The translations under genes and the position numbers were made by a program. A DNA stretch of 64,000 nt, taken from the NCBI GenBank assembly GCA_009777735.1, contig WRLF01000011.1:1-64000 (forward strand), read 5' to 3'. Origin of the DNA: Treponema sp. (GTDB lineage Bacteria; Spirochaetota; Spirochaetia; Treponematales; Breznakiellaceae). This document shows, one piece after another, positions 1-64,000 of the stretch. The first letter of the stretch is position 1; every line of letters starts with the position of its first letter. Under the pieces are notes generated by a model, which saw nothing but the letters and a program-made list of their open reading frames with translations, was not told where the DNA came from and did no database searches.

Positions 1-277
1 AATGCTAAACCATTAAAACTTATGCGGGCCCCGTCGGCGCCCACCCGCACCGCGTGCGCGCCCGGTTTGCAGCCGACCCCCGCCTAAACAAATTTCAATA
101 GGCAAGCATTGCTGCCTTATTCAATGTGCCATCAATGGGGGCCTGCAATAATAACTCAAAGCAAAATTAAAATGAATAATTAAAAAATAATATGTATAAA
201 ACATAATTATTATTATTTAAAATATAATCCCCATTCCACCACTTCTGCAAACCCTGTCCTGTTACCTTGTTAACAGG
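1..277. other. Gene-free region upstream of the gpmI repeat
   Basis: No convincing coding region or RNA gene is visible here. Positions 24-83 are strongly GC-rich and contain an imperfect inverted repeat (GTCGGC at 33-38 against GCCGAC at 72-77), so this could be the structured end of an upstream transcript or another GC-rich repeat. Positions about 150-235 are very AT-rich. From about 253 the sequence enters the GC-rich repeat family described at 278-497. The upstream neighbour lies outside the window. Confidence 0.5.
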
Positions 278-497
278 CCGTCAGAGGGGCAGGCGGCGGG
301 GCGGGGCAGCGAAAACATTTGCCGGATTCTCTGACGGAGGAGACCAACAGTGAAATTATACATATATCAACAGAGTAAATGCATGACCACTTATTACAAT
401 ACCATTAGCTTTGAAAAAATAAGTGGTCATGAGACTCCGTAGTCAGACTCCCCTGCATGGTTTCGCTGCCCCGCCCCGCCGCCTGCCCCTCTGACGG
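278..497. repeat. Long inverted repeat, two copies of a GC-rich repeat family
   Basis: The arm at 278-314 and the arm at 461-497 are perfect reverse complements over 37 bases and consist mostly of G on one strand. The 146-base space between them contains a second perfect inverted repeat, 382-395 against 418-431 (14 bp, core ATGACCACTTATT), so the single strand could fold into a nested hairpin. The flank GTTACC beside the second arm and the core TCAGAGGGG recur at 9681-9742 and 49712-49770, which makes the arms two head-to-head copies of a dispersed element. No open reading frame is associated with it. Confidence 0.85.
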
Positions 498-522
498 TGT
501 GTTACCAGGTCTTCTACCGGAC

Positions 523-551
523 TTGGTTTATTCCCTGTTTTCTGGTATAAA
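523..551 (+). promoter_or_regulatory. Sigma-70-like promoter of gpmI
   Basis: TTGGTT (523-528), a 17-base spacer and TATAAA (546-551). A start near 558 would leave a leader of about 14 bases that carries the AAGGAG ribosome-binding site at 560-565. Assigned by eye. Confidence 0.45.
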
Positions 552-571
552 ACAGTAACAAGGAGAAAAAC

Positions 572-2257
572 ATGGAAGCCCTGAAAAAAAATCCCGCATG
601 GAAAAGCCGGCGCGGACCGGTGGTGTTGGTTATCATGGACGGTGTTGGCTATGGCAAATACCGGGAAGGCGATGCCGTTGCCGATTCGAAAATGGATCAT
701 TTAACGGCAATAAAGGCAAAAAGCCCCAATACCAGGCTTAAAGCCCACGGAACGGCGGTTGGACTGCCATCTGACGAAGATATGGGGAACAGCGAGGTGG
801 GTCATAATGCTATGGGCTGCGGCAGGGTGTTCAATCAGGGGGCGGCGCTGGTGTCAAAGTCCATTGCAGCCGGGGCGATGTTTGAAGGTACTGCCTGGAA
901 AGAAATTGTTGCCAATGTGAAAAACTCCCAGATTGACGGTCAAAGGCCGTCAACAATACATTTTATCGGGCTGTTTTCTGACGGAAATGTGCATAGCCAT
1001 CTTGATCACCTTAAAGCAATGATAATCCAGGCAAAAAAAGATGGGGCTAAACGAGTGGTCGTTCATGTCCTGTTTGATGGCAGGGATGTGGGGGAAACGA
1101 GCGCGCTGGAATATGTTGATCCTTTTGAGGATTTTTTGAAAGAACTGAGCGACAGCAGCTTTGACGCAAAGATCGGATCGGGCGGCGGGCGTATGTGGAT
1201 CACCATGGATCGATATGGTGCGGACTGGTCAATGGTAGACCGGGGCTGGCAGTGCCATGTACTGGGAACGGCACGGCAGTTCGCTTCAACACGGGAGGCG
1301 GTGGAGACCTACCGCAAGGAAATTCCCGGCATTATCGACCAGGACTTAAAAGAATTTGTAATTGCCAGGGATGGGAAACCAATCGGTACTATCGAAGACG
1401 GCGATTCGGTCGTGTACTTTAATTTCCGGGGAGATCGTGCGCTGGAAATGACTGCCGCATTTGAAGAAAACAATTTTGATAAATTTGACCGCAAGCGGCG
1501 CCCAAAAGTATGTTATGCAGGAATGATGGAATATGATGGCGACCTCCATGTCCCCAGCCGTTACCTTGTCAGCCCTCCGGCAATCGACCGAACGCTGGGC
1601 GAATACCTGGCGGCAACCGGCGTGCGGACTTTGGCGATTTCTGAAACCCAAAAATTCGGCCATGTTACCTATTTCTTTAACGGCAACCGCACCGGCAAGT
1701 TTGACGACAAGCTGGAAACATATATCGAGATAAAAAGTGATATCGTTCCTTTTGAACAGCGCCCCTGGATGAAATGCGCCGACATCGCCGATCAGGTTAT
1801 TGAAGCAATCCATTCGGGCAAGTACGATTTTATCCGGCTCAACTTTCCCAACGGCGATATGGTAGGTCATACCGGCATTTATCAGGCAGTGGTCTGTTCC
1901 ATGGAAGCCATGGACCTGCAGCTTGGCAGGATCGCCAAAGCGGTTGATGAATCAGGGGCTGTGATGCTCATTACCGCAGACCACGGCAACAGCGACGACA
2001 TGTATGAGCATGACAAGAAAACAGGCGCAGTTTCATTGAAGAGCGACGGAACACCCAGGGCAAAAACTGCCCACAGCCTCAATCCCGTGCCGTGCATCAT
2101 CTACGATCCCGAATATCAGGGCGAATACTCCAACGATCCAAAAGAAAACTGCCTGAATGAAGGTTTGGGAATTAGCTCCGTTGCCGCTACGTGCATACAG
2201 CTTTTGGGGTATGTACCGCCGGTAGATTACGATAAATCGGCTCTGATTGGCAAATAA
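572..2257 (+). CDS. gpmI: 2,3-bisphosphoglycerate-independent phosphoglycerate mutase
   Basis: Interconverts 3- and 2-phosphoglycerate in cytoplasmic glycolysis and gluconeogenesis. At 561 residues it has the usual length of the iPGM branch of the alkaline-phosphatase superfamily. Visible metal and catalytic motifs are MDGVG (Asp23), GNSEVGH with the phospho-acceptor Ser74, HSHLDHL, DGRDV, HTGIYQAV, TADHGNSDDM and the C-terminal AKTAHSLNPVP segment. The ATG is preceded by AAGGAG at 560-565. It stands alone behind its own promoter and a long inverted repeat. A 7-base-period array begins in its stop codon. The assignment is firm; the cofactor-independent type follows from the fold motifs. Confidence 0.96.
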   Translation: MEALKKNPAWKSRRGPVVLVIMDGVGYGKYREGDAVADSKMDHLTAIKAKSPNTRLKAHGTAVGLPSDEDMGNSEVGHNAMGCGRVFNQGAALVSKSIAAGAMFEGTAWKEIVANVKNSQIDGQRPSTIHFIGLFSDGNVHSHLDHLKAMIIQAKKDGAKRVVVHVLFDGRDVGETSALEYVDPFEDFLKELSDSSFDAKIGSGGGRMWITMDRYGADWSMVDRGWQCHVLGTARQFASTREAVETYRKEIPGIIDQDLKEFVIARDGKPIGTIEDGDSVVYFNFRGDRALEMTAAFEENNFDKFDRKRRPKVCYAGMMEYDGDLHVPSRYLVSPPAIDRTLGEYLAATGVRTLAISETQKFGHVTYFFNGNRTGKFDDKLETYIEIKSDIVPFEQRPWMKCADIADQVIEAIHSGKYDFIRLNFPNGDMVGHTGIYQAVVCSMEAMDLQLGRIAKAVDESGAVMLITADHGNSDDMYEHDKKTGAVSLKSDGTPRAKTAHSLNPVPCIIYDPEYQGEYSNDPKENCLNEGLGISSVAATCIQLLGYVPPVDYDKSALIGK

Positions 2258-2297
2258 CAATTAACAGAGAACAAAGAGTAAAAAACTGAGAACGGAG
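2256..2297 (+). repeat. Degenerate 7-base-period array (six units)
   Basis: Six consecutive heptamers that mostly begin with AAC, for example AACAGAG and AACGGAG. The array starts within the gpmI stop codon, and its last unit supplies the GGAG of the ribosome-binding site for the next gene. It belongs to the dispersed period-7 class seen at about ten other places in the window. Confidence 0.7.
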
Positions 2298-2309
2298 AGG
2301 ATTATTGAG

Positions 2310-3527
2310 GTGAAAACTGCAAAAACAGGAAAAGACAGCGGGCTTTCTCCGAAACGCCTGAAAAATATTGATGACTATTTACAGCGTATTGTGGATCAAG
2401 GCAAAACGGCAGGCGCTGCGGGAATGATTATCCGCCGTGATGTGCAAGCGTACTGTGCAAGTTTTGGCATGAAAGATTTGAAGAAAAAGACACCTCTGAA
2501 AAATGACGCTATTTATCAAATATGGTCAATGACAAAAACATTTACCGTTACCGCAGCAATGACCCTGTATGAAAAAGGGCTTTTCAGGCTGCATCAACCG
2601 ATAGCAGATTTCCTCCCGGCATATAAAAATATGCAGGTTGCTGAAACGGATGAACGCGGTTTCACCCGGCTTGTTCCTGCCAAACGCCCGGTCACTTTTG
2701 AGCATCTGTTTACCATGACATCAGGCATCCCATATCCGGGCGGCGACAGTTTTTCAGGGCGGAAAATGGATGAAATCCATAAAAAATCAATGCGGGCTGC
2801 AGCAAAAGGAAAACCCTGGAATACCGCTAAAATGATTGACGAAGCTGCCAAAACGCCTCTGTGTTTTCATCCCGGGGATCAATGGCTGTATGGTTTTTCT
2901 CACGATATCCTGGGTAGACTCATTGAGGTGCTGTCCGGCAAAACACTCGGACAGTACTTTGCAGAAACGATATTCAAACCCCTTGGCATGAAGGATACCG
3001 CTTTTTATGTTCCCAGGGAAAAACAGATCCGCCTCGTTACACCGTACCGCCTTGGCTCCAAAGGACTCGTGGATCAAAAAGAACTGCACCGTGATTTTTC
3101 ATCAACAAAACCCCCGGTTTTTGAATCGGGCGGCGGCGGCCTGTGTTCCACCATGGCTGACTGTGCCCGTTTTGCTCAGATGCTGCTTAACAACGGTAAG
3201 TTGGGAAATGAGCGGATCCTCTCCCGCAAGACCATAGAACTTATCCGGACGAATCATTGTGACCCTGGCATTTTGGCGCCTTCGTTTTTTTCCCACATGA
3301 GCGGTTACGGGTATGGTCTGGGAGTTCGTACCATGATGGATACTGCCAAAGCCGGGCTTAACGGTTCTGCTGGAGAATGGGCATGGGACGGCTATCTGGG
3401 TACATATTACCTTGTCGATCCTGCCGAGGAAATGACAGCGTTGTTTTTTATCCAGCTTGTTTCGGACATAAACAGTGATCTGCAGCGCGGATTTGTTCAA
3501 ACCGTTTACGGGGCCATAGACGACTAA
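2310..3527 (+). CDS. Serine hydrolase, class C beta-lactamase / EstB-type esterase family
   Basis: A 405-residue protein of the beta-lactamase/DD-peptidase fold. The SxxK nucleophile motif is S73-M-T-K76, followed by GLFRLHQPIADFLP and by a YGFS segment at the position of the YxN motif. The C-terminal motif is WDGYLGTYY, a W-x-G form typical of EstB-like esterases rather than the KTG of true beta-lactamases. No signal peptide is visible, so it is probably cytoplasmic. The GTG start has GGAGAGG 11-16 bases upstream, contributed by the period-7 array. It converges with the GH29 gene, overlapping by 4 bases. The substrate cannot be told; esterase or peptidase is likelier than antibiotic resistance. 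Confidence 0.85.
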   Translation: MKTAKTGKDSGLSPKRLKNIDDYLQRIVDQGKTAGAAGMIIRRDVQAYCASFGMKDLKKKTPLKNDAIYQIWSMTKTFTVTAAMTLYEKGLFRLHQPIADFLPAYKNMQVAETDERGFTRLVPAKRPVTFEHLFTMTSGIPYPGGDSFSGRKMDEIHKKSMRAAAKGKPWNTAKMIDEAAKTPLCFHPGDQWLYGFSHDILGRLIEVLSGKTLGQYFAETIFKPLGMKDTAFYVPREKQIRLVTPYRLGSKGLVDQKELHRDFSSTKPPVFESGGGGLCSTMADCARFAQMLLNNGKLGNERILSRKTIELIRTNHCDPGILAPSFFSHMSGYGYGLGVRTMMDTAKAGLNGSAGEWAWDGYLGTYYLVDPAEEMTALFFIQLVSDINSDLQRGFVQTVYGAIDD

Positions 3528-4960
3528 TGGGGATTTGCGGCAGGCAGAATCCTTTCCGCGGGATCTGAGTATGCTCCGGCAAAACGCAGGGTAGGGTAAA
3601 TACGGCTCCTCTCAATCGTTATGCGCAATTCTTCTGTTTTCACAGGAGCAAAACGACAAATTTTCCTGAAACCTACGGTTGTGCCCGAGTAAATTTTTTC
3701 CCAGTTATTTTCTGACGTTTTTGCATGGACAGAAAAAGCTTCAATGCGCTGGCTTTCCCGAACCTGCTCCCGTATATCAAGGTGTGTCAGTTTTTTCCTG
3801 TGTGACAGGGTAAAAGTAATTTCGGCCTGTTCGGATTCTTCGGCAGGCCGCCAATAGCTGTCATCATCACACAGTATATTTGCCGCAGGGAATGAGGGAT
3901 TTTCCGTACCGGTACACACTGACGCTCCCTCCAGCAGGTTGTCATCAAAAATGTTTTTGATGGCCGCTCCCAGTTCTGCAAGCCGCATACAGTCCGCTTC
4001 ATGAATGCGCCCTTCGCGGTTGGGAGGTATATTAAGCAGCAGCACGGCATTCCCTCCCGCTGCCGTTTCGTAAAAACGCAGCAGGGTTTCCAAAGGTTTC
4101 ACCTGGTCATCTTCTTCGGGGTGGTAAAACCAGCCCGGGCGGATTGAGACATCCACTTCGGCCGGATACCAGATCAGATCTGTCTCACCCGCCAATTTTT
4201 CCCGGCTGCCCAAATCCTCTTCACGGACAGGCCGCTCCCGGAAGGCAGGGTCGTCTATATGCTGGGAATCGGCGGCGATTTTATGGACGCTGCTCATCCG
4301 GCGCGGAAGTACGCTCCATTCGGACGAACGGGTTTTCCCCGCTTCATTGCCGACCCAGCGCACATCCGGCCCCACAATGGAAATAACCGCATCCGGCTGA
4401 TGGCGGCGGATTAGGGCATAGTAGCGATCCCAGTCGTAGAACTGTTTTTTCCCGTTTGACCCTTCACCGCAGGCCCCGTCAAACCAGAGAGAATAGAGTT
4501 TGCCGTAGCGTGTTAGAATTTCTTCAAGCTGCCCGCAGAAAAAATCATCGTATTGCCTGCCTGTACCATAACAGGGCTCATGTCGGTCCCATGGCGAAAG
4601 GTACATGCCCAGTTTCAGGCCGTATTTTTCACAAGAAGCGGCAAGCATAGCTGCTACATCTCTTGGAAAGGGGGAGGACATAACACTGTGCCTTGTAAAG
4701 GCTGTATCAAAAAGACAAAAACCGTCATGATGCTTTGCTGTGAGAATGCAGGCGCGGATGCCGGCGGACTTGAGTGCTGCGCACCATTGATCCGTATCAA
4801 GCCGTGATGGGTTGAACAGGGAAGGACTTTCCTGCCCTGTACCCCATTCGCGGTTGGTAAACGTATTGATTCCAAAGTGGAAGAAGGCCGTAAAGCCCAA
4901 TTCCTGCCAGGCAATCTGCCGTTCATGCGGGCGTACCTGCACCAATGATGTACAATTCAT
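3524..4960 (-). CDS. GH29 alpha-L-fucosidase
   Basis: A 478-residue glycoside hydrolase family 29 protein that would release alpha-L-fucose from glycans. Family motifs are FFHFGINTFTNREWG near the N terminus, AKHHDGFCLF (His77-His78), YLSPWDRH, and LWFDGACG with the predicted nucleophile Asp161. A C-terminal beta-rich domain of about 130 residues resembles the usual discoidin-like extension. No signal peptide is present, so it likely acts on imported oligosaccharides. A GTG start at 4984 is possible, but ATG at 4960 lies 7 bases after a TATAGT box, matching the leaderless pattern of this genome. It is divergent from nagA-nagB, which suggests shared use in glycan or amino-sugar catabolism. Confidence 0.9.
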   Translation of the reverse strand: MNCTSLVQVRPHERQIAWQELGFTAFFHFGINTFTNREWGTGQESPSLFNPSRLDTDQWCAALKSAGIRACILTAKHHDGFCLFDTAFTRHSVMSSPFPRDVAAMLAASCEKYGLKLGMYLSPWDRHEPCYGTGRQYDDFFCGQLEEILTRYGKLYSLWFDGACGEGSNGKKQFYDWDRYYALIRRHQPDAVISIVGPDVRWVGNEAGKTRSSEWSVLPRRMSSVHKIAADSQHIDDPAFRERPVREEDLGSREKLAGETDLIWYPAEVDVSIRPGWFYHPEEDDQVKPLETLLRFYETAAGGNAVLLLNIPPNREGRIHEADCMRLAELGAAIKNIFDDNLLEGASVCTGTENPSFPAANILCDDDSYWRPAEESEQAEITFTLSHRKKLTHLDIREQVRESQRIEAFSVHAKTSENNWEKIYSGTTVGFRKICRFAPVKTEELRITIERSRIYPTLRFAGAYSDPAERILPAANPH

Positions 4961-4967
4961 ATATTTC

Positions 4968-4996
4968 ACTATAGAAAAAAGCACCTTGACTTGTAA
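4968..4996 (-). promoter_or_regulatory. Candidate leaderless promoter of the GH29 gene
   Basis: On the minus strand TATAGT occupies 4973-4968, and a weak -35 TTACAA lies 17 bases upstream at 4996-4991. The -10 ends 7 bases before the ATG at 4960, and no Shine-Dalgarno is seen. The poor -35 keeps confidence modest. Confidence 0.35.
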
Positions 4997-5043
4997 GAGT
5001 GTTTTGTTTTATTTTCCCACTAGCCACTTGCCGGGAACCTCTA

Positions 5044-5049
5044 TATATT
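5044..5049 (+). promoter_or_regulatory. Candidate -10 box of nagA
   Basis: TATATT ends 6 bases before the nagA ATG at 5056, the same spacing as in several leaderless genes here, but no good -35 stands 17 bases upstream. A competing promoter is TTGACT (4986-4991), an 18-base spacer and TATTTT (5010-5015), which would give a leader of about 34 bases without a ribosome-binding site. Confidence 0.3.
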
Positions 5050-5055
5050 TTAAGC

Positions 5056-6258
5056 ATGAGCAGAAATATATGTCTCCACAATGGAACAGTACTGACCGGT
5101 TTTGCGGCAATGGAGCAATGCGCTGTACTGGTGGAAGACGGCATTATTACCGATGTGTTCTCTAACCGGCGCTTTGAACAGCGCCGATTTTCCTCCGATA
5201 CTCTGATTGTTGACCTCAATGGCGAGTACATTGCCCCCGGATTCATAGATACTCATATCCACGGGATTGGCGGATTTGGCACCGAAGATTCATTTTATTG
5301 CAACGAAGATACCGCTGTTAAAACCGGCGAAGAGTCCGTGCTTGGTATGTCTCATTGTCTGGCAGAAAATGGTGTAACAGCATTCAATCCTACCCTTTAC
5401 CCTGCCGAACGGGCTATAATGCTGCGTGCAATACGTGCGATATGCTCGGCTATGGGCAAGGAGAAAGGCGCACGGATCATGGGCCTCCACCTGGAAGGCC
5501 CGTTTCTTTCTCCTGCACGTTTAGGGGTACAAAAATCGGATACGCTGCAGCCGGTTAGCCTGGAACTCATGGAAGAATTATGGGAAGCATCCGGAGGACG
5601 TATTGTAAACATGACTGTCGCGCCGGAACTCAAGGGGATGAGGGAACTTGCCCTGTTCTGTATCAAAAAAGGAATTGTGTTGCAGGCCGGGCATACCGAT
5701 GCAAATTACGAGAATATGGTCGAGGGGATGCAGGCAGGTATCCTCCATTCGACTCACCTGTTCAACGCCATGAGCAGTCTGCATCATCGTAACCCCAATG
5801 CTGTCGGCGCCATTTTAATCCACGGCGAGATGTCCTGTGAGATTATTGCCGATGGTTTTCACATGCACCCTGATTTACTGCCCCTGCTGCTCCGTAATAA
5901 ACCCATAGACAAAATTGTCCAGGTCACCGACTGCCTCAGGCCAACGGGGCAGAAGGAAGGGCCCTTCCTTGCCAACGGAGAAAAAGTGGTTTTCCGTGAC
6001 GGAGCATATCACCGTGTCAGCGATGATGCCATTGCCGGGTCGGGGAACACCCTGCTAAGGGGAATTAAAAACCTTACTGCCGGGGGTTATTCAATTCTGG
6101 ACGCAGTTAAAACCGCATCGTTTAACCCGGCACAGATTATGCGCTATACACAACAGGGGGCAATCATCCCCGGCAAGCTGGCCGATATTACTGTGTTTGA
6201 CAAAGATTTTAACATCCGTATGGTGATGATAAACGGGAAAATTATTACGAAATTTTAA
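5056..6258 (+). CDS. nagA: N-acetylglucosamine-6-phosphate deacetylase
   Basis: Removes acetate from GlcNAc-6-phosphate in the cytoplasm, giving glucosamine-6-phosphate for NagB. It is an amidohydrolase-fold enzyme of 400 residues. Motifs are GFIDTHIHG (His67, His69), HLEGPFLSP, QAGHTDANY, HLFNAMSSLHHR, IADGFHMHP and VTDCLRPTG, which carries the catalytic aspartate. The reading frame can be extended to 4999, but those 19 residues are unlike the family, and the ATG at 5056 starts the conserved beta-sandwich strand. There is no Shine-Dalgarno. nagB follows after 12 bases, so the two are almost certainly one operon. Confidence 0.94.
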   Translation: MSRNICLHNGTVLTGFAAMEQCAVLVEDGIITDVFSNRRFEQRRFSSDTLIVDLNGEYIAPGFIDTHIHGIGGFGTEDSFYCNEDTAVKTGEESVLGMSHCLAENGVTAFNPTLYPAERAIMLRAIRAICSAMGKEKGARIMGLHLEGPFLSPARLGVQKSDTLQPVSLELMEELWEASGGRIVNMTVAPELKGMRELALFCIKKGIVLQAGHTDANYENMVEGMQAGILHSTHLFNAMSSLHHRNPNAVGAILIHGEMSCEIIADGFHMHPDLLPLLLRNKPIDKIVQVTDCLRPTGQKEGPFLANGEKVVFRDGAYHRVSDDAIAGSGNTLLRGIKNLTAGGYSILDAVKTASFNPAQIMRYTQQGAIIPGKLADITVFDKDFNIRMVMINGKIITKF

Positions 6259-6270
6259 AAAGGGAGAATT

Positions 6271-7062
6271 ATGCGATTATTAATTCATAAAAACCATGAG
6301 GAAGCAAGTCTTTGGGCTGCCAATTACATTGCCGGCAGAATGAACGCTTATACCAGGACGGCAGAAAAACCTTTTGTGCTGGGGCTTCCCACCGGATCAA
6401 GCCCGCTGCTGATATATCGTGAGCTGATAAGGCAGGTACAGGAAGGACGGCTTACTTTTGCCGATGTACATACATTCAACATGGATGAGTATATCGGGCT
6501 GTCCGCCGATCACCCCCAGAGTTACCGTTATTATATGAAGGAAAACTTGTTTAACCATGTTGATATTGATCATGCAAATGTGCATCTGCTTGATGGTATG
6601 GCGAAGGATCCTCAGGAAGAGTGCCGTCTCTATGAGGAGGCAATTACCAGGTTGGGCGGCATTGATCTGTTCCTGGGCGGTATGGGCAGTGACGGGCACA
6701 TCGCCTTTAACGAACCGGGCTCTTCCTTAACCTCAAGAACAAGGATAAAAACATTAACTGAAGAGACAAGGAACGCCAATGCCCGCTTCTTTGGCGGCGA
6801 TCCGGCAAACGTACCGGCAACGGCACTGACTGTTGGTGTAGGCACGGTGATGGATGCGCGCGAAGTGCTGATCATCGTGACCGGCAGAAACAAGGCCCGC
6901 GCCCTTCATGCCGTGGTGGAAGAGGGCGTGAACCATAAATGGACGCTTTCCTGCCTGCAAATGCATCCGCGGGCGATCATTGTCTGCGACGAAGATGCCG
7001 TTGATGAATTGAAGGTAGGGACAGTCCGTTATTTTAAGGACATTGAACAGGATCATATATAA
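6271..7062 (+). CDS. nagB: Glucosamine-6-phosphate deaminase
   Basis: Converts glucosamine-6-phosphate to fructose-6-phosphate and ammonia, linking amino-sugar use to glycolysis. The 263-residue protein keeps the E. coli numbering of key residues: FNMDEY with Asp72, and GGMGSDGHIAFNEPG with Asp141, His143 and Glu148. GLPTGSSPL forms the phosphate-binding loop. The ATG at 6271 follows GGGAG at good spacing, in contrast to the leader-poor nagA. Its 3' end overlaps the convergent nadE by 29 bases. Confidence 0.96.
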   Translation: MRLLIHKNHEEASLWAANYIAGRMNAYTRTAEKPFVLGLPTGSSPLLIYRELIRQVQEGRLTFADVHTFNMDEYIGLSADHPQSYRYYMKENLFNHVDIDHANVHLLDGMAKDPQEECRLYEEAITRLGGIDLFLGGMGSDGHIAFNEPGSSLTSRTRIKTLTEETRNANARFFGGDPANVPATALTVGVGTVMDAREVLIIVTGRNKARALHAVVEEGVNHKWTLSCLQMHPRAIIVCDEDAVDELKVGTVRYFKDIEQDHI

Positions 7063-7798
7063 AGCAAGGTATATCACCGATCTTATGCAGATTGGATTGA
7101 TGTAAACGGTCAATTTTTTCTTTTACTGTCTTATCATCACATATACCTTCTCTGATATACCTGTCCAGGACATTATAGCTAAACCCAAGGTTGTCTTCAT
7201 CAGACAGACCTGAAAGCCCATCTTCAGGGGTTTTATCGATAAACATATCCGGCAAACCAAGTTCCCTGCCAACGGCTTTTACTTCGGTTACTGTCAGACG
7301 GGACAGAGGGCTAAAATCGCCGGCGCCGTCTCCGAATTTTGTCGAGTAGCCGACAAACCCTTCGCTGAGGTTGCCGGTATTGGCAACACGTCCGCCGGTA
7401 ATGGCAGCCGCTGCGTACAATACTGTCATGCGAATCCGTGCCGGCGTATTAACCGCCGCTTGCCTGGAAACTTCCAGTCCGCCGTCATGCATTGATTCGG
7501 CAAACGAATCGTACATTTTTTTAATATTTATAACACAATGGTTAATGCCAAGATGCCTTACCAGTTCATGTGAAACATCAATATCCCGTTGCTCGCCCAT
7601 CGGCATGAGAATCCCGTACACCCGGTCCGTGCCAAGAGCATGAACACATAATGCAGCGGCTACCGAGCTGTCTTTGCCGCCGCTAATCCCGACAATTGCG
7701 CATGCATCCTGACCGTTTTCATCAAAATAGGTACGTATCCATTGGATAATGGCATTGGTGGTTTTTGCTGCGTTGAACATAAATAACTCAATCCGCAT
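7034..7798 (-). CDS. nadE: NH3-dependent NAD+ synthetase
   Basis: Amidates deamido-NAD to NAD using ammonia. The 254-residue length fits the short form without a glutaminase domain. The PP-loop SGGKDSS (residues 39-45) binds ATP, followed by GILMPMG, ANTGNLSEGFVGYSTKFGDGA-type contacts and DKTPEDGLSGLSDED. Start is either ATG at 7798, which overlaps the end of the upstream OmpA-family gene by 11 bases and has a GGTAG motif, or ATG at 7780 (residue 7). It probably forms a minus-strand unit with the OmpA-family gene and converges on nagB with overlapping ends. Confidence 0.94.
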   Translation of the reverse strand: MRIELFMFNAAKTTNAIIQWIRTYFDENGQDACAIVGISGGKDSSVAAALCVHALGTDRVYGILMPMGEQRDIDVSHELVRHLGINHCVINIKKMYDSFAESMHDGGLEVSRQAAVNTPARIRMTVLYAAAAITGGRVANTGNLSEGFVGYSTKFGDGAGDFSPLSRLTVTEVKAVGRELGLPDMFIDKTPEDGLSGLSDEDNLGFSYNVLDRYIREGICDDKTVKEKIDRLHQSNLHKIGDIPCFIYDPVQCP

Positions 7799-8804
7799 CT
7801 ACCTGAACTATGATTAATTCAACCCGGCGGTTCCTGTTCCGGGCATCCCAATCGCTCGTGGCATTCCTTGTGCCGCCAAGCGCGATGGTGATGATCTGTT
7901 CTTCGTTCACGCCTCTTGCTTTAAGCTGTTCGGCTACTGCATTTGCCCGTGCGGCGCTGAGAGTCATAAGAACTTCGGTCTCGGCAGGAGAAGCGGTAAT
8001 GGGATTTGCATGACCTTCAATCCTGACCACACAATTGGGATTATCATGGAGTATGTGCGCTATCTCATTGAGAACCAGTTCGTTAAGCTGCTGTGCATCA
8101 CGGTCAATGACGGCGTTATATATTCCGGTGTCAGCCCCAAAAAGAATATATTCAACTTCGCTGATCAATACATTCCTGACAATTTCGGCGGCAGGAATAG
8201 TCCTGATTATTTCAACGTATTCTGTTCCGGTAAATTCCTCATATTTGGTTCGGTGCCGCATGGGGAATTTATACCCGGCTGTCAGAGATACTCCCCACAT
8301 ATGCGGGTACCCGCCGCGGACCAGCGGCTCAATATGCCACCGGGGGGTCAGCGGTATTGTTACTCCGGCAGCCGCATCAGCCAGCACGGAACCGCGTGTT
8401 CTGGTCACATCATCGAATGGATTCGTTGATCCCTGCGATCCTCTGTACGATGCAAGCAAGCCTAAACCGCCTTGTATAAATATACTGGTAAGCCTTTCGG
8501 GATTAGACCCTAAACTTAGAAAATTCCAGCGTAGGTAGGCCTGCCCTTCAAGGGTGAATATATGATCATGTTCGGTACTGTAGCTTATGCCTGTTTTTAC
8601 TCCTATCATCAAGGGAGGCGTAAGCCACAGCTTGGGGTCTATAAAAAGCTGGAAAGCTGTTCCATCCACCATCATACCGCCCATGCCAAACCCCGCATCC
8701 AGCGACCAAAAATCCCCTGCAGGGAAACCCGTCTGGGCATACAATCCGCCGGTAAATATTACCAATATAAGAAGCAACAAACCATGTTTTTTTAACAATT
8801 TCAT
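7788..8804 (-). CDS. OmpA-family outer membrane protein
   Basis: A 338-residue exported protein. Residues 1-23 form a signal peptide ending near LYAQ. The middle looks like a beta-barrel (repeated aromatic strands such as YLRWNFLSL and PLVRGGYPHMWG). The C-terminal 110 residues are an OmpA domain with VVRIEGHANP, LSAARANAVAEQL and RNRNRRVELI, which in this family binds peptidoglycan. It would anchor the outer membrane to the wall. The frame extends to 8882, but ATG 8804 begins the signal peptide and lies 6 bases after a TATTAT box, so it is probably leaderless. Confidence 0.85.
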   Translation of the reverse strand: MKLLKKHGLLLLILVIFTGGLYAQTGFPAGDFWSLDAGFGMGGMMVDGTAFQLFIDPKLWLTPPLMIGVKTGISYSTEHDHIFTLEGQAYLRWNFLSLGSNPERLTSIFIQGGLGLLASYRGSQGSTNPFDDVTRTRGSVLADAAAGVTIPLTPRWHIEPLVRGGYPHMWGVSLTAGYKFPMRHRTKYEEFTGTEYVEIIRTIPAAEIVRNVLISEVEYILFGADTGIYNAVIDRDAQQLNELVLNEIAHILHDNPNCVVRIEGHANPITASPAETEVLMTLSAARANAVAEQLKARGVNEEQIITIALGGTRNATSDWDARNRNRRVELIIVQVDAD

Positions 8805-8810
8805 ACTCAA

Positions 8811-8839
8811 ATAATAACAGGCATCATTGAAAACAACAA
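8811..8839 (-). promoter_or_regulatory. Leaderless promoter of the OmpA-family gene
   Basis: On the minus strand TTGTTG (8839-8834), a 17-base spacer and TATTAT (8816-8811), then exactly 6 bases to the ATG at 8804. No Shine-Dalgarno is present. The promoter lies inside the 3' end of the upstream methyltransferase gene. Confidence 0.5.
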
Positions 8840-9639
8840 GATGGAGAATGAGTACCGGAATCTCTGTTTTTCCCGAAAACAAAGAGGGCTGGGACTATTT
8901 CGTTGTTTAATATTTCATATTCTCTTGTTTGTTTTTCGATATATCCATGAAATAAATCCCGATCCTCGGGATATTTGGCAGCCAGTTCCATACACCGCTT
9001 TGTTAAATTTTGCAATTCAATTCTGTATTCGCTTTCCAGTTCACCTGTTGTATCATCTGTAATTATTTCCAGCACCTGCATCCCGGCATTTTCTGCCTGT
9101 TGCAGTATATCGCATTTTCGTTGAATAACCGGATGATCATTGCTGTCATCCTCAATGCAGGCGTCGTTAATGATAATGATACCATTGTCCTTCAAATGAG
9201 GTTCCAGCTGCTTTAATGTATAATAATAATCGCCAAAAACCGGCCCTATTGCACCTAATATAATGACATTGTATGCTCCCAGAGTTGTTAATCTTTCCCG
9301 TATATCATGTGTCTCAAAAGTACAAATATTGTGAACGCAGTATTCTCTGGCTTTATCGTTTGAAAAAACGACAAAATCCTCAAGAGCGTCTATACCCAAA
9401 CAGGTACATTGCAATGCCAAAGCCACCTGTATGGAAACAGCGCCCTTGCCGGAACCCAAATCAAGTACATATAAGTCTGTATAATGCTGTGTGTATCTCC
9501 TGATAATATCAATAATATCTTCGGGCGGAGTACCCATTTCCCAAAAGTCCTGTAAAATATACGGTAAATATTGAACCAGTTTTACATCAGAACCATCCAA
9601 TGCAGTGATTATGCTTTCTTCAACCGATGTTTTTTTCAT
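8824..9639 (-). CDS. Class I SAM-dependent methyltransferase
   Basis: A 271-residue soluble protein with a Rossmann-type methyltransferase core. Motif I is VLDLGSGKGAVS near residue 60, followed by an acidic strand end (CLGIDAL) and motif IV-like YNVIILGAIGPVFGDYY. NDACIEDDSND follows the next strand. The N-terminal 40 residues and C-terminal helical tail (LAAKYPEDRDLFHGYIEKQ) are lineage-specific, so the substrate is not predictable; a small molecule is as likely as a macromolecule. The ATG has no Shine-Dalgarno and sits 12 bases after a TATAAA box. It is divergent from the hybrid kinase operon. Confidence 0.75.
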   Translation of the reverse strand: MKKTSVEESIITALDGSDVKLVQYLPYILQDFWEMGTPPEDIIDIIRRYTQHYTDLYVLDLGSGKGAVSIQVALALQCTCLGIDALEDFVVFSNDKAREYCVHNICTFETHDIRERLTTLGAYNVIILGAIGPVFGDYYYTLKQLEPHLKDNGIIIINDACIEDDSNDHPVIQRKCDILQQAENAGMQVLEIITDDTTGELESEYRIELQNLTKRCMELAAKYPEDRDLFHGYIEKQTREYEILNNEIVPALFVFGKNRDSGTHSPSCCFQ

Positions 9640-9651
9640 AAGTTACAATAT

Positions 9652-9680
9652 TTTATAGCAGATAAGCGGGAATACGTAAA
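9652..9680 (-). promoter_or_regulatory. Promoter of the methyltransferase gene
   Basis: Minus strand TTTACG (9680-9675), a 17-base spacer and TATAAA (9657-9652). A start about 7 bases on would leave a leader of roughly 6 bases before the ATG at 9639, with no ribosome-binding site. Confidence 0.45.
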
Positions 9681-9742
9681 CCTGTTTTTAACGCACCGGT
9701 AACAACCTGACAGAGGGGAGGGGGAGCAGAGGCTTTCACATG
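9681..9742 (+). repeat. GC-rich intergenic repeat, third copy
   Basis: Shares CCTGTTTTTA, GGTAACA and CAGAGGGG, then a G-rich stretch and a CACATGG tail, with the elements at 278-497 and 49712-49770. It lies between two divergent genes, and its end overlaps the -35 region of the kinase promoter. Confidence 0.65.
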
Positions 9743-9762
9743 GTCAAGTATTCTGATATATT
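9735..9762 (+). promoter_or_regulatory. Promoter of the first hybrid kinase
   Basis: TTCACA (9735-9740), a 16-base spacer and TATATT (9757-9762). The ATG at 9772 is 9 bases downstream, so the leader would be about 3 bases with no Shine-Dalgarno. The -35 lies within the end of the GC-rich repeat. Confidence 0.4.
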
Positions 9763-9771
9763 GAAAGTGAA

Positions 9772-12615
9772 ATGAATTCAAAATTTAGATTCGGAAAAAA
9801 ATTACAGCGGTTTTTTGTTGATTTTTTCACTTCGGGAAAGTATTCAAAACAAAAGGAATTCGGGATGTCCGACTACCTTATCCGTTATGTACTGCTCAAT
9901 TTTATCAGTGTGGCGGGAGGAGCCATTCTTGTCGGGTTTATCGCGGTGCGATTCAGCGAAGGAAAATACAGCACTGTAGCCGCATGTTCGGTCATGCTCC
10001 TTATTGCCATATTAACAATTATTTTTTCCCGCATGAAAAAAATGCCGCAGATTGTTCCGGCCCTGATGCTCATGGGTTTTTACGGTATGTTGTGCATCAT
10101 GGTTACCTGGCTGGGAGAAGCTCTGGGCATGAACTTCCTGTTTATATATATGTACCCCCTGACTACCATCATGCTACTGGGAATGCGCCTTGGCATTATC
10201 TTTTCGTCTGTTCTTCTTGGGATAATTTCTCTGCAAATGGGAATACCCGGCATGTCCCGCTACTCCTACGCTTTTACCATTCCCATCCACATGATTGTCA
10301 CATACTTTCTCGTTTTCTCCGTAATGATTGTAGTCGAAATCACCCGTAAAACAAAGGATAGGCTGATAGATAACCAAAATTTACGGTTGCAGGAACTCAG
10401 GAAAGAAGCTGATGCGGCAAACCGAACAAAAAGCAACTTCCTTGCCAGTATGAGCCATGAAATTCGTACTCCCATGAATGCCATTTCCGGAATGTCAGAG
10501 TTGCTGTTACGAAGGGATCTGCCGGACGATGCCCGCACCGATGTGCAGGATATCAAACAGGCAGCTTCAAACCTTCTTTCAATCATCAACGATATTCTTG
10601 ATATTTCGAAAATCGAGGCAGGTAAACTGGAAATAATGCCCCTAAACTACATGCTTTCATCTCTGATTAATGACGCAATCAACATTATCCGTTTGAAACT
10701 TGTGGAAAGACCAATCCGGTTTTATACCAATATCGACGGAAACATCCCTAATAATCTCATTGGCGATGAGGTACGGGTACGGCAGATATTTCTTAATCTC
10801 CTTTCCAATGCGGCAAAGTATACCCAAAAAGGGCAAATCAGCATGTCAATTGCCATAGACAAACAGGATCAGGAAACGGTATGGCTGCGGATTGTGATAA
10901 CCGATACCGGACAGGGGATTAGACCGGAAGACCAGGAAAAACTATTCGGGGATTTTGTCCAGGTAGATACAAAAAAAAACCGGGCTGTTGAGGGTACGGG
11001 CCTGGGTCTTGCCATCACGAGAAAGCTTTGCCATGCCATGGGCGGAGATATTTTCGTACAAAGCGAACACGGCAAAGGCAGCGTATTTACCGTAACCATT
11101 CCTCAGGGATATTTACAGGGAGATTCCTTTGCTGGAGTACATGAGCCGGAACAAAAAAATGTACTGGTTTACGAAGGCAGGAAGATTTACGCCGATTCGG
11201 TATGCTGGGCGCTGCAAAATATGCATGTCCCCCACACCCTGGTATCAGCACAGGATGATTTTGCCGAAGCCCTGCAGCGTGAAGACTGGTTTTTTGTATT
11301 TTCCGGCTATGGCCTTTATAATAAAATCAAACCGGTAATGGAAAGCCTTCCTGTTGAAAAGAGACCGCCCCTTGCCCTCATGGTGGAGTGGGGGATTGAA
11401 GCGTATATTCCCAATGTCCGTTTTATTTCTTTGCCGGTACAGTCACTTTCCATTGCCAATACACTGAATGGTAAAGCAGACAGGCAGGACTTTTTTGAAG
11501 CCTCTGCATCGGGCGATGCATTGAGGTTCACTATTCCCTGTGCGCGGATTTTGGTTGTGGATGATATTGCCACTAACCTTAAGGTGGCTGAAGGCCTCCT
11601 TATGCCCTATAAAGCGGTGGTTGATACGAGCCTAAGCGGCATGGAAGCCCTGGAAAAGATTATACGCCGTGATTATGACATTGTATTCATGGATCACATG
11701 ATGCCGGAAATGGATGGAATCGAAACAACTGAAAAAATCAGAGCCTGGGAACAGTCCGATCACTCACGAGCTGTCGGACCAATCCCCATAATCGCCCTTA
11801 CAGCTAATGCCGTTTCGGGAATGCGGGAAATGTTTATCAGCAAAGGTTTCAGCGATTTCCTTGCTAAACCCATAGATGTTTCCAAACTTGACGAAATACT
11901 TGACAAGTGGATACCTAAAGAGAAGGTAAAAGGTAATGATCGGGGCTCGGGGCTCGGGGATCAGGGATCAGAGGAAAAAAGGGGGAAGTCTCCCGCCCCC
12001 GCTTCAGCGGGGGACATCCCCACAACGCTCCCGACTTTAACACCCCGGTCCCTGTCTATTCCCGGTATTGACACGAAAAAAGGCATTACCTTGGTCGGTG
12101 GAAAAGAAACAGTTTATTTACAGGTTCTGGCATTATTCTGCAATGACGCTGAACAACGGCTGCCGCTCTTGCAAACAGTGCCGGCAGCAGATGCCTTGAC
12201 ATTATTCGTTACCCAGATTCATGCATTGAAAAGCGCATCTGCCTCCATTGGCGCCGATGGAGTGTCGGTGCAGGCAGCAGAACTTGAAACTGCAGGAAAA
12301 GCCGGAGACTTGACGTTTATCGGAAAATCTTTACCTGCTTTTGCTAAAAATCTTGCAGAGTTGATAATAAATATTAAAAATTCACTGGAAAATGATCGAA
12401 ATCCGCACATTTTTCACGAACTTGCTGCAGCGCTGCATTCCGAAAATTCCCTGGAAATTGACCGTATCCTTGACGAACTAAGTAATAAATCATTAGACTC
12501 AAAATTACGGGAACTTTTGGAAGAAATATCCGACTATGTATTAATGGCAGAATACCAGAAAGCAGGAGAAATTCTTGATAGTATAGAGTCAATGATTGCA
12601 GGAGTACAACCATGA
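9772..12615 (+). CDS. Hybrid sensor histidine kinase (7TM-like, HisKA-HATPase-REC-HPt)
   Basis: A 947-residue inner-membrane sensor. About six hydrophobic segments (residues 30-190) form the input domain. HisKA carries SHEIRTPMNA. The ATPase has NLLSNAAKY, DTGQGI and EGTGLGLAI. A receiver-like stretch (about 460-570) lacks the acidic pocket and looks degenerate. A true receiver follows with VVDDIATN, FMDHMMPEMDG and a KPID lysine. A C-terminal HPt domain has QIHALKSASASIGA. The full relay His-Asp-His is therefore in one chain; the final regulator is not in the window. The REC-HPt linker (about residues 718-765) is encoded partly by a period-7 array and is likely an insertion. Its stop overlaps the next kinase by 4 bases. 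Confidence 0.9.
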   Translation: MNSKFRFGKKLQRFFVDFFTSGKYSKQKEFGMSDYLIRYVLLNFISVAGGAILVGFIAVRFSEGKYSTVAACSVMLLIAILTIIFSRMKKMPQIVPALMLMGFYGMLCIMVTWLGEALGMNFLFIYMYPLTTIMLLGMRLGIIFSSVLLGIISLQMGIPGMSRYSYAFTIPIHMIVTYFLVFSVMIVVEITRKTKDRLIDNQNLRLQELRKEADAANRTKSNFLASMSHEIRTPMNAISGMSELLLRRDLPDDARTDVQDIKQAASNLLSIINDILDISKIEAGKLEIMPLNYMLSSLINDAINIIRLKLVERPIRFYTNIDGNIPNNLIGDEVRVRQIFLNLLSNAAKYTQKGQISMSIAIDKQDQETVWLRIVITDTGQGIRPEDQEKLFGDFVQVDTKKNRAVEGTGLGLAITRKLCHAMGGDIFVQSEHGKGSVFTVTIPQGYLQGDSFAGVHEPEQKNVLVYEGRKIYADSVCWALQNMHVPHTLVSAQDDFAEALQREDWFFVFSGYGLYNKIKPVMESLPVEKRPPLALMVEWGIEAYIPNVRFISLPVQSLSIANTLNGKADRQDFFEASASGDALRFTIPCARILVVDDIATNLKVAEGLLMPYKAVVDTSLSGMEALEKIIRRDYDIVFMDHMMPEMDGIETTEKIRAWEQSDHSRAVGPIPIIALTANAVSGMREMFISKGFSDFLAKPIDVSKLDEILDKWIPKEKVKGNDRGSGLGDQGSEEKRGKSPAPASAGDIPTTLPTLTPRSLSIPGIDTKKGITLVGGKETVYLQVLALFCNDAEQRLPLLQTVPAADALTLFVTQIHALKSASASIGADGVSVQAAELETAGKAGDLTFIGKSLPAFAKNLAELIINIKNSLENDRNPHIFHELAAALHSENSLEIDRILDELSNKSLDSKLRELLEEISDYVLMAEYQKAGEILDSIESMIAGVQP
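11923..11978 (+). repeat. Degenerate 7-base-period array (eight units) inside the kinase gene
   Basis: Eight heptamers in register, beginning with two AAGGTAA units, then GGCTCGG twice and GGATCAG twice. Neighbouring units are identical or differ by one or two bases. The array is read in frame as a Gly/Ser-rich linker between the receiver and HPt domains. It is followed by a perfect 7-bp hairpin at 11996-12013. Confidence 0.85.
11996..12013 (+). repeat. Short GC hairpin within the kinase linker
   Basis: CCCCCGC (11996-12002), loop TTCA and GCGGGGG (12007-12013) form a perfect 7-bp stem inside the coding sequence, just after the period-7 array. There is no T-tract, so it is not a classical terminator. 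Confidence 0.6.
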
Positions 12616-15284
12616 AGCTAATACAAAAGAAAAATTCCGGTAAATTACATTTAGTTTCATTACTGTTTTTCATGTCAACTGCTCTCATGGTGGGATTGGC
12701 GGTAGTTGTATCTTTCTCAATAAATTTAATGGAAAATACAATGGTAGATGCCATCCAGGATCATCTGGTTTCGGCGGCACAGGCAGCTTCAGTTCTTCTT
12801 ACCGTTGAAGATCTGGACTTGTTTCATACAGCAGAAGATATGGAAAGACCCGAATGGAATGAAATCAGAGCCATATTACAGAAATTTGCCGTAGACCACA
12901 GTGTACTGTACGTATACTATTGGCGGCTCTACGGAGAAGAGCAAATTCAATATATTATCGATAATGATGAAGACGAAGAGTACATGGTCACCCCGGAAAT
13001 GTTCTTTGATATTGATGAAGATCCCGCAACTGCCGAAGCGGTTCCTTTTATCACAGCCGGAAATGTGTGGGCTACCGATCTGGGAGTCTATACATCATCA
13101 TGGGACGGACTCATATCCGGTTTAGCCCCGGTTTTTAACAATGACGGTTCGATATACTGCGTCGCCGGTGTTGATTTAAGTGATGAAAAAATAATAGCCC
13201 AGCAAAACCTTATCAGGTTCATGCAGATATTCCTGATTTCCTCCCTGTTTTTATCGGTTCTTTCGGGAATTCTGGCCCTTCTGTCTTACCGTAAAAAAGC
13301 TCTGCAAAGCGAATTCGCAAATAAAACAAAAAGCCATTTCCTTGCAACCATGAGCCACGAAATCCGCACTCCTCTCAATGCGGTAATTGGTCTGTCGGAG
13401 ATAGAACTCCAGGGTGATTTATCCGATAAAAGCAGGAATAACATCCAGCAGATATACATGTCAGGCACTTCCCTGCTTGGTATCATTAACGATGTTCTGG
13501 ATATTTCAAAAATTGAATCCGGAGGTTTTGAACTTGTTCCGGTTGAGTATGATACCGTTTCGCTAATCGGGGGGACAATTAACCTTAACAAGGTCAGGAT
13601 AGGATCCAAACCGATAACATTTCACCTGGAGATAGATGATAATTTTCCACGGATGCTTTATGGCGACGAAATTCGGATCAAGCAGATTTTAAACAATATC
13701 CTTTCAAACGCGATTAAATATACCGCTGAAGGAAGTGTTACACTAGAGGTAAAAAGTAAAATTGAAAATGTAAAAGAAAACAACCATGATGCTTCTAACC
13801 TCTTGCCTTTTAGCTCTTGCCTTATAACTTTTATTGTTACAGACACCGGTATGGGTATCCGCAAGGAGAATATTCCGAAACTCTTCACCGGCTACACCCA
13901 GTTTGATATTACAGCCAACAGAAAAATCGAAGGTACAGGTCTTGGTCTTGAGATAAGTAAAAAACTCGTTGAGATGATGAGAGGCTCGATAACCGTCGAT
14001 AGCGAATACGGTAAAGGATCTGTTTTTACGGTTACCATTGTACAGAATCTTCCTGCAGGCAGTCTGTCGGGTATAGGGACCGAAACGGCTGTAAAACTGC
14101 GGCAATTGCAATATGTGGAGGAAGAAGAAAAGAAGCAAATCGATCGTACATGGATGCCCTACGGCAAGGTGCTGGTAGTTGACGATATGCCGGTAAACCT
14201 TCTGGTCGCGCAGGGGCTGCTTGAACCCTACGGTCTCCAGGTGGATGTCGCCGCTTCGGGACAGGAATCAATTAATAAAATAAAAGCAGGAAGATATGAC
14301 CTGGTGTTCATGGATCATTTAATGCCCGAAATGGACGGCATTGAAGCAGTCCGTATTATCCGTGCATGGGAAAAAGAATTGGGGATAGACGACTCCGACA
14401 CCCAAAATACAAACTCCCGGTCTCCGGTCCCCATAATAGCTCTCACGGCCAATGCCATGGCAGGAAACGTAGAGATGTTCCATTCCAAAGGTTTTGACGG
14501 ATTTGTCTCAAAACCCATTAACGGTATTGAACTCGACAAGGTTTTAAACCAGTGGATATATGACAGGAAGGATCAAATTACAATGGAGAAAAAGCAAGAA
14601 ACAATGCCGGAAGACACCATCTCTCCGATACCTAAAATCCCAGCATCCCACAATTTAGGTGATGGGCAAGCTCCCGATCCTCATTCCCTTACCATCCCCG
14701 GCGTTGATATGGCAAAAGGTATTGCGATGACCGGTGGTAAAAAAGAGTTTTACCATAAAATTCTGGCTATGTATAAAAAAGACGCAATAAAACGGCTGAC
14801 TTTTCTGCAAACCATTCCCAACGGGGAATCAATGACCGATTTCGTTACACAGGTTCATGCCTTAAAAAGCGCATCTGCTTCCATTGGGGCGGGGCAGGTA
14901 TCCAAGCAGGCAGCGGAATTGGAAGCGGCAGGCAAGGCAAGGGATTTGGCGCTTATTGAGGAAAAACTGCCTGTTTTTACCGGAAGCTTATCAGCATTAA
15001 CCGAAGGAATTCAGGCATGGGAAGACTCCGCTCAAGAACAGCAAAAAACCGGGTTTTCCGAAAAAACCCTGACTCTCTTTACCGGACTTGCCAAAGCTTT
15101 GGAATCTCAAAAGTTAGAAACAATCAACAACATTTTGGATGAATTAAACGGGACATCCATCCGTCAGCAGATGAATCCTAAAACCATTGATATTTTAGAG
15201 AAAATTGCAGACGATGTATTATTAACCGAATTCGAAAGAGCCCTGGCAGATGTCCGTCTATTGCTTGATGGGGGAGTCTTTTAA
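12612..15284 (+). CDS. Hybrid sensor histidine kinase, paralogue of the upstream kinase
   Basis: An 890-residue membrane sensor. Two transmembrane segments (about 12-38 and 198-222) bracket a 160-residue periplasmic sensor of Cache-like composition. HisKA has SHEIRTPLNA, the ATPase NILSNAIKY, DTGMGI and EGTGLGLEI, the receiver VVDDMPVN with FMDHLMPEMDG, and the HPt domain QVHALKSASASIGA. It lacks the degenerate second receiver of its neighbour. The catalytic parts are clearly duplicated while the sensors differ. The start ATG overlaps the previous stop (ATGA), giving translational coupling. Two period-7 arrays are inserted, one in the ATPase fold (13800-13827) and one in the receiver (14413-14433). 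Confidence 0.9.
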   Translation: MKLIQKKNSGKLHLVSLLFFMSTALMVGLAVVVSFSINLMENTMVDAIQDHLVSAAQAASVLLTVEDLDLFHTAEDMERPEWNEIRAILQKFAVDHSVLYVYYWRLYGEEQIQYIIDNDEDEEYMVTPEMFFDIDEDPATAEAVPFITAGNVWATDLGVYTSSWDGLISGLAPVFNNDGSIYCVAGVDLSDEKIIAQQNLIRFMQIFLISSLFLSVLSGILALLSYRKKALQSEFANKTKSHFLATMSHEIRTPLNAVIGLSEIELQGDLSDKSRNNIQQIYMSGTSLLGIINDVLDISKIESGGFELVPVEYDTVSLIGGTINLNKVRIGSKPITFHLEIDDNFPRMLYGDEIRIKQILNNILSNAIKYTAEGSVTLEVKSKIENVKENNHDASNLLPFSSCLITFIVTDTGMGIRKENIPKLFTGYTQFDITANRKIEGTGLGLEISKKLVEMMRGSITVDSEYGKGSVFTVTIVQNLPAGSLSGIGTETAVKLRQLQYVEEEEKKQIDRTWMPYGKVLVVDDMPVNLLVAQGLLEPYGLQVDVAASGQESINKIKAGRYDLVFMDHLMPEMDGIEAVRIIRAWEKELGIDDSDTQNTNSRSPVPIIALTANAMAGNVEMFHSKGFDGFVSKPINGIELDKVLNQWIYDRKDQITMEKKQETMPEDTISPIPKIPASHNLGDGQAPDPHSLTIPGVDMAKGIAMTGGKKEFYHKILAMYKKDAIKRLTFLQTIPNGESMTDFVTQVHALKSASASIGAGQVSKQAAELEAAGKARDLALIEEKLPVFTGSLSALTEGIQAWEDSAQEQQKTGFSEKTLTLFTGLAKALESQKLETINNILDELNGTSIRQQMNPKTIDILEKIADDVLLTEFERALADVRLLLDGGVF
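13800..13827 (+). repeat. Period-7 array (four units) in the ATPase domain
   Basis: CTCTTGC, CTTTTAG, CTCTTGC and CTTATAA follow one another in exact register. They encode part of a segment of about 16 residues that the paralogous kinase lacks, placed just before the strand leading into DTGMGI. Confidence 0.75.
14413..14433 (+). repeat. Period-7 array (three units) in the receiver domain
   Basis: ACTCCCG, GTCTCCG and GTCCCCA in register. They lie in a loop before PIIALTANAM where this kinase is about 8 residues longer than its paralogue. Confidence 0.5.
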
Positions 15285-15295
15285 TAAGCCGGAAC

Positions 15296-15622
15296 TCAAT
15301 TCCATCCGAGTATTCTGATGTTTTTTAACGTGCGTCGTTCTCCGGCTGGACGGCCGCTGGCAAACCGTAACTCGACTACCGTTTCAATTCCTTCCACAGT
15401 AACTGTCCGGTGCTGCAGGTTTCGCAGTTTATGTTCATCCTCGGGATTGATATACCAATGTCCTTCTTCCCGCTGGATTATCAGTTCGGCAAACGGTTCA
15501 TTCCCGACGAGCCGTACAGTGCCGGTTACCCGGATTGCGGTTTCTTTTTCCCTGTTGCCCCTGGCAGGCAAAACGGCGGCAAGAAAAAACAGCAGCAGCA
15601 GGAAAAATAAACGTCTACTCAT
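15296..15622 (-). CDS. Small exported protein, possibly OB-fold
   Basis: A 108-residue protein with a signal peptide (RRLFFLLLLFFLAAVLPARG) and a compact beta-rich domain: IRVTGTVRLVGNEPFAELII, then a YINPEDE turn, then TVTVEGIE. The strand pattern suggests a small OB-like barrel, but this is inference and no family was recognised. The preferred start ATG 15622 has CGGAG upstream and overlaps the stop of the preceding gene by 8 bases. It is the last gene of the minus-strand unit and converges on the second hybrid kinase. Confidence 0.6.
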   Translation of the reverse strand: MSRRLFFLLLLFFLAAVLPARGNREKETAIRVTGTVRLVGNEPFAELIIQREEGHWYINPEDEHKLRNLQHRTVTVEGIETVVELRFASGRPAGERRTLKNIRILGWN

Positions 15623-17111
15623 TGCTCCGGTTCCATTCACCCATTGTAGGTATACTTATAGCCGAATCGTTATGCCCATTCTGTCTGAGCAAGTCTCCGG
15701 CACTGATTGCGTAAGGCCCGGAAAGCGGAATCATCAGCGACCGTACTGCGCCGGAAGCCGTTCCGGCGTTTTGGATTGTTTCCATGCCAACGCTGGCTAA
15801 TGTACCTGTTTCCCGGGGGCCGCTAATAACGGTATTTATATTATATGTTAATAGGGCAATGTTTGAAAGTATATGTCCGGTTGTAGATACATTCCCTCGG
15901 TCAGGAGGGCTTTTACTCAGCGATGCGTACTTAATATTTGGCCCGCCGGTTGTTGGAATATTTTTGACCGTGCTCGTCAGGCTGTACACTCCTTCCCCGG
16001 GGAAAAGGGAAAGCGGCGCAGGACCGGGAAAGGTTTTAGCATCTGTCAGGGTTAGCTGGCTCCGATACCCATAAGGGCCTTCGGGCGCATTGATATAGTT
16101 TGCAGCGAGCCAGTATCTGAGTAACGATTCCCAATCCGAAATAACCCAAGCATCCAAAACCGCCCGATAATTTGTTTTATCTGATGTTATTATATTTTTA
16201 TATATACCGGTGCCTCCACCTGATTGAATTCTGAGCCACTGGAAAAAAAGGTAGACTGTAGCGTAGTCATCCAGAACAGCATAAACGCTTTCGTCAGTGC
16301 GGTTGCCCCACACAAAAAAATTATTTCCCTGGCTTATCAGTCCGCTTATGTCATCGTTATACCAATCCAGCCGGCCTTCGTTATATGTTCTTGAATAGAC
16401 CCATTCGGCGGCTCCTGAAAGCCCTTCGTCAATCCAGGTATCCATTGAAAAAATAATACGGTCTGTGGATCTATTGTGAAGAGAGTGACCAAAGTTCATC
16501 AAATGCTGTAATTCATGGGCAATGGTTTCGTATGATTTGCTACTCCCGGGCTCGTCTATTTTTATATCTATATAGAGCATGGCACATTCATTCGAGTTCC
16601 TGTAATATGCCCTTGGGATATTTTCAAAAAAGTTTATTGCCCAAAAATAACCGGCTATGTAGCTGTTACGATCGTTTTCCGGATCATAACCGTCATTAAT
16701 ATTCAAAAAAAGTATGGTCAGTTTACCGTCTCCGCCGGTTAAATAATAATCTGTGTATTCTATGATATTCATGGATTTCCCATTAAAGAGGATATCTTCC
16801 TCAAATGAAAATGCTTCTATCATTCCGGGGTAAATTTTTTCATCATACTCAAAAGCTATTTTTTCCGCTGTTTCAGCACTTATATCAGCTCCTTTTTCCG
16901 CCCAGATGCTGCAAAAAACGCCTTCCCAAAGCAATTCTGCATCAACCTTGTACCAGCTTCTGGCGGTTCCTGACATATTTTCCGCCCAAAATTGCCCCGG
17001 CGGGAGTTTTCCTCCGGACAAATCAAAATCATTTTTTTCCGGATAAAAATTACATGAAAAGAAAAGCAGCACGGCGATACCCGGAATTATCTGCCATAAT
17101 CTTGTTTTCAA
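15615..17111 (-). CDS. Zinc metalloprotease-like lipoprotein (M30/hyicolysin type)
   Basis: A 498-residue predicted lipoprotein: the lipobox LFFSC puts the acylated cysteine at residue 20. The active-site helix is AHELQHLMNF (His199, Glu200, His203), followed about 25 residues on by DTWIDEGLSGAAEW, whose Glu229 or Glu236 could be the third zinc ligand. This pairing is as in the M30 family of HExxH peptidases. It would act at the periplasm or outer membrane, anchored by lipid. The TTG start has AGGAGA 9 bases upstream. It follows the Crp-like gene by 21 bases and overlaps the small exported protein. The substrate is unknown. Confidence 0.7.
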   Translation of the reverse strand: MKTRLWQIIPGIAVLLFFSCNFYPEKNDFDLSGGKLPPGQFWAENMSGTARSWYKVDAELLWEGVFCSIWAEKGADISAETAEKIAFEYDEKIYPGMIEAFSFEEDILFNGKSMNIIEYTDYYLTGGDGKLTILFLNINDGYDPENDRNSYIAGYFWAINFFENIPRAYYRNSNECAMLYIDIKIDEPGSSKSYETIAHELQHLMNFGHSLHNRSTDRIIFSMDTWIDEGLSGAAEWVYSRTYNEGRLDWYNDDISGLISQGNNFFVWGNRTDESVYAVLDDYATVYLFFQWLRIQSGGGTGIYKNIITSDKTNYRAVLDAWVISDWESLLRYWLAANYINAPEGPYGYRSQLTLTDAKTFPGPAPLSLFPGEGVYSLTSTVKNIPTTGGPNIKYASLSKSPPDRGNVSTTGHILSNIALLTYNINTVISGPRETGTLASVGMETIQNAGTASGAVRSLMIPLSGPYAISAGDLLRQNGHNDSAISIPTMGEWNRSNE

Positions 17112-17132
17112 TGTATTATCTCCTGCGTTCTT

Positions 17133-17804
17133 TTAAAGATAATTTCTGGATTTTGTCCGCGCCGCTCTTAAAATTTGATTTCGCCGTAAAGTGACAAAAC
17201 GGTTAAAATCAAAAATATTTTTAACCTCTATCCGGTTTGAGAAAATTTTAATCCGGTTTTGGTCAGAAAGCAGATTGAGTACATCCCTGGCCTCAACTAT
17301 GCTCATTCCTCCCCAGTGGGCGATATCTTCAATTGTTGTATGGAATTCGCGGGAATCACTCGTCTTGTCAACATCAGTCAGGGTCTCATCAAGCATCAAA
17401 AATACATCGGCAACTTTTGCCTGGGGATCGGGCAGGGAAAGAATCATGAAACGCCGCTTTGAATCGTATATCCTTTTGGAAATAAGCCGCAGCAGTTTTA
17501 GGGCTATTTGCGGATTTCCGAGCATGAGTATTTCAAAGTTCTGTGAATTAAACTCAAGAGCCGTCATTTTTTCCATGGCAATGGCGGAAGCGGTACGCGG
17601 TGAGTTATCCAGTATCGCCATTTCTCCGAAAATTTCCGGCGGCTGTAAAATATCCAGAGTTCGCTCCTGATCGCCCATATTTTTCAGAAGTTTTACCCTT
17701 CCGGATTGAATGAGATAAAAAGTGTCTCCCGGTTCATGTTCACAGAATATTATTTCATTCTTCCTGAACACCCGGGAAAACCGGGCAAATTGTGAAAAGT
17801 CCAT
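17133..17804 (-). CDS. Crp/Fnr-family transcriptional regulator
   Basis: A 223-residue protein with an N-terminal cyclic-nucleotide-binding beta-barrel (residues 10-120: EPGDTFYLIQSGRVKLL, IFGEMAILDNSPRTASA) and a C-terminal winged helix (about 150-200, containing TTIEDIAHWGGMSIVEARDVL). The GEMA-x-x-NSPRTA phosphate-binding cassette is well kept, so a cyclic nucleotide is a plausible ligand. The ATG follows GGGAGA. It lies 2 bases after a second cyclic-nucleotide-binding gene, in the same minus-strand unit. Its targets are unknown. Confidence 0.85.
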   Translation of the reverse strand: MDFSQFARFSRVFRKNEIIFCEHEPGDTFYLIQSGRVKLLKNMGDQERTLDILQPPEIFGEMAILDNSPRTASAIAMEKMTALEFNSQNFEILMLGNPQIALKLLRLISKRIYDSKRRFMILSLPDPQAKVADVFLMLDETLTDVDKTSDSREFHTTIEDIAHWGGMSIVEARDVLNLLSDQNRIKIFSNRIEVKNIFDFNRFVTLRRNQILRAARTKSRNYL

Positions 17805-17806
17805 GG

Positions 17807-18331
17807 TTATCTCCCTAGTGACTGGAGCCTTTTGGCAGCCAGTGAAGCTTTTTTGCCCGTCGGATAATATGCCAAATATCTGCTATATATATATTTTGCA
17901 TGATCGCCGCGCTTTAGCTTAAAGCACCTTTCTCCTATGTTAAACAACTCTTCATCGGGACTGGTTAACTCTTTTCCCGACAATTTGGTAAAAAATGCAT
18001 GGATGCGCCGTAATTGGCCGGAAAAGACTTTCAGCATTTTCAGGGTAATTCTTGCGTTTGACATTGCAAGCGATTCAAATTCCGGAAGTGTAAGCGCCAT
18101 TACAACAGAATCAGTGAGAGAGACAGCGTTTTCTTCGTAAGGGAAGTGCCCAATGAGGGATCTTAACCCGAAAAATTCACCTTGTTGAACCACATCGCAC
18201 ATATCGGCATTCGTTTCAATGTCTGTATAGATAAGATTTACTTTTCCGCTTTTAAGAATAAAAACCCTGTTTGCTTCTTCTCCCTTGCAGAAAATCAGGG
18301 AACCGGGCGTGTAATTATGTGTTTTTGGCAT
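17807..18331 (-). CDS. Cyclic-nucleotide-binding protein with a C-terminal helical repeat, no DNA-binding domain
   Basis: A 174-residue protein. Residues 8-115 form a cNMP-binding barrel (ANRVFILKSGKVNLIY, FFGLRSLIGHFPYEENAV), but the cassette is less conserved than in its neighbour. The C-terminal 50 residues (DEELFNIGERCFKLKRGDHA and on) resemble one or two tetratricopeptide helices, and there is no helix-turn-helix. It probably works by protein contact, perhaps with the adjacent Crp-like regulator. It leads the minus-strand unit from a leaderless promoter, divergent from ptsI. Confidence 0.8.
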   Translation of the reverse strand: MPKTHNYTPGSLIFCKGEEANRVFILKSGKVNLIYTDIETNADMCDVVQQGEFFGLRSLIGHFPYEENAVSLTDSVVMALTLPEFESLAMSNARITLKMLKVFSGQLRRIHAFFTKLSGKELTSPDEELFNIGERCFKLKRGDHAKYIYSRYLAYYPTGKKASLAAKRLQSLGR

Positions 18332-18338
18332 ATATCAA

Positions 18339-18367
18339 ATTATATCACATAAATACAATGCTATCAA
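18339..18367 (-). promoter_or_regulatory. Leaderless promoter of the cyclic-nucleotide-binding operon
   Basis: Minus strand TTGATA (18367-18362), 17-base spacer and a perfect TATAAT (18344-18339), then 7 bases to the ATG at 18331. No Shine-Dalgarno. One of the clearest examples of the pattern. Confidence 0.65.
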
Positions 18368-18395
18368 TAATATAATCAGGTTCTTAAAGCTCAGC

Positions 18396-18424
18396 TTGCC
18401 CTTCTCCCTGTTTTTTACTATCCT
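18396..18424 (+). promoter_or_regulatory. Promoter of ptsI
   Basis: TTGCCC (18396-18401), 17-base spacer and TATCCT (18419-18424). The ATG at 18434 is 9 bases downstream, giving a leader of 0-3 bases; no Shine-Dalgarno. Confidence 0.45.
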
Positions 18425-18433
18425 ACCATTATA

Positions 18434-20173
18434 ATGAAGACATTTATCGGTATTCCGGCATCCGCAGGTATCGCAATAGCAAAAGCCTTTGTGTACGTTG
18501 ATGAGACTACATTTGAAATTCCCCGTTTCCGCATTGACAAAACAATGGCAGCCGCAGAATGGGACAGGCTGCAGCAGGCTGTGACCAGGGCGGCAGAGGA
18601 AGTGAGTGCGCTCCATAAACGGGCTCAACAGGAGGTAAGCCGGGAACATGCCGATATTTTTCAAGCTCACCTCTTCCTGCTGGAAGATACCGATTTTCAT
18701 GATCAAATCAAAAATCTGCTTGATACAAATCTTCTGAATGTTGAATGGATAGTCTGGGATGTATCACGGGAAATCAGTCATAAACTTATGCAATCGCCGG
18801 ATCCGGTTTTCCGTGAAAGAGCAGTGGATATCGCCGATATATCACGGAGGATAATATGCAATCTACTGGGCATTACGTGCAGCCGGACTGCACTTGCCGA
18901 ACTGGATAAAGATATTATTTTAGCAGCGCATGATCTTATGCCTTCAGATATGCTGACTATGAACAAGTCCCGGGTTAAGGGTATAGCGCTTGATGAAGGG
19001 AGCAGTACCTGCCACACAGCTATTCTTGCACGGGCTTTTAATATCCCCGCCGTTATGGGACTTTCCGATTTTTCCAAACAGATCAATGACGGAGAAATGC
19101 TGGCATTGAACGGTACATCGGGAAACATAACGGTCAACCCCGATAAACAATCCCTGACTCAATATAAAACAGACGAGAAAGAACAGCAAAAGCAGATAAA
19201 ACGCCTCAATTCACTGCGGGAACTCCCCGCCCAGACAACGGACGGTTACCGGGTAGCGCTCAAGGCGAATATCGGGTTCCTCGAAGAAGCCGCAAGCCTT
19301 AAACAATACGGCGCGGAAGGTATTGGTTTGTATCGGTCGGAATTTCTCTATATAACTCCGGGAAAAGCCGCCGAAGAAGAAACGCAATATCATGCATACA
19401 GCCACGTGCTTAAAGCGATGGGAAAACACTCTGTTACCATCAGAACCATTGATGTTGGCGGTGACAAAATAGCACCGGAATTACTGACGGTAAATGAAAA
19501 AAATCCCCTGCTGGGATGGCGGGCAATACGCCTGTCGCTTGCCAATCCCGGCTTATTCAAAGTCCAGTTACGCGCAATGCTGAGGGCAAGCGTTCATGGC
19601 ACCATGCGGATTATGTTCCCGTTGATCAGCGGCATTGAAGAAATGGAACAGGCACTCGCCCTGCTGGATGAAGCCCGGGCCGAATGTAAAAAAAAGAAAC
19701 AACCCTGGAGCGATTCTGTCGAAGTGGGAGCGATGATAGAGATTCCTTCCGCTGCAATAACCGCTGATATACTTGCGGAAAAATCAGATTTTTTTTCTAT
19801 TGGGACAAATGACCTTATTCAATACAGTCTTGCTGTAGACCGCGGCAACGAAAAAGTCAGCTATTTGGGTGATGCCCTGCATCCGGCAGTGCTGCGTTTT
19901 CTCAAGCAGACTATTGATGCCGCTCATGCAAAGGGAATCAAAGCGGCAGTCTGCGGCGAGCTTGCTTCAGACCCCGAAGTAACAGGTATATTGCTTGGTC
20001 TCGGTCTTGATGAATTGAGCATGGCTGCTCCTTCCATCCCCCGAATAAAGGAAATTATCCGCAGTGTCAGCCTTGAATCATGCAAAGCTCTGGCGGTACA
20101 AGCTCTGCAGGGCCGTTCTATTGCGGAAGTCCGGGCTGCGGCGGATGAATGGGCGCTGCAGCATGGAATTTAA
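18434..20173 (+). CDS. ptsI: Phosphoenolpyruvate-protein phosphotransferase (PTS Enzyme I)
   Basis: Transfers phosphate from PEP to HPr (ptsH at 40297-40563). The 579-residue protein has the full Enzyme I layout: an N-terminal HPr-binding helical domain, the phospho-histidine loop with His194 in SSTCHTAILAR, and the PEP-binding barrel with GIGLYRSEFLY, TIDVGGDK, IGTNDLIQYSLAVDR and the catalytic cysteine in AAVCGELASDP. The phospho-His loop reads S-T-C-H-T where most Enzymes I have a T-S-H-T form. The divergent promoter region is shared with the cyclic-nucleotide-binding genes. No sugar permease lies nearby, so a regulatory relay is possible. Confidence 0.94.
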   Translation: MKTFIGIPASAGIAIAKAFVYVDETTFEIPRFRIDKTMAAAEWDRLQQAVTRAAEEVSALHKRAQQEVSREHADIFQAHLFLLEDTDFHDQIKNLLDTNLLNVEWIVWDVSREISHKLMQSPDPVFRERAVDIADISRRIICNLLGITCSRTALAELDKDIILAAHDLMPSDMLTMNKSRVKGIALDEGSSTCHTAILARAFNIPAVMGLSDFSKQINDGEMLALNGTSGNITVNPDKQSLTQYKTDEKEQQKQIKRLNSLRELPAQTTDGYRVALKANIGFLEEAASLKQYGAEGIGLYRSEFLYITPGKAAEEETQYHAYSHVLKAMGKHSVTIRTIDVGGDKIAPELLTVNEKNPLLGWRAIRLSLANPGLFKVQLRAMLRASVHGTMRIMFPLISGIEEMEQALALLDEARAECKKKKQPWSDSVEVGAMIEIPSAAITADILAEKSDFFSIGTNDLIQYSLAVDRGNEKVSYLGDALHPAVLRFLKQTIDAAHAKGIKAAVCGELASDPEVTGILLGLGLDELSMAAPSIPRIKEIIRSVSLESCKALAVQALQGRSIAEVRAAADEWALQHGI

Positions 20174-21560
20174 TAACGAAAAAAAATATCACAATCTCCC
20201 CGTTGTTGTTCTTGTTGGCCGCCCCAATGTCGGCAAGAGTACCCTGTACAACCGCCTGCTGCGTAAACGCAGAACCATCACCGATCCCACGCCGGGCGTT
20301 ACCCGCGATCCGGTTCATACTGACGGCTTCATCAACGGAAAACCTGTCAGGCTGGTAGACACTGCCGGATTCAAACTGGATCGTTCGTTAGCTGTAAACC
20401 GTAAAGCGAAAAACAGCAATGCCATTGACGATCTGGTTGTAGATAAAACGCTTGCCGCTGTAAAAGAAGCCAGTCTCATTGTTCTCTTGCTGGAAGCCGG
20501 TGAGATAACGAGCGAAGACGAAGAATTTATTGAACTGCTGCGCCCTTTTCGGCAGCAGCTGATCATTGCAGTTAACAAAACCGAAGGCGGCAGACGGGAA
20601 GCCGATTCATGGAATTTGCTGTCATACGGCTTTGACAAGGTTTTTATGATATCCGCCGAGCATGGGGATAATGTAGGCGACCTTGCCGAAGAAATTATCA
20701 ACCGTCTCGACTTTTCCGGAGTGGAGGAAACGGATTATGAAAAGCGGCCTATCCGCCTCACCATCCTGGGAAAACCAAATACCGGCAAGTCTACACTGTC
20801 AAACCGACTCACCGCATCCAGCGCATCCATTGTCAGCGATATCCCCGGCACAACCCGTGACGTTGTGGAAGGAACATTCAGCTGGAAGTCCGGAGGGAAA
20901 CCTCATGACTTTGTTATTCTCGACACCGCAGGCATCCGCCGCAAAACGAGGGTGACTGATAATATCGAATATTACTCGGTGAACCGCGCCATTAAAACCA
21001 TAAATGAAGCCGACATTGTAATATTGCTTATAGATGCACAGGAAGGGCTTTCCGATCAAGATAAAAAGATCGCTGCTCTTGCTCACGATAAAGGCCGTGG
21101 GATTATCATGGCCCTGAACAAATGGGATTCCATGCCAAAAATAAAAAACACATTCGAAGCGGCACGAGACAGGATTCATTTTTTATTCGGTCAAATGGAA
21201 TATGCTCCCATTATTCCTGTCAGCGCACAGGAAGGAACCGGCATGGACAAACTTCTTTCCACTGCAGTAACCATGTATGCACAGCTTAACACCCAAATAG
21301 AAACAGGCCGCCTCAACCAGGCCCTCAAACAATGGCTTACAGAAACTCCTCCGCCGTCAGGACCGCGTACCCGTTTCAATGTAAAGTACGCTGTCCAAAA
21401 ATCGGCAAACCCGGTACAGTTCATTTTTTTCACCTCACGCACCCATGCAGTCAGCGAGACTTATGTTTCCTACCTGAGGAACAGGATTCGTAAAGATTTG
21501 GGATTTTCCTGCATTCCTGTAAGCATTGAAATCCGATCCTCAGGGAAACGGCATGGCTAG
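20163..21560 (+). CDS. der: Ribosome biogenesis GTPase Der (EngA)
   Basis: A double-GTPase needed for 50S subunit assembly. In 465 residues it has G domain 1 (GRPNVGKSTLYN, DPTPGVTRD, DTAGF, NKTE), G domain 2 (GKPNTGKSTLSN, IPGTTRD, DTAGIRRK, NKWD) and the C-terminal KH-like domain (PRTRFNVKYAVQ). The frame extends to 20064, but the 33 extra residues are simply antisense-free coding overlap with ptsI; ATG 20163 begins the usual N terminus and overlaps the ptsI stop by 11 bases, so the two are coupled. Confidence 0.94.
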   Translation: MEFNNEKKYHNLPVVVLVGRPNVGKSTLYNRLLRKRRTITDPTPGVTRDPVHTDGFINGKPVRLVDTAGFKLDRSLAVNRKAKNSNAIDDLVVDKTLAAVKEASLIVLLLEAGEITSEDEEFIELLRPFRQQLIIAVNKTEGGRREADSWNLLSYGFDKVFMISAEHGDNVGDLAEEIINRLDFSGVEETDYEKRPIRLTILGKPNTGKSTLSNRLTASSASIVSDIPGTTRDVVEGTFSWKSGGKPHDFVILDTAGIRRKTRVTDNIEYYSVNRAIKTINEADIVILLIDAQEGLSDQDKKIAALAHDKGRGIIMALNKWDSMPKIKNTFEAARDRIHFLFGQMEYAPIIPVSAQEGTGMDKLLSTAVTMYAQLNTQIETGRLNQALKQWLTETPPPSGPRTRFNVKYAVQKSANPVQFIFFTSRTHAVSETYVSYLRNRIRKDLGFSCIPVSIEIRSSGKRHG

Positions 21561-21577
21561 CGAATTAATAAGATAGG

Positions 21578-22756
21578 ATGCACATAGTGAATCTTTTTCA
21601 GCCTCTGCAGCCGCAGACCCGCAGCCTGCTTGAAGGTATACCCGAACTTATCGACAAAACTTTTCCCCTGCCCGGACGTTTTCGATCAACGCTGCCGAAA
21701 GATGTGGCGGAACTTTCACGTCTGCTGACATCGGGCAGGGGCGAACGGGGGCTTTCCTACATGGGACGGCCGGCTCTGCTTTCGGCGTACATACGTTTTT
21801 TTCTGCCGTGGAACATGTACCGTCTGTGCCGTATGCTGCCCGGCCTGGATATACACCTCACTGCGAATGACCGGGTAACAGATCTTGGCTGCGGGCCGCT
21901 TACATTTGCCGCCGCATTGTGGATCAGCCGCCCCGATTTGCGCTCCCTGCCGCTTGAGTTTCTGTGTATTGATCGCAGCGGTCCGGCGCTTGATGCGGGG
22001 AAAAAATTATTTGCCGCACTGGCCGGTGATCAGTGCTTGTGGAAAATTCACACAATTAAAAGCGACCTTGCTGTTGCAAAAACAAAGCCTGCGGCGCTTG
22101 TCTGTGCGGTAAATGTGTACAATGAAATGTACGGTGATGTTTCCCGCTGTACTTCTGACACAATCAGGCGTAATGTACGAAACACAGCGCGGCTGCTTAA
22201 TGACTGCGGTTCTGCCGGGACAGCGTTTCTTGTGGTCGAACCCGGTTTCCCCCGCTGCGGGGAATTCATCACCCTGCTGCGAAACGAATTTATGGAGAAC
22301 GGGTATAAATCGATTGCTCCCTGCTCTCATAATAACGATTGCCCATTCCCCGGAGGTATGTCAAAATCCGGCAAAAACCGCTGGTGCCATTTTGCTTTTG
22401 ATACGGACGATGCTCCATCTGCCCTGCACCGGCTGTCTCTGGCAGCAGGGTTACCCAAAGAACGCGCAGTAGTGAGTTTTTTGTATGCCGGGCCAAATTC
22501 GGCAGAACAAATTTCTCCTGTCGAAAACCCGTCACTATCAACTGTGCGGGTAATCTCCGATGCATTCCAGTTACCGCCAAACCGGTACGGGCGTTATTGT
22601 TGTTCAAAACATGGCCTTGTTTTGCTAACAGGAGAAAAAATGGCAATCGAAAAGAACCCTTCCGGTACATTCGTTGAGGCGGTATTAAGTAAAGAAAAAG
22701 ATGTCAAGAGCGGAGCTTGGGTGGCTGGAGTTATGGTAAAAGGTAAAGAGAAATAG
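21578..22756 (+). CDS. Rsm22-like methyltransferase family protein
   Basis: A 392-residue protein resembling the Rsm22 family, related to mitochondrial small-subunit ribosome assembly methyltransferases. After an N-terminal region with GLSYMGRPALLSAYIRFF comes SAM motif I TDLGCGPLTFAAA (about residues 105-117), then EPGFPRCGEFITLLRNEF. A metal-ligand-like cluster follows: PCSHNNDCPFPGG and RWCHFAF (Cys, His, Cys, Cys, His), the family signature that may hold an iron-sulfur cluster or zinc. It follows der by 17 bases, consistent with a ribosome-related job. Its C-terminal residues VMVKGKEK are encoded by a period-7 array. Confidence 0.75.
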   Translation: MHIVNLFQPLQPQTRSLLEGIPELIDKTFPLPGRFRSTLPKDVAELSRLLTSGRGERGLSYMGRPALLSAYIRFFLPWNMYRLCRMLPGLDIHLTANDRVTDLGCGPLTFAAALWISRPDLRSLPLEFLCIDRSGPALDAGKKLFAALAGDQCLWKIHTIKSDLAVAKTKPAALVCAVNVYNEMYGDVSRCTSDTIRRNVRNTARLLNDCGSAGTAFLVVEPGFPRCGEFITLLRNEFMENGYKSIAPCSHNNDCPFPGGMSKSGKNRWCHFAFDTDDAPSALHRLSLAAGLPKERAVVSFLYAGPNSAEQISPVENPSLSTVRVISDAFQLPPNRYGRYCCSKHGLVLLTGEKMAIEKNPSGTFVEAVLSKEKDVKSGAWVAGVMVKGKEK

Positions 22757-22757
22757 T
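22730..22757 (+). repeat. Period-7 array at the end of the Rsm22-like gene
   Basis: GTTATGG, TAAAAGG, TAAAGAG and AAATAGT follow in register across the stop codon, so the last residues of the protein come from the array. Confidence 0.5.
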
Positions 22758-22793
22758 TAGGATTCCCGGCAAGAGGTATCGCATAAATTTTTT

Positions 22794-22813
22794 ATTGGAT
22801 TAAACAATCCAAT
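22794..22813. terminator. Hairpin between converging genes
   Basis: ATTGGATT (22794-22801), loop AAAC and AATCCAAT (22806-22813) form a perfect 8-bp stem in the 72-base gap between two converging genes. A T-run lies on the 5' side on the plus strand and the 3' side is AT-rich, so it may act as a weak or bidirectional terminator. Confidence 0.35.
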
Positions 22814-22828
22814 ATTATAGACAAATAT

Positions 22829-23554
22829 TTATTCTCTAATCAACTCCAAATTCCAGGCCAAATTAAGTGGACTTTTTGGATCTTCTTTTAGATTATAGAA
22901 TATTCTAACTCGCTGCGAATAATTAGAATTTGGATCTTCAAGATCATCTTCGCTCCAATATGCATATCCAAAGAAATAGCTTGTATAAAAAGTATCCCAT
23001 GTAGTAAAAGTGCTTTGGATTATTCGACCAATGGCAAGCGCTTTATCTACCGCCTCGTCATATGTATAAAATTCGGCAATATATCCAAACGCGCATAATT
23101 GGGTCGCCCTGCTTAAATCCCAGCCCATAATGGCTTTATCTCTAAATCCATGATACGCATTATACATATTTTGAAAATACATAATAGCTTCCCTGCTGTC
23201 GACGTTACTCAGTTCGGTTTCAAATTGTTCCCTGTTCATACGTGTTATACCGTATTCTTCGGCTTCTTCCAGAAACTGTTGGTTATGCCTGCCTATAACA
23301 AGGGAATCTATCATATAATCCAAATCTTCTTTAGTCGTTATACCCCATGAACTATCAAGTGTATTTCTTACTCTTGTTCTGTTTGTGCTATTACGTGCTA
23401 ATGTTCCGAACCGGTTTATATCGGCTCCATTGGCTTTTGTCAAGACAGCATGAGTGCCATTTATCCAAAATACTGATTCTGGAATCTCTTCTCTATTAGA
23501 ACATGATGTTAGAAATAAGGAAATAGCCATGAATAATAAAATAATACGAGACAT
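22829..23554 (-). CDS. DUF1266-like lipoprotein
   Basis: A 241-residue predicted lipoprotein with lipobox LFLTSC (Cys18). The body matches the pattern of the DUF1266 family: SSWGITTKEDLDYMID, then AIMGWDLSRATQLCAFGYIA, YTYDEAVDKALAIGRIIQSTF, and TWDTFYTSYFFGYAYW. The family's function is unknown; it is often found beside contact-dependent or polymorphic-toxin loci, but no such genes are seen here. The gene has strong TTGACA promoter and a GGAGG ribosome-binding site, and is more AT-rich than its neighbours, which hints at recent acquisition. Confidence 0.75.
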   Translation of the reverse strand: MSRIILLFMAISLFLTSCSNREEIPESVFWINGTHAVLTKANGADINRFGTLARNSTNRTRVRNTLDSSWGITTKEDLDYMIDSLVIGRHNQQFLEEAEEYGITRMNREQFETELSNVDSREAIMYFQNMYNAYHGFRDKAIMGWDLSRATQLCAFGYIAEFYTYDEAVDKALAIGRIIQSTFTTWDTFYTSYFFGYAYWSEDDLEDPNSNYSQRVRIFYNLKEDPKSPLNLAWNLELIRE

Positions 23555-23582
23555 ATTTTACCTCCAAACCTAATTTTAATTC

Positions 23583-23611
23583 ATTATTTACATTATTTCA
23601 TATTCTGTCAA
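23583..23611 (-). promoter_or_regulatory. Promoter of the DUF1266-like gene
   Basis: Minus strand TTGACA (23611-23606), 17-base spacer and AATAAT (23588-23583). Start near 23577 leaves a leader of about 22 bases that contains the GGAGG site. Confidence 0.55.
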
Positions 23612-23721
23612 GCCTCAAACTTAATTATATTTTCACATCAATTTAGCCGCCATTTCGCATAACTCCTGTTAAGCTACATATACATGTAATTTTTCTAGTA
23701 AAATTTTAAGGAGTATACATA

Positions 23722-23750
23722 TTGACAAAATATTCAAATTTTTAATTAAT
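23722..23750 (+). promoter_or_regulatory. Promoter of the small lipoprotein gene
   Basis: TTGACA (23722-23727), 17-base spacer and ATTAAT (23745-23750) in very AT-rich sequence. The exact -10 is uncertain because of the base composition. Confidence 0.4.
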
Positions 23751-23782
23751 TATAGTTACATTATACAAACAGGAGGTATATA

Positions 23783-24310
23783 ATGAAAAAATATGTCATT
23801 TTAATAGTTTTTTTGATTTGTTTTGGATTAAGTATTGGCCTTGTCGGATGTACCCGTAGTAAAACAGGAAAAGAAACACAGACACATCCGGTTCAGCTTG
23901 TCACTCCCGATAATTTGAGTATTTCTGTAACCGGTCGTCTGATGACCGTAACTTGGAATGCAGTTGATAATGCAAGGGGGTATATAATACACACAACAAG
24001 TCCGGGGTGTGGTTCGGGGAACAGAATTGTAAATACAGCTACAAGTACTGTTACAAGTCACACGGGAGTAACAACAAATAGTTCTTCAGCAGTTAATGGG
24101 ATCACAGACAGAGGCAACGGATTTGTTACATTTACCGGAGAAACATCATTCACAATTTGGTTAATGCCGGAAACCGGTTCTGAAACAGAAGTAATGGCAA
24201 ATTCACTTATTGCAAATATAGCAGCTGTTGGTGATGGTGTTACATATACCGATTCCGGGCAATCAAATGATGTAACGCTTAATAAAGCAGATTATCAGCC
24301 CTACAAATGA
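23783..24310 (+). CDS. Small lipoprotein with a fibronectin-III-like domain
   Basis: A 175-residue predicted lipoprotein. The signal peptide ends at lipobox GLVGC (Cys23). Residues 40-140 begin with VTPDNLSISVTGRLMTVTWNAVDNARGYIIH, the typical opening of a fibronectin type III domain (Trp in TVTWNAV, then Tyr in the C strand), and continue rich in Thr, Ser and Gly. Such domains on spirochaete lipoproteins act in surface or periplasmic contacts; no ligand can be named. AGGAGG lies 8 bases before the ATG. The gene shares the AT-rich patch with the divergent DUF1266-like lipoprotein. Confidence 0.7.
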   Translation: MKKYVILIVFLICFGLSIGLVGCTRSKTGKETQTHPVQLVTPDNLSISVTGRLMTVTWNAVDNARGYIIHTTSPGCGSGNRIVNTATSTVTSHTGVTTNSSSAVNGITDRGNGFVTFTGETSFTIWLMPETGSETEVMANSLIANIAAVGDGVTYTDSGQSNDVTLNKADYQPYK

Positions 24311-24360
24311 AGGTTTGCGGCAAAAGAATCTTCCTGAACGGTGAGAAATACTGGAGTTCC

Positions 24361-24416
24361 CCCAGTCCCTACCCCCTAACTCCTACTTGCCTTTTACCTT
24401 GTACCTTGTATACTAA
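24361..24416 (+). repeat. Period-7 array (eight units) before sua5
   Basis: Eight heptamers in exact register from 24361, drifting from C-rich units such as CCTACCC to CCTAACT and then ACCTTGT repeated twice. The array ends 5 bases before the preferred sua5 start and would be translated only if an upstream start were used. Confidence 0.8.
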
Positions 24417-24420
24417 TCCC

Positions 24421-25431
24421 ATGCCCCAGTTACCCATTACCGATGAAACCTTACGGCAGGCAGCTGATGTTTTACTCCGGGGCGGGCTTGTCGCATTCCC
24501 CACCGAAACAGTTTACGGCCTTGGCGGCGATGCTTTTAACCCTTCCGCCCTGGCGAAAATTTTTGAAACAAAGAAACGTCCCCGCTTTGACCCGTTGATT
24601 ATCCATATTGCCGCCATGGATACACTTGAAATAATCGGCGACCTTTCCGTCCTGAATACTGCTGAACGAAAAATACTTGACAAGGTTACCGGTGAGTTTT
24701 GGCCGGGACCGCTCACGGTGATTCTGCCTAAGCAAAAAGCTGTACCAGGTCTTGCCACCGGTGGTTTACAAACTGTGGCTGTGCGCTATCCCGCGCACGA
24801 TGCAGCGCAGCGGTTGATAGAACTTTCTTCCGGTGCAATTGCCGCTCCGAGCGCCAATCCATTTGGTTATCTTAGCCCTACGACGGCGCGCCATGTTGCG
24901 GATGCACTGGGCGAAAATGTTGATATTATTCTTGACGGCGGTTCAACGCATATTGGTTTGGAATCAACTGTACTGGATATTTGCCAAGGGCAGCCCCGTG
25001 TCCTTCGTCCCGGCGGCACGTCAAAAGAATCGATTGAAGCGATTATTGGTGAAGTTTCTTCCGGTTCTGTTGACAAGGTTCTTTCTCCGGGAATGCTGCC
25101 AAGCCACTATGCCCCCAAAATACCCCTTACGGTGTTTGATCGCCGCACCCTGTCAAGCATTCCCGGTGATAAAACAAAAGCGATCCTCTTTTTTGACGGT
25201 GATTCCCGTGACACGTGGCTTGCCGGCCGGCTGCCTGATAATAATGCTTTCCCACTGGCAGTGCTTTCCAATACAGGGGATCTGCGCGAAGCTGCGGCAA
25301 AGCTGTTTGAAACCCTGCATGATATGGAAAAGTTTGATGTCAGGCAAATATACGCGCAGTTCGCGCCCGAACACGGCCTTGGCATCGCCATAAATGACCG
25401 GCTGCGCCGGGCATCTTCAGTCAAACCCTGA
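24421..25431 (+). CDS. sua5: L-threonylcarbamoyladenylate synthase (Sua5/YrdC)
   Basis: Makes threonylcarbamoyl-AMP from threonine, bicarbonate and ATP for the t6A37 modification of ANN-decoding tRNAs. The 336-residue length is that of the two-domain Sua5 form. The YrdC domain has LLRGGLVAFPTETVYGLG, KKRPRFDPLIIH, GPLTVIL and AAPSANPFGYLSPTTARHV. The linker LSPGMLPSHYAPKIPL is diagnostic of Sua5, followed by the C-terminal domain. The frame is open from 24307, overlapping the previous stop, but that extension is mostly a translated period-7 array and lacks family similarity, so ATG 24421 is preferred even though no ribosome-binding site is evident. Confidence 0.9.
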   Translation: MPQLPITDETLRQAADVLLRGGLVAFPTETVYGLGGDAFNPSALAKIFETKKRPRFDPLIIHIAAMDTLEIIGDLSVLNTAERKILDKVTGEFWPGPLTVILPKQKAVPGLATGGLQTVAVRYPAHDAAQRLIELSSGAIAAPSANPFGYLSPTTARHVADALGENVDIILDGGSTHIGLESTVLDICQGQPRVLRPGGTSKESIEAIIGEVSSGSVDKVLSPGMLPSHYAPKIPLTVFDRRTLSSIPGDKTKAILFFDGDSRDTWLAGRLPDNNAFPLAVLSNTGDLREAAAKLFETLHDMEKFDVRQIYAQFAPEHGLGIAINDRLRRASSVKP

Positions 25432-25467
25432 TTTATCGGTTTATTACCTGTCACAGTGATAAATCAG
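25428..25467 (+). terminator. Inverted repeat at the end of sua5
   Basis: CTGATTTATC (25428-25437) and GATAAATCAG (25458-25467) form a perfect 10-bp stem with a 20-base loop across the sua5 stop codon. There is no T-tract, so termination is only a guess. Confidence 0.35.
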
Positions 25468-25482
25468 ATTATGGCCGGTGTA

Positions 25483-25512
25483 TTGTCATTGTTTCCCGGT
25501 TTATGGTAAAAT
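25483..25512 (+). promoter_or_regulatory. Promoter of tRNA-Gln and rplY
   Basis: TTGTCA (25483-25488), 18-base spacer and TAAAAT (25507-25512), about 12 bases before the tRNA 5' end. Confidence 0.45.
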
Positions 25513-25523
25513 AATAGCCTGAA

Positions 25524-25595
25524 TGGGACGTCGGCAAGCGGTAAGCCTCCGGGTTTTGGGTCCGGCATTCACAGGTTCAAATCCTGTCGTCCCAG
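25524..25595 (+). tRNA. tRNA-Gln(TTG)
   Basis: A 72-base cloverleaf. The acceptor stem TGGGACG pairs with CGTCCCA, and the discriminator is G. The anticodon stem CCGGG/TCCGG closes a TTTTGGG loop, giving anticodon TTG. The T arm is ACAGG-TTCAAAT-CCTGT. CCA is not encoded (CTA follows). It lies 50 bases upstream of rplY and probably shares its promoter. Confidence 0.95.
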
Positions 25596-25645
25596 CTACG
25601 ATATTGTCTGCACAGATTGCAGTCAAATTTTTATGAGGTAGAAAC

Positions 25646-26281
25646 ATGAGCAAAGTAGTTTTATCGGCAAGAAACAGGCAGAAATCAGGTTCGGCAGAGT
25701 CCCGCAGAATCAGGCGGAACGGCCGTATTCCGGCAGTGTTGTATGGAAGAAGCGGAAAGGCAATTTCACTTGATCTGGATGCATTGGAATTTTCCCGCAG
25801 TATTAAAAACATATCCGAAAGTACCATTGTCAAGGTTAATGTTGAAGATAAGTTTTTTGATGCATTCGTCAAGGACACACAACGGAATATAATAGACGGG
25901 AAAATCCTCCATGTTGATTTCTATGAAGTCGAAAGCGGCGTAGTCCTACGGGCAAAAGTTTCCCTTCTAATCAAAGGGCAGCCGATTGGTGTCCGCGATG
26001 GCGGTATCATGGAAAACCCGTTGCATGAAATAGAAGTTGAATGCCTGCCCAAAGACCTGCCGGAACGCATCGAAGTCGATATTTCCGGCCTCAAAGTTAA
26101 TCAGGCTTTCCATGTACGGGACATACACCTCGCGGAAGGCGTGCGGCTTATTTCTGCCGCAGACCAGGTTGTTGCTCTGGTGAAATTTGCCAAAGCCGAA
26201 GCAGCCGCGACAGCCACCGTTGCCGCAGCTGCACCAGCACCGGGACCTGCAGCGCCTCCGGCAGCAGAGAAAAAAGCCTAA
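25646..26281 (+). CDS. rplY: Ribosomal protein bL25, long (CTC/TL5) form
   Basis: A 211-residue 50S protein that binds 5S rRNA. The N-terminal L25 domain (residues 1-95: SRRIRRNGRIPAVLYG, FVKDTQRNIIDGKILHVDFY) is followed by the TL5-type C-terminal beta domain (VRDGGIMENPLHEIEVECLP, IEVDISGLKVNQAFHVRDI) and an Ala/Pro-rich tail of about 30 residues. GAGGT precedes the ATG. It is co-directional with tRNA-Gln and overlaps the convergent chemoreceptor gene by 4 bases. Confidence 0.94.
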   Translation: MSKVVLSARNRQKSGSAESRRIRRNGRIPAVLYGRSGKAISLDLDALEFSRSIKNISESTIVKVNVEDKFFDAFVKDTQRNIIDGKILHVDFYEVESGVVLRAKVSLLIKGQPIGVRDGGIMENPLHEIEVECLPKDLPERIEVDISGLKVNQAFHVRDIHLAEGVRLISAADQVVALVKFAKAEAAATATVAAAAPAPGPAAPPAAEKKA

Positions 26282-28419
26282 ACCTTAAACCGCGAAACTT
26301 CCCTGATTAAGCGCTCAATACCTTCATGGTTTCTGGCGCTTAAATCATGAATATGGTGTACTGCCGCATTGATGTGTTCGGCGCCGGATGCCGTCTCGTT
26401 AATGCCCAGGGTAATTTCCTGGGTCACTTTTTCCAAATTTCCGCTTTCCCTGATAACTTCCTGTGAGCCTTCAAACATTTCACGTGATCCGGCATTTACC
26501 TGACGGGTGATATCGTTTACAATGCCGACACATTCCAGTATCTGCATGCTGCCAATCCCCTGTTCTTCCATTGCAATTCGGATAGTATCTTCCTGTTCTG
26601 CAACGATCTTGACACCTGAGTCAATAGCCATGAATTTATTCAACACGTTTTCTGTTGATTTTGTTATGTTATCAATCGATCCCTTGATTTTTCTCAGAAC
26701 CTGACCAATTGTCTTTGACTGCTCGCCGGAGCTTTCGGCAAGTTTGCGAATCTCTCCGGCAACAACGGCAAACCCTTTGCCTGATTCTCCGGCATGAGCC
26801 GCCTCTATCGCTGCGTTCATCGAAAGCAGATTTGTTTGGCTGGCAATATCTTCCATTACTGAATTGATTTCCAGCAGCCCCTCAGATTCCTGTGCGATTT
26901 CCTGAATGTCTTCGGCAACTCTAAACAAACCGTCACGTCCCACTTCGGCGGCTTCTCTTAGCGCTTTAACATTGGCGCTGTTTTTCACCAATGTCGCGGT
27001 AACCGATCTCACATTCGCTACCATTTGTTCAATACTTGATGATACCTGGGTGATATTGCTGCTTTGGGTATCAACAAGCCCGTTGAGTTTATTAATATTC
27101 ATCACCATCTGTTCCATAGTCGCATGGGTTTCGCTCACACTGGCGCTCTGGTTTAAGACCCGGTCTTTGATGCTCTGGACATTTGAAGTAATTTCATTAA
27201 CTGCCGAAGAAGTCTCACTCATGTTAGCGGCAAGATCATTACCCATTCCGGATAATGCTTCTGTTTCTTCTTTGATGCTGATGACAAGATTTTTTATTTT
27301 CCCCAGAGTCTGATTGAAATAATGTGCAAGATCGCCGATTTCATCTTTTGATGTAACGGCGATACTGCGGGTCAGATCTCCTTCACCCTCGGCAATATCT
27401 TTCAATGTGTGTGCTACATGTATAATTGGTTTACTTAAAGATCGTGACAGAAAGTACGCTGCAGGAATTACCAAAAGTAAAATGATGACACTGATTACAA
27501 TCGTAATAAATTGCATCGAATGTACCGACTCCATAACGGTCTTTAAAGGTACCGCAATCGCATAACTCCAGGGAGTGTCAGTGTTACCAATAGTGATGGG
27601 AGATATATAAATGTTAAAATCCGCTCCGGCGCCCTGAATAAAATTAGTATAATAGAGCTGCCTGCCGGTTTTAACTGCATTAACCATTTCATTAAGATAC
27701 GGCCCGGCCATATCCCGCTCTGTTTCCTGCATGAGCGTTCCCAGACGGCCAGGATCAAAGTGACCGGCAATAGCGCCATTGTTGCTGAACACCCCGGTTA
27801 AGCCGTTTCCTAATGGTTTATGTCCCTGTGACATTTCCTGAATCGCCTGCACAGGAATATCAATACCCACTACCCCAACAATCCGATTGTTACTGTATAT
27901 TGAAGCTGTGATGCTTGTCAGCAGCATCTGGTTTCCGGCAACATTTTTATAATAAGGATTGAATACAGCTCCTGTTTCACTTTGTTTTACATGGTGATAA
28001 TAATTTAAGTCACTAACCGTTTCCATTTGTATATCATTTCCCGAACGGTGCAAGTAAATGGCAAAACGATCCTCATCATCGTCAATGATATACGGTTCCC
28101 AAATACACCAGATGCCGGTAATTCCCGGATTTGTTTCCACAATTCCCTTAATCACCCCGCTGAGGACAGGACGCCGGTTTTGCACACTCATGTGCTCATA
28201 CTGTTCCATTATGCGGGCAGCGGCCTGTGCAGTGTACCAGTAAGATGCAAATAATGTTTCTACCTCTCCGGCATAATCCTGGGCAACGGTAACGGCTTTA
28301 TCATGGGCAAGAGCGGTTATATTGACCTGAGCTTTGATGAGCAGGGTAATACCGATTGTTCCGATGATGAGCAAACTGAGAATAACCATTACAACTGTAA
28401 GCTTAAAACCGATTTTCAT
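26278..28419 (-). CDS. Methyl-accepting chemotaxis protein
   Basis: A 713-residue transmembrane chemoreceptor. Segment one (about 5-30) and segment two (about 300-325) bracket a large periplasmic dCache-type sensor (GIWCIWEPYIIDDDEDRF, VVGVVGIDIPVQAI). HAMP follows, then the signalling coiled coil whose hairpin tip reads NLLSMNAAIEAAHAGESGKGFAVVA. It would report a small ligand to CheA/CheW, which are not in the window. The preferred start ATG 28419 has AGGAG upstream; an in-frame start at 28440 is less likely. A GCCGATTA box at 28478-28471 suggests sigma-28 control. Confidence 0.93.
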   Translation of the reverse strand: MKIGFKLTVVMVILSLLIIGTIGITLLIKAQVNITALAHDKAVTVAQDYAGEVETLFASYWYTAQAAARIMEQYEHMSVQNRRPVLSGVIKGIVETNPGITGIWCIWEPYIIDDDEDRFAIYLHRSGNDIQMETVSDLNYYHHVKQSETGAVFNPYYKNVAGNQMLLTSITASIYSNNRIVGVVGIDIPVQAIQEMSQGHKPLGNGLTGVFSNNGAIAGHFDPGRLGTLMQETERDMAGPYLNEMVNAVKTGRQLYYTNFIQGAGADFNIYISPITIGNTDTPWSYAIAVPLKTVMESVHSMQFITIVISVIILLLVIPAAYFLSRSLSKPIIHVAHTLKDIAEGEGDLTRSIAVTSKDEIGDLAHYFNQTLGKIKNLVISIKEETEALSGMGNDLAANMSETSSAVNEITSNVQSIKDRVLNQSASVSETHATMEQMVMNINKLNGLVDTQSSNITQVSSSIEQMVANVRSVTATLVKNSANVKALREAAEVGRDGLFRVAEDIQEIAQESEGLLEINSVMEDIASQTNLLSMNAAIEAAHAGESGKGFAVVAGEIRKLAESSGEQSKTIGQVLRKIKGSIDNITKSTENVLNKFMAIDSGVKIVAEQEDTIRIAMEEQGIGSMQILECVGIVNDITRQVNAGSREMFEGSQEVIRESGNLEKVTQEITLGINETASGAEHINAAVHHIHDLSARNHEGIERLIREVSRFKV

Positions 28420-28470
28420 ATTTTTCTCCTGACACAGCATTTCTGTGTGTGCATACTTAAAAGATAAAAA

Positions 28471-28478
28471 TAATCGGC
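28471..28478 (-). promoter_or_regulatory. Candidate sigma-28 -10 element before the chemoreceptor
   Basis: Minus strand GCCGATTA matches 7 of 8 bases of the flagellar-sigma -10 consensus GCCGATAA. No good TAAA-type -35 is seen at the expected 11-15 bases upstream, so it is tentative. Confidence 0.25.
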
Positions 28479-28544
28479 TGGATTCTATAATGTGATATTA
28501 AGATTTTGAAAAGAATTTATTGGAAAAAACCGCAAATACACCAA

Positions 28545-28619
28545 TCGGGCAACCCGGATTTGAACCGGGGACCCCAAGTCCCCCAGACTTGTACGCTAGA
28601 CCAGCTGCGCTATTGCCCG
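28545..28619 (-). tRNA. tRNA-Pro(GGG)
   Basis: On the minus strand the acceptor stem CGGGCAA pairs with TTGCCCG, with discriminator A. The anticodon stem CAAGT/ACTTG closes the loop CTGGGGG, giving anticodon GGG. The T arm CCCGG-TTCAAAT-CCGGG is well formed. CCA is not encoded. The tRNA is flanked by a short inverted repeat containing AAAACCGCA (about 28526-28535) and TGCGGTTTT (about 28630-28640). Confidence 0.95.
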
Positions 28620-28724
28620 ATGAGGGCATCTGCGGTTTTTTTCTGTTGTTAATCCTTTCCTAGATTCATAGCATGTGTAGTATAAATCAATTACAATGCT
28701 CTTGTCTATACCTTGCGTTATCTC

Positions 28725-29612
28725 TCAATAACCGGGAACGATCGCTTCTCTCAAAACCGAATTATCAAGAATAATGGCGACTTTGCCTTCACGCAACAGA
28801 CTGCGGTTTTCTTCCGATGATATTATAAGCAGTGCATCGTCCCGGTTTATGATTGGATCGGTGGGGCTGATGCCGAAAATCCCGTAGGCATGAATGCGCA
28901 AGGGGCGGTTGCCGACAATGGCGGCGATTTCCGGAGATAGTCCCGACGGGCCTGTAGCAAAAATAGACTGCTGAGGAAAATAACGTACCATTGCGCCGGC
29001 TCTGGGATTGAGCATGTTCCGCTCAAAAATCAAATTCATGTCCGTATCCCATATTTTGGGGAACAGGCAGGGCCGGGGAAGAGCGGAATTTCTTGTACCA
29101 TGTACCGGAAGATTTTCATACGCAATAATGATAATGCCCGTATAAACAGGTGCGGGAACAGGTGAAAGCGTCCGTAGGATTTCTATCGGACGTTCGTGGT
29201 GGATATGGGCAGCTGCAACACCGGTTAAATCAAGGAAATAAGATGCCGAAAGACTGCGTAAGTCAGTAGATAGAGCAGGCGGCACCGATCGGGCCTGCAG
29301 GGCAAGGTGTTCTACTTCCATAAGTGTCCCTTCCCCGCGTTCAAGATGATCTCCAATTACCGAAGAAGAATCCATCTGTAAATTTAATATACTGGGTCGT
29401 ATCAGCCTGATGTATTCGGAATTAATCAATGCTTCTCCCTGCGTCCTTCCGGCTGGCAGACTAAGTCCGGCAGATGCTAAATTCAGGGAAACTGTCGCTT
29501 GAATCTCCATTTTGTCCCACTCAACCATGCCGCTAATGCCAATTTGCTCCTGGCTAAATGCTGGTATAGCGAAAAACAGCAGAAAACCCCATAATGTAAA
29601 AAACTTACCCAT
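28725..29612 (-). CDS. Exported protein of unknown function
   Basis: A 295-residue protein with a signal peptide (LWGFLLFFAIPAFSQ). The mature part has a repeated alpha/beta pattern: GISGMVEWDKMEIQATVSLN, a helical middle, YTGIIIIAYENLPVHG, and VAIILDNSVLREAIVPGY at the end. I do not recognise a family; the opening domain recalls spirochaete LPP20/FlgT-like periplasmic domains, but that is a guess. The ATG follows AGGAG and lies 8 bases after the lytic transglycosylase gene, so it is probably a periplasmic partner in wall or flagellar work. Confidence 0.6.
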   Translation of the reverse strand: MGKFFTLWGFLLFFAIPAFSQEQIGISGMVEWDKMEIQATVSLNLASAGLSLPAGRTQGEALINSEYIRLIRPSILNLQMDSSSVIGDHLERGEGTLMEVEHLALQARSVPPALSTDLRSLSASYFLDLTGVAAAHIHHERPIEILRTLSPVPAPVYTGIIIIAYENLPVHGTRNSALPRPCLFPKIWDTDMNLIFERNMLNPRAGAMVRYFPQQSIFATGPSGLSPEIAAIVGNRPLRIHAYGIFGISPTDPIINRDDALLIISSEENRSLLREGKVAIILDNSVLREAIVPGY

Positions 29613-29620
29613 CTCTACTC

Positions 29621-31060
29621 CTACTCTATTATCGGCACTCTGAGGACTCTTCCAATGGATAGAATTTGATTTAATGTCATGCCATTTTCTGTGGCAAGAA
29701 TCTGGGGATCAACGCCATAACGCCTTGCAAGCGACCATAAAGTATCGCCTTGTTCAACAATATGGGTTCCGCCAAAATTCACGCGTACTGATGGCACAGA
29801 CTGCGGTACTGGGGAAGAGGCTGAGGACGGTGCAGATGCTGCCGAAGATCCGCCGGTATAGGGGCTTACTTCCCGTAAGGCAGGAATAACGATGGTTTCG
29901 CCTATTCGCAGAAAACGGGATGTTATACCGGGATTGTGCTGTTCAATGAGATTAATGGAAATACCGTAATGACGGGACAATGCGGACAGGGTATCGCCGT
30001 ATTTGATTTGATAACGGTAGTACAGGAGCAGCCTTGTATCACTTCTTTCCAAAACATCGGTAATCGCCTGGGCTTTGGAAAGGGGAACAACAAGCTCGTA
30101 ATCCCTGTCCGGAGGAGTTATTCCATAAAGCAGTTCCCGGTTCAAACGATGAAGTATTTCCCTGTCTGTCCCTGTTTCCGCAGCGAGCAGAGTCAGCGAC
30201 ACCTGTCTTTCCGGTTTTATTACCGTCCATTCAAATGTATCCGGCCACCAGTCAATACCGTATTTCCGGGGATTTGAAAGGATGTAAGATACTGCAAGAA
30301 ATTTCGGTACATATTGTATTGTTTCGTTTGGCAGTTCTCTCATTTCAACCAGTGTCCAGTAGTCATCGGTTTCCGTACGTTCCAGGGCTCGGCGTACCCT
30401 GCCAACTCCGCAATTGTAAGCAGCCAGTGTCAGGTGCCAGTCTCCAAAAATGCGGTATTCACCGGCCAGTTTTCTGAGCGCGGCAACCGTTGATTTACGA
30501 AAATCCTGCCGCTCATCAATCATTTCGTTAACCTGCATGTCATGCGGAATACTGTTCAGCATAAACTGCCATATTCCAACCGCGCCTACCCTGCTGCGTG
30601 CTGTACTCATAAAGCTGGATTCAATAAAGGGCAGGTAAATTAACTCCGGCGGTAAGCCATGCCTTGCAATCTCATCTCTTATGAACGGAATATAGACACT
30701 CCCTGTTCTGATAACTGTATTGAGCCATCTGATGTTACCAGGCCTTGTATAATCCTCGATATATCTTTGTGTTAGGGGATGCTCAAGGGCTTCCGGGGTG
30801 AGCAATGAGTAATGAGTAGCAGCCAGTGAACTGTGAGTTGTAAGTGCAGGTACAGAACCCGCACTCTGACCCCGCAACGGACGTTCATCTCCCTGTGTGG
30901 CAGTCAGTAATATCACTGCATCTCCCGGATTTTGCGCTGTTTGGGCTCCCAGCCTGCCTGCCATTCCGGAATACAATAAAATACACAGAAGCACAACCAG
31001 TGCTGTGCTGTTATTTTTTATCCCCAATCCCCTATCTCCGGTCCCCATTTTTTTTCTCAT
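29621..31060 (-). CDS. mltD: Membrane-bound lytic murein transglycosylase D-like, two LysM domains
   Basis: Cleaves peptidoglycan glycan strands with 1,6-anhydro product. A signal/anchor (LVVLLCILLYSG, about 20-32) is followed by a linker, the SLT domain (LPFIESSFMSTARSRVGAVG with catalytic Glu147, GIWQFM, LAAYNCGVGRVRRAL), and two LysM motifs (IKYGDTLSALSRHYG and VEQGDTLWSLARRYG). The ATG has GGAG upstream. Two period-7 arrays are translated: one gives MGTGDRGLG at the N terminus (31022-31049), the other THSSLAATHYSLL in the linker (30800-30848). It is divergent from a membrane protein and leads a two-gene unit. Confidence 0.9.
   Translation of the reverse strand: MRKKMGTGDRGLGIKNNSTALVVLLCILLYSGMAGRLGAQTAQNPGDAVILLTATQGDERPLRGQSAGSVPALTTHSSLAATHYSLLTPEALEHPLTQRYIEDYTRPGNIRWLNTVIRTGSVYIPFIRDEIARHGLPPELIYLPFIESSFMSTARSRVGAVGIWQFMLNSIPHDMQVNEMIDERQDFRKSTVAALRKLAGEYRIFGDWHLTLAAYNCGVGRVRRALERTETDDYWTLVEMRELPNETIQYVPKFLAVSYILSNPRKYGIDWWPDTFEWTVIKPERQVSLTLLAAETGTDREILHRLNRELLYGITPPDRDYELVVPLSKAQAITDVLERSDTRLLLYYRYQIKYGDTLSALSRHYGISINLIEQHNPGITSRFLRIGETIVIPALREVSPYTGGSSAASAPSSASSPVPQSVPSVRVNFGGTHIVEQGDTLWSLARRYGVDPQILATENGMTLNQILSIGRVLRVPIIE
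30800..30848 (-). repeat. Period-7 array (seven units) in the mltD linker
   Basis: Seven heptamers in register on the plus strand, starting GAGCAAT then GAGTAAT, later GAACTGT and GAGTTGT. Each differs from its neighbour by one to three bases. Read on the minus strand they give the Thr/Ser/His/Leu-rich linker before the catalytic domain. Confidence 0.85.
31022..31049 (-). repeat. Period-7 array (four units) at the mltD N terminus
   Basis: CCCCAAT, CCCCTAT, CTCCGGT and CCCCATT on the plus strand, in register. Read as mltD they encode the Gly/Asp-rich residues just before the signal sequence. Confidence 0.8.
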
Positions 31061-31084
31061 TCTTAACTCCTCGTTTTTTAACCA

Positions 31085-31113
31085 TTGTTATATTTTTTCT
31101 TTGTATTTATACT
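31085..31113 (+). promoter_or_regulatory. Leaderless promoter of the small membrane protein
   Basis: TTGTTA (31085-31090), 17-base spacer and TATACT (31108-31113), with the ATG at 31121 exactly 7 bases later. No Shine-Dalgarno. Confidence 0.6.
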
Positions 31114-31120
31114 ACACTAT

Positions 31121-31672
31121 ATGAAACATTTTGTTACCCGCCGGGGCGCCGCGCGGTTTGTTTTTATTATCGGTTGTATGCTGATGATTCTTGGAAGCAC
31201 TTTTCTTATCAGGCCTCTTCAGAGTAATATTTCACGAATAGTAATAATTTCCTCTCTGTTAATGATATTTCTTGGTATAAGCTGCGCTGTTTTAGCCACG
31301 AAGCTCAACCGGCGTTCCCTGTACATGTTTTTTGCCATGCTTTTTTTTCAGACAGGGGTGTTCCTTTTCCTCTATACCATGTTTAATTTCATCCCTTTCG
31401 CGTTATCCCAGATATGGCCCCTGCTTTCTCTGTTTGCAGGCATTGCACTTCTGACTGCTGGATGGCATCGTTACCGGAAAGTAAAAATCAATTATTTTGT
31501 CCCGTCAATTACCTTTATTATTCTGGGAGTGGTGCTGTTAATTTTCTCTCTGAATCTGGTACCCTTCACCCTTGCCCGGTTTGTCAGGAACTGGTGGCCC
31601 CTGCTGTTGGTACTGGCAGGGATGACTCTCGTGCTTTTATCCGTTGGTACCAGGCAGGTGCCTAAGAAGTAA
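31121..31672 (+). CDS. Integral membrane protein (LiaF/DUF5668-like segments)
   Basis: A 183-residue protein with about six transmembrane helices and few charged loops. Two helices carry the pattern IPFALSQIWPLLSLFAGIALL and VPFTLARFVRNWWPLLLVLAG, a repeated W-P-L-(x)n-G motif like that of the DUF5668/LiaI-LiaF membrane segments involved in envelope-stress sensing. No extramembrane sensor domain is present. An upstream TTG at 31085 is in frame, but the promoter overlaps it, so ATG 31121 is chosen. Ends converge on alr with an 11-base overlap. The function is unproven. Confidence 0.7.
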   Translation: MKHFVTRRGAARFVFIIGCMLMILGSTFLIRPLQSNISRIVIISSLLMIFLGISCAVLATKLNRRSLYMFFAMLFFQTGVFLFLYTMFNFIPFALSQIWPLLSLFAGIALLTAGWHRYRKVKINYFVPSITFIILGVVLLIFSLNLVPFTLARFVRNWWPLLLVLAGMTLVLLSVGTRQVPKK

Positions 31673-32783
31673 CGAACACCCTCGGCACACGCTTGTTGAC
31701 ATTGCACGTTATTTCATAAGGAATGGTGCCTGCCAATTCGGCAAGGGCTGCAGCGTCGGGAGCAGGGCCGCCGAAAATAACCGTCTCGTCCCAGCGGCGA
31801 ACCCCTGAAGCAAAGCCAAGCTCAACCATGCAATGATCCATGCAGACACGGCCTGTCAGCGGATAGCTTGTGCCGTTGATTAACACTTGCCACCTGTTAC
31901 CGGCAATGCGGGGTAGGCCGTCAGCGTAACCAACAGGCAGTACGGCAATTTCAGTATCATGCGAGGCTGTCCAGGTTCTGCCATAAGAAACCGCTGTGCC
32001 TTGCTTAATCTGCTTAATGAGTACAACATTGGTTCTCAGTTCCATAACCGGCTTTATGCGCAGGGGAAGCGCTGCTGGACGGGCTTCACTGGCAATATAG
32101 CCGTACAACAAGATCCCCGGGCGTACCATGTCAAACAATGCCGCAGGATGAAGCAGCACTGCGCCGGAATTGGCAGCGTGAATAATGCCGGTATGCAGGC
32201 CCTCCGCCCGGATAGCATCCAGCGCTTTGCTGAAATTGGCAATTTGCTGTTCTGTATAGCTGCGGTCGTCAGGGGCGGCAGAATCGGCTGAGGCTAAATG
32301 GGTAGCTGTTCCGGCGTATTCCAGGGCAGTGCAGGCGGCAATTTGCTGTGCCAAAGTAGGGGCTTCCTCCGGCGTACATCCCAACCGGCTCATGCCGCTG
32401 TCAATTTTCAGGTGAACAGGGAGCCTTATGTGCGCTTTTTCGGCTGCCTGCCCCAGCAATGAGATGAATTCGCCGTCCGAAACAAAGGGACACACACGGT
32501 TTGTGATAATTTCGGGGATTTCGGCAGGCAAAGGCTGGGAAAAAAGCAGGATTGGAGCATCAATACCTTCATTTCGCAATGCTGCTCCTTCCTGCACATC
32601 GGCAACACCCAAAAAAGCAGCCCCAGCGTCAAGGCTTGCCCGGGCAATTGCTGCGGCGCCATGCCCGTAAGCGTCGGCTTTTACCGGCACACAAATAACC
32701 CGTTCCGGTCCTATTAATTCCTGTACAACGCGAAAGTTCTCCAGAAAAGTATCAATATGTATTATTGCTCTTGTTGCTCTCAT
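31662..32783 (-). CDS. alr: Alanine racemase
   Basis: PLP enzyme that makes D-alanine for peptidoglycan; the D-Ala-D-Ala dipeptide is used by MurF encoded at 51616. The 373-residue protein has the PLP lysine in VPVKADAYGHG, HLKIDSGMSRLG, ANSGAVL, VRPGILLYG and the second catalytic tyrosine in LPVGYADGLPR, with the C-terminal beta domain after it (GRVCMDHCMVELG). The ATG has no Shine-Dalgarno and lies 6 bases after a TACCAT box. It is divergent from the HAD phosphatase. Confidence 0.95.
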   Translation of the reverse strand: MRATRAIIHIDTFLENFRVVQELIGPERVICVPVKADAYGHGAAAIARASLDAGAAFLGVADVQEGAALRNEGIDAPILLFSQPLPAEIPEIITNRVCPFVSDGEFISLLGQAAEKAHIRLPVHLKIDSGMSRLGCTPEEAPTLAQQIAACTALEYAGTATHLASADSAAPDDRSYTEQQIANFSKALDAIRAEGLHTGIIHAANSGAVLLHPAALFDMVRPGILLYGYIASEARPAALPLRIKPVMELRTNVVLIKQIKQGTAVSYGRTWTASHDTEIAVLPVGYADGLPRIAGNRWQVLINGTSYPLTGRVCMDHCMVELGFASGVRRWDETVIFGGPAPDAAALAELAGTIPYEITCNVNKRVPRVFVTS

Positions 32784-32789
32784 AATTGC

Positions 32790-32817
32790 ATGGTACCAAT
32801 TTGCGGTGAACAGTGAA
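32790..32817 (-). promoter_or_regulatory. Leaderless promoter of alr built on a heptamer array
   Basis: Minus strand TTCACT (32817-32812), 16-base spacer and TACCAT (32795-32790), 6 bases before the ATG at 32783. The -35 box is part of the GTGAAC heptamer pair at 32805-32818. Confidence 0.4.
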
Positions 32818-32818
32818 C
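32805..32818. repeat. Two 7-base units (GTGAAC type) upstream of alr
   Basis: GGTGAAC followed directly by AGTGAAC, then a diverged AGGGTTT. A short member of the dispersed period-7 class, placed between divergent promoters. Confidence 0.5.
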
Positions 32819-32860
32819 AGGGTTTGCCGGGAAATTTCTGAAGGTTTGTTGATCACCCTC

Positions 32861-32889
32861 TTGAATTATCGGCAAATTGGAGTTATGAT
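32861..32889 (+). promoter_or_regulatory. Leaderless promoter of the HAD phosphatase gene
   Basis: TTGAAT (32861-32866), 17-base spacer and TATGAT (32884-32889), with the ATG at 32896 exactly 6 bases later. No Shine-Dalgarno. Confidence 0.6.
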
Positions 32890-32895
32890 GAAAAA

Positions 32896-33705
32896 ATGAG
32901 TGCCGTGCGCTTGCTGGCCCTTGATTTGGATGATACTCTCCTGAGGTCGGATCTGACCATTTCATATCGGACAAAAAATGTCATTAAAAAGACAGTGGCT
33001 GCCGGGGTGACAGTGGTATTGGCTTCCGGAAGGGTTCCTGCTGCGATGGAGCATTTTGCCAAATTACTGGGTTTAAACCGACAAAACGGATATCTAATAT
33101 GCAATAACGGTACAATCATTCAGGAAACTGCTACAGGCAGAATTGTCAGTGAAATCCGGCTTGATGGAAAAAGTGCGCTTACGGCTTTCGATCTGGCCGA
33201 TGCCGAAGGATTTGCGGTACAGATCTATGAAGATGATGTAATGTATGTTTCAAAGCACAATGAGTACACCAGCTATGATCAGAAACTGACCGGATTGCGC
33301 CAGGTAGTGGTGGAAAATTTCCGTGCTATGGTGGGTGGCGGCTGTCACAAGCTGCTTTTTCCCGGTGATCCATTAATACTTCCCCACCTGGAACAACTGC
33401 TTCGCGTTTATCTTGGCGACACACTTACCATTTTTACCAGCAAGCCGTATTTTTTGGAAGTGCTGCCTCCGGATACAAACAAGGGAACCGCGCTGGCCAA
33501 GGTTGCGGGTTATTTGGGGGTTAAACAGGAAGAAGTGCTTGCCATTGGAGACTCGATGAACGATGAGGCCATGATCCTCTGGGCCGGTACGGGTGTTGCA
33601 CTGGCCAATAGTGATACACGGATTAGGCTTATAGCTGACCTGGTCATTCAAAAAACAAATGACGATGACGGCGTTGCCGAAGTCATCGAAAAATACGTCC
33701 TGTAA
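32896..33705 (+). CDS. Cof-type HAD-superfamily phosphatase
   Basis: A 269-residue soluble phosphatase of the Cof (class IIB) subfamily. Motif I is LALDLDDTLL with nucleophile Asp, motif II VVLASGR, the lysine lies in NKGTALAKV, and motif III/IV is AIGDSMNDEAMI. The C2 cap between residues about 85 and 190 determines the substrate, probably a sugar phosphate or a flavin/pyridoxal phosphate; it cannot be told further. The CBS/ATPase gene follows after 15 bases and is likely co-transcribed. Confidence 0.88.
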   Translation: MSAVRLLALDLDDTLLRSDLTISYRTKNVIKKTVAAGVTVVLASGRVPAAMEHFAKLLGLNRQNGYLICNNGTIIQETATGRIVSEIRLDGKSALTAFDLADAEGFAVQIYEDDVMYVSKHNEYTSYDQKLTGLRQVVVENFRAMVGGGCHKLLFPGDPLILPHLEQLLRVYLGDTLTIFTSKPYFLEVLPPDTNKGTALAKVAGYLGVKQEEVLAIGDSMNDEAMILWAGTGVALANSDTRIRLIADLVIQKTNDDDGVAEVIEKYVL

Positions 33706-33720
33706 AATTGGTGGTTTTTT

Positions 33721-34683
33721 ATGAGTTCCGAAAATACCATTCCCCCTGATAATCAAAATAATGATATTCCAATAAATACCGATGATTCCCCCACTGTAGT
33801 TTTGGAATTAATCTATCAGCTGAAAATAAAAGATGTCATGGTGACAGCGGTTATTTCCGGAAAGAAAGATCAGACCATGCGGCGTATCCAGGCAATCATG
33901 CGGGAGAACCGCATTACAGGTATCCCCATTGTGGAAGGGCAAAAACTTGTGGGCATGGTTTCAATTCATGATATAATCACCGCTCTTGACCAGGGACTTA
34001 TCGAAAGTACTGCTGAAGAGTGTATGACGCGCGATATTATTGTTCTGCAGGATGATATGCCGCTGTCGTTTGCCATTTCCTATCTTAATAAATATAATTA
34101 TGGTCGCTTCCCTGTACTTAATAAAAACCGGGAGTTGGTAGGTATTCTCAGCTCGATGGATGTTATCCGTTCACTCCTGGTGGAGATGAACCGGGAAGTG
34201 CTAAGGCTCGAAAAAATGAACAAAAAAGAATCAGACGGCATTTCGTCAGTATCTTCGGAAATGGCATTCACTGTTGCACATTATGATTTTGAACAAGCCG
34301 GCCGGGCTTCTACGGAAATCAAAAAAGCCCTAAAGCAGCGGAATATCGATGCAAAAATTATCCGCCGGGTTGCCGTTGCAAGTTATGAGTTGGAGATTAA
34401 CATCGTGGTTCATTCTGATGGAGGCAGCCTCCATTGCAGCATACAGCCGGACAAGGTAATAATCACTGTTACCGACACCGGACCCGGCATTGCTGATGTG
34501 AACCAGGCTTTACAGGAAGGTTGGTCAACGGCAAATGATTATGTCCGCTCAATGGGTTGGGGTGCCGGTATGGGTCTTGCCAACACAAAGCGTAATTCAG
34601 ATGAATTTTCAATCAATTCAGAAGTAGGAGTCGGCACCACCGTGCGTTCGGTGGTGTATATCAATTCTTCAAAGGATGAGTAG
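33721..34683 (+). CDS. CBS-domain pair fused to a GHKL ATPase (RsbW/RsbT-like)
   Basis: A 320-residue cytoplasmic regulator. Residues 35-165 form two CBS domains (VKDVMVTAV-like start KIKDVMVTAV, ITGIPIVEGQKLVGMVSIHDII, YGRFPVLNKNRELVGILSSMDVI), which usually bind adenosyl nucleotides. Residues 190-315 form an anti-sigma-type histidine-kinase-like ATPase: ASYELEINIVVHSDGG with the N box, VTDTGPGI and GWGAGMGLANTKRNSDEF. The adjacent DRTGG protein forms a pair known beside [FeFe]-hydrogenase and redox genes in anaerobes, so an energy- or redox-sensing switch is a reasonable inference. Confidence 0.85.
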   Translation: MSSENTIPPDNQNNDIPINTDDSPTVVLELIYQLKIKDVMVTAVISGKKDQTMRRIQAIMRENRITGIPIVEGQKLVGMVSIHDIITALDQGLIESTAEECMTRDIIVLQDDMPLSFAISYLNKYNYGRFPVLNKNRELVGILSSMDVIRSLLVEMNREVLRLEKMNKKESDGISSVSSEMAFTVAHYDFEQAGRASTEIKKALKQRNIDAKIIRRVAVASYELEINIVVHSDGGSLHCSIQPDKVIITVTDTGPGIADVNQALQEGWSTANDYVRSMGWGAGMGLANTKRNSDEFSINSEVGVGTTVRSVVYINSSKDE

Positions 34684-34692
34684 GATCCGCTT

Positions 34693-35031
34693 ATGACAAT
34701 ACGTGAAATTGCCGCTGCCCTGGGCGCGGAAATCTGCCAGGATGAATTTGACGATGATGAATTAACCGGGGCTTATACCTCCGATCTGCTGTCAGATGTT
34801 ATGGCCTACGCAAAAGACGGCGGCGCCCTTATCACCATTCAGGCGCACAAAAACACTGTAGCAGTTGCCACCTTGGTCAACATATCGGTCATCATTATCT
34901 GTAATTCGCGCCCCCTGCCGGACGACATGCTCGAAGCCGCCAAAGACGAAGGCATTGCCGTTGTCCGCACAAATGAAAATCAATTTAATGTGTCGGGAAA
35001 ACTCTGGGCGCTGCTGGGTAATAAACTCTGA
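34693..35031 (+). CDS. DRTGG-domain protein
   Basis: A 112-residue single-domain protein: MTIREIAAALGAEICQ, then GAYTSDLLSDVMAYAKDGGALIT, VATLVNISVIIICNSRPLP and a final helix. This is the pattern of a stand-alone DRTGG domain, a small alpha/beta fold of poorly known function seen with CBS domains. It follows the CBS/ATPase gene by 9 bases with AGGA in front of the ATG, so the two probably act together, the DRTGG protein perhaps as partner or ligand carrier. Confidence 0.75.
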   Translation: MTIREIAAALGAEICQDEFDDDELTGAYTSDLLSDVMAYAKDGGALITIQAHKNTVAVATLVNISVIIICNSRPLPDDMLEAAKDEGIAVVRTNENQFNVSGKLWALLGNKL

Positions 35032-35081
35032 TCATGGCTTTTATAAAGAGGAGCGCCTCTCCGGCGACAGTTTCCTGTTCC

Positions 35082-35531
35082 CTATCTCTCTGCTGTATTA
35101 ATTTCATCAATCACATGATTGATTTTATGGGCCGGCCATTGAAAAGGAATCATTATAATATTGGATCCGGCAGCGCTTCGTATTGTCCGTATACCCAGAG
35201 TTCCTCCCCAAAAAACCATGGGGGTATTATATTGTTCAAATCCCAGCGGTAAATATGAGAATTCTAACATGGGAATTGATACGATATCCCCCGGATCAAT
35301 TGAATACCTGTCTTCCGGCCCGCCGCATTCATACGAGTTATTTGTAAACGTATCTATCAAGACTATTCCAATTGAAAAATTGGTAATGGCATATTCCGGA
35401 GAATTGTTTTTTACGATCATATTTTGCCCTTCAAATGAAATGGAAATTAAATCTTCAACAGTTCTGATTTGAGAAAATATGCCGTAAATAGCAAAAATCA
35501 ATAAAATAACAAAAAATAAATACTTTTTCAT
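35082..35531 (-). CDS. Small exported protein of unknown function
   Basis: A 149-residue protein with a signal peptide (MKKYLFFVILLIFAIYGIFS). The mature part is beta-rich with many Ile, Tyr and Asn (ISFEGQNMIVKNNSPEYAI, YSIDPGDIVSIPMLEFSYLPLG). No family was recognised. The ATG at 35531 has GGAGG upstream; an in-frame start at 35576 is rejected. It follows holA on the same strand by 51 bases and may be the tail of that unit. Confidence 0.6.
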   Translation of the reverse strand: MKKYLFFVILLIFAIYGIFSQIRTVEDLISISFEGQNMIVKNNSPEYAITNFSIGIVLIDTFTNNSYECGGPEDRYSIDPGDIVSIPMLEFSYLPLGFEQYNTPMVFWGGTLGIRTIRSAAGSNIIMIPFQWPAHKINHVIDEINTAER

Positions 35532-35582
35532 AATTACCGCCTCCTTAGCGGACCTGCTTTTTTGAGTATAAGCCATTTTTTA

Positions 35583-36560
35583 TCATTTTTCAACACTTGG
35601 GTTTAGGATTTTCAGCACATACATATCAAGCAGCACTTCTTCCAGGGCGGTGCCGGATGCGCGGGTTAATAAATCGTACTCGGCGGTGATAGCAAGGCAG
35701 ATATCGACTGCCTGTGCGTTGTAACGGCGGGCTGCGGCTGTATAATCACCTTTATTGAATGCGAAAATCCCGATTTTTTTCAATTCAAAACTGTTCGATT
35801 CACCGCTTTTTGACAGAGTCAGGAATTCGCGGAGTTTTTTAAAGCATGAGGCAAGGATCAGTAAAATTCCGGTAGCCCGTTCCTTTGCCGCAAGCAGGGT
35901 ATGCAGTGTTTCAATAGCTTTGGAAACATCCCCTGAGGCAATGCGGGAAAACAGGGTAAAGGGTGAAATCTCGCGGTTGATTGAAAGCCATTTTTCAATG
36001 TCCTCCGTTGTGACAGATCGATCTTTCGGCAGGAAAGGCAATAGCCGGGAACACTCACGGCGCAGAGCTTCGGTGTTATTTTCCACCATTTCAAGAATTG
36101 CCTCAACGCCGCCGGTATCAATACTGCGGCCTTCACGCCTGAAAAAAGAACGTACCCATTCGTTTTTTTCGTTTTCAAAAAGCTCATAAAAAACCTTGCG
36201 GTTTTCCTTTGGGCAGCAGTTGTCAAGCCCTGCGGCAAGTTTAAACTCATCGGAGGTTAGTATCAGTACTGTGTCCGGGTCAAGTTCTTCCATGCAGGAA
36301 GCGATAATGGTTATTGCATCTTTCTTTTTTATCTGGTCGGCATTTTTAACAATGAACAGGCGTAACTGCGCAAAAAGGCTGTGGTTTTGTACTGTATTGG
36401 CGATTGTTATCGCTTCAGTTTCACCCGCATAGAAAACCGTTTCTTCAATGGAGTCGGCATCACCGGCGCTTTTTCCTTTGGAGATCTTTTTTCTGATGTC
36501 CTCAATGGCATCCTGCTTTTTCCCGATTTCAGGGCCGAGGAAAATATACGCCTGTTTCAT
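35583..36560 (-). CDS. holA: DNA polymerase III subunit delta
   Basis: Clamp-loader subunit that opens the sliding clamp. The 325-residue protein has the usual three-domain arrangement: an N-terminal domain with YIFLGPEIGKKQDAIEDI, LFAQLRLFIVKNADQIKKK and a D-x-VLILTSDEF strand; a middle helical region; and the C-terminal helical bundle KKLREFLTLSK to EVLLDMYVLKIL. As in this family the P-loop is degenerate. Its start shares a base with the lexA stop, so it is translationally coupled. Confidence 0.85.
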   Translation of the reverse strand: MKQAYIFLGPEIGKKQDAIEDIRKKISKGKSAGDADSIEETVFYAGETEAITIANTVQNHSLFAQLRLFIVKNADQIKKKDAITIIASCMEELDPDTVLILTSDEFKLAAGLDNCCPKENRKVFYELFENEKNEWVRSFFRREGRSIDTGGVEAILEMVENNTEALRRECSRLLPFLPKDRSVTTEDIEKWLSINREISPFTLFSRIASGDVSKAIETLHTLLAAKERATGILLILASCFKKLREFLTLSKSGESNSFELKKIGIFAFNKGDYTAAARRYNAQAVDICLAITAEYDLLTRASGTALEEVLLDMYVLKILNPSVEK

Positions 36561-37168
36561 TAATAATTGCGGATTATCTGTGAAAGCCGCCCGACAACCC
36601 GTACATTTTGGCAGTACATTGGCTTGTAAGCGGGATTTTCTGCCTGTAACTTGATTCGGGTATTTTCTTTGAAGTAACGTTTCAGGGTAAACGCATCGTC
36701 AACAACCATAATGGCAATTTCTCCGTTTTTGACCACATTTGCTTTTTCAATAACGGCAAGATCGCCGTCCATGATCCCTGCGCCGGACATGGAATCGCCC
36801 TGTACCTTAACCGCAAAGTATGTTTTATTTTTTTTCAGGGCGGACTGGCTCACAGTAATGGTTCCGTCCCAGTTTTCCTCGGACAGGATTGGGGCACCTG
36901 CGGCAACGGTACCTACTATGGGAATTTTGGAAAGCTTTCTCATTTCCGCATCTTCCACCGGACGAATTAATTCCATAGCGCGTGAACGTTTTCCGTCTTG
37001 TCTGATGCGTTTTTTTTTCTTTAGTGCTGCGACATGATCATGGGCACCTTTCACGGAAATGGCAAAATGTTCCGCGATTTCCCGGATGGTTGGGGGGTAG
37101 TAATGATTGTCGATGTACCTGGTGATGAATGATAAAACTTGTTTTTGCCGTTCAGTAAGTTCTTTCAT
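36560..37168 (-). CDS. lexA: LexA repressor
   Basis: SOS repressor and self-cleaving protease. The 202 residues contain an N-terminal winged helix (TIREIAEHFAISVKGAHDHVAAL), the cleavage site Ala90-Gly91 in VAAGAP, Ser126 in GDSMSGAGI and Lys163 in DAFTLKRYF, so the autoproteolysis machinery is intact. ATGA overlap with the upstream regulator and the shared base with holA put it inside a six-gene unit. An obvious SOS box was not found by eye upstream of hprK. T. pallidum lacks LexA, which supports a larger-genome treponeme. Confidence 0.95.
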   Translation of the reverse strand: MKELTERQKQVLSFITRYIDNHYYPPTIREIAEHFAISVKGAHDHVAALKKKKRIRQDGKRSRAMELIRPVEDAEMRKLSKIPIVGTVAAGAPILSEENWDGTITVSQSALKKNKTYFAVKVQGDSMSGAGIMDGDLAVIEKANVVKNGEIAIMVVDDAFTLKRYFKENTRIKLQAENPAYKPMYCQNVRVVGRLSQIIRNY

Positions 37169-38559
37169 TGATCTTCCTTTATGGTTTGCGCAGCAATACC
37201 AAATTTTTTCAGTTTTGCATGCAGGTTGCTTGGATAGATACCAATAGCTTCTGCCGTTCGTGAAATTATACCATTATTCTTAAAAAGTTGGAACTCCAAA
37301 TAGTGCTTTTCAAACATTTCTTTTGCGTCATTAAAATTCTGTTCAAGCAGTTTACCGGGAAGGGCTGACGGTTTTACCGAAACATTTTTTTTACCGCCAT
37401 CGCTGATGTTTATACTTAAAAGCTCTTTCAGAGATTTGGCGTTAACAATGTCTCCTGTATGCATTATTGTTATGCGTTCGGCAAGATTCCTTAATTCGCG
37501 CACATTTCCGGGCCAGTTGTGAGACAGCAGTAATTCCATTGCATCTTTTTCCAGTTTAAGGTTCTCCATTTCCAGTTCCGCAAAAAAATGATGGAGCAGC
37601 AGGGGTATATCGCCGGAGCGTTCCCGCAGCGGCGGTACATGAATGGGGATGACATTCAGACGGAAAAACAGATCCTGCCGGAAACGCCCTTCCGTGCAGG
37701 CTTTTTCAAGGTTCATGTTGGTAGCCGATATGATTCGGACATCGGTTTCTATGGTTTTTTCACCGCCCAGCCGTTCCATTCTTTGATCCTGGATTACCCG
37801 CAAAACCTTTGCCTGGGCAGAATGCGACATATCGCCTATCTCATCGAGGAAAAGCGTGCCGCCGTTTGCAATTTCAAAACGCCCTTTGCGGCTGGACACC
37901 GCGTCGGTATACGCGCCTTTTTCATGACCGAACAGTTCGCTTTCAATAAGCGATTCCGGAATGGCGGCGCAGTTAAGCTCTACAAAAGGGCCATCGGCAC
38001 GGGAGGATCGCAGGTGTATGGCCTTTGCAACCACTTCCTTCCCAACACCGTTATCTCCGGTAATAAGTATTCGTGCATCGGACGCAGCGGCCTGTTCGAC
38101 CAGTATGCGGACTTTCTCAATGGCGGCGCTTACCCCGATAATTTCCACCCGGGAAAGGATGGCTTTTTTTCTGAGGCTGCTGTTTTCCTGCCTGAGTTTC
38201 CGCAGGGCAAGGGCGTTGCGGCATACAGTCAGCACTTTGTCAAGCGAGAGGGGCTTTTCCAGAAAATCAAAAGCGCCGCCTTTGACCGCCCGTACCGCCA
38301 TGTCGATATTGGCATGGCCCGAGATCATCACAACTTCTACCGAGGGCCAGTCCCTGCGGATATGTTCAAGTGCTTCAAGCCCCCCGAGTTTTGGCAGAAG
38401 CACGTCAAGGAGGACCATGTCTACTTTTTCTCTTTCCAGTAATTCCATACCGGCGACTGCGTCTTCCGCGCTGAATACTTTGTATTTTTCATCTTTCAGG
38501 ATTGATGCAATCGCCTGCCTAACTCCGGGTTCATCGTCTATTATGAGAATTGCCGCCAT
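37165..38559 (-). CDS. Sigma-54-dependent NtrC-type response regulator
   Basis: A 464-residue regulator: receiver (Asp52 in LLDVLLP, Lys in EKPLS), AAA+ domain with Walker A GDNGVGKE (168-175), Walker B FLDEIGDM, arginine finger region, and a C-terminal Fis-type helix-turn-helix (NNGIISRTAEAIGIYPSNLH). The sigma-54 contact loop reads GAYTDA (215-220) where the consensus is GAFTGA, an unusual substitution. ATG 38559 has GAGGAGG ahead of it and lies 7 bases after the cognate kinase. Targets are unknown. Confidence 0.93.
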   Translation of the reverse strand: MAAILIIDDEPGVRQAIASILKDEKYKVFSAEDAVAGMELLEREKVDMVLLDVLLPKLGGLEALEHIRRDWPSVEVVMISGHANIDMAVRAVKGGAFDFLEKPLSLDKVLTVCRNALALRKLRQENSSLRKKAILSRVEIIGVSAAIEKVRILVEQAAASDARILITGDNGVGKEVVAKAIHLRSSRADGPFVELNCAAIPESLIESELFGHEKGAYTDAVSSRKGRFEIANGGTLFLDEIGDMSHSAQAKVLRVIQDQRMERLGGEKTIETDVRIISATNMNLEKACTEGRFRQDLFFRLNVIPIHVPPLRERSGDIPLLLHHFFAELEMENLKLEKDAMELLLSHNWPGNVRELRNLAERITIMHTGDIVNAKSLKELLSINISDGGKKNVSVKPSALPGKLLEQNFNDAKEMFEKHYLEFQLFKNNGIISRTAEAIGIYPSNLHAKLKKFGIAAQTIKEDQ

Positions 38560-38566
38560 TATTGTC

Positions 38567-40300
38567 TCATGCCTCCTCGCTAACCGGCAGATCAACAAAG
38601 AATGTGGTTCCTGCCCCTTCCGCAGAGTTGAACCAAATAACCCCGCCGTGGTCGTTTATAATCCGCTCGACGATGGGAAGCCCAAGGCCGGTACCCGATT
38701 TCTTTGTCGTATAATACGGGATAAAAACCTGATCCATATCCTGTTTGGCAATGCCTTTGCCGCTGTCCCTGATGCTCAGTCTGCAAAACTCCATTTCACG
38801 TTTTTTCACAAGATCGGTTCTGATTTCGATAAACCCGCTGCCGTCCATTGCGGCAATAGCGTTAATTACCAGATTGGACAATATTTGTGAAAAACGGTTT
38901 TTATCAATTTTAATGACAATATTGTTTTCCACATGTTCAATATTGATTAAAATATCGGGATACGATCCCCTGTACAGACTCAGTACTTCTTCGATTGATT
39001 CCTCAAGCCTTGTCCATGAACGGGAAGGTTCCATGGGCCGGGAAAAAGTTCTGAATTCGTTAAGGAGGCTTGAAAGCCCTTCCGTTTCCTGTATTATTGC
39101 CAGCATGGAATCTTCGATAATTTCACCGATTTTTTCGGGGTCGTTACGCCAGCGCCTTAGTACCCGGTCGGCGGAAAGTTTGATGGGGGTCAGGGGGTTT
39201 TTTATTTCGTGGGCAAGCTGCTGCGCCATGTTTTGCCAGACAGAAATTTTTTCCGCTTTTACCAGAGCTGCCCTGGATTTTTCGAGGTCCAGCACCATCG
39301 CGTTAAATGAACGGATCAACAGCCCAAGGTCGTCTCCGCGGCGTGCAAGAATCTGAATTGAAAAATCACCCTCGGCAACCCGGCGGGTTGCTTCGGTAAG
39401 TTCTGCAATTGGGTTTGTCACACGCCGGGTAAAAGAAATGGCTATTATTATCGTCATCAGCAGGGTGGGGAAAATAAACACCCCGTAGTAGAACAGCATC
39501 AGAATTCGTGTATTGTCCCGCAGATTTTCAATCACTTCAAAACGCTCTCCCTGATTTTCAATGGCAGCGATACCAATATCAAAATCTTCACCCAGTTCAT
39601 AGTTGATCAGCCAAACGGTATTTCTTGCAGGCAGCATTACATAGCGGATAAGCCCCATGTCACGCGGCAGTTCCCGTGTGATATAACCTTCGTTCTGTGA
39701 AGGCGGATTATCGAGACTGCCGCCTCCGGTTCCGGTAAAACCCCGTTCCTCCCAGCCGTTTTCCGTTAGCCGGAAAATTTGCACCGATGCGATGCCTGCA
39801 GGAAGTGCTGCATCTTGTGTTATTACCGTTTCCCAGTCGGTTTTTCTCAGTGTGTCTTCAAAGCGCTCAATGTGATGGGAGTAAGTGTCTACCGCAAACG
39901 CCTGAGCGGCAGCTTCGGCTGCGTCCGTGTCGATGCTGCGCCAGAACCGGAGGATTTCATTGATGGAAATGCCCGTAACTATGGTCATCGGAGCTGCGGC
40001 CAATATAACGGTGATGATAAAATACCCCAGAAGCCGCAGGTTGAATTTAATACCCGGGCGGCGTGCAATAACATCACCGGCTACATTTGCGACGGCAAAG
40101 CCCAGAAAAACAAGAAGCGCTGCGGGAATGGAGAAGTATACCAGCAAGCTGAGATTTGAAGGAACTTCGCCGTCATACAGGGTGCCGGAATAAAAAGAAC
40201 GGGAAAACAATACTGTTAGTAAACACAGAAGCAAATAAATTAATATGAGACTTCTGACATTAAGGACAGAATATCGCGGACGTGTTCTTATTGTCTTCAT
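38567..40300 (-). CDS. NtrY-like sensor histidine kinase
   Basis: A 577-residue inner-membrane kinase. Four N-terminal transmembrane segments with a periplasmic loop (about residues 115-260), then HAMP, HisKA (AQQLAHEIKNPLTPIKLSADRV with the phosphohistidine) and HATPase_c (NLVINAIAAMDG, DSGKGI, GTGLGLPIVERIINDHGG). The layout and the EIKNPLTPI box are those of the NtrY/AtoS group, partner of the next gene. Its ATG overlaps the ptsH stop by 4 bases, linking it tightly to the HPr system. Confidence 0.92.
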   Translation of the reverse strand: MKTIRTRPRYSVLNVRSLILIYLLLCLLTVLFSRSFYSGTLYDGEVPSNLSLLVYFSIPAALLVFLGFAVANVAGDVIARRPGIKFNLRLLGYFIITVILAAAPMTIVTGISINEILRFWRSIDTDAAEAAAQAFAVDTYSHHIERFEDTLRKTDWETVITQDAALPAGIASVQIFRLTENGWEERGFTGTGGGSLDNPPSQNEGYITRELPRDMGLIRYVMLPARNTVWLINYELGEDFDIGIAAIENQGERFEVIENLRDNTRILMLFYYGVFIFPTLLMTIIIAISFTRRVTNPIAELTEATRRVAEGDFSIQILARRGDDLGLLIRSFNAMVLDLEKSRAALVKAEKISVWQNMAQQLAHEIKNPLTPIKLSADRVLRRWRNDPEKIGEIIEDSMLAIIQETEGLSSLLNEFRTFSRPMEPSRSWTRLEESIEEVLSLYRGSYPDILINIEHVENNIVIKIDKNRFSQILSNLVINAIAAMDGSGFIEIRTDLVKKREMEFCRLSIRDSGKGIAKQDMDQVFIPYYTTKKSGTGLGLPIVERIINDHGGVIWFNSAEGAGTTFFVDLPVSEEA

Positions 40301-40563
40301 TCTTCTTCGAATTTGGATTCAAAAAGCCGAACCAGGGTTTTTACCGCGATTTCTTCATCATTTCCGTCGGCAATTATTTTTAATTCTGTTCCATAAGATG
40401 CGCCGAGAGTTATGATACCCATGATTGATTTTGCGTTTATCCGGTCTTTGCCTTTTTCAAAGTAAATATTACAGGAATAATTTTTGGTAAGCTGTACCAC
40501 CATAGCCGCAGGACGGGCATGGATACCGGCGCGGTTTACAATGGTAATGGTTTGTTCAGTCAT
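40297..40563 (-). CDS. ptsH: Phosphocarrier protein HPr
   Basis: An 88-residue HPr. The Enzyme I phosphorylation site is His15 in NRAGIHARPAA, and the regulatory site is Ser46 in AKSIMGIITLG, the target of HPr kinase. Both residues are kept, so the protein can serve in phosphotransfer and in kinase control. It lies 9 bases after hprK. No EIIA, EIIB or EIIC is in the window. Confidence 0.96.
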   Translation of the reverse strand: MTEQTITIVNRAGIHARPAAMVVQLTKNYSCNIYFEKGKDRINAKSIMGIITLGASYGTELKIIADGNDEEIAVKTLVRLFESKFEEE

Positions 40564-40572
40564 AACATACCT

Positions 40573-41562
40573 CTAAATAATATCGTCATGGCCAAAAAAT
40601 ACCGATCGGGCGCTGTCGCTTTCAATCCATTTGAGAATGTTCTTGTTGAACTCTTTTGCCGCATTGTAGCCCATTGACTTGAGCCGTTCGTTCATTGCGG
40701 CAGTCTCAATGATGATTGAAACATTCCTCCCGGGTTGTACCGGTATTTCCAGGCTTGGAATGCTTACCCCCAGTAATTCCATGTATTGATCCTCTGTTCC
40801 TATACGATCATAATCTTTTGCGGAATCCCATATTTCCAGTTTGACAACAAGCTGGATTTCTTTTCTGTCCCGGATTGCCCGGACGCCGAACATATGGGTG
40901 ATGTTAATAATACCCAGCCCCCGAATTTCCATGTGATGCCCGATGATCTTGTTTGCCCCTTCGCCAATCAGTATATTACCGTTTACGCAATGCATGTCGA
41001 TAACATCGTCTGCCACGAGCCGGTGGTTCCGGTGGATCAGTTCAAGGGCCGCCTCGCTTTTACCGACACCCGAATCCCCCAGAATTAAAATCCCCAGCCC
41101 AAAAACTTCTACCAGTACTCCGTGGATACTCTGGCGGGGGGCGAAGATCTCGGCAAGAATCCGCATAAGTCTGGCGGAAAACTCTGCTGTTCCCAGATCG
41201 GTCTGCAATATGGGGCATTGCGCTGCATCAGCAATATCCAGAAAATCTTTGTGGGGTGTTAGATTATAGGTAAAAATACAGCAGGGAATGGGAAGGTTGA
41301 ACATTTCCTGTATAGTCCGGGTCTCGTCATCGGTTTCCAGCCTGCGCAGGTAAGAAACCTCCCCCCTGCCGAAAAGCTGAACCCGCTGGAAAGCAAAATC
41401 ATCGGAAAATCCCATAATCGCGCCAATTGGCCGGTTCAGATCGGGAACGGTGATTTCCCTTACCAGGCCTTTTCTGCCGCCTATGCAACGGAGATTAAGC
41501 GAGTTGTGCTCCTTTAATTTTATGTCAATCAGATCCAGAACGGTAAAGCGCATATCCGCCAT
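40573..41562 (-). CDS. hprK: HPr kinase/phosphorylase
   Basis: Phosphorylates and dephosphorylates HPr at Ser46 in response to ATP, fructose-bisphosphate and phosphate in other bacteria. The 329 residues hold the N-terminal domain and the kinase core with Walker A GDSGVGKSE (162-170), VADDVIDMHC and the family signature MEIRGLGIINI. The ATG at 41562 (or 41553) has no Shine-Dalgarno and lies 6 bases after TACAAT, so it is probably leaderless. It leads hprK-ptsH-kinase-regulator-lexA-holA and is divergent from a lipoprotein gene. Confidence 0.95.
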   Translation of the reverse strand: MADMRFTVLDLIDIKLKEHNSLNLRCIGGRKGLVREITVPDLNRPIGAIMGFSDDFAFQRVQLFGRGEVSYLRRLETDDETRTIQEMFNLPIPCCIFTYNLTPHKDFLDIADAAQCPILQTDLGTAEFSARLMRILAEIFAPRQSIHGVLVEVFGLGILILGDSGVGKSEAALELIHRNHRLVADDVIDMHCVNGNILIGEGANKIIGHHMEIRGLGIINITHMFGVRAIRDRKEIQLVVKLEIWDSAKDYDRIGTEDQYMELLGVSIPSLEIPVQPGRNVSIIIETAAMNERLKSMGYNAAKEFNKNILKWIESDSARSVFFGHDDII

Positions 41563-41568
41563 GATGGC

Positions 41569-41597
41569 ATTGTACAGGAATAACAGGGTTCGTGCAA
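41569..41597 (-). promoter_or_regulatory. Leaderless promoter of the hprK operon
   Basis: Minus strand TTGCAC (41597-41592), 17-base spacer and TACAAT (41574-41569), then 6 bases to the ATG at 41562. No Shine-Dalgarno. Confidence 0.6.
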
Positions 41598-41636
41598 TGA
41601 CATCACACTTGCTTTATATTGTCTATAATATATTAC

Positions 41637-41665
41637 TTCACATAATAGCAGATATTTTGTATAAT
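41637..41665 (+). promoter_or_regulatory. Leaderless promoter of the lipoprotein gene
   Basis: TTCACA (41637-41642), 17-base spacer and a perfect TATAAT (41660-41665), then 6 bases to the ATG at 41672. No Shine-Dalgarno. Confidence 0.65.
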
Positions 41666-41671
41666 TTGTGT

Positions 41672-42379
41672 ATGAAACAACTTATTACTGTTGGCATTTT
41701 AGCTGCGGCTCTTTTTCTGCCTCTCTCATGCGGATCTGTTGATCTCTCCAGAAGATACCCCAATATGATTGCAGATGTAGACCCTTTTCCCGTAGGGACA
41801 ATTGAAGCGCAATTAGACCGGCTTTTTTCGTCTGATCTTACCAGGCTCGAAGCTGAAGTGGTTTTCCACCCTCGGTTAAACGCTGTAGCGCTCGTTTTCA
41901 GATATCAAACCGTCAACTACCGGCAATTCTGGGATGAAAATAGCAGAAGGTTGTTTGCAGAGGCATTGGAATCATATAAAACAGCCTTTTCTGAACGTAA
42001 TTTAGCCAACAATTACCGGAGAACCAGGGCAGCTTACGGACAAACCAGGGGGCGGGTTGAATGGGACACATTCAGGTTTTCAAAAACCTATATCTCTTTT
42101 CCGGCAATTGAGATTGGCTATCGTTTCAGGCAGGAAAGCCCTTTTTTTGCGACTCTAATGCGTTCGGCAAAAGACGAATCTGATTCGGGCAGCGGTTCTT
42201 CTTCTGTTGAAAACCAGCAAATAAGCATGTACTTCACCCGTGCTCAGGCTGACGAACTGGTAAAATTGTTTGATCAATCATTTCTTTTAGGGCAGATAGA
42301 CAGAAATCTATATCCGGCCCGGGCAACTGACCAGAGTATTTACTTTGAATATGAATACGAAGAGGAACAACCCGATTAA
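41672..42379 (+). CDS. Lipoprotein of unknown function
   Basis: A 235-residue predicted lipoprotein with lipobox LPLSC (Cys20). The mature part begins SVDLSRRYPNMIADVDPFPVG and contains a helical middle (LFAEALESYKTAFSERNLANN) and an acidic end (YFEYEYEEEQPD). No family was recognised. The frame is open from 41450 on the hprK antisense side, but ATG 41672 begins the signal peptide directly after the promoter. It precedes cls by 3 bases and is likely co-transcribed. Confidence 0.7.
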   Translation: MKQLITVGILAAALFLPLSCGSVDLSRRYPNMIADVDPFPVGTIEAQLDRLFSSDLTRLEAEVVFHPRLNAVALVFRYQTVNYRQFWDENSRRLFAEALESYKTAFSERNLANNYRRTRAAYGQTRGRVEWDTFRFSKTYISFPAIEIGYRFRQESPFFATLMRSAKDESDSGSGSSSVENQQISMYFTRAQADELVKLFDQSFLLGQIDRNLYPARATDQSIYFEYEYEEEQPD

Positions 42380-42382
42380 TTT

Positions 42383-43936
42383 GTGAATGATTCAGCAGGT
42401 ATGAAGAAAGAAATAAGCCGGGTTTTATTCCGTAGAAGGGTGTTTGTAATATTGACACTTCTTTTACAGATTGCTTTTATTGTTTTTCTTATTGCAGGAA
42501 CAAGTATCTTTTTTCATTATACACAATGGTTTCTTAACATTATCAGTATAATTGTATGTATCCATGTTTTGAATAGACATACAAAGGCGGCTTATAAGCT
42601 TACCTGGATTTTTTTAATTATGCTCGTCCCCATTTTCGGCGGGGCGCTGTATATATTTTTTCATATAGTGTCAAATCCCCGTAAATTCAAACATTTGCTT
42701 AAGCAGAATATCAGGGAAAGCTATGGCGCTTTTTTTTTAGGAGGGGACTGTCTGCCGGACCTTGTCAGGATATATCCCGAATTCAGGCCGCAGGCGCATT
42801 ACCTGCAGGAATGCGCCGGTTTTCCCTTGTATACCAACACCAGATCGCAGTACTTTGATTCGGGTGAAAGCTACTTCAGACGGGTGCTTACAGAGCTGGA
42901 AAAAGCCCGCCGGTATATTTTTCTGGAATTTTTTATCCTGAAAGAAGGCGGGATGCTCAACTCCATTATCTCAATATTGGAACGGAAGGCAGGCGAGGGG
43001 CTTGATGTACGGCTGATGTATGATGATTTGGGCTGTTTCATGTCTCTGCCTCCCGGTTTCAAAGAAATGATGGAAAAAAAGGGCATTAAGTGTTTTGTGT
43101 TTAACCCGTTCAGACCGATTCTTTCGTCTCTGCAAAATAACCGCGATCACCGTAAGCTCATCGTTATTGACGGCATGGTGGCATTTACCGGCGGCCTGAA
43201 CATTGCAGATGAGTACATCAACGCCGTTGACCGCTTTGGGCACTGGAAAGATGCGGCCATTATGCTTGAAGGAGAAGGAGCCTGGCCGTTTTCCCTTATT
43301 TTTCTGCAGATGTGGAATCTGCAGCCCGGTATTACCGATAATTACGAATCGTTTTTTCCCTGGAATGAAAGCCCTTGTGAAATACAGCCTGACGGGTTTG
43401 TTCAACCGTATGCTGACAGCCCTGTCGACGAAGAAAATGTCGGTGAGCATGTGTACATTCAGATCATCAATAAGGCAAAAAAATATGTGTATATTACTAC
43501 CCCGTACCTGATACCTGACGGTACCCTGATTTCCGCGCTGATGCTGGCGGCAAAAAGCGGTGTAGACGTGCGGATTATAACCCCTTACCGATGGGATAAA
43601 CGTATTGTGGCATTTGTTTCCCGCTCGTATTACCGGCAGCTTATTTCCGCAGGGGTAAAGGTGTACGAGTACACATCAGGGTTTAATCACGGCAAGATTT
43701 TTGTCTGCGATGATATCATCGCCACGGTTGGTACCACCAATCTGGACTACCGCAGCCTGTACCTGCATTTTGAATGCGGCGTTCTAATTTACCGCAGCGA
43801 GGCAGTACATGCGGTAAAAAAAGATTTCCTCCAAACATTGCCCCTTTCACACAGGGTTACCCTGAAGGAATGCGCCCGCAATGCCTTCCAGCGGATTGCT
43901 TCGGATCTCATGCGTATTTTTGCGCCTTTGATGTAG
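42383..43936 (+). CDS. cls: Cardiolipin synthase (PLD family)
   Basis: Condenses phosphatidylglycerol into cardiolipin at the inner membrane. Two N-terminal transmembrane helices are followed by two PLD domains with HKD motifs HRKLIVIDG (about residues 255-263) and HGKIFVCDD (about 435-443). The 517-residue length is that of the ClsA type. The GTG start lies 3 bases after the upstream stop; ATG 42401, six codons on, is an alternative and is preceded by AGCAGG at very short spacing. Confidence 0.9.
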   Translation: MNDSAGMKKEISRVLFRRRVFVILTLLLQIAFIVFLIAGTSIFFHYTQWFLNIISIIVCIHVLNRHTKAAYKLTWIFLIMLVPIFGGALYIFFHIVSNPRKFKHLLKQNIRESYGAFFLGGDCLPDLVRIYPEFRPQAHYLQECAGFPLYTNTRSQYFDSGESYFRRVLTELEKARRYIFLEFFILKEGGMLNSIISILERKAGEGLDVRLMYDDLGCFMSLPPGFKEMMEKKGIKCFVFNPFRPILSSLQNNRDHRKLIVIDGMVAFTGGLNIADEYINAVDRFGHWKDAAIMLEGEGAWPFSLIFLQMWNLQPGITDNYESFFPWNESPCEIQPDGFVQPYADSPVDEENVGEHVYIQIINKAKKYVYITTPYLIPDGTLISALMLAAKSGVDVRIITPYRWDKRIVAFVSRSYYRQLISAGVKVYEYTSGFNHGKIFVCDDIIATVGTTNLDYRSLYLHFECGVLIYRSEAVHAVKKDFLQTLPLSHRVTLKECARNAFQRIASDLMRIFAPLM

Positions 43937-43953
43937 AGGTGAGACAGACACTC

Positions 43954-43982
43954 TTTTCATTTTTGTCATTATTCCATATACT
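43954..43982 (+). promoter_or_regulatory. Candidate promoter of the cupin regulator gene
   Basis: TTTTCA (43954-43959), 17-base spacer and TATACT (43977-43982), with ATG 43992 9 bases later and no Shine-Dalgarno. The -35 is weak. Confidence 0.35.
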
Positions 43983-43991
43983 GATCCTATT

Positions 43992-44588
43992 ATGGCTACA
44001 CATACACCAGGTGAACGAATCACCGAACTGCGCAACACGTATTCCATCAGCCGGGAAATGCTGGCGGAACGGAGCGGTATCTCCCAGGAGCTTATCGCTA
44101 AAATCGAAGCCGACGGGCATATCCCCGACCTTGCCCCACTTATCAAGATCGCGCGGGCGCTTGGAGTACGCCTGGGCACGCTGCTTGACGATAACGAACA
44201 GCTTGGGCCGGTCATCACCCGTGCAGGAGAAACAGCTTCATCAGTACGCTTTATGACAGGGCTTCCTGACGAAAATGGCGCGCCAGCCCCGACGACGGCA
44301 GGCCGCCAGGGCCTTAGTTTCAAAGCTCTTGCAGCAGATAAAAACGGGCGGCACATGGAGCCGTTCATTGTTGACATTGAGCCGAACTCAATGCAGGAAC
44401 AATCCGCCCACGAAGGCGAGGAATTTATCCACGTGCTTGCGGGAAATCTCAAACTGGAATATGGATCGACCAATGAAACACTGTATCCGGGAGATTCGGT
44501 GTATTACGATTCCATCGTGCCGCACCGGGTAATGTGCGCCGATTCCCAGCCGGTAAAAATTCTCGCTGTTGTGTACACACCAATGTAG
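43992..44588 (+). CDS. XRE-family regulator with C-terminal cupin domain
   Basis: A 198-residue transcriptional regulator. Residues 8-63 form a lambda-repressor-type helix-turn-helix ([38 protein letters not shown]). Residues 110-198 form a cupin ([37 protein letters not shown]), normally a small-ligand sensor. It directly precedes an AMP-forming acyl-CoA ligase, a recurring pairing, so it probably controls that gene in response to a fatty or aromatic acid. The ligand is inferred from context only. Confidence 0.85.
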
Positions 44589-44598
44589 GAACAAATGT

Positions 44599-46248
44599 AT
44601 GAAATATATTGAACAGACTCTCGGAGATGTACTAAGGGAAAAAACCAAAAATAATCCCGATCATGACTTTATTGTGTATGCGGATCGTAATCTCCGCTTT
44701 AGCTACGCCGAATTTGACCAGCGGGTCGATAGGCTTGCCAAGGGCTTCCTTGCTATGGGCCTGAAAAAAGGCGACCACGTGGGGATGTGGGCAACGAATG
44801 TGCCTGACTGGAACACCGTCCTCTTTGCCTGCGCCCGATTGGGGCTGGTTTTTGTCACCATTAACACTGCCTATAAAACCCATGAGCTTGAGTATCTGCT
44901 CAAACAGTCAGACCTTGTATGCCTCTGTGTTATTGACGGCTGGAGGGACTCCGATTATGTCGGCATGGTCAACGAGCTGGTGCCCGAACTTAAGACCGCG
45001 CCGCGCGGACATCTGAATTCCGAAAATTTTCCCTTCCTTAAGCATGTAGTGTATGTAGGGCAGCAGAAACACCGAGGAATGTACAGCTTTAATGAACTGC
45101 TGCTGCTGGGACAGCATGTCGATGATACGGAATTGCGTAAAATTGAAAGCTCCCTGGATTGCCACGATGTAGTCAACATGCAGTACACGAGCGGAACCAC
45201 CGGCTTTCCCAAAGGGGTAATGCTTACTCATCATAACATTCTCAACAACGGACTGGGCATAGGCAGTAACCAGCGATTTACAGAAAATGATGTTGTCTGC
45301 CTGCCTGTTCCCCTGTTTCATTGTTTCGGCCTGGTGTTGGGGATGATGGCCATCCTTACCCACGGGGCGACAGCGGCAATCGTTGAATGGTTTGACCCGC
45401 TGTTGGTACTGGCAACAGTACAAAAAGAAAAATGCACCGCCCTGTACGGTGTGCCGACCATGTTCATCGCCGAGTTGAATCATCCCATGTTTAAAATGTT
45501 TGATCTTTCAAGCCTGCGCACCGGCATCATGGCGGGTTCACCATGCCCTATCGAAACCATGCGCCAGGTTATCGACTTGATGCACGCGAAGGAACTGACG
45601 ATTTGCTACGGCCTCACCGAATCCTCTCCGGTGATGACTCAAACCCGTTACGATGATGACATTGAGGCAAAAGTTGAAACCGTAGGCCGGGAGTTGCCCG
45701 GTGTTGAAGTGACCATCCGCAACCCGGAAACCGGCGAAGAATGCCCCGACGGTGTTCACGGCGAGTTCTGCTGCCGGGGGTACAACAGCATGAAGGGCTA
45801 CTATAAAATGCCCGAAGCCACCGCTCAATGCATAGACAAAGACGGTTGGCTCCATTCAGGTGATTTGGGTGTCAAAGACGAACGCGGCTTGTTCCGTGTT
45901 ACCGGACGCATCAAGGACATGATCATCCGCGGCGGCGAAAATGTGTATCCCAAAGAAATTGAGGACTTTTTGTACACCATGCCCGGAGTCAAAGATGTGC
46001 AGGTAGTCGGCATTACCAGCAAACGGTACGGAGAAGAAATCGGGGCTTTCGTTATACTGCACCCTGATGTTACCATGAACGAAGAAGATGTTCAGGATTT
46101 TTGCCGGGGCAAAATAAGCCGCTTTAAAATTCCTAAATATGTGTTTTTTGTTGACAGCTACCCGCTTACTGCCAGCGGTAAGATTCAAAAGTACCAGTTA
46201 AGGGAACTTGGCTCCAAAAAAGTTGAAGAACTGGGTACAGCAACATAG
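44599..46248 (+). CDS. AMP-forming acyl-CoA synthetase
   Basis: Activates a carboxylic acid to its CoA thioester through an acyl-adenylate. The 549-residue protein has the ANL signatures: [57 protein letters not shown] and the catalytic lysine in [10 protein letters not shown]. Overall it resembles medium/long-chain fatty-acyl-CoA ligases, but the chain length cannot be set from sequence. ATG 44599 has AGGA upstream; the start at 44569 overlaps the regulator and is rejected. Regulated presumably by the preceding cupin protein. Confidence 0.88.
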
Positions 46249-46254
46249 ATTAAG

Positions 46255-47262
46255 ATGTTACGTATACCACTGCAAAACATTTTCGCAGAGCTTAAAAAAC
46301 GGCTGCTGAACATATTCTCAAAGTATAAAAAACGGTTGATTACAGCAGGGGTAATCCTGGCAGTTCTGTGCCTTTTGTCTCTTATTTACATCATCCGATC
46401 GCCGGTTCTTGTTGTTACCGATGAAATTTTTGAAAATCTTTATGGGATAGAACGCATGCAACGGCAGCGGCGTTCAGTATCTTTTTCCCTGTTTCGGCGG
46501 GTAATATCAGTGGTGGTTGCCGATGGAGCAGGTCCGGATATTGTGTCGGCTGCTGTATCGGGAGCGGCTGTGCGGCCTTTTTGTGTTGTGTTTCCCCGGC
46601 GATATGCATCTGCGGCTGTATTCTACCACGAAGATTATCCCCGAATTCGATCTGTGGTGCTTGGCGGACTGGTTCATCCTTATAATTTACCGATGCCAAA
46701 CGGTGTTTTATGCGTATATGGTACTGACCTTGATACCGATTTGTACCGCGCAGGGGTTTTTGCAGGTATTCTCGCCAATGCCCGGCGTGCCCTCGCCGCA
46801 CAGGATGAGGATACTGTCCCGGGCCGGCAGGCAATTGTTTTTTGGCAGAATTACTCTGTTAGTGAAAGACAGCATCTGCTGTTCATAATGGGGGTAAATG
46901 AAAATTCCCCTGATTCTGAGGTGGTTTTTATCAATTCACCGGGCGAGATGCCAGAAATGGAAGATTTGGCCTGTGCGGTTCTTTCCAGTTCGGGAGCTGA
47001 GTTTTTCGACAGAATCCCCCGGATCCCCATAATTCTTTTCAGTTGGCTGGATCCTGTTTTTACATCGGAAGAAGTGGTCATTATGTTTGATGATTCTCCC
47101 TGGAGTCAGATTGTTGCCGCAGTGCGATTGGCAGCCAGAAGAGTAGAAGAAGGAAAGATTCCTTCAAAAACACTCATTTTTTCCGGGAGGATTACCGATA
47201 AAAGTGTATTCAGGATTTTGAGAAAATCAGCAGGAAAATCATTAAATAATGTATATCTGTAA
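46255..47262 (+). CDS. Membrane-anchored protein, possibly periplasmic-binding-protein-like
   Basis: A 335-residue protein with a Lys-rich start, one transmembrane helix (about residues 33-55: AGVILAVLCLLSLIYIIRS) and a large periplasmic domain. Repeated beta-alpha units such as YRAGVFAGILANARRAL and a strand-turn SEVVFINSPGEMPEME resemble the type I periplasmic-binding fold of the Bmp/PnrA group, but the substrate pocket is not recognisable, so it may be a structural relative. It follows the ligase by 6 bases and precedes the flaA promoter. Function unknown. Confidence 0.6.
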   Translation: MLRIPLQNIFAELKKRLLNIFSKYKKRLITAGVILAVLCLLSLIYIIRSPVLVVTDEIFENLYGIERMQRQRRSVSFSLFRRVISVVVADGAGPDIVSAAVSGAAVRPFCVVFPRRYASAAVFYHEDYPRIRSVVLGGLVHPYNLPMPNGVLCVYGTDLDTDLYRAGVFAGILANARRALAAQDEDTVPGRQAIVFWQNYSVSERQHLLFIMGVNENSPDSEVVFINSPGEMPEMEDLACAVLSSSGAEFFDRIPRIPIILFSWLDPVFTSEEVVIMFDDSPWSQIVAAVRLAARRVEEGKIPSKTLIFSGRITDKSVFRILRKSAGKSLNNVYL

Positions 47263-47282
47263 AGAGTTTTTTTCTGGGGTTA

Positions 47283-47311
47283 TTGACAAGGAACGGGCAA
47301 AGTACTATAAT
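47283..47311 (+). promoter_or_regulatory. Consensus sigma-70 promoter of the flaA genes
   Basis: TTGACA (47283-47288), 17-base spacer and TATAAT (47306-47311): a perfect match in both boxes and spacing. An AT-rich stretch follows, and the leader holds AAAGGAG at 47334-47340. Confidence 0.8.
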
Positions 47312-47346
47312 TATATATAAAGAACGACTTCGTAAAGGAGAAAGGA

Positions 47347-48132
47347 ATGAAATACGACAGTATAAAAACTGTTTGCCTTGTAGTATTGGCATGCGTAGTG
47401 GTCTTCTCAGTCGCCGCAAATGAACGAACCGCCAACTTTACTTCCATTATATTGGAGAGTTTTAATGGCGATGTCACTCATGAATGGCATGACGGAAGAC
47501 ATCCAAGAAGCTTTGATTTTTCCTGGGGGGTAGATGCAAGCAGGTTTGCCACAACCACGGACGATGTGAGTTATCCGGTAATATCCAGCATTAACACATG
47601 GCCGCAGGCTCTTTATGGAATTAACCGTGAAGGAAGGGTAATCAATAGTTTAGGTATCCATGGCCGTTTTGACCGCCGTGGACATAACTGGATTGATATA
47701 TATCCGGTTCAGGGTGAAGGAGCAGAAGCCCAGCCATTTGAAATACCATTGCCGGGCAGGGTTCAGAGAATGGATATGTGGATATGGGGTTCAAATCTTG
47801 ATTATACCCTTGAAGCATACGTACGGGATTATCATGGGGTTGTTCATATAATCCCATTAGGCAGCCTTGCTTATGCCGGCTGGCGGAATCTCCAGGCCCG
47901 TATCCCCGACAGTATCCAGCAAACAAAACGGATATTACCGAGCTATGCTCCATTACATTTTGTAAAGTTCCGTGTGTGGACTACGCCGCGTGAGTACGTT
48001 AACAATTTTTATATCTATTTTAACCAGTTCAGGATACTTACGGATACCTTTGAGCAACTTATTGACGGTAGTGAATTGGCCGACCCTGATATAATACCGC
48101 AGTTATGGTCATCCGATAATGGATCTAATTAA
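47347..48132 (+). CDS. flaA: Flagellar filament outer layer protein FlaA
   Basis: Sheath protein of the periplasmic flagellar filament in spirochaetes. The 261 residues start with a signal peptide (VCLVVLACVVVFSVAA). The body has the FlaA pattern: RVQRMDMWIWGSNLDYTLEAYV, RDYHGVVHIIPLG, GWRNLQARIP, LHFVKFRVWTTP and FYIYFNQFRILTDTF. It has a perfect sigma-70 promoter and a strong ribosome-binding site, as expected for an abundant structural protein. The next FlaA gene overlaps its end by reading frame only; preferred starts leave 13 bases between them. Confidence 0.92.
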   Translation: MKYDSIKTVCLVVLACVVVFSVAANERTANFTSIILESFNGDVTHEWHDGRHPRSFDFSWGVDASRFATTTDDVSYPVISSINTWPQALYGINREGRVINSLGIHGRFDRRGHNWIDIYPVQGEGAEAQPFEIPLPGRVQRMDMWIWGSNLDYTLEAYVRDYHGVVHIIPLGSLAYAGWRNLQARIPDSIQQTKRILPSYAPLHFVKFRVWTTPREYVNNFYIYFNQFRILTDTFEQLIDGSELADPDIIPQLWSSDNGSN

Positions 48133-48145
48133 GAAGGAGAGGCAA

Positions 48146-48868
48146 ATGAAACGGTTTATTTTAAGTTTGTTGGTTTTTGTAATTGCCGTCGGTATGGTCA
48201 GCGCTCAAGCTGAGGTTGGTGCAGATGATCCTTTCATGATCGGAGTAGATTCCGCACAGCAAATGCTTAAGGAAGTATCAGTTGATAAATTTGAGCATGA
48301 TGGTTTCTGGTATGCTACCATGTCAAGTGATGAAGGGTATGTAACATCAAGGTTGTTTTTTGGCGGCCCTGACGGAAAAGAGCCTGTTCCCGAAGAAGCG
48401 GATATGGATATTTCCGATGATTATGTTTTTGGCATTAGGGCGGATTTCCTCCGCCGCGGATATAACAGCTTTTTTGTCCGGCCCCTTCGCCCAATCCCCA
48501 TTGAAGGTATTACCAAGACTGTATCCGTATGGGCAGTTGGACGGAATTTCAACCATACCATAACGCTCCTTATACAGGATTATTTTGGCAGGGATTATGA
48601 AATTTTCATGGGAAGATTGAACTTCCAGGGCTGGAAGAGGTTAACTGTAGCCATTCCCCCGCAGACTCCCAGTGGAGCAACCGGTGTTACCCAGCGAAGC
48701 TATCATTACCCTAACCAGATGGGCGTAAGGATCATGGGTTTCCGTATTGATTGTGACCCGTTGGAAGCTTATGGCAGCTATTATATCTACTTTGACGATC
48801 TGAGGGCGATTACAGACCTCTTTGCTGAACATGACCGCGATCCGGACGATATGCAGGACGGCTGGTAG
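48146..48868 (+). CDS. FlaA-family flagellar sheath protein, second copy
   Basis: A 240-residue FlaA paralogue. Signal peptide LSLLVFVIAVGMVSAQA, then the shared core: KTVSVWAVGRNFNHTITLLI, QDYFGRDYEIFMG, GWKRLTVAIP, MGVRIMGFRIDCDP and YIYFDDLRAITDLF. The C-terminal end is acidic (EHDRDPDDMQDGW). The two proteins are clearly diverged and may form a mixed sheath. ATG 48146 has GGAGAGG upstream; an in-frame ATG at 48119 inside the previous gene is rejected. Transcription probably ends at the hairpin at 48907-48972. Confidence 0.92.
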   Translation: MKRFILSLLVFVIAVGMVSAQAEVGADDPFMIGVDSAQQMLKEVSVDKFEHDGFWYATMSSDEGYVTSRLFFGGPDGKEPVPEEADMDISDDYVFGIRADFLRRGYNSFFVRPLRPIPIEGITKTVSVWAVGRNFNHTITLLIQDYFGRDYEIFMGRLNFQGWKRLTVAIPPQTPSGATGVTQRSYHYPNQMGVRIMGFRIDCDPLEAYGSYYIYFDDLRAITDLFAEHDRDPDDMQDGW

Positions 48869-48878
48869 AATTACTGGT

Positions 48879-48927
48879 TGACAGACAGTTATCAGTTAAT
48901 AGAGAGAACAGTTAGTAATGAGAACAG
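48879..48927 (+). repeat. Period-7 array (seven units) after the flaA genes
   Basis: Seven heptamers in register, for example CAGTTAT, CAGTTAA and AACAGTT. The 3' part pairs with a later sequence to form the terminator at 48907-48972. Confidence 0.75.
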
Positions 48928-48972
48928 AGCGTGATATTTCACTGCCTGATGCTCATTGCTGACTGTTTTTTT
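48907..48972 (+). terminator. Terminator of the flaA operon built from a period-7 array
   Basis: The arm at 48907-48922 (AACAGTTAGTAATGAG) pairs with 48952-48967 over 16 positions, two of them G-U, with a 29-base loop. Seven T follow (48966-48972) and the next gene's ATG begins immediately after. This is a credible intrinsic terminator. Confidence 0.65.
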
Positions 48973-49674
48973 ATGCGTAAAATTGGAATAAAAAATGAAA
49001 CCAGTCTCCATCGCGACTTGAAATATACTTATGCTGGTCCCGGCGGGCAAACTGAGGTGGATGTTGACGGTTTTGTTGCTGACGGAATAACTGCCACCGG
49101 AGAATATATAGAGGTTCAGGCAAAAAATTTTGGTTCAATCAAAAAAAAAGCTTTGACCATCGCCTCGCAGGGCAGACTGCGGATTGTCTATCCGGTAATA
49201 ATCACAAAATATATTGAAGTGTACAATAAAAAAAACATGCTGCAATATCGCAGAAAAAGCCCCAAAAAGGGAAATCCCTGGGATATTTTTAACGCATTAA
49301 TCCATGCGCCGGAACTGCCGCTTATTCCCGGAATAGCCATTGAACTTGCCCTTGTCGATGTGACAGAGCGCCGTGTTCGGGACGGCAAGGGAACATGGCG
49401 GCGGAAGGGGGTAAGTATTCACAACCGTCAATTGATGACAATACATGAATCCATCTGTCTTGGAAAAAATGCCGATTATCTGCGTTTTATACCTTTCAAA
49501 AAAAAAGAACTATTTACTTCCGGTGAGCTGGCAGAAAAAGCGGGAATCCAAACAGACCTTGCCAGAAAAACCCTGTATGTACTGACCAAAATAGGGATGG
49601 TAGAACGGGTTGGTAAACAGGGAAATTCCATTATTTATTCGAGACGAAAGGCAATACCTCGCAGCAAATCCTGA
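48973..49674 (+). CDS. PD-(D/E)XK-like nuclease domain with a winged helix, function unknown
   Basis: A 233-residue protein. The N terminus (IGIKNETSLHRDLKYTY, EVDVDGFVADG, GEYIEVQAKNFGSIKKK) holds a possible nuclease core: Glu9, Asp30/Asp32, Glu47 and Gln49-x-Lys51, close to the D...(E/Q)xK pattern of Holliday-junction-resolvase-like enzymes. Residues about 185-230 (TSGELAEKAGIQTDLARKTLYVLTKIGMVERVGK) form a winged helix. The ATG directly follows the T-run of the flaA terminator, and no ribosome-binding site or clear promoter is seen, so expression is uncertain. Repeats flank it on both sides. The nuclease call is an inference. Confidence 0.55.
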   Translation: MRKIGIKNETSLHRDLKYTYAGPGGQTEVDVDGFVADGITATGEYIEVQAKNFGSIKKKALTIASQGRLRIVYPVIITKYIEVYNKKNMLQYRRKSPKKGNPWDIFNALIHAPELPLIPGIAIELALVDVTERRVRDGKGTWRRKGVSIHNRQLMTIHESICLGKNADYLRFIPFKKKELFTSGELAEKAGIQTDLARKTLYVLTKIGMVERVGKQGNSIIYSRRKAIPRSKS

Positions 49675-49711
49675 TTTTCCGGCCCGGGAACAAACCAGCA
49701 ACAAGTACCAA

Positions 49712-49770
49712 GCGGGCTGCCTGCCCGCCTGTGCCGCCCTCTGACAGTGTGTTACCAGTCTAAAAACAGG
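49712..49770 (-). repeat. GC-rich intergenic repeat, fourth copy
   Basis: Read on the minus strand it shares CCTGTTTTTA, GGTAACACACTG and TCAGAGGG with the copies at 278-497 and 9681-9742. Its GC-rich end carries a hairpin GCGGGC (49712-49717) / GCCCGC (49723-49728). It lies between the nuclease-like gene and the mraZ promoter. Confidence 0.65.
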
Positions 49771-49860
49771 GATTATTGGTAAAATTAACAAACCACTACA
49801 TAAATGTATAGTTAAAATATGCTGTTTTTATTAAAATTATTTTTTTTTTCACATTCATGC

Positions 49861-49889
49861 TTGACCTCATTAAAAATATAAAGTAATCT
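49861..49889 (+). promoter_or_regulatory. Promoter of the mraZ (division and cell wall) operon
   Basis: TTGACC (49861-49866), 17-base spacer and TAATCT (49884-49889). An AT-rich tract (about 49800-49858) upstream could act as an UP element. A start near 49896 falls at the first operator repeat. Confidence 0.55.
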
Positions 49890-49897
49890 TGAATTCA

Positions 49898-49933
49898 TTG
49901 GAATTATTTGGGGAAACTTGGGGAAAATTGGAA
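49898..49933 (+). promoter_or_regulatory. Probable MraZ operator: four 10-bp direct repeats
   Basis: TTGG begins at 49898, 49908, 49918 and 49928, exactly 10 bases apart; the two central copies read TTGGGGA. In other bacteria MraZ binds tandem TGGG-type repeats with one helical turn spacing just upstream of its own gene. Here the array runs to 5 bases before the mraZ ATG, so autoregulation of the cluster is likely. Confidence 0.7.
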
Positions 49934-49937
49934 AAAA

Positions 49938-50456
49938 ATGTTTAATTGTGAATTCAGCGTAACGATTGATGATACGGGCAGAATAGCTTTACCTCGCCGT
50001 CTTAGGGATTTACTGGATAAAGAGGTTGTTCTGGTAAGAGGTGAAGAAAACTGTCTTTCGCTGTACACAATCGAAGAGTGGAAAAAACTGGAAAAATTAA
50101 TATTTGGTTCAACCAATCAGTTCTCTCAGCAGGATCGGGCGCTCAGACGGCAATACGGTTTTACCCCGGTAGAAATTGATAAGCAGGGGAGGATTCTAAT
50201 TCCTCAGAATTTACGGAATTATGCAAAGCTGTCAAAAGAATGTATTATTCTGGGTCAGTACGAGTATATTGAAGTTTGGGCGGAGGATAGCCTTGAGTCA
50301 TACCGGGAGGCCAGCAGGGAACAACGGCGGCCTGTCTCTGAAGAAATAAGCGACAATATAAAGAAAAAAAAGGACCTGGAAAATTATGGAAATAACGCAC
50401 ACTCCGGTTCTGCAGGAAGAGACAATACAGTATCTGGCGCCGAGGGGGAGATTTGA
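49938..50456 (+). CDS. mraZ: Transcriptional regulator MraZ
   Basis: A 172-residue DNA-binding protein with two SpoVT/AbrB-like half-domains: FSVTIDDTGRIALPRRLRDLL and YGFTPVEIDKQGRILIPQNLRNYAKL. It would repress the division cluster through the TTGGGGA repeats just upstream. It is longer than the usual 145-150 residues because its C-terminal 20 or more residues run into rsmH, overlapping that gene by 71 bases in another frame. A TTG at 49908 is in frame but lies in the operator repeats and is rejected. No classical Shine-Dalgarno is seen. Confidence 0.9.
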   Translation: MFNCEFSVTIDDTGRIALPRRLRDLLDKEVVLVRGEENCLSLYTIEEWKKLEKLIFGSTNQFSQQDRALRRQYGFTPVEIDKQGRILIPQNLRNYAKLSKECIILGQYEYIEVWAEDSLESYREASREQRRPVSEEISDNIKKKKDLENYGNNAHSGSAGRDNTVSGAEGEI

Positions 50457-51336
50457 ACTTATGATAGATGCAACAATGGGTGAAGGCGGCCACAGCTATG
50501 CTTTTCTGTCCCGTTTCCCGGATCTTTCCATTATTGGTGTTGATGCCGATCCTGTTATTCAGGAAGTGGCAAAAGAACGGCTTGCCGGATTTGGAAACCG
50601 GGTGCGTTTTTTTTCAGGCTGGGCCCAGGATTTTTTTGCCGGTTATCCCGATGATCAAAAACGTCCGGATACGGTGTTAGCCGATCTGGGGATAAGCCTT
50701 TTTCATTACGAAAAAAGCGGCAGGGGTTTTAGCTTTTCCGGCGATGAAATACTTGACATGAGGCTGGATTGTTCACGGGGTGTTTCGGCAGCGGAGATTT
50801 TAGCGCAAATGTCGGAAAGCGATATTGCCGATACTTTGTATAATAACGCCGCAGAGCGTTATTCGCGCCGGATTGCGCGGGCAATCGTGCAGGAGCGTCA
50901 GCGGGGTGCGATAACTACCGGCAGGGCGCTTGCAGAATTGGTTAAAAAGGCTGTGCCGCCGGCGTACCGGCACGGACCTATACATCCGGCAACGAGAACA
51001 TTTATGGCTCTGCGGATTGCGGTTAACGGGGAGCTGACAAGGCTTCCGGAATTCCTTGAGGGAGCGCTCAAGACCCTTGCGCCTGGGGGAAGGCTCGGGG
51101 TTATCAGTTTCCACTCACTTGAAGACAGAGTGGTAAAAAATTTCATGAGGACAAAGAGCAGGGATTGTATCTGTCCTCGTGAAGCGCCGTCTTGCAGGTG
51201 TGCGGGCAGACGGTCAGTTAATATTATAACCGGGAAAGGTGTAACTGCGGGAGAAGAAGAAATAAGGCGAAATCTCCCATCACGGAGCGCCCGGCTTAGG
51301 GTTGCGGAAAAAATAAAGGAGATGCAAGAGCAATGA
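50386..51336 (+). CDS. rsmH: 16S rRNA (cytosine-1402-N4)-methyltransferase
   Basis: Methylates C1402 of 16S rRNA at the ribosomal P site. The 316 residues show HTPVLQEETIQYLAP, motif I DATMGEGGHSYAFL, the LADLGISLFHYEKSGRGFSF box, TRTFMALRIAVNGEL and the C-terminal SFHSLEDRVVKNFM, all diagnostic of RsmH (MraW). It starts 71 bases inside mraZ, and its stop overlaps the ftsL start (ATGA), so the genes are tightly packed. Confidence 0.95.
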   Translation: MEITHTPVLQEETIQYLAPRGRFELMIDATMGEGGHSYAFLSRFPDLSIIGVDADPVIQEVAKERLAGFGNRVRFFSGWAQDFFAGYPDDQKRPDTVLADLGISLFHYEKSGRGFSFSGDEILDMRLDCSRGVSAAEILAQMSESDIADTLYNNAAERYSRRIARAIVQERQRGAITTGRALAELVKKAVPPAYRHGPIHPATRTFMALRIAVNGELTRLPEFLEGALKTLAPGGRLGVISFHSLEDRVVKNFMRTKSRDCICPREAPSCRCAGRRSVNIITGKGVTAGEEEIRRNLPSRSARLRVAEKIKEMQEQ

Positions 51337-51626
51337 AATTATTTTATTCATTATTTTTTATTATGGTAATTTCCATACCTCTTTTCCTGGGAATTAATAC
51401 ACGTCAATCCAATAAATGCGGTGAAATCAGAATAAATATTAAAATGCTCGAAAAACATCAGGAAAATTCCGTAGAAAAAAATAAAATCGTTGCTGCCGAA
51501 ATTGCCGACTTGATGGCGGTTGAAAGACTGGAAAATGTTGCGAGAAACAATCTGGGGCTGAGGAAAATGCGCCCCGAAGAAACTCGTTTAATAATATTGG
51601 GGGGGGGAAAGGGGCATGATCTCTGA
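51333..51626 (+). CDS. ftsL: FtsL-like septum protein
   Basis: A 97-residue bitopic protein: one N-terminal transmembrane helix (residues 3-20) and a periplasmic coiled coil rich in Glu, Lys and Asn (MLEKHQENSVEKNKIVAAEI), ending RNNLGLRKMRPEETRLIIL, the typical FtsL tail. Sequence similarity in this family is weak, so size, topology and position after rsmH carry the call. It overlaps rsmH by 4 bases and murF by 11. No ftsI follows it. Confidence 0.75.
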   Translation: MKLFYSLFFIMVISIPLFLGINTRQSNKCGEIRINIKMLEKHQENSVEKNKIVAAEIADLMAVERLENVARNNLGLRKMRPEETRLIILGGGKGHDL

Positions 51627-53013
51627 CAGCTTGCTTCTGGAATTCGCTGAACTTTCTCCCGCTCTTCATGCAGAATTATTCTCTCCGAATCCCGGGATAA
51701 CCGGTTTTTCTTCGGTAAGTATCGACTCCCGTAAGGTGCAAAAAGGGGCGCTTTTTACGGCGATTCCCGGTTCTGCTGTTGACGGACATTCTTTTGTGGA
51801 ATCGGCTTTCAGGAACGGCGCCGCCGCAGCAATGGTGGAGCGGGACAAGCTTGAAGCATTTAATCTTGAATATACGGCTAAAACCCTGGGTAAAACCCTT
51901 ATCATTGTCAATAATACAATTCGTGGGCTGCAGGATGCGGCCAGGCTGTACCTTAAAAAATTTCCCGGTCTTCTGAAAATCGCCATTACCGGATCTGCCG
52001 GCAAAACTACCACAAAGGAAATTGCCGCAGCAATTATCGGCTTGAATAAAAAAGTTATTGTTAATCCGGGAAATTATAATTCGGAAACCGGGTTACCCCT
52101 GGCTGTTTTTGGAATCCGGGCCTGTCATGAAGTCGGTATATTTGAGATGGGTATGAACCGAACCGGGGAGATTACAGAACTTGCTTCGGTACTTATTCCT
52201 GACATTGCATTAATTACAAACATAGGTTATGCCCATATCGGAATCATCGGCAGTATTGAAGGAATTGCCAAGGAAAAAAAAGAAATATTTTCCTGTTTTG
52301 ATAAAAAAAGCATTGCACTGATTCCGGCAGACAGTAATTTCCGTGATTATCTTGCCGAAGGGGTCGCGGGCAGGGTGTCGTATTACGGTGAAAAATCTTT
52401 TGCGGAATTTGAAGGAACACGAAGTTTAGGGCTGGAAGGCACCGAGATATTCTGGGACGGGCAAACAATACGTTTTCCGCTGCCGGGTAAACATTCTCTT
52501 GCCAATGCCTTTGCCGCCATTGCCATAGCGCGGGAATTTCATGTCACAAACGAGATGATTAAACAGGGGCTTGAATCGGTACAACCGCTGTTTGGGCGCG
52601 GGGAGATAATGTACGGCAGGACAACGGTTATACGGGATTGCTATAATTCCAATCCGGAAGCTCTTGCCGGAGTACTGGATTTTTGCGAAAGCCTGGAGTG
52701 GCCCGGCCGCCGTGTGTATGTTATTGGTGAAATGCTGGAATTGGGTAAAAATTCACAGACAGCGCATGAAGACGCAGGCCTGTTGTTAGCCGGTTCAAAA
52801 GCAGACAAGGTGTTCCTTTTCGGAGAAGAAACAAAGGCAGCGGTAAAGAAGTCAGAAAATGGGCGGTTTTTCCATACTTGCGATATGGATGAGTTATCAG
52901 CCGTTCTGGACGATTATGTGCAGGACGGGGATCTGGTTTTACTTAAAGGATCACGGGGTTGTGCTCTGGAAAGGTTGTGCACCGTTCTTGAAGGAGAAGC
53001 GTATGTTCCGTGA
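51616..53013 (+). CDS. murF: UDP-MurNAc-tripeptide:D-Ala-D-Ala ligase
   Basis: Adds D-alanyl-D-alanine to the UDP-MurNAc-tripeptide in the cytoplasm. The 465 residues contain the N-terminal uridine-binding domain (SSVSIDSRKVQKGALFTA), the ATP loop GSAGKTTTKE, NPGNYNSETGLPL, EMGMNRTGEI, GRGEIM and DCYNSNPEAL, all typical of MurF. It overlaps ftsL by 11 bases and mraY by 11 bases. The usual murE neighbour is absent. Confidence 0.95.
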   Translation: MISDSLLLEFAELSPALHAELFSPNPGITGFSSVSIDSRKVQKGALFTAIPGSAVDGHSFVESAFRNGAAAAMVERDKLEAFNLEYTAKTLGKTLIIVNNTIRGLQDAARLYLKKFPGLLKIAITGSAGKTTTKEIAAAIIGLNKKVIVNPGNYNSETGLPLAVFGIRACHEVGIFEMGMNRTGEITELASVLIPDIALITNIGYAHIGIIGSIEGIAKEKKEIFSCFDKKSIALIPADSNFRDYLAEGVAGRVSYYGEKSFAEFEGTRSLGLEGTEIFWDGQTIRFPLPGKHSLANAFAAIAIAREFHVTNEMIKQGLESVQPLFGRGEIMYGRTTVIRDCYNSNPEALAGVLDFCESLEWPGRRVYVIGEMLELGKNSQTAHEDAGLLLAGSKADKVFLFGEETKAAVKKSENGRFFHTCDMDELSAVLDDYVQDGDLVLLKGSRGCALERLCTVLEGEAYVP

Positions 53014-54082
53014 ATTTCTTTCTCCGCTGGTAAGATATTTTACGCCATTTAATGTTTTTAACTATCTTACTTTTCGGAGCGCTTATGCGGCGCTGACAAC
53101 TCTGCTGATTTGCTTTCTGTTTGGCGCCAGGATCATTGAGGCGCTGAGAAAATTGAAAATAGGGCAAAATGTCCGCAGTGACGGCCCGCAGACTCATCTG
53201 GTGAAAACAGGTACACCGACCATGGGAGGAATTTTTATTATTGGTTCGGTGGTAATAGCCATGCTTTTCTGGGGTGATATTCAAAACAGAATGGTGTGGC
53301 TTGCACTTATTTCATTTGCCGCTTTCGGCGCTATCGGTTTTATTGACGATTATCTGAAAGTTACCAAAAATAACTGTGCCGGTCTGCCTGCATGGGGAAA
53401 ACTTGCCGGTCAGTTTATCACAGCACTTGCCATTGTATTATATCTGTACTTTACCGGCGGCGATGAAATGACATCGCTGTACGTGCCGTTTTTTAAAAAT
53501 CCGGTTATTGACATGGGAGTGCTGTGGATACCGTTTGGTGTATTGCTGATTATGGGAGAATCGAACGCGGTAAATTTCACTGATGGTCTTGATGGGCTTT
53601 TGGCAGGGCTGTTGATTTTTGTATTTGCTACGCTTGCTATCCTTACATATATTTCAGGGCGCGTTGATTATTCGGCATATCTGAATTTACCGTACATGTC
53701 CTATGCGGGAGAACTTACCGTTTTGTGCCTTGCCATAGTAGGCGCCCTTGTGGGGTTTCTTTGGTTTAACTCGCATCCTGCGGAAGTTTTAATGGGTGAT
53801 GTAGGCAGTCTTTCACTGGGCGGAGTTGTTGCCGTTATCTCCCTTATAATCAAGAAAGAACTGCTCATTTTGATTATCGGCGGTGTGTTTATTCTGGAAA
53901 TTATGTCAGTCATCATACAGGTTGCATCGTATAAACTAAGAAAAAAGCGAGTGTTCAAAATGGCGCCGCTGCATCATCACTTTGAACTTTCCGGCTGGCC
54001 GGAGGCTAAAGTTGTTGTTCGTTTCTGGATTTTGGGAGGGCTGTTTGCGATTATTGCCCTTTCAACTTTAAAAATACAGTAG
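53003..54082 (+). CDS. mraY: Phospho-N-acetylmuramoyl-pentapeptide transferase
   Basis: Membrane enzyme that makes lipid I from UDP-MurNAc-pentapeptide and undecaprenyl phosphate. The 359-residue protein has about ten transmembrane helices and the family residues in GTPTMGG, GFIDDYLKV, NFTDGLDGLL, NSHPAEVLMGDVGSLSLGG and MAPLHHHFEL. ATG 53003 has AAGGAG upstream and overlaps murF; the frame extends to 52859 but that part lies inside murF and is rejected. Confidence 0.95.
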   Translation: MFREFLSPLVRYFTPFNVFNYLTFRSAYAALTTLLICFLFGARIIEALRKLKIGQNVRSDGPQTHLVKTGTPTMGGIFIIGSVVIAMLFWGDIQNRMVWLALISFAAFGAIGFIDDYLKVTKNNCAGLPAWGKLAGQFITALAIVLYLYFTGGDEMTSLYVPFFKNPVIDMGVLWIPFGVLLIMGESNAVNFTDGLDGLLAGLLIFVFATLAILTYISGRVDYSAYLNLPYMSYAGELTVLCLAIVGALVGFLWFNSHPAEVLMGDVGSLSLGGVVAVISLIIKKELLILIIGGVFILEIMSVIIQVASYKLRKKRVFKMAPLHHHFELSGWPEAKVVVRFWILGGLFAIIALSTLKIQ

Positions 54083-54090
54083 GGGGATTT

Positions 54091-55266
54091 GTGGGTTTAA
54101 TGACGGAAGACAATAAGTCAGTCAGATATGATATTTTTCTCATTGCAATCATTGTGTTTTTAACATTTTTGGGATTAGTTACACTTTATTCCGCATCTTA
54201 TTTATTCGCATCAAATCAACCCACCAGATTTGCAAGCGGCTTTGAGCCTGTAGTTAAGAATATTTTTATTTGTATTGCTATGCTCGTAGTATTCCCTTTC
54301 CTTGCCATGATTAAACTGGATTTTTTTATTAAATGGAAATTAATTATAGTCCTGTTGGTCGGCACCGTAGTGTTAAATATTTTTCCGTTTTTTCCCGTAT
54401 TCCGCAAGGAAAACTTTAATCCGCAGACAGATGCCATGCGGTGGATCTATATTTACGGTATAAGTTTTCAGCCTTCGGAATTAATCAAGTTTGTACTCCC
54501 GGTATATTCTGCGTATATTTTAACCAAAAACAAAGACAGGCTTGATACATTTGTACGCGGTCCGCTGCCGCTGGCTATATGGACTGCAATTTTCTGTATA
54601 TTGGTATTATTCCAGAATAACTTTTCCGAAGCAGTTCTCATCGTACTGACCAGTTTTACAATCTGTTTTCTTGCCGGTATTGGCCTGCAATGGTTTGTGG
54701 TCGGGTTTATAGCTGTTGTTTCGGCGGGCGTTCTTCTGATAGTTTCTGATAGTACCGGATACAGGTTACAGCGTTTAATCAACTTTGGCCAGCATGAGGC
54801 AGATCCAACGGGCATGGGTTTTCAAATAACCAACAGCCTTGAAGCAATAAGAGCCGGCGGTTTTTGGGGAAAAGGCATTGGACAGGGAAGCATGAAAATT
54901 TCTGTGCCCGAAGTTCACGGAGATTTCATCTTTGCTTCTTATGCGGAAGAATCGGGGTTTCTGGGTGTATTGCTCTATTTTATTATTATTGGAGCTTTTA
55001 CCGCTATTTGTTATTATGTTGCCTGGAAGAATAAAAATATGCACCATCGGCTTCTTGCACTTGGATTGGTAACACCGATTATCATACAGACAATTATGAA
55101 TATTGCCGTTGTTACAAACATTATTCCTACTACCGGCGTTACCCTGCCGTTTTTTTCGGCCGGCGGGTCTTCGCTGTTAATCACACTGGCGAGCTCCGCT
55201 TTGCTTGTTAACATCACAAGGCGGCATATTTTATCAAATAATACGGAGAGAAATTATGATGGGTGA
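54091..55266 (+). CDS. ftsW: Division protein FtsW (SEDS glycosyltransferase)
   Basis: Polymerises lipid II at the septum. The 391-residue protein has ten transmembrane helices and SEDS motifs: LYSASYLFA, DAMRWIYIYGISFQPSELIK, FGKGIGQGSMK-like GGFWGKGIGQGSMKI, DFIFASYAEESGFLG and TGVTLPFFSAGGSSLL. The GTG start at 54091 is preceded by GGGGGA; ATG 54100 is an alternative. Its normal partner ftsI (PBP3) is not in this cluster. ftsQ overlaps its end by 11 bases. Confidence 0.94.
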   Translation: MGLMTEDNKSVRYDIFLIAIIVFLTFLGLVTLYSASYLFASNQPTRFASGFEPVVKNIFICIAMLVVFPFLAMIKLDFFIKWKLIIVLLVGTVVLNIFPFFPVFRKENFNPQTDAMRWIYIYGISFQPSELIKFVLPVYSAYILTKNKDRLDTFVRGPLPLAIWTAIFCILVLFQNNFSEAVLIVLTSFTICFLAGIGLQWFVVGFIAVVSAGVLLIVSDSTGYRLQRLINFGQHEADPTGMGFQITNSLEAIRAGGFWGKGIGQGSMKISVPEVHGDFIFASYAEESGFLGVLLYFIIIGAFTAICYYVAWKNKNMHHRLLALGLVTPIIIQTIMNIAVVTNIIPTTGVTLPFFSAGGSSLLITLASSALLVNITRRHILSNNTERNYDG

Positions 55267-56098
55267 TTTTATTTACTCTGAAGAAATTGACAAGGCAGAG
55301 ACAGCGTATACTTCCGATATTCCGCAAAAAATAGAAAAAAATCTGAAACGTTTTTTGTTGGCAGCGGCGGTATTCATTTCCGGCGGTATACTCTGGATTT
55401 TTTGCATCAACCCTCTTACCGTACCGGCGAAAATAGAAGTCATGAGTTTTCCGGGATTTTACAGGACGGATGTACTGGAATTTGCCGGTATGAACAGCGG
55501 CGCTACATATATTTCGGTGAATGCGGCAGCGGCAGAACGGCTGCTTTCCTCACATCATATGGTGGAGTCGGCCCGGGTTGTCAAGCATTTCCCGGACCGG
55601 CTTTCGATTTTTCTTGAGCCGAGAAAGGCAGTTGCCGTAAGCCTTATTAAGTCCAATGGCAGGACTTTGCCGGTATACATTGACAGGAACGGAGTGATAC
55701 TGGAAATAGGCGCCGATACCGGGTCAATGCCGTCTCCCCTGATGCCTGTTGTTTCGGGAGTTATTGAAAGCAATTCACAGTTGTGGCAGGGGATGCCGCT
55801 TTCCGATTCTGTTCTTCCGCTGTTTTCACGGATTGGGGCAATTAACGATGAAAACCCGATTATCTGGCAGGCAATATCGGAAATAAAAATTGAACCCAAA
55901 AGCAATGGTTTGTTTGACCTTATACTGTACCCTGTTAACGGATCGATAAGACTAAGGATGGGAAGCAATATTACCATTGACAGTATTTCCACTGCACTTT
56001 TAATGCATGAGGTATGCCTGGAATTCGGAAATTCCATACCTGATGAAATTGATGTTCGCTCCGGTATTGGAGTGATTAATGGTTTGTCAGCAAATTAA
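55256..56098 (+). CDS. ftsQ: Division protein FtsQ/DivIB
   Basis: Bitopic divisome protein of 280 residues. A 30-residue cytoplasmic start and one transmembrane helix (about residues 33-53, LLAAAVFISGGILWIF) precede the POTRA domain (IEVMSFPGFYRTDVLEFAGM) and the FtsQ domain (VVKHFPDRLSIFLEPRKAVAV). ATG 55256 follows GGAGAG and overlaps ftsW. Its stop falls in an inverted repeat that spans the ftsA ribosome-binding site. Confidence 0.88.
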   Translation: MMGDFIYSEEIDKAETAYTSDIPQKIEKNLKRFLLAAAVFISGGILWIFCINPLTVPAKIEVMSFPGFYRTDVLEFAGMNSGATYISVNAAAAERLLSSHHMVESARVVKHFPDRLSIFLEPRKAVAVSLIKSNGRTLPVYIDRNGVILEIGADTGSMPSPLMPVVSGVIESNSQLWQGMPLSDSVLPLFSRIGAINDENPIIWQAISEIKIEPKSNGLFDLILYPVNGSIRLRMGSNITIDSISTALLMHEVCLEFGNSIPDEIDVRSGIGVINGLSAN

Positions 56099-56111
56099 GC
56101 GGTCAATGAAA

Positions 56112-56140
56112 TTGACGCAAGTTTGTGGGCAGGCACTAAT
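56112..56140 (+). promoter_or_regulatory. Candidate internal promoter for ftsA-ftsZ
   Basis: TTGACG (56112-56117), 17-base spacer and ACTAAT (56135-56140) in the 56-base gap between ftsQ and ftsA. It would give a leader of about 8 bases containing the AAGGAGG site. Confidence 0.4.
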
Positions 56141-56154
56141 TAAGGAGGACCGCT

Positions 56155-57444
56155 TTGGCAAATGAAGATCTGATTGTCGGTCTGGACATAGGAACGACAA
56201 AAATTTGTGTTATAGTCGGTGAACGAAATGAAAAGGGCATTATCAATATTACCGGCATAGGGGTAAAACCTTCTGTAGGTATGAGAAAAGGGGTTATTGT
56301 CAACATTGAAGCAACGATAAAATCGATACATGAAGCAGTTTACGCAGCGGAGATGATGTGCGGAAGGGAAGTTCATGCCTGCTGGACGGGGATAGGAGGC
56401 AATCACATTGAAGGGATTAATTCCCGGGGTGTTGTTGCAATAGCCGGGCAGAAACGGGAAAAAAACCGTGAGATCAACAAAGAAGACATTTACCGTGTCA
56501 TTGAAGCGGCCAGAGCCGTTGTTATCCCTCTGGATCGCCAAATCATCCAGACAATTCCCCAAACGTATAATGTTGATAACCACAGAAGAATAAAAGATCC
56601 GCTTGGAATGATCGGTGTACGCCTGGAAGCCGAGGTGCATATTATTACCAGTTCGGCAACAAGCGCGGAAAATCTTCTGCGGTGCGTTAATCGTACCGGT
56701 TTTAAAGTGAATGATTCTCTTTTATTACAGGTGCTTGCAGCTGGACGTGCTGTGCTTACTCCGGAAGAACAGGACCTTGGCGTTGCTCTCATAGACCTTG
56801 GCGGCGGAACTACCGATGTTCTGGTGTATTATGACGGCGCTCCTTATTCGACATTTACCATTCCGGTAGGCGGATATGAGGTTACAAAGGACATATCAAC
56901 AATAAAAAGTATTTCCATCGAAGAAGCTGAAAGGGTTAAAACAAAATCGGCGTGCTGCTGGGAACCTATGCTTGAAGGAAGCGAAGATATAATAGTTCCC
57001 GGTATGGGGGGACGTGCGCCAATGGCGATTCCCCGTTCGCATATTTATGGCATTGTAAAACCCAGAATGGAAGAAATTTTCGAGCTTGTTAAACAAAAAC
57101 TTGATTGTCTTGGCCTTCCCCGGCCTTTAAGCGGCGGTATTGTGTTAACCGGTGGCGGGGCGGCGCTGAACGGAGCAGTGGAACTTGCCGGAGAGATATT
57201 TAAACTGCCGGTACGTCTGGGAATACCGATACGTTTTGCAAACCTTGGAGGGCTTGTTGACGAATACCGCGATCCCGGCTATGCAACCGCCATTGGGCTG
57301 GTATTGGAAGGAGATAGAAGAGAAAAAGATGAATTCTCCGATTGGGTAATTCCGATACGGCCGGGACATGGAAGCAATGGTTCGCAAGGGCCTTTAAAGA
57401 AAATCGAAGATTTTTTTGAGTGGATAAAAAATGGTCTGTTTTAG
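56155..57444 (+). CDS. ftsA: Division protein FtsA
   Basis: Actin-like ATPase that tethers FtsZ to the membrane. The 429 residues have VGLDIGTTKICVIVG, IDLGGGTTDV, VPVGGYEVTKDI-type GGYEVTKDI, GGIVLTGGGAAL and a C-terminal amphipathic helix (KIEDFFEWIKNGLF) for membrane binding. The start is TTG, preceded by AAGGAGG at 56142-56148. An 8-bp inverted repeat (56097-56104 with 56148-56155) could fold around the ribosome-binding site. ftsZ follows after 49 AT-rich bases. Confidence 0.94.
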   Translation: MANEDLIVGLDIGTTKICVIVGERNEKGIINITGIGVKPSVGMRKGVIVNIEATIKSIHEAVYAAEMMCGREVHACWTGIGGNHIEGINSRGVVAIAGQKREKNREINKEDIYRVIEAARAVVIPLDRQIIQTIPQTYNVDNHRRIKDPLGMIGVRLEAEVHIITSSATSAENLLRCVNRTGFKVNDSLLLQVLAAGRAVLTPEEQDLGVALIDLGGGTTDVLVYYDGAPYSTFTIPVGGYEVTKDISTIKSISIEEAERVKTKSACCWEPMLEGSEDIIVPGMGGRAPMAIPRSHIYGIVKPRMEEIFELVKQKLDCLGLPRPLSGGIVLTGGGAALNGAVELAGEIFKLPVRLGIPIRFANLGGLVDEYRDPGYATAIGLVLEGDRREKDEFSDWVIPIRPGHGSNGSQGPLKKIEDFFEWIKNGLF

Positions 57445-57493
57445 ATCTTTTTTATATAAATTAATTTTATTGAAATGAAATGGGAGGAATTAA

Positions 57494-58744
57494 ATGAGTC
57501 AAATGCAAATTTTTGAGGTAAGGGAGTTTGAACCATCGGTTGCGGTTTTACCTGCAATGTCTCCGGCTGTCATCAAGGTAGTTGGCGCCGGGGGCGGCGG
57601 ATCAAACGCTGTTAACAGAATGATTGAAAGCGGGTTGTCGGGAGTACAGTTTATCGTGATTAACACAGATGTGCAGGACCTGAGTAAAAGCATGGCCGAT
57701 TACAAGCTACAAATAGGATCAAGGCTTACCGGCGGCAGAGGTGCCGGGGGCAAGCCAAGCACCGGAGAAGATGCAGCGAAAGAGGATCTTGAGAAGATCA
57801 GTGATTTATTACGCGGTGCCGATATGGTTTTTGTTACAGCGGGCATGGGCGGCGGTACCGGCACCGGTTCTGCTCCCGTCATTGCGAAAATAGCAAAGGA
57901 TCATGGGGCGCTTACTGTCGGTGTGGTTACGAAGCCGTTTACATTCGAAGGAAAAACAAAAATGCTGATTGCCGAAGACGGGATACATAAACTTCGCGAA
58001 GAAGTTGATACCCTGATAGTGATTCCCAATGAAAATCTTTTTAAGATAGTTGACAGTAAAATGACCAGCCTTCAGGCTTATGGCATAGCAGATGATGTTC
58101 TCAACCAGGGTGTACAGGCCATAGCTGATCTGATTACAAAACCAGGCATTATCAATACTGATTTTGCCGATGTGCAATCAACAATGAAAGGGCAGGGGGA
58201 CGCTCTTATGGGGATTGGAAAGGGTTCCGGAGATACCCGTGCCAGGGATGCTGCTGCCGGCGCCATCGACAACCCCCTTCTGGAAGACACCAGTATTAAG
58301 GGCGCGACCCGGCTTTTGGTTAATATTTCCGGGCCTGAAAATATTACCATGGTTGAAATCGCAGAGATTATGCAAATGATAAAGGCCGAGGCAGATCCGG
58401 ATGTAGAAACAATTTATGGTCAGAATTATGATCCCGATTTGGGAGATAATATCAAGGTGACGGTAATCGCAACGGGTTTCCATGAAAGAAAATCAATGCC
58501 GGTACACAAGGATAATCCGCAGCGGAGATACGAAACTGCCCTTGGTGAAATAGTCAGCCATGAACGCTTTAAAGAGATGATGAGTCAGGGATCGGGACAT
58601 CGTAATTTTGACAGTTTTAGCGGATATTCAAAATCCGGGGTTAATTCTGAAATTTTTGATGTACCTTCGGTGGTTCGGAGATTCAACCCGGAGACTGACG
58701 ATGGGCTTGTAGGCAATTTACCGGCAAGAAGAAGGAATGCCTGA
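57494..58744 (+). CDS. ftsZ: Division protein FtsZ
   Basis: Tubulin-like GTPase forming the Z ring. The 416-residue protein has the G-box [10 protein letters not shown], the tubulin signature [17 protein letters not shown] and the T7-loop region NTDFADVQ. The linker is followed by the conserved C-terminal peptide [10 protein letters not shown] that binds FtsA. GGGAGG precedes the ATG. xerC overlaps its end by 8 bases. Confidence 0.97.
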
Positions 58745-59696
58745 ACTTACAATGCCTGGTTCCAAGAACACTGTACTGCTGGACAGGTTCTGCGTACGGT
58801 TTACTGCCATTGACCGGCGATCGCCCCTGACCGTCGATGCCTACAGTCTGGAACTGCGCCGTTTTTTTGATTATATCGAGGCTCAAGGCCTGGAAGCAGA
58901 AAATGTAACAACAGAGCATCTGATCGGATATCTTGGACGGCGCAAAGAAAACGATTGCCTTGGTACACGTTCCGCTGCCAAGGCAATATCCTGTCTGAGG
59001 TCTTTTTTTCGATTTTGCATCGCTGAAGGCATAAGGCCGGATAACCCTGCTGCTCTGCTGGAAACTCCCCGCAGGCATTTGCTCCTTCCTGAAACTATGG
59101 ACAGTGAAACAGTCGATTGTGTCCTTGCCGGAATTGATGCCGGAAACCCGCTAGGGTTGCGTGACAGGGCGCTTTTTGAAATGATATATTCATCGGGCTT
59201 AAGAATTTCCGAGGCTGCAGGTCTGAATATGCATGACATTGATATTCAGGAAGGCATTGCCAGGATACGGGGAAAAGGAAACAAGGAACGGCTGGTAGTT
59301 TTTGGTCCGGAAGCGGCAATGTGGCTGCAGCGCTACATTGATGAATCAAGACCGTCCCTTGCGGACGGGGGAGGGCGCGGTAACGCCCTTTTTGTCGGCA
59401 GGAACGGCAAGCGGCTTTCCAGGAAAGGAATTTGGAAAAACTATGCAAAATACGCCGCTCGTGCAGGAACCGGTTCCCGCGTCCATGCCCTCAGGCATAG
59501 TTTCGCAACCGGACTGTTACGGGGCGGAGCGGACTTACGGACTGTGCAGGCTCTTTTAGGGCACGCTGACCTTGCTACAACGCAGATCTATACCCATGTA
59601 GATTCTGAATTGCTGCAGGAAAGCCACCGCAAGTATCTTCCCCGGCTTGAATCGCAAAAATTAACCGTGCTAAATCATACGGGAAAAAGGAACTAA
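58737..59696 (+). CDS. xerC: Tyrosine recombinase XerC/XerD
   Basis: Site-specific recombinase that resolves chromosome dimers at division. The 319-residue length and catalytic residues are complete: Arg in SSGLRISEA, Lys in GKGNKERLVV, His-x-x-Arg in HALRHSFAT, His in LLGHADL and nucleophile Tyr in TTQIYTHVD. Its position straight after ftsZ, overlapping it by 8 bases, supports a role in chromosome resolution rather than a mobile element. A second recombinase begins at 63626, so the pair may act together as XerC and XerD. Confidence 0.9.
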   Translation: MPELTMPGSKNTVLLDRFCVRFTAIDRRSPLTVDAYSLELRRFFDYIEAQGLEAENVTTEHLIGYLGRRKENDCLGTRSAAKAISCLRSFFRFCIAEGIRPDNPAALLETPRRHLLLPETMDSETVDCVLAGIDAGNPLGLRDRALFEMIYSSGLRISEAAGLNMHDIDIQEGIARIRGKGNKERLVVFGPEAAMWLQRYIDESRPSLADGGGRGNALFVGRNGKRLSRKGIWKNYAKYAARAGTGSRVHALRHSFATGLLRGGADLRTVQALLGHADLATTQIYTHVDSELLQESHRKYLPRLESQKLTVLNHTGKRN

Positions 59697-59698
59697 CC

Positions 59699-60451
59699 AT
59701 GAATAAAAAAATAAAAGATTCGATTATTGGTGCACTTGTATTACTTGTTGTTATTGCATTGATTATTTTTGTTTACAGCAATGCGAAAAGCAGGGAACAA
59801 AGGGAGTTGGAAAGGCGTATCAATGCTTTATCCCCGCGGGGCGGCATTCCTCAAACCATTGATGGCTTGAGAGAAGCTATTAATATATATGAATCTCAGA
59901 TCGAATTCAATGTGCAAACAGGCGCTCAGACCGGCGTATACTGGAAAATACTTGCCATACGGCTTGCCGACCGGAACATGCACCGTGATGCTCTTGATGC
60001 GCTGGAACGTGCTATTCATTTTAATACCAGTGATCCAACTTTATTTCACTTAACCGGCGAATACGCTTCGGTTGTGGCGGCATCGGTTGTGGGTTTTTCG
60101 GGGGATGCCGCTGCGGAAAAAGAACAATTAACCAATCTTGCCGAAGCCGGGTATCTGCGAGCCATTGAATTAGATGCCACGTATATGAGACCCCGGCTGG
60201 GTCTTGGGGTAATGTATACTTTTGACCTGAACCGCCCCGCAGAAGCAATCCCGCACCTTGAAAAATTTGTGCAGTCTTCTCCGAGCAATGTCTCGGGGAT
60301 GTTTGTTTTGGCTCGTGCCTATTATATGACTGAAAATTTTTACCCTGCTATTGAGTTATACGACAGGATCATTGCTGTTTCCAGGGATCAGAGTGTGCAG
60401 GCGGAGGCACAGAATAACAAGGAAACAATTATGTCTCAGATGGGATTTTAG
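59699..60451 (+). CDS. Membrane-anchored TPR protein
   Basis: A 250-residue protein. One transmembrane helix at residues 10-28 (IIGALVLLVVIALIIFVYS) is followed by about five helical repeats: WKILAIRLADRNMHRDALDALERAIHFNT, LAEAGYLRAIELDATYMRPRLG, PAEAIPHLEKFVQSSP, ARAYYMTENFYPAIELYDR. These are tetratricopeptide repeats on the periplasmic side, a scaffold for protein contacts. ATG follows AGGA after xerC. Its conserved place between xerC and dprA suggests an envelope or division partner, but the role is unknown. Confidence 0.8.
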   Translation: MNKKIKDSIIGALVLLVVIALIIFVYSNAKSREQRELERRINALSPRGGIPQTIDGLREAINIYESQIEFNVQTGAQTGVYWKILAIRLADRNMHRDALDALERAIHFNTSDPTLFHLTGEYASVVAASVVGFSGDAAAEKEQLTNLAEAGYLRAIELDATYMRPRLGLGVMYTFDLNRPAEAIPHLEKFVQSSPSNVSGMFVLARAYYMTENFYPAIELYDRIIAVSRDQSVQAEAQNNKETIMSQMGF

Positions 60452-60462
60452 GTAAACAATCT

Positions 60463-61425
60463 ATGGCAGATCGCGGAATATTGGATTTTATTATTGCCCG
60501 TCTCCCCGGCCTTTCTTATGCCGAGAAAATACAACTCTGCGAGCTATGTAATACAGAAGACGATATTGTAAAAAAGTCAAAATCCGACATAGAAATAATT
60601 ATCAAACGCATTATCACCGGTGAAAAAGCAGCTTCCTGGAATATTGACAAAATTCGAAAAGAGGCGGAAAATGACTCAAAAGCTGCCCATATTCGGGGTA
60701 TTCATTGGGTCTCATGGCTCAGTCCTTTGTATCCGCCGCTTTTAAGGGAAATCTACGACCCGCCGGTACTTTTATTTTACAGGGGAAAACTCCCAAATCC
60801 GAATGTCCCCCTTGTGGCAATAGTGGGGACCCGTAAACCAAGCCCTCAGGCGGCTGCACAGGCGTTTGATATTGCCAGGGGCCTGGCTCGTTCAGGTATT
60901 TCGGTTGTTTCAGGTCTTGCCGTAGGCATTGACTCAATGGCGCATCGCGGTAATATTGAAGGCTTAACGGCAGTTTCTGCCGCACGGGCTGACGGAGCAG
61001 CAGCTTCTGCTGAAATGGCAGCGTCTGCCGTCGCGGTTTTGGGATCGGGTGTTGATGAGGTGTATCCATCAACGAACAGGATGCTGGCAAGACGTATACT
61101 GGAAACCGGCGGAGTTCTGGTTTCTGAGTATGCACCTGGTACAGGTCCCCGTAAATGGACTTTCCCTGCGAGGAACAGAATCATTTCCGGTCTTTCACGC
61201 GGAGTGTTGATTGTTGAAGCGCCTCAGAGATCAGGCGCTCTTATCACTGCGCGGTTTGCTCTTGAGCAAAACAGGGAGTTATGGGTTGCTTCCTCAGGGA
61301 TAGCAGTCGGCGGAGGAATCAGGTTTGATCGACGTGGTACAAAAAAACTGGCGGAAGACGGAGCGCCAATGATACATTCGGCAGCAGACATCCTGAAGGC
61401 GTGGAACATGAGAGTTGCATCATGA
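60463..61425 (+). CDS. dprA: DNA processing protein DprA
   Basis: Binds single-stranded DNA and loads RecA in transformation. The 320 residues have an N-terminal SAM-like region and a Rossmann core with VAIVGTRKPS, SVVSGLAVGIDSMAHRG, AVLGSGVDEVYP, ARNRIISGLSRGVLIVEA and SGALITARFALE. An Ala-rich stretch at about residues 168-188 (IEGLTAV to MAAS) is longer than in typical DprA and is encoded by three small palindromes (60969-61029). Its presence hints at uptake of DNA, though no com genes are in the window. Confidence 0.92.
   Translation: MADRGILDFIIARLPGLSYAEKIQLCELCNTEDDIVKKSKSDIEIIIKRIITGEKAASWNIDKIRKEAENDSKAAHIRGIHWVSWLSPLYPPLLREIYDPPVLLFYRGKLPNPNVPLVAIVGTRKPSPQAAAQAFDIARGLARSGISVVSGLAVGIDSMAHRGNIEGLTAVSAARADGAAASAEMAASAVAVLGSGVDEVYPSTNRMLARRILETGGVLVSEYAPGTGPRKWTFPARNRIISGLSRGVLIVEAPQRSGALITARFALEQNRELWVASSGIAVGGGIRFDRRGTKKLAEDGAPMIHSAADILKAWNMRVAS
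60969..61029 (+). repeat. Three tandem mini-palindromes in dprA
   Basis: GGCAG-TTT-CTGCC at 60969-60981, CAGCAG-CTT-CTGCTG at 60998-61012 and GGCAG-CGT-CTGCC at 61017-61029. All have a 5- or 6-bp stem with a 3-base loop, and together they encode the Ala-rich insert of DprA. Confidence 0.65.
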
Positions 61426-61455
61426 ATTATTTTTATCATATAAAAAGGGTTTTCA

Positions 61456-63633
61456 ATGGCAATTAAAACAGTATCAGAAAAAGCACGCCATCCAAAGACG
61501 GCGAAAACTTCAATAAAGAAAAAAAAATCCGGAGATAAACAAATCCTCGTTATTGTAGAATCTCCGACCAAGGCAGCATCATTCGAAAAATATCTTGGAT
61601 CCGAATATTCGGTACGCGCATCCATGGGCCATCTAATCGATCTCCCCAAATCGCGGACGGGCGTAGATACGGAAAATAATTTTGAGCCTGAGTATATAAC
61701 CGTCCGCGGCAGGGCAAAGATCCTTAAAGAACTGGTTGGCGCTGCAAAAAAATCGCAAAAAGTACTGCTTGCAAGTGACCCGGATCGTGAAGGTGAAGCA
61801 ATTGCCTGGCACCTGAAAAATGCCATTTTATCAAAAGCCGGTACAATGCCCGTTCAGCGTGTCAGTTTTAACGAAGTAACCCCGGCGGCAATAAAAGAAG
61901 CAGTTGATAAGCCGCGTCCCATTGACGAAGCTCTCGTAGAATCGCAAAAGGCCCGCAGGGTGTTGGATCGTCTTGTAGGGTACAGCCTGTCACCGCTTTT
62001 GTGGAAAAAAGTAAAAAACGGTTTATCCGCAGGACGTGTTCAGTCCGTTGCGCTCCGCCTCATCTGTGAACGTGAAAAAGAAGTTGAAAATTTTATTCCT
62101 GTGGAGTACTGGACCCTGGAGGCGGATTTTAAGGTTGGAAAATCAATTTTTACCGCGCAACTGGTAAAATGGAACGGCAATAAACCGGATCTCCCGAACG
62201 AAACTGCGGCTCGTGCCATTATCTCTGTCCTGTCCGGTTCTGAATGCGAAGTAACGGATATCAAGGAAATTGAAAAATCAATAAAGCCCAAAGCGCCCTT
62301 TATCACATCGGAACTGCAAAAGACTGCCGCAAACCGGCTGGGATTTACCGCACGTAAAACCATGCAGGTTGCCCAGCAGCTGTATGAAGGGGTGAATTTC
62401 GGTGACACCCGCATTGGTTTAATTACTTATATGCGTACCGATTCGGTGCGTGTATCGCCTTCGGCTCTTGCCGAATTGCTTGAATGGCTTGGTAAGCATT
62501 ACCCAAAGGATATTCCCGAAAAAGTACATGAATACAGTTCAGGTAAAAAAACGCAGGATGCCCACGAAGCAATACGGCCAACGTATGTCAGCTATACTCC
62601 CGAATCAATGACAGAACATCTAAATCGCGAGCAGCTTAAACTGTACACCATTATCTGGGAGCGTTATGTTTCCAGTCAGATGAAAAACGCAAAAACCCGC
62701 ACTGTCAGTGCGGAAATACAGGCAGTTTCCGGATCAGACAAAGGAATTTTCCGTATTTCCGGAACAAAGATTATCGAAAAAGGTTTTTACAAGGTAATCA
62801 GGATGCTGGTTACGAAAGATGAGAAAGGAAGCCCCTATCCATCGCTTAAAGCCGGGGATAAAGTTATTGTTGATAAATTCCACCCTGAGCAGCATTTTAC
62901 TCAGGGGCCAGCCCGTTATACCGAGGCTTCCATAATCGACATTTTACGGGAAAAAGATATCGGCAGACCTTCTACGTATGCGCCGATCATTTCAGTACTG
63001 CTGGATCGCTATTATATAACCCGATCAAACAAACAACTTGTTCCAACCCTGCTGGGAAAAAAAATATACGAAGTATTGGTGGAACACTTCCCCGATTATG
63101 TTGACGTGGCCTTTACCGCCTCAATGGAAACAAAACTGGACGAAGTTGAAGAAAGCAATCTGAAATGGCCGGACATGATCCGTGACTTCTGGGGGCCGTT
63201 TAAAGCGCAGGTTGACGAGGTTGGCAAGTCACTTGAGTCTTTCAAGGGATCGCTGGATGAACCTACCGACTATTCATGTGAAAAATGCGGCAGGCAGATG
63301 ATGAAAAAATTGGGCCGCTTTGGATTTTTCCTTGCCTGTTCCGGATTCCCCGAATGCCGGAACACAAAATCGGTTCCCCTGGCAAAATGTCCCAAATGTG
63401 ACGGTGATGTGGTATCAAGAAAACAAAAGGGCCGAGGTAAGGAATTTTACGGCTGCACGAATTACCCCGACTGCGATTTTATCAGTCATTTTAAACCAAT
63501 AAACCAGGATTGCCCAAAATGCGGCCGGTTTATGGTAGAAAAACATGATAAAAAACACGGCAGCCACAAAGCGTGCATTAATCCCGATTGCGATCATTTG
63601 CATTCAACTGAAGAGGCAATGAGCAATGAGTAA
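61456..63633 (+). CDS. topA: DNA topoisomerase I
   Basis: Relaxes negative supercoils. In 725 residues: a Lys-rich start, a TOPRIM domain (ILVIVESPTKAASFEKYLG, LASDPDREGEAIAWHL), the active-site tyrosine in ITYMRTDSVR and GRPSTYAPIISVL, then three C-terminal zinc ribbons (CEKCGRQMMKKLG, CPKCDGDVV, CPKCGRFMV) whose third pair is CINPDCDH. The last residues EEAMSNE come from a period-7 array, and the stop overlaps xerD by 8 bases. Confidence 0.96.
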   Translation: MAIKTVSEKARHPKTAKTSIKKKKSGDKQILVIVESPTKAASFEKYLGSEYSVRASMGHLIDLPKSRTGVDTENNFEPEYITVRGRAKILKELVGAAKKSQKVLLASDPDREGEAIAWHLKNAILSKAGTMPVQRVSFNEVTPAAIKEAVDKPRPIDEALVESQKARRVLDRLVGYSLSPLLWKKVKNGLSAGRVQSVALRLICEREKEVENFIPVEYWTLEADFKVGKSIFTAQLVKWNGNKPDLPNETAARAIISVLSGSECEVTDIKEIEKSIKPKAPFITSELQKTAANRLGFTARKTMQVAQQLYEGVNFGDTRIGLITYMRTDSVRVSPSALAELLEWLGKHYPKDIPEKVHEYSSGKKTQDAHEAIRPTYVSYTPESMTEHLNREQLKLYTIIWERYVSSQMKNAKTRTVSAEIQAVSGSDKGIFRISGTKIIEKGFYKVIRMLVTKDEKGSPYPSLKAGDKVIVDKFHPEQHFTQGPARYTEASIIDILREKDIGRPSTYAPIISVLLDRYYITRSNKQLVPTLLGKKIYEVLVEHFPDYVDVAFTASMETKLDEVEESNLKWPDMIRDFWGPFKAQVDEVGKSLESFKGSLDEPTDYSCEKCGRQMMKKLGRFGFFLACSGFPECRNTKSVPLAKCPKCDGDVVSRKQKGRGKEFYGCTNYPDCDFISHFKPINQDCPKCGRFMVEKHDKKHGSHKACINPDCDHLHSTEEAMSNE

Positions 63634-63636
63634 TAT
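63616..63636 (+). repeat. Period-7 array (three units) at the topA/xerD junction
   Basis: GCAATGA, GCAATGA and GTAATAT in register. The array provides the last codons of topA and the start codon of the following recombinase. Confidence 0.65.
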
Positions 63637-64000
63637 GGGAATAGTAGGTGATTATTTAGCTTATCTGGAAGCTGTACGTGGTCTCTCGGTGCGGACGCTG
63701 GAGGCGTATACGGAAGACCTTTTGAAGTATGCGGATTACTGCAAAAATCATGAGATTGATCCGGAGAGAGCGACGGCTTACCATGTTCAGGGATTTATTG
63801 CCCACCTAAGTTTTGAGAGAGCAGCGCCGGCCAGTATAAACCGCAGGCTTTCTTCTGTCCGCGGGCTGTACCGGTGGATGATCAGAAATAACCGGCGAAA
63901 GGATAACCCCTGTGATTTACTGCGGAATGTAAAAATTACCCAGGCTCTGCCGTCCGTGTTGTGGGAAGATGAAATGGCGAGGTTTATTGAACTGCCGGAA
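63626..64000 (+). CDS. xerD: Tyrosine recombinase XerD, N-terminal part (cut by window end)
   Basis: The first 125 residues are present and continue in frame past the window end. They form the core-binding domain of a Xer recombinase: GDYLAYLEAVRGLSVRTLEA, SINRRLSSVRGLYRWMI and DNPCDLLRNVKITQALPSVL. The catalytic domain lies outside, so active-site residues cannot be checked. Start is ATG 63626 or 63635, overlapping the topA stop by 8 bases, both within a period-7 array. It would pair with XerC at 58737. Confidence 0.85.
   Translation, partial: MSNMGIVGDYLAYLEAVRGLSVRTLEAYTEDLLKYADYCKNHEIDPERATAYHVQGFIAHLSFERAAPASINRRLSSVRGLYRWMIRNNRRKDNPCDLLRNVKITQALPSVLWEDEMARFIELPE

Follow-up and report, generated by a model that had tools for sequence, protein, structure and literature searches.

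The degenerate arrays of exact 7-base period dispersed through this Treponema genome are, we consider, somewhat probably the arms of a non-autonomous palindromic element that is scattered over the genome, or else its solitary remains and variants. In its full form the element consists of a purine-rich heptamer array, a quasi-palindromic core of 50–66 nt and an inverted pyrimidine-rich heptamer array, and the arms found within one genome tend toward that genome's own heptamer word. A preliminary description had taken the arrays for independent, unrelated repeats; instead, they carry genome-specific units, lie mostly with the purine-rich array to the left and the pyrimidine-rich array to the right, are often paired around conserved cores and turn up at homologous sites in relatives.

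Heptamer arrays in the window and in the genome

Arrays were scored by comparing the sequence with itself at lag 7 (+1 per match, -1 per mismatch), and the scores were set against a third-order Markov null. In the window, that is, the whole 64-kb stretch of DNA analysed, this yielded 7 segments scoring ≥10 (0.55 expected) and 3 scoring ≥13 (0.0 expected). Heptamer-like sequence is indeed present at all 11 arrays that had been listed there, and six of them score ≥10; the other five, starting at 13800, 14413, 22730, 32805 and 48879, score just 6–8, a range in which the null itself yields 5.5 matches at ≥8 and 40.9 at ≥6. The lag-7 excess is real and lineage-specific. At scores ≥15 in 464 kb of the source genome there are 20 segments at lag 7 (null 0.0), as against 1, 3, 2 and 3 at lags 5, 6, 8 and 9, with 11 at the harmonic lag 14; in 864 kb, or 32% of the assembly, there are 58 strong lag-7 arrays, whereas nine other lags average 1.6. 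Nineteen other genomes of the genus, pooled to 366 kb, gave a single strong array. Coding periodicity was rejected as the source of this signal because 7 is not divisible by 3 and lag 7 exceeds lags 6, 9 and 12. The claim of a constant period held up in both samples, and so did the expected excess over lags 5, 6, 8 and 9; the claim that each array has its own sequence was half right, since the units fall into families recurring genome-wide, such as AAAAGGT, AAGAGGT, AACAGGG and ATCGGGG.

The strongest array of the window (11923..11978, + strand) lies in the receiver-Hpt linker of a hybrid histidine kinase and runs from AAGGTAA units into GATCGGG units, with a score of 21 at 11940-11971 and 7 at 11923-11936. 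Homologous kinase linkers also bear arrays in the genomes G009 and G001 and in a second kinase of G000. Another array within a hybrid histidine kinase, of GTAAAAT-like units (13749..13775, +, score 10), was missed by the earlier list and is reported by TRF. In the Sua5 gene, a pyrimidine-rich array (24360..24410, -, score 18) occupies the 5' end, ahead of the conserved Sua5 domain, which begins at residue 55; the purine strand of the array passes from TACAAGG units through to GGGACTGG. A degenerate purine-rich array (2251..2298, +; score 13, null 0.0 at ≥13) lies between the iPGM and beta-lactamase-family genes, as identified by Pfam, and overlaps the iPGM stop. In the gene for a LysM/SLT protein there is a purine-rich array (30799..30848, +) scoring 11 over 30799-30818, the remainder to 30848 being the extent first described, and about 170 bp to its right the 5' end of the same gene carries a CCCCAAT-type array (31020..31046, -, score 10). 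A short GCAATGA array (63616..63634, +, score 10) overlaps the end of the topoisomerase I gene (Pfam). Directly 3' of flaA, a weak purine array (score 6) is followed by a short hairpin, GTGATATTTCAC, a complementary arm and a run of seven T (48879..48972, +, delineated by eye). The core models described below do not match this structure, and many of the relatives displayed have an ordinary hairpin with a T-run at this position (by eye, uncounted). Profile searches recovered no significant core in the window (best E 0.089).

Arms, cores and insertion sites

Among 95 arrays, a set from which those shorter than 17 nt and those closer than 250 bp to the end of a locus had been removed, 30 have an inverted partner within 220 bp, compared to 1 of 95 in a random-flank control, and the purine array is on the left in all 30 pairs. 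Likewise, neighbouring arrays, with those of purine fraction 0.4-0.6 set aside, occur as purine-pyrimidine 22 times, pyrimidine-purine once, purine-purine 4 times and pyrimidine-pyrimidine once. Profile searches of whole genomes found two core families, R1 and R2. Sixty core sites were read from 167 matches, taken roughly by rank per genome, with sites already in the collection left out and a few skipped (for example, near contig ends): heptamer arms flank the core on both sides at 45, on one side at 10 and on neither at 5, whereas random sites have arms on both sides in 0-0.3% and any arm in 2.3-3.2% of cases. Both models include a few nucleotides of arm at each end, which slightly favours array-flanked sites. 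R1 cores were detected in at least 6 and R2 cores in at least 14 of the 39 genomes of the genus, and, when 194 genomes of the order were considered, R2 cores were found in the source genus alone. A recognised core adjoins 6 of the 58 strong arrays in the source genome, 17 of 33 in G041, 4 of 11 in G005, 0 of 10 in G009 and 2 of 3 in G040; neither of the two cores sampled from G009 has an array. That most strong arrays of the source genome have no recognised core alongside counts against their being parts of such an element.

The two halves of R1 pair in 79.7% of alignment cells, compared to 31-58% for slid partners, although covariation in the R1 hairpin was no better than shuffling (37/500). 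For R2, no consensus fold emerged whether 8 or 74 rows were aligned; therefore, the case for a hairpin rests on R1 and on single-sequence folds. An Rfam search of seven element-bearing loci returned five tRNAs only. The ends of an integron attC site run AAC..GTT, and we set aside an attC reading of the cores because their ends run in the opposite sense, GTT..AAC. The heptamer arms are terminal inverted repeats, as are typical of MITEs.

With regard to gene edges, 51 of 67 arrays follow the rule of purine on the left and pyrimidine on the right (p 4.6e-5), a count that excludes arrays of purine fraction 0.45-0.55 and leaves out the 67 of 134 typed arrays that are intragenic or far from an edge. 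The sites are places that tolerate insertion (gaps between genes, the ends of genes, loops in proteins), and inside genes the elements can be in frame. In the source genome or its relatives, elements occupy both gene gaps and in-frame positions within genes read as IleRS, Mfd, ABC, Lon, PriA, TrmD and others, and a shared peptide is thereby inserted in frame into unrelated genes, as with the Rickettsia palindromic elements (RPEs). The site of the in-frame element in IleRS is a short loop in 17 of the 20 relatives fetched; these 20, of 38, were chosen for an alignment break at the site, and six that aligned straight through were left unread. One gene-site comparison left out a relative measured from another anchor. 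In the sense direction, 10 of 11 R1 copies are read in one phase, a constraint that may merely reflect stop codons in the other frames.

Homologous sites and genome-specific arms

We found 16 homologous sites occupied in at least two genomes, several of which differ in arms or cores or hold a solitary array alone. Homologous pairs number 14 among 122 sampled sites, compared to 0, 0, 0, 0 and 1 in random controls, with 7 of the 14 falling in histidine-kinase paralogues. The core at the Lon site belongs to R1 in G000 and to R2 in G041, and the gap between FlgE and FlbD similarly holds different core families. Outside the kinases, a solitary array stands where relatives have the full element in five clusters (PriA, TruB, L144 12714/L195, L155/L273 and L159 8617/L197).

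The arm unit tracks the genome more than the core family (permutation, 0/1000). Arm similarity within one genome is 0.93 for R2-R2, 0.90 for R1-R2 and 0.84 for R1-R1 comparisons, and 0.77-0.78 between genomes (shuffled, 0.68). Cores, too, show somewhat greater similarity within a genome than between genomes, also when the families differ (0.47 versus 0.38). In G000, the two arms of an element resemble each other more than arms taken from different elements do (p 0.017), and within-element likeness did not exceed that between elements in G041 (p 0.11), G009 (p 0.83) or G040 (p 0.34). On both strands of an element, the purine repeat heads away from the conserved edge in the 5'-to-3' direction, and the G content of the purine strand rises inward in 41 versus 23 of 74 arrays, with 10 ties (p 0.03), and in 15 of 17 arrays with a large difference.

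As a tentative possibility, a process encoded by the genome could write one favoured heptamer onto arms genome-wide, regardless of core family or site, with the elements acting as durable docking sites that have their arms, and even their cores, copied anew after a break. In the reading that we favour, somewhat probable as a whole, a site once occupied would stay occupied, its arms would grow and shrink by 7-nt units, and they would be repeatedly rewritten from other copies within the same genome. The rewriting would most likely come about through recombinational repair after breakage of the palindrome, since the two 3' ends so formed would expose the same purine heptamers and could copy any other element. 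Such repair would explain the single favoured unit per genome and the core swaps at a fixed site, and solitary arrays would be its incomplete products. We saw no recombination event, no mobilising enzyme (the transposases searched being those of the Y1 class) and no target duplication; the two gene sites compared lie in variable loops, where a duplication would be unreadable.

Ordinary transposition, in which the arms would be terminal inverted repeats for a transposase differing between species and the shared sites would be hot spots of repeated insertion rather than inherited, seems to us rather doubtful. The conserved cores, in-frame copies and purine-left, pyrimidine-right arms do resemble a MITE, and the different core families at the Lon and FlgE/FlbD sites fit reinsertion. 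However, R2 cores are nearly as diverged within a genome (similarity 0.66) as between genomes (0.61) while a genome's arms are uniform (0.93), a pattern not expected of a recent burst of arm-plus-core copies. Moreover, Y1 transposases do not track the arrays, being present in 17 of 39 genomes and absent from G005 and G040, and none of six Y1 loci read has a core beside it; an origin through a Y1/REP transposase was accordingly rejected. Replication slippage with a built-in 7-nt step, as in the idea of a polymerase contact, combined with mutational drift would account for the exact period with drifting units and for the many solitary arrays, and would leave pairing and cores as a separate matter; moreover, the consulted parts of two papers describe heptamers as the type of long simple repeat met most often in the majority of genomes surveyed (PMC4692102, PMC4679880). 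We regard it as unlikely, given that it predicts neither the 51 of 67 arrays obeying the placement rule nor the inverted pairing, the cores and the common unit across unlinked loci. Least probable, and in our view very unlikely, is de novo synthesis, whereby a telomerase-like or terminal-transferase enzyme would add purine heptamers to both 3' ends of a break before joining: the course of the purine repeat away from the conserved edge on both strands, the inward rise in G and the genome-set unit suit it, but RVT_1 reverse transcriptases are absent from the array-rich G000 (83% complete) and G041, which argues against a DRT10-like product, and occur once each in G005 and G009 and in several array-poor genomes, Ku is absent from all 39 genomes, leaving Ku-dependent end joining unsupported, and the conserved cores would require a separate source.

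Relationship to known repeats and elements

Cyanobacterial STRRs are heptamer repeats, and the parallel drawn with them in the preliminary description proved apt, in that the G041 unit GGGGACT is identical to a Nostoc unit and also forms arrays on Nostoc plasmids. In the parts of the literature consulted, heptamer arrays are reported from cyanobacteria, Xanthomonas, Burkholderia and Beggiatoaceae, with a polymerase-contact guess for why seven (PMC4692102, PMC4679880); they include GGGAATC and GGGGA(C/T)T in Xanthomonas and Nostoc (Rehm et al. 2015, PMC4692102) and TAACTGA in Beggiatoaceae (PMC4679880). The Xanthomonas and Nostoc heptamers, whose function is given as unknown, form convergent inverted pairs (70 in Xcc, 75 in Xac) and place the G-rich strand on the coding strand downstream of stops and on the non-coding strand upstream of starts (sections consulted of PMC4692102). 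The Treponema arrays share with them the period, the convergent inverted pairs, the gene-edge placement rule and genome-wide dispersal well above chance (58 versus 1.6). The Xanthomonas/Nostoc type is also marked by a preference for four units and by G-quadruplex formation; the AAAAGGT- or AACAGTT-type units of Treponema have no G runs of three. In contrast to that type, many Treponema copies lie inside genes; the portions consulted of these papers describe no conserved core between arms, no in-frame core copies and no genus-wide comparison of units (PMC4692102, PMC4679880). Nostoc plasmid stretches of 150 kb had 10 strong lag-7 arrays but no purine-pyrimidine pair, close neighbours being few (one each of pyrimidine-pyrimidine, purine-purine and pyrimidine-purine), and 40 kb of a Cupriavidus plasmid had 1 array.

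RPEs, as described in the parts consulted of PMC10969869, are dispersed palindromic elements of ~100-150 bp that insert a shared peptide in frame in unrelated housekeeping genes. The Treponema elements are likewise dispersed, palindromic, of ~100-150 bp and in frame with a shared peptide, but differ in that their arms are tandem heptamers of a genome-specific unit and that gene gaps are also commonly occupied. Since R2 cores were found only in the source genus across those 194 genomes, we do not claim a common origin with RPEs. A tandem repeat is also built into the MITE-like BrickBuilt element of Porphyromonas gingivalis, which differs from the Treponema elements in its 23-nt unit, single internal array and, according to the sections consulted, exclusively intergenic location (PMC4596501). 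Among openly licensed papers we found none joining heptamer repeats with in-frame palindromic elements.

In this genus, heptamer arrays can be linked to a defined element that has a core, occupies a site and shows an orientation. Besides Rickettsia, there is another lineage with palindromic elements in frame in housekeeping proteins, among them IleRS, Mfd, PriA and one read as Lon. The genus offers positive and negative relatives side by side, so that the change of unit can be tested at shared sites of close strains. If a genome-encoded process does rewrite the arms, these elements would represent concerted evolution of 30-bp arms at dozens of unlinked loci, the interiors of essential genes included.

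Seven-base periodicity in the home genome and its relatives

Arrays were detected as segments of self-match at one fixed lag (match +1, mismatch -1), with a third-order Markov model as the null. In the window, seven lag-7 segments scored 10 or more against 0.55 in the null, and three scored 13 or more against 0.0. Six of the 11 arrays listed in the preliminary description scored at least 10, and the other five, at 6–8, were individually indistinguishable from chance. The peculiarity of period 7 that it proposed was borne out in the home assembly (G000; 2.69 Mb, 39 contigs, 83% complete, the window being G000:C11:1-64000): in 464 kb, 20 segments scored 15 or more at lag 7 against 0–5 at other lags from 2 to 40, the harmonic lag 14 (11 segments) excepted. 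Across 864 kb, lag 7 yielded 58 segments against a mean of 1.6 at nine other lags; lag 14 yielded 31, and the biggest remaining lag in 4–21 (14 and 21 excluded) was 12, with 11. Poly-G/poly-C runs also score at lag 7, and array counts are slightly inflated by them. Long runs of this kind at loci L142 (52-92), L119 (36-107) and L209 (6904-6985), two of them close to contig starts, are possibly assembly artefacts.

A flaA search supplied 24 relatives, all Treponema sp. MAGs, which from their isolate names we take to be of termite-gut source. The genomes, MAGs of 67–100% completeness, were studied as sampled stretches with simple ORF calling. Strong arrays per 100 kb of sample numbered 15.3 in G041, 6.7 in G000, 6.3 in G005, 4.8 in G009, 1.9 in G040, 1.3 in G001 and 1.0 in G016, whose single array is a poly-G run; 19 other genus genomes, sampled for about 20 kb each, together held 1 array in 366 kb, or 0.27 per 100 kb. 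We take G005 to be Treponema sp. Cx337_bin14, as the position of locus L045 agrees. Each array-rich genome has its own preferred heptamer words.

Anatomy and placement of the element

An inverted partner lay within 220 bp of 30 of the 95 arrays, against 1 of 95 with random flanks substituted, and the purine-rich (R) array was the left member in all 30 pairs. Neighbouring arrays at most 150 bp apart were ordered R..Y in 22 cases (Y, pyrimidine-rich), Y..R in one, RR in four and YY in one. A gene edge lay within 70 bp of 67 of 134 typed arrays from four genomes; in 51 of these 67 the purine-rich array stood to the right of the gene or the pyrimidine-rich array to its left (p 4.6e-5; 15/15 in G041 alone), independently of gene strand, and array-free gene edges of G000 show the opposite lean.

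Paired arms enclose a core of about 50–66 nt belonging to one of two families, R1 and R2, which we aligned and modelled. In 39 genus genomes R1 matched at least 17 times in G040, 13 in G000, 8 in G041, 3 in G047 and once each in G009 and G044, with no match outside these among the matches listed, and R2 at least 56 times in G041, 18 in G009, 17 in G005, 8 in G049, 6 in G047 and 5 in G023, with at least 14 further matches across eight genomes, all these counts being rough as some sites entered on both strands or under both models. At stricter filters, three of 194 genomes of the order matched R2, all in this genus. Sixty core sites were inspected out of 167 matches, none from the training set: arms scoring 8 or more flanked 45 on both sides, 10 on one side and five on neither (three in G023, one each in G049 and G005), with a small bias from the few nucleotides of arm in the models. 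At sites drawn at random in four of these genomes, an array was present on any side in 2.3–3.2% of cases and on both in 0–0.3%. Counting training sites, 22 cores were recognised in the sampled stretches, and 19 of them had an array; both cores recognised in the G009 sample lacked one. Armless R2 cores lie at L335 (G023) 149-203 and L277 (G049) 316-375; since relatives are armed at the L335 site, cores can exist without arrays. No recognised core was found beside 52 of the 58 strong arrays of G000, and their derivation from elements is thus supported by shared sites and units and not by a core.

The R1 hairpin has 79.7% of cells paired, with covariation not above that of shuffled alignments; R2 gave no consensus fold and was matched on both strands at many sites, as expected of a quasi-palindrome. 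A distinct, nearly perfect palindrome of the form AGTTGTTCGGAAAC..GTTTCCGAACAACT (L123 6247, L135 12182, L192 11034, L206 8436) occurs in several genomes, some array-free in sample; its ends resemble the R1 core, to which it may be ancestral or otherwise related. Y1 transposase genes at L189 (12576-14111, minus strand), L196 (817-2355), L114 and L213 have in common an upstream stretch that lies close to a TATATA motif, with several tandem GTGATTGACACC repeats upstream at L189; no heptamer core was found beside these four.

Genome-specific arms at shared sites

Core identity within and between genomes was 0.66 and 0.61 for R2, 0.75 and 0.67 for R1, and 0.47 and 0.38 for R1 against R2. Arm similarity within genomes was 0.93 (R2), 0.84 (R1) and 0.90 (R1 against R2), compared with 0.77–0.78 between genomes and 0.68 after shuffling. 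Among 55 elements, many from G041, permuting genome labels inside core families reached the observed arm difference in 0/1000 trials, as it did with cross-family pairs only; excluding G041, arm similarity was 0.85 within and 0.75 between genomes. Hence the heptamer goes with the genome more than with the element lineage. G content climbs inward on the purine strand (41 against 23 arrays; 15/17 with a large difference), suggesting layered arms in which A-rich units are outermost and G-rich units adjoin the core.

Of 182 sites (103 solitary arrays, 74 with a core, 5 cores without arms), 40 could be grouped into 16 clusters whose flanks are homologous on both sides across genomes; the gene names given here come from translations. 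The core in the FlgE/FlbD gap is R1 in two genomes (G040, G041) and R2 in two others (G009, G047), and that in Lon is R1 in G000 and R2 in G041. At the PriA site G000 has a solitary array where G041 has R2; at the TruB site this difference recurs, and G040 has R1 there. Threonine synthase carries R2 in G041 and G009 with differing arm units, and the gap upstream of DnaJ has armed R2 in G041 and G047 and armless R2 in G023, a genome with no arrays in its 20 kb sample. The 122 sites from sampled loci formed 14 homologous pairs against 0, 0, 0, 0 and 1 for random sites; seven lie in hybrid histidine kinases, a paralogous family, and of the others three belong to a single neighbourhood (L159/L197) and two to a second one (L144/L195). 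The window array at 11940 belongs to a kinase cluster and is therefore weaker evidence for a single inherited site. Such kinases are numerous in G000 (window 9772-15284), with 49 matches to one. On the 3' side of flaA, window 48866-48972 shows a weak heptamer array, a small hairpin, an inverted arm and T7, as if an element had turned terminator; many of the relatives inspected (loci L042-L093) have a plain hairpin and T-run there.

Copies within genes and a possible origin

G000 carries in-frame copies of the element in genes for a class I tRNA synthetase (read as IleRS), Mfd (TRCF) and an ABC transporter; these copies encode a common peptide of the form DQGPGTRDxCS..N..xEI..GSPNxEPRSPIPDPRS. 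PriA of G041 also carries a copy, and further ones lie in genes identified by eye as those of Lon, TrmD, threonine synthase and a kinase receiver domain. An open frame ran through the element and 110 nt either side at 22 of 60 sites inspected. Sense R1 frames shared a single phase in 10/11 cases, with three antisense frames spread over three phases; R2 frames did so in 5/5 sense and 5/6 antisense cases, a preference that stop codons in the core's other frames alone may explain. A short loop occupies the IleRS site in 17 of 20 relatives fetched, the G009 and G041 stretches not including it; L300 (G005 IleRS) has a different, proline-rich insert in this loop. With a solitary array the QueA loop measures 153 nt, against 126 nt between the same anchors in 22 of 28 relatives and 123–183 nt in the other six.

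Anatomy, placement, genome-specific arms and shared sites with altered content are direct observations, and beyond them we infer that breaks occur at the palindrome and are mended from other copies. A cut inside the palindrome would leave two ends whose 3' strands bear identical purine heptamers, and either could pair with any other element of the genome; this would be expected to homogenise arms, exchange cores at fixed sites, change lengths in steps of 7 nt and leave solitary arrays. Elements may alternatively transpose again and again into hot spots.

Among known parallels, the sections of Rehm et al. on G-rich heptamers in Xanthomonas and Nostoc give no function (PMC4692102), and those heptamers follow the edge rule and form convergent pairs as in Treponema. 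The TTAACTG-type units of G005 are similar to the TAACTGA arrays that MacGregor describes (PMC4679880). Among the openly licensed papers searched we found none joining heptamer arrays with in-frame palindromic elements. Rickettsia is known to have palindromic elements (RPEs) in frame in genes (PMC10969869); claiming no descent from these, we file the Treponema element as RPE-like with heptamer-array arms.
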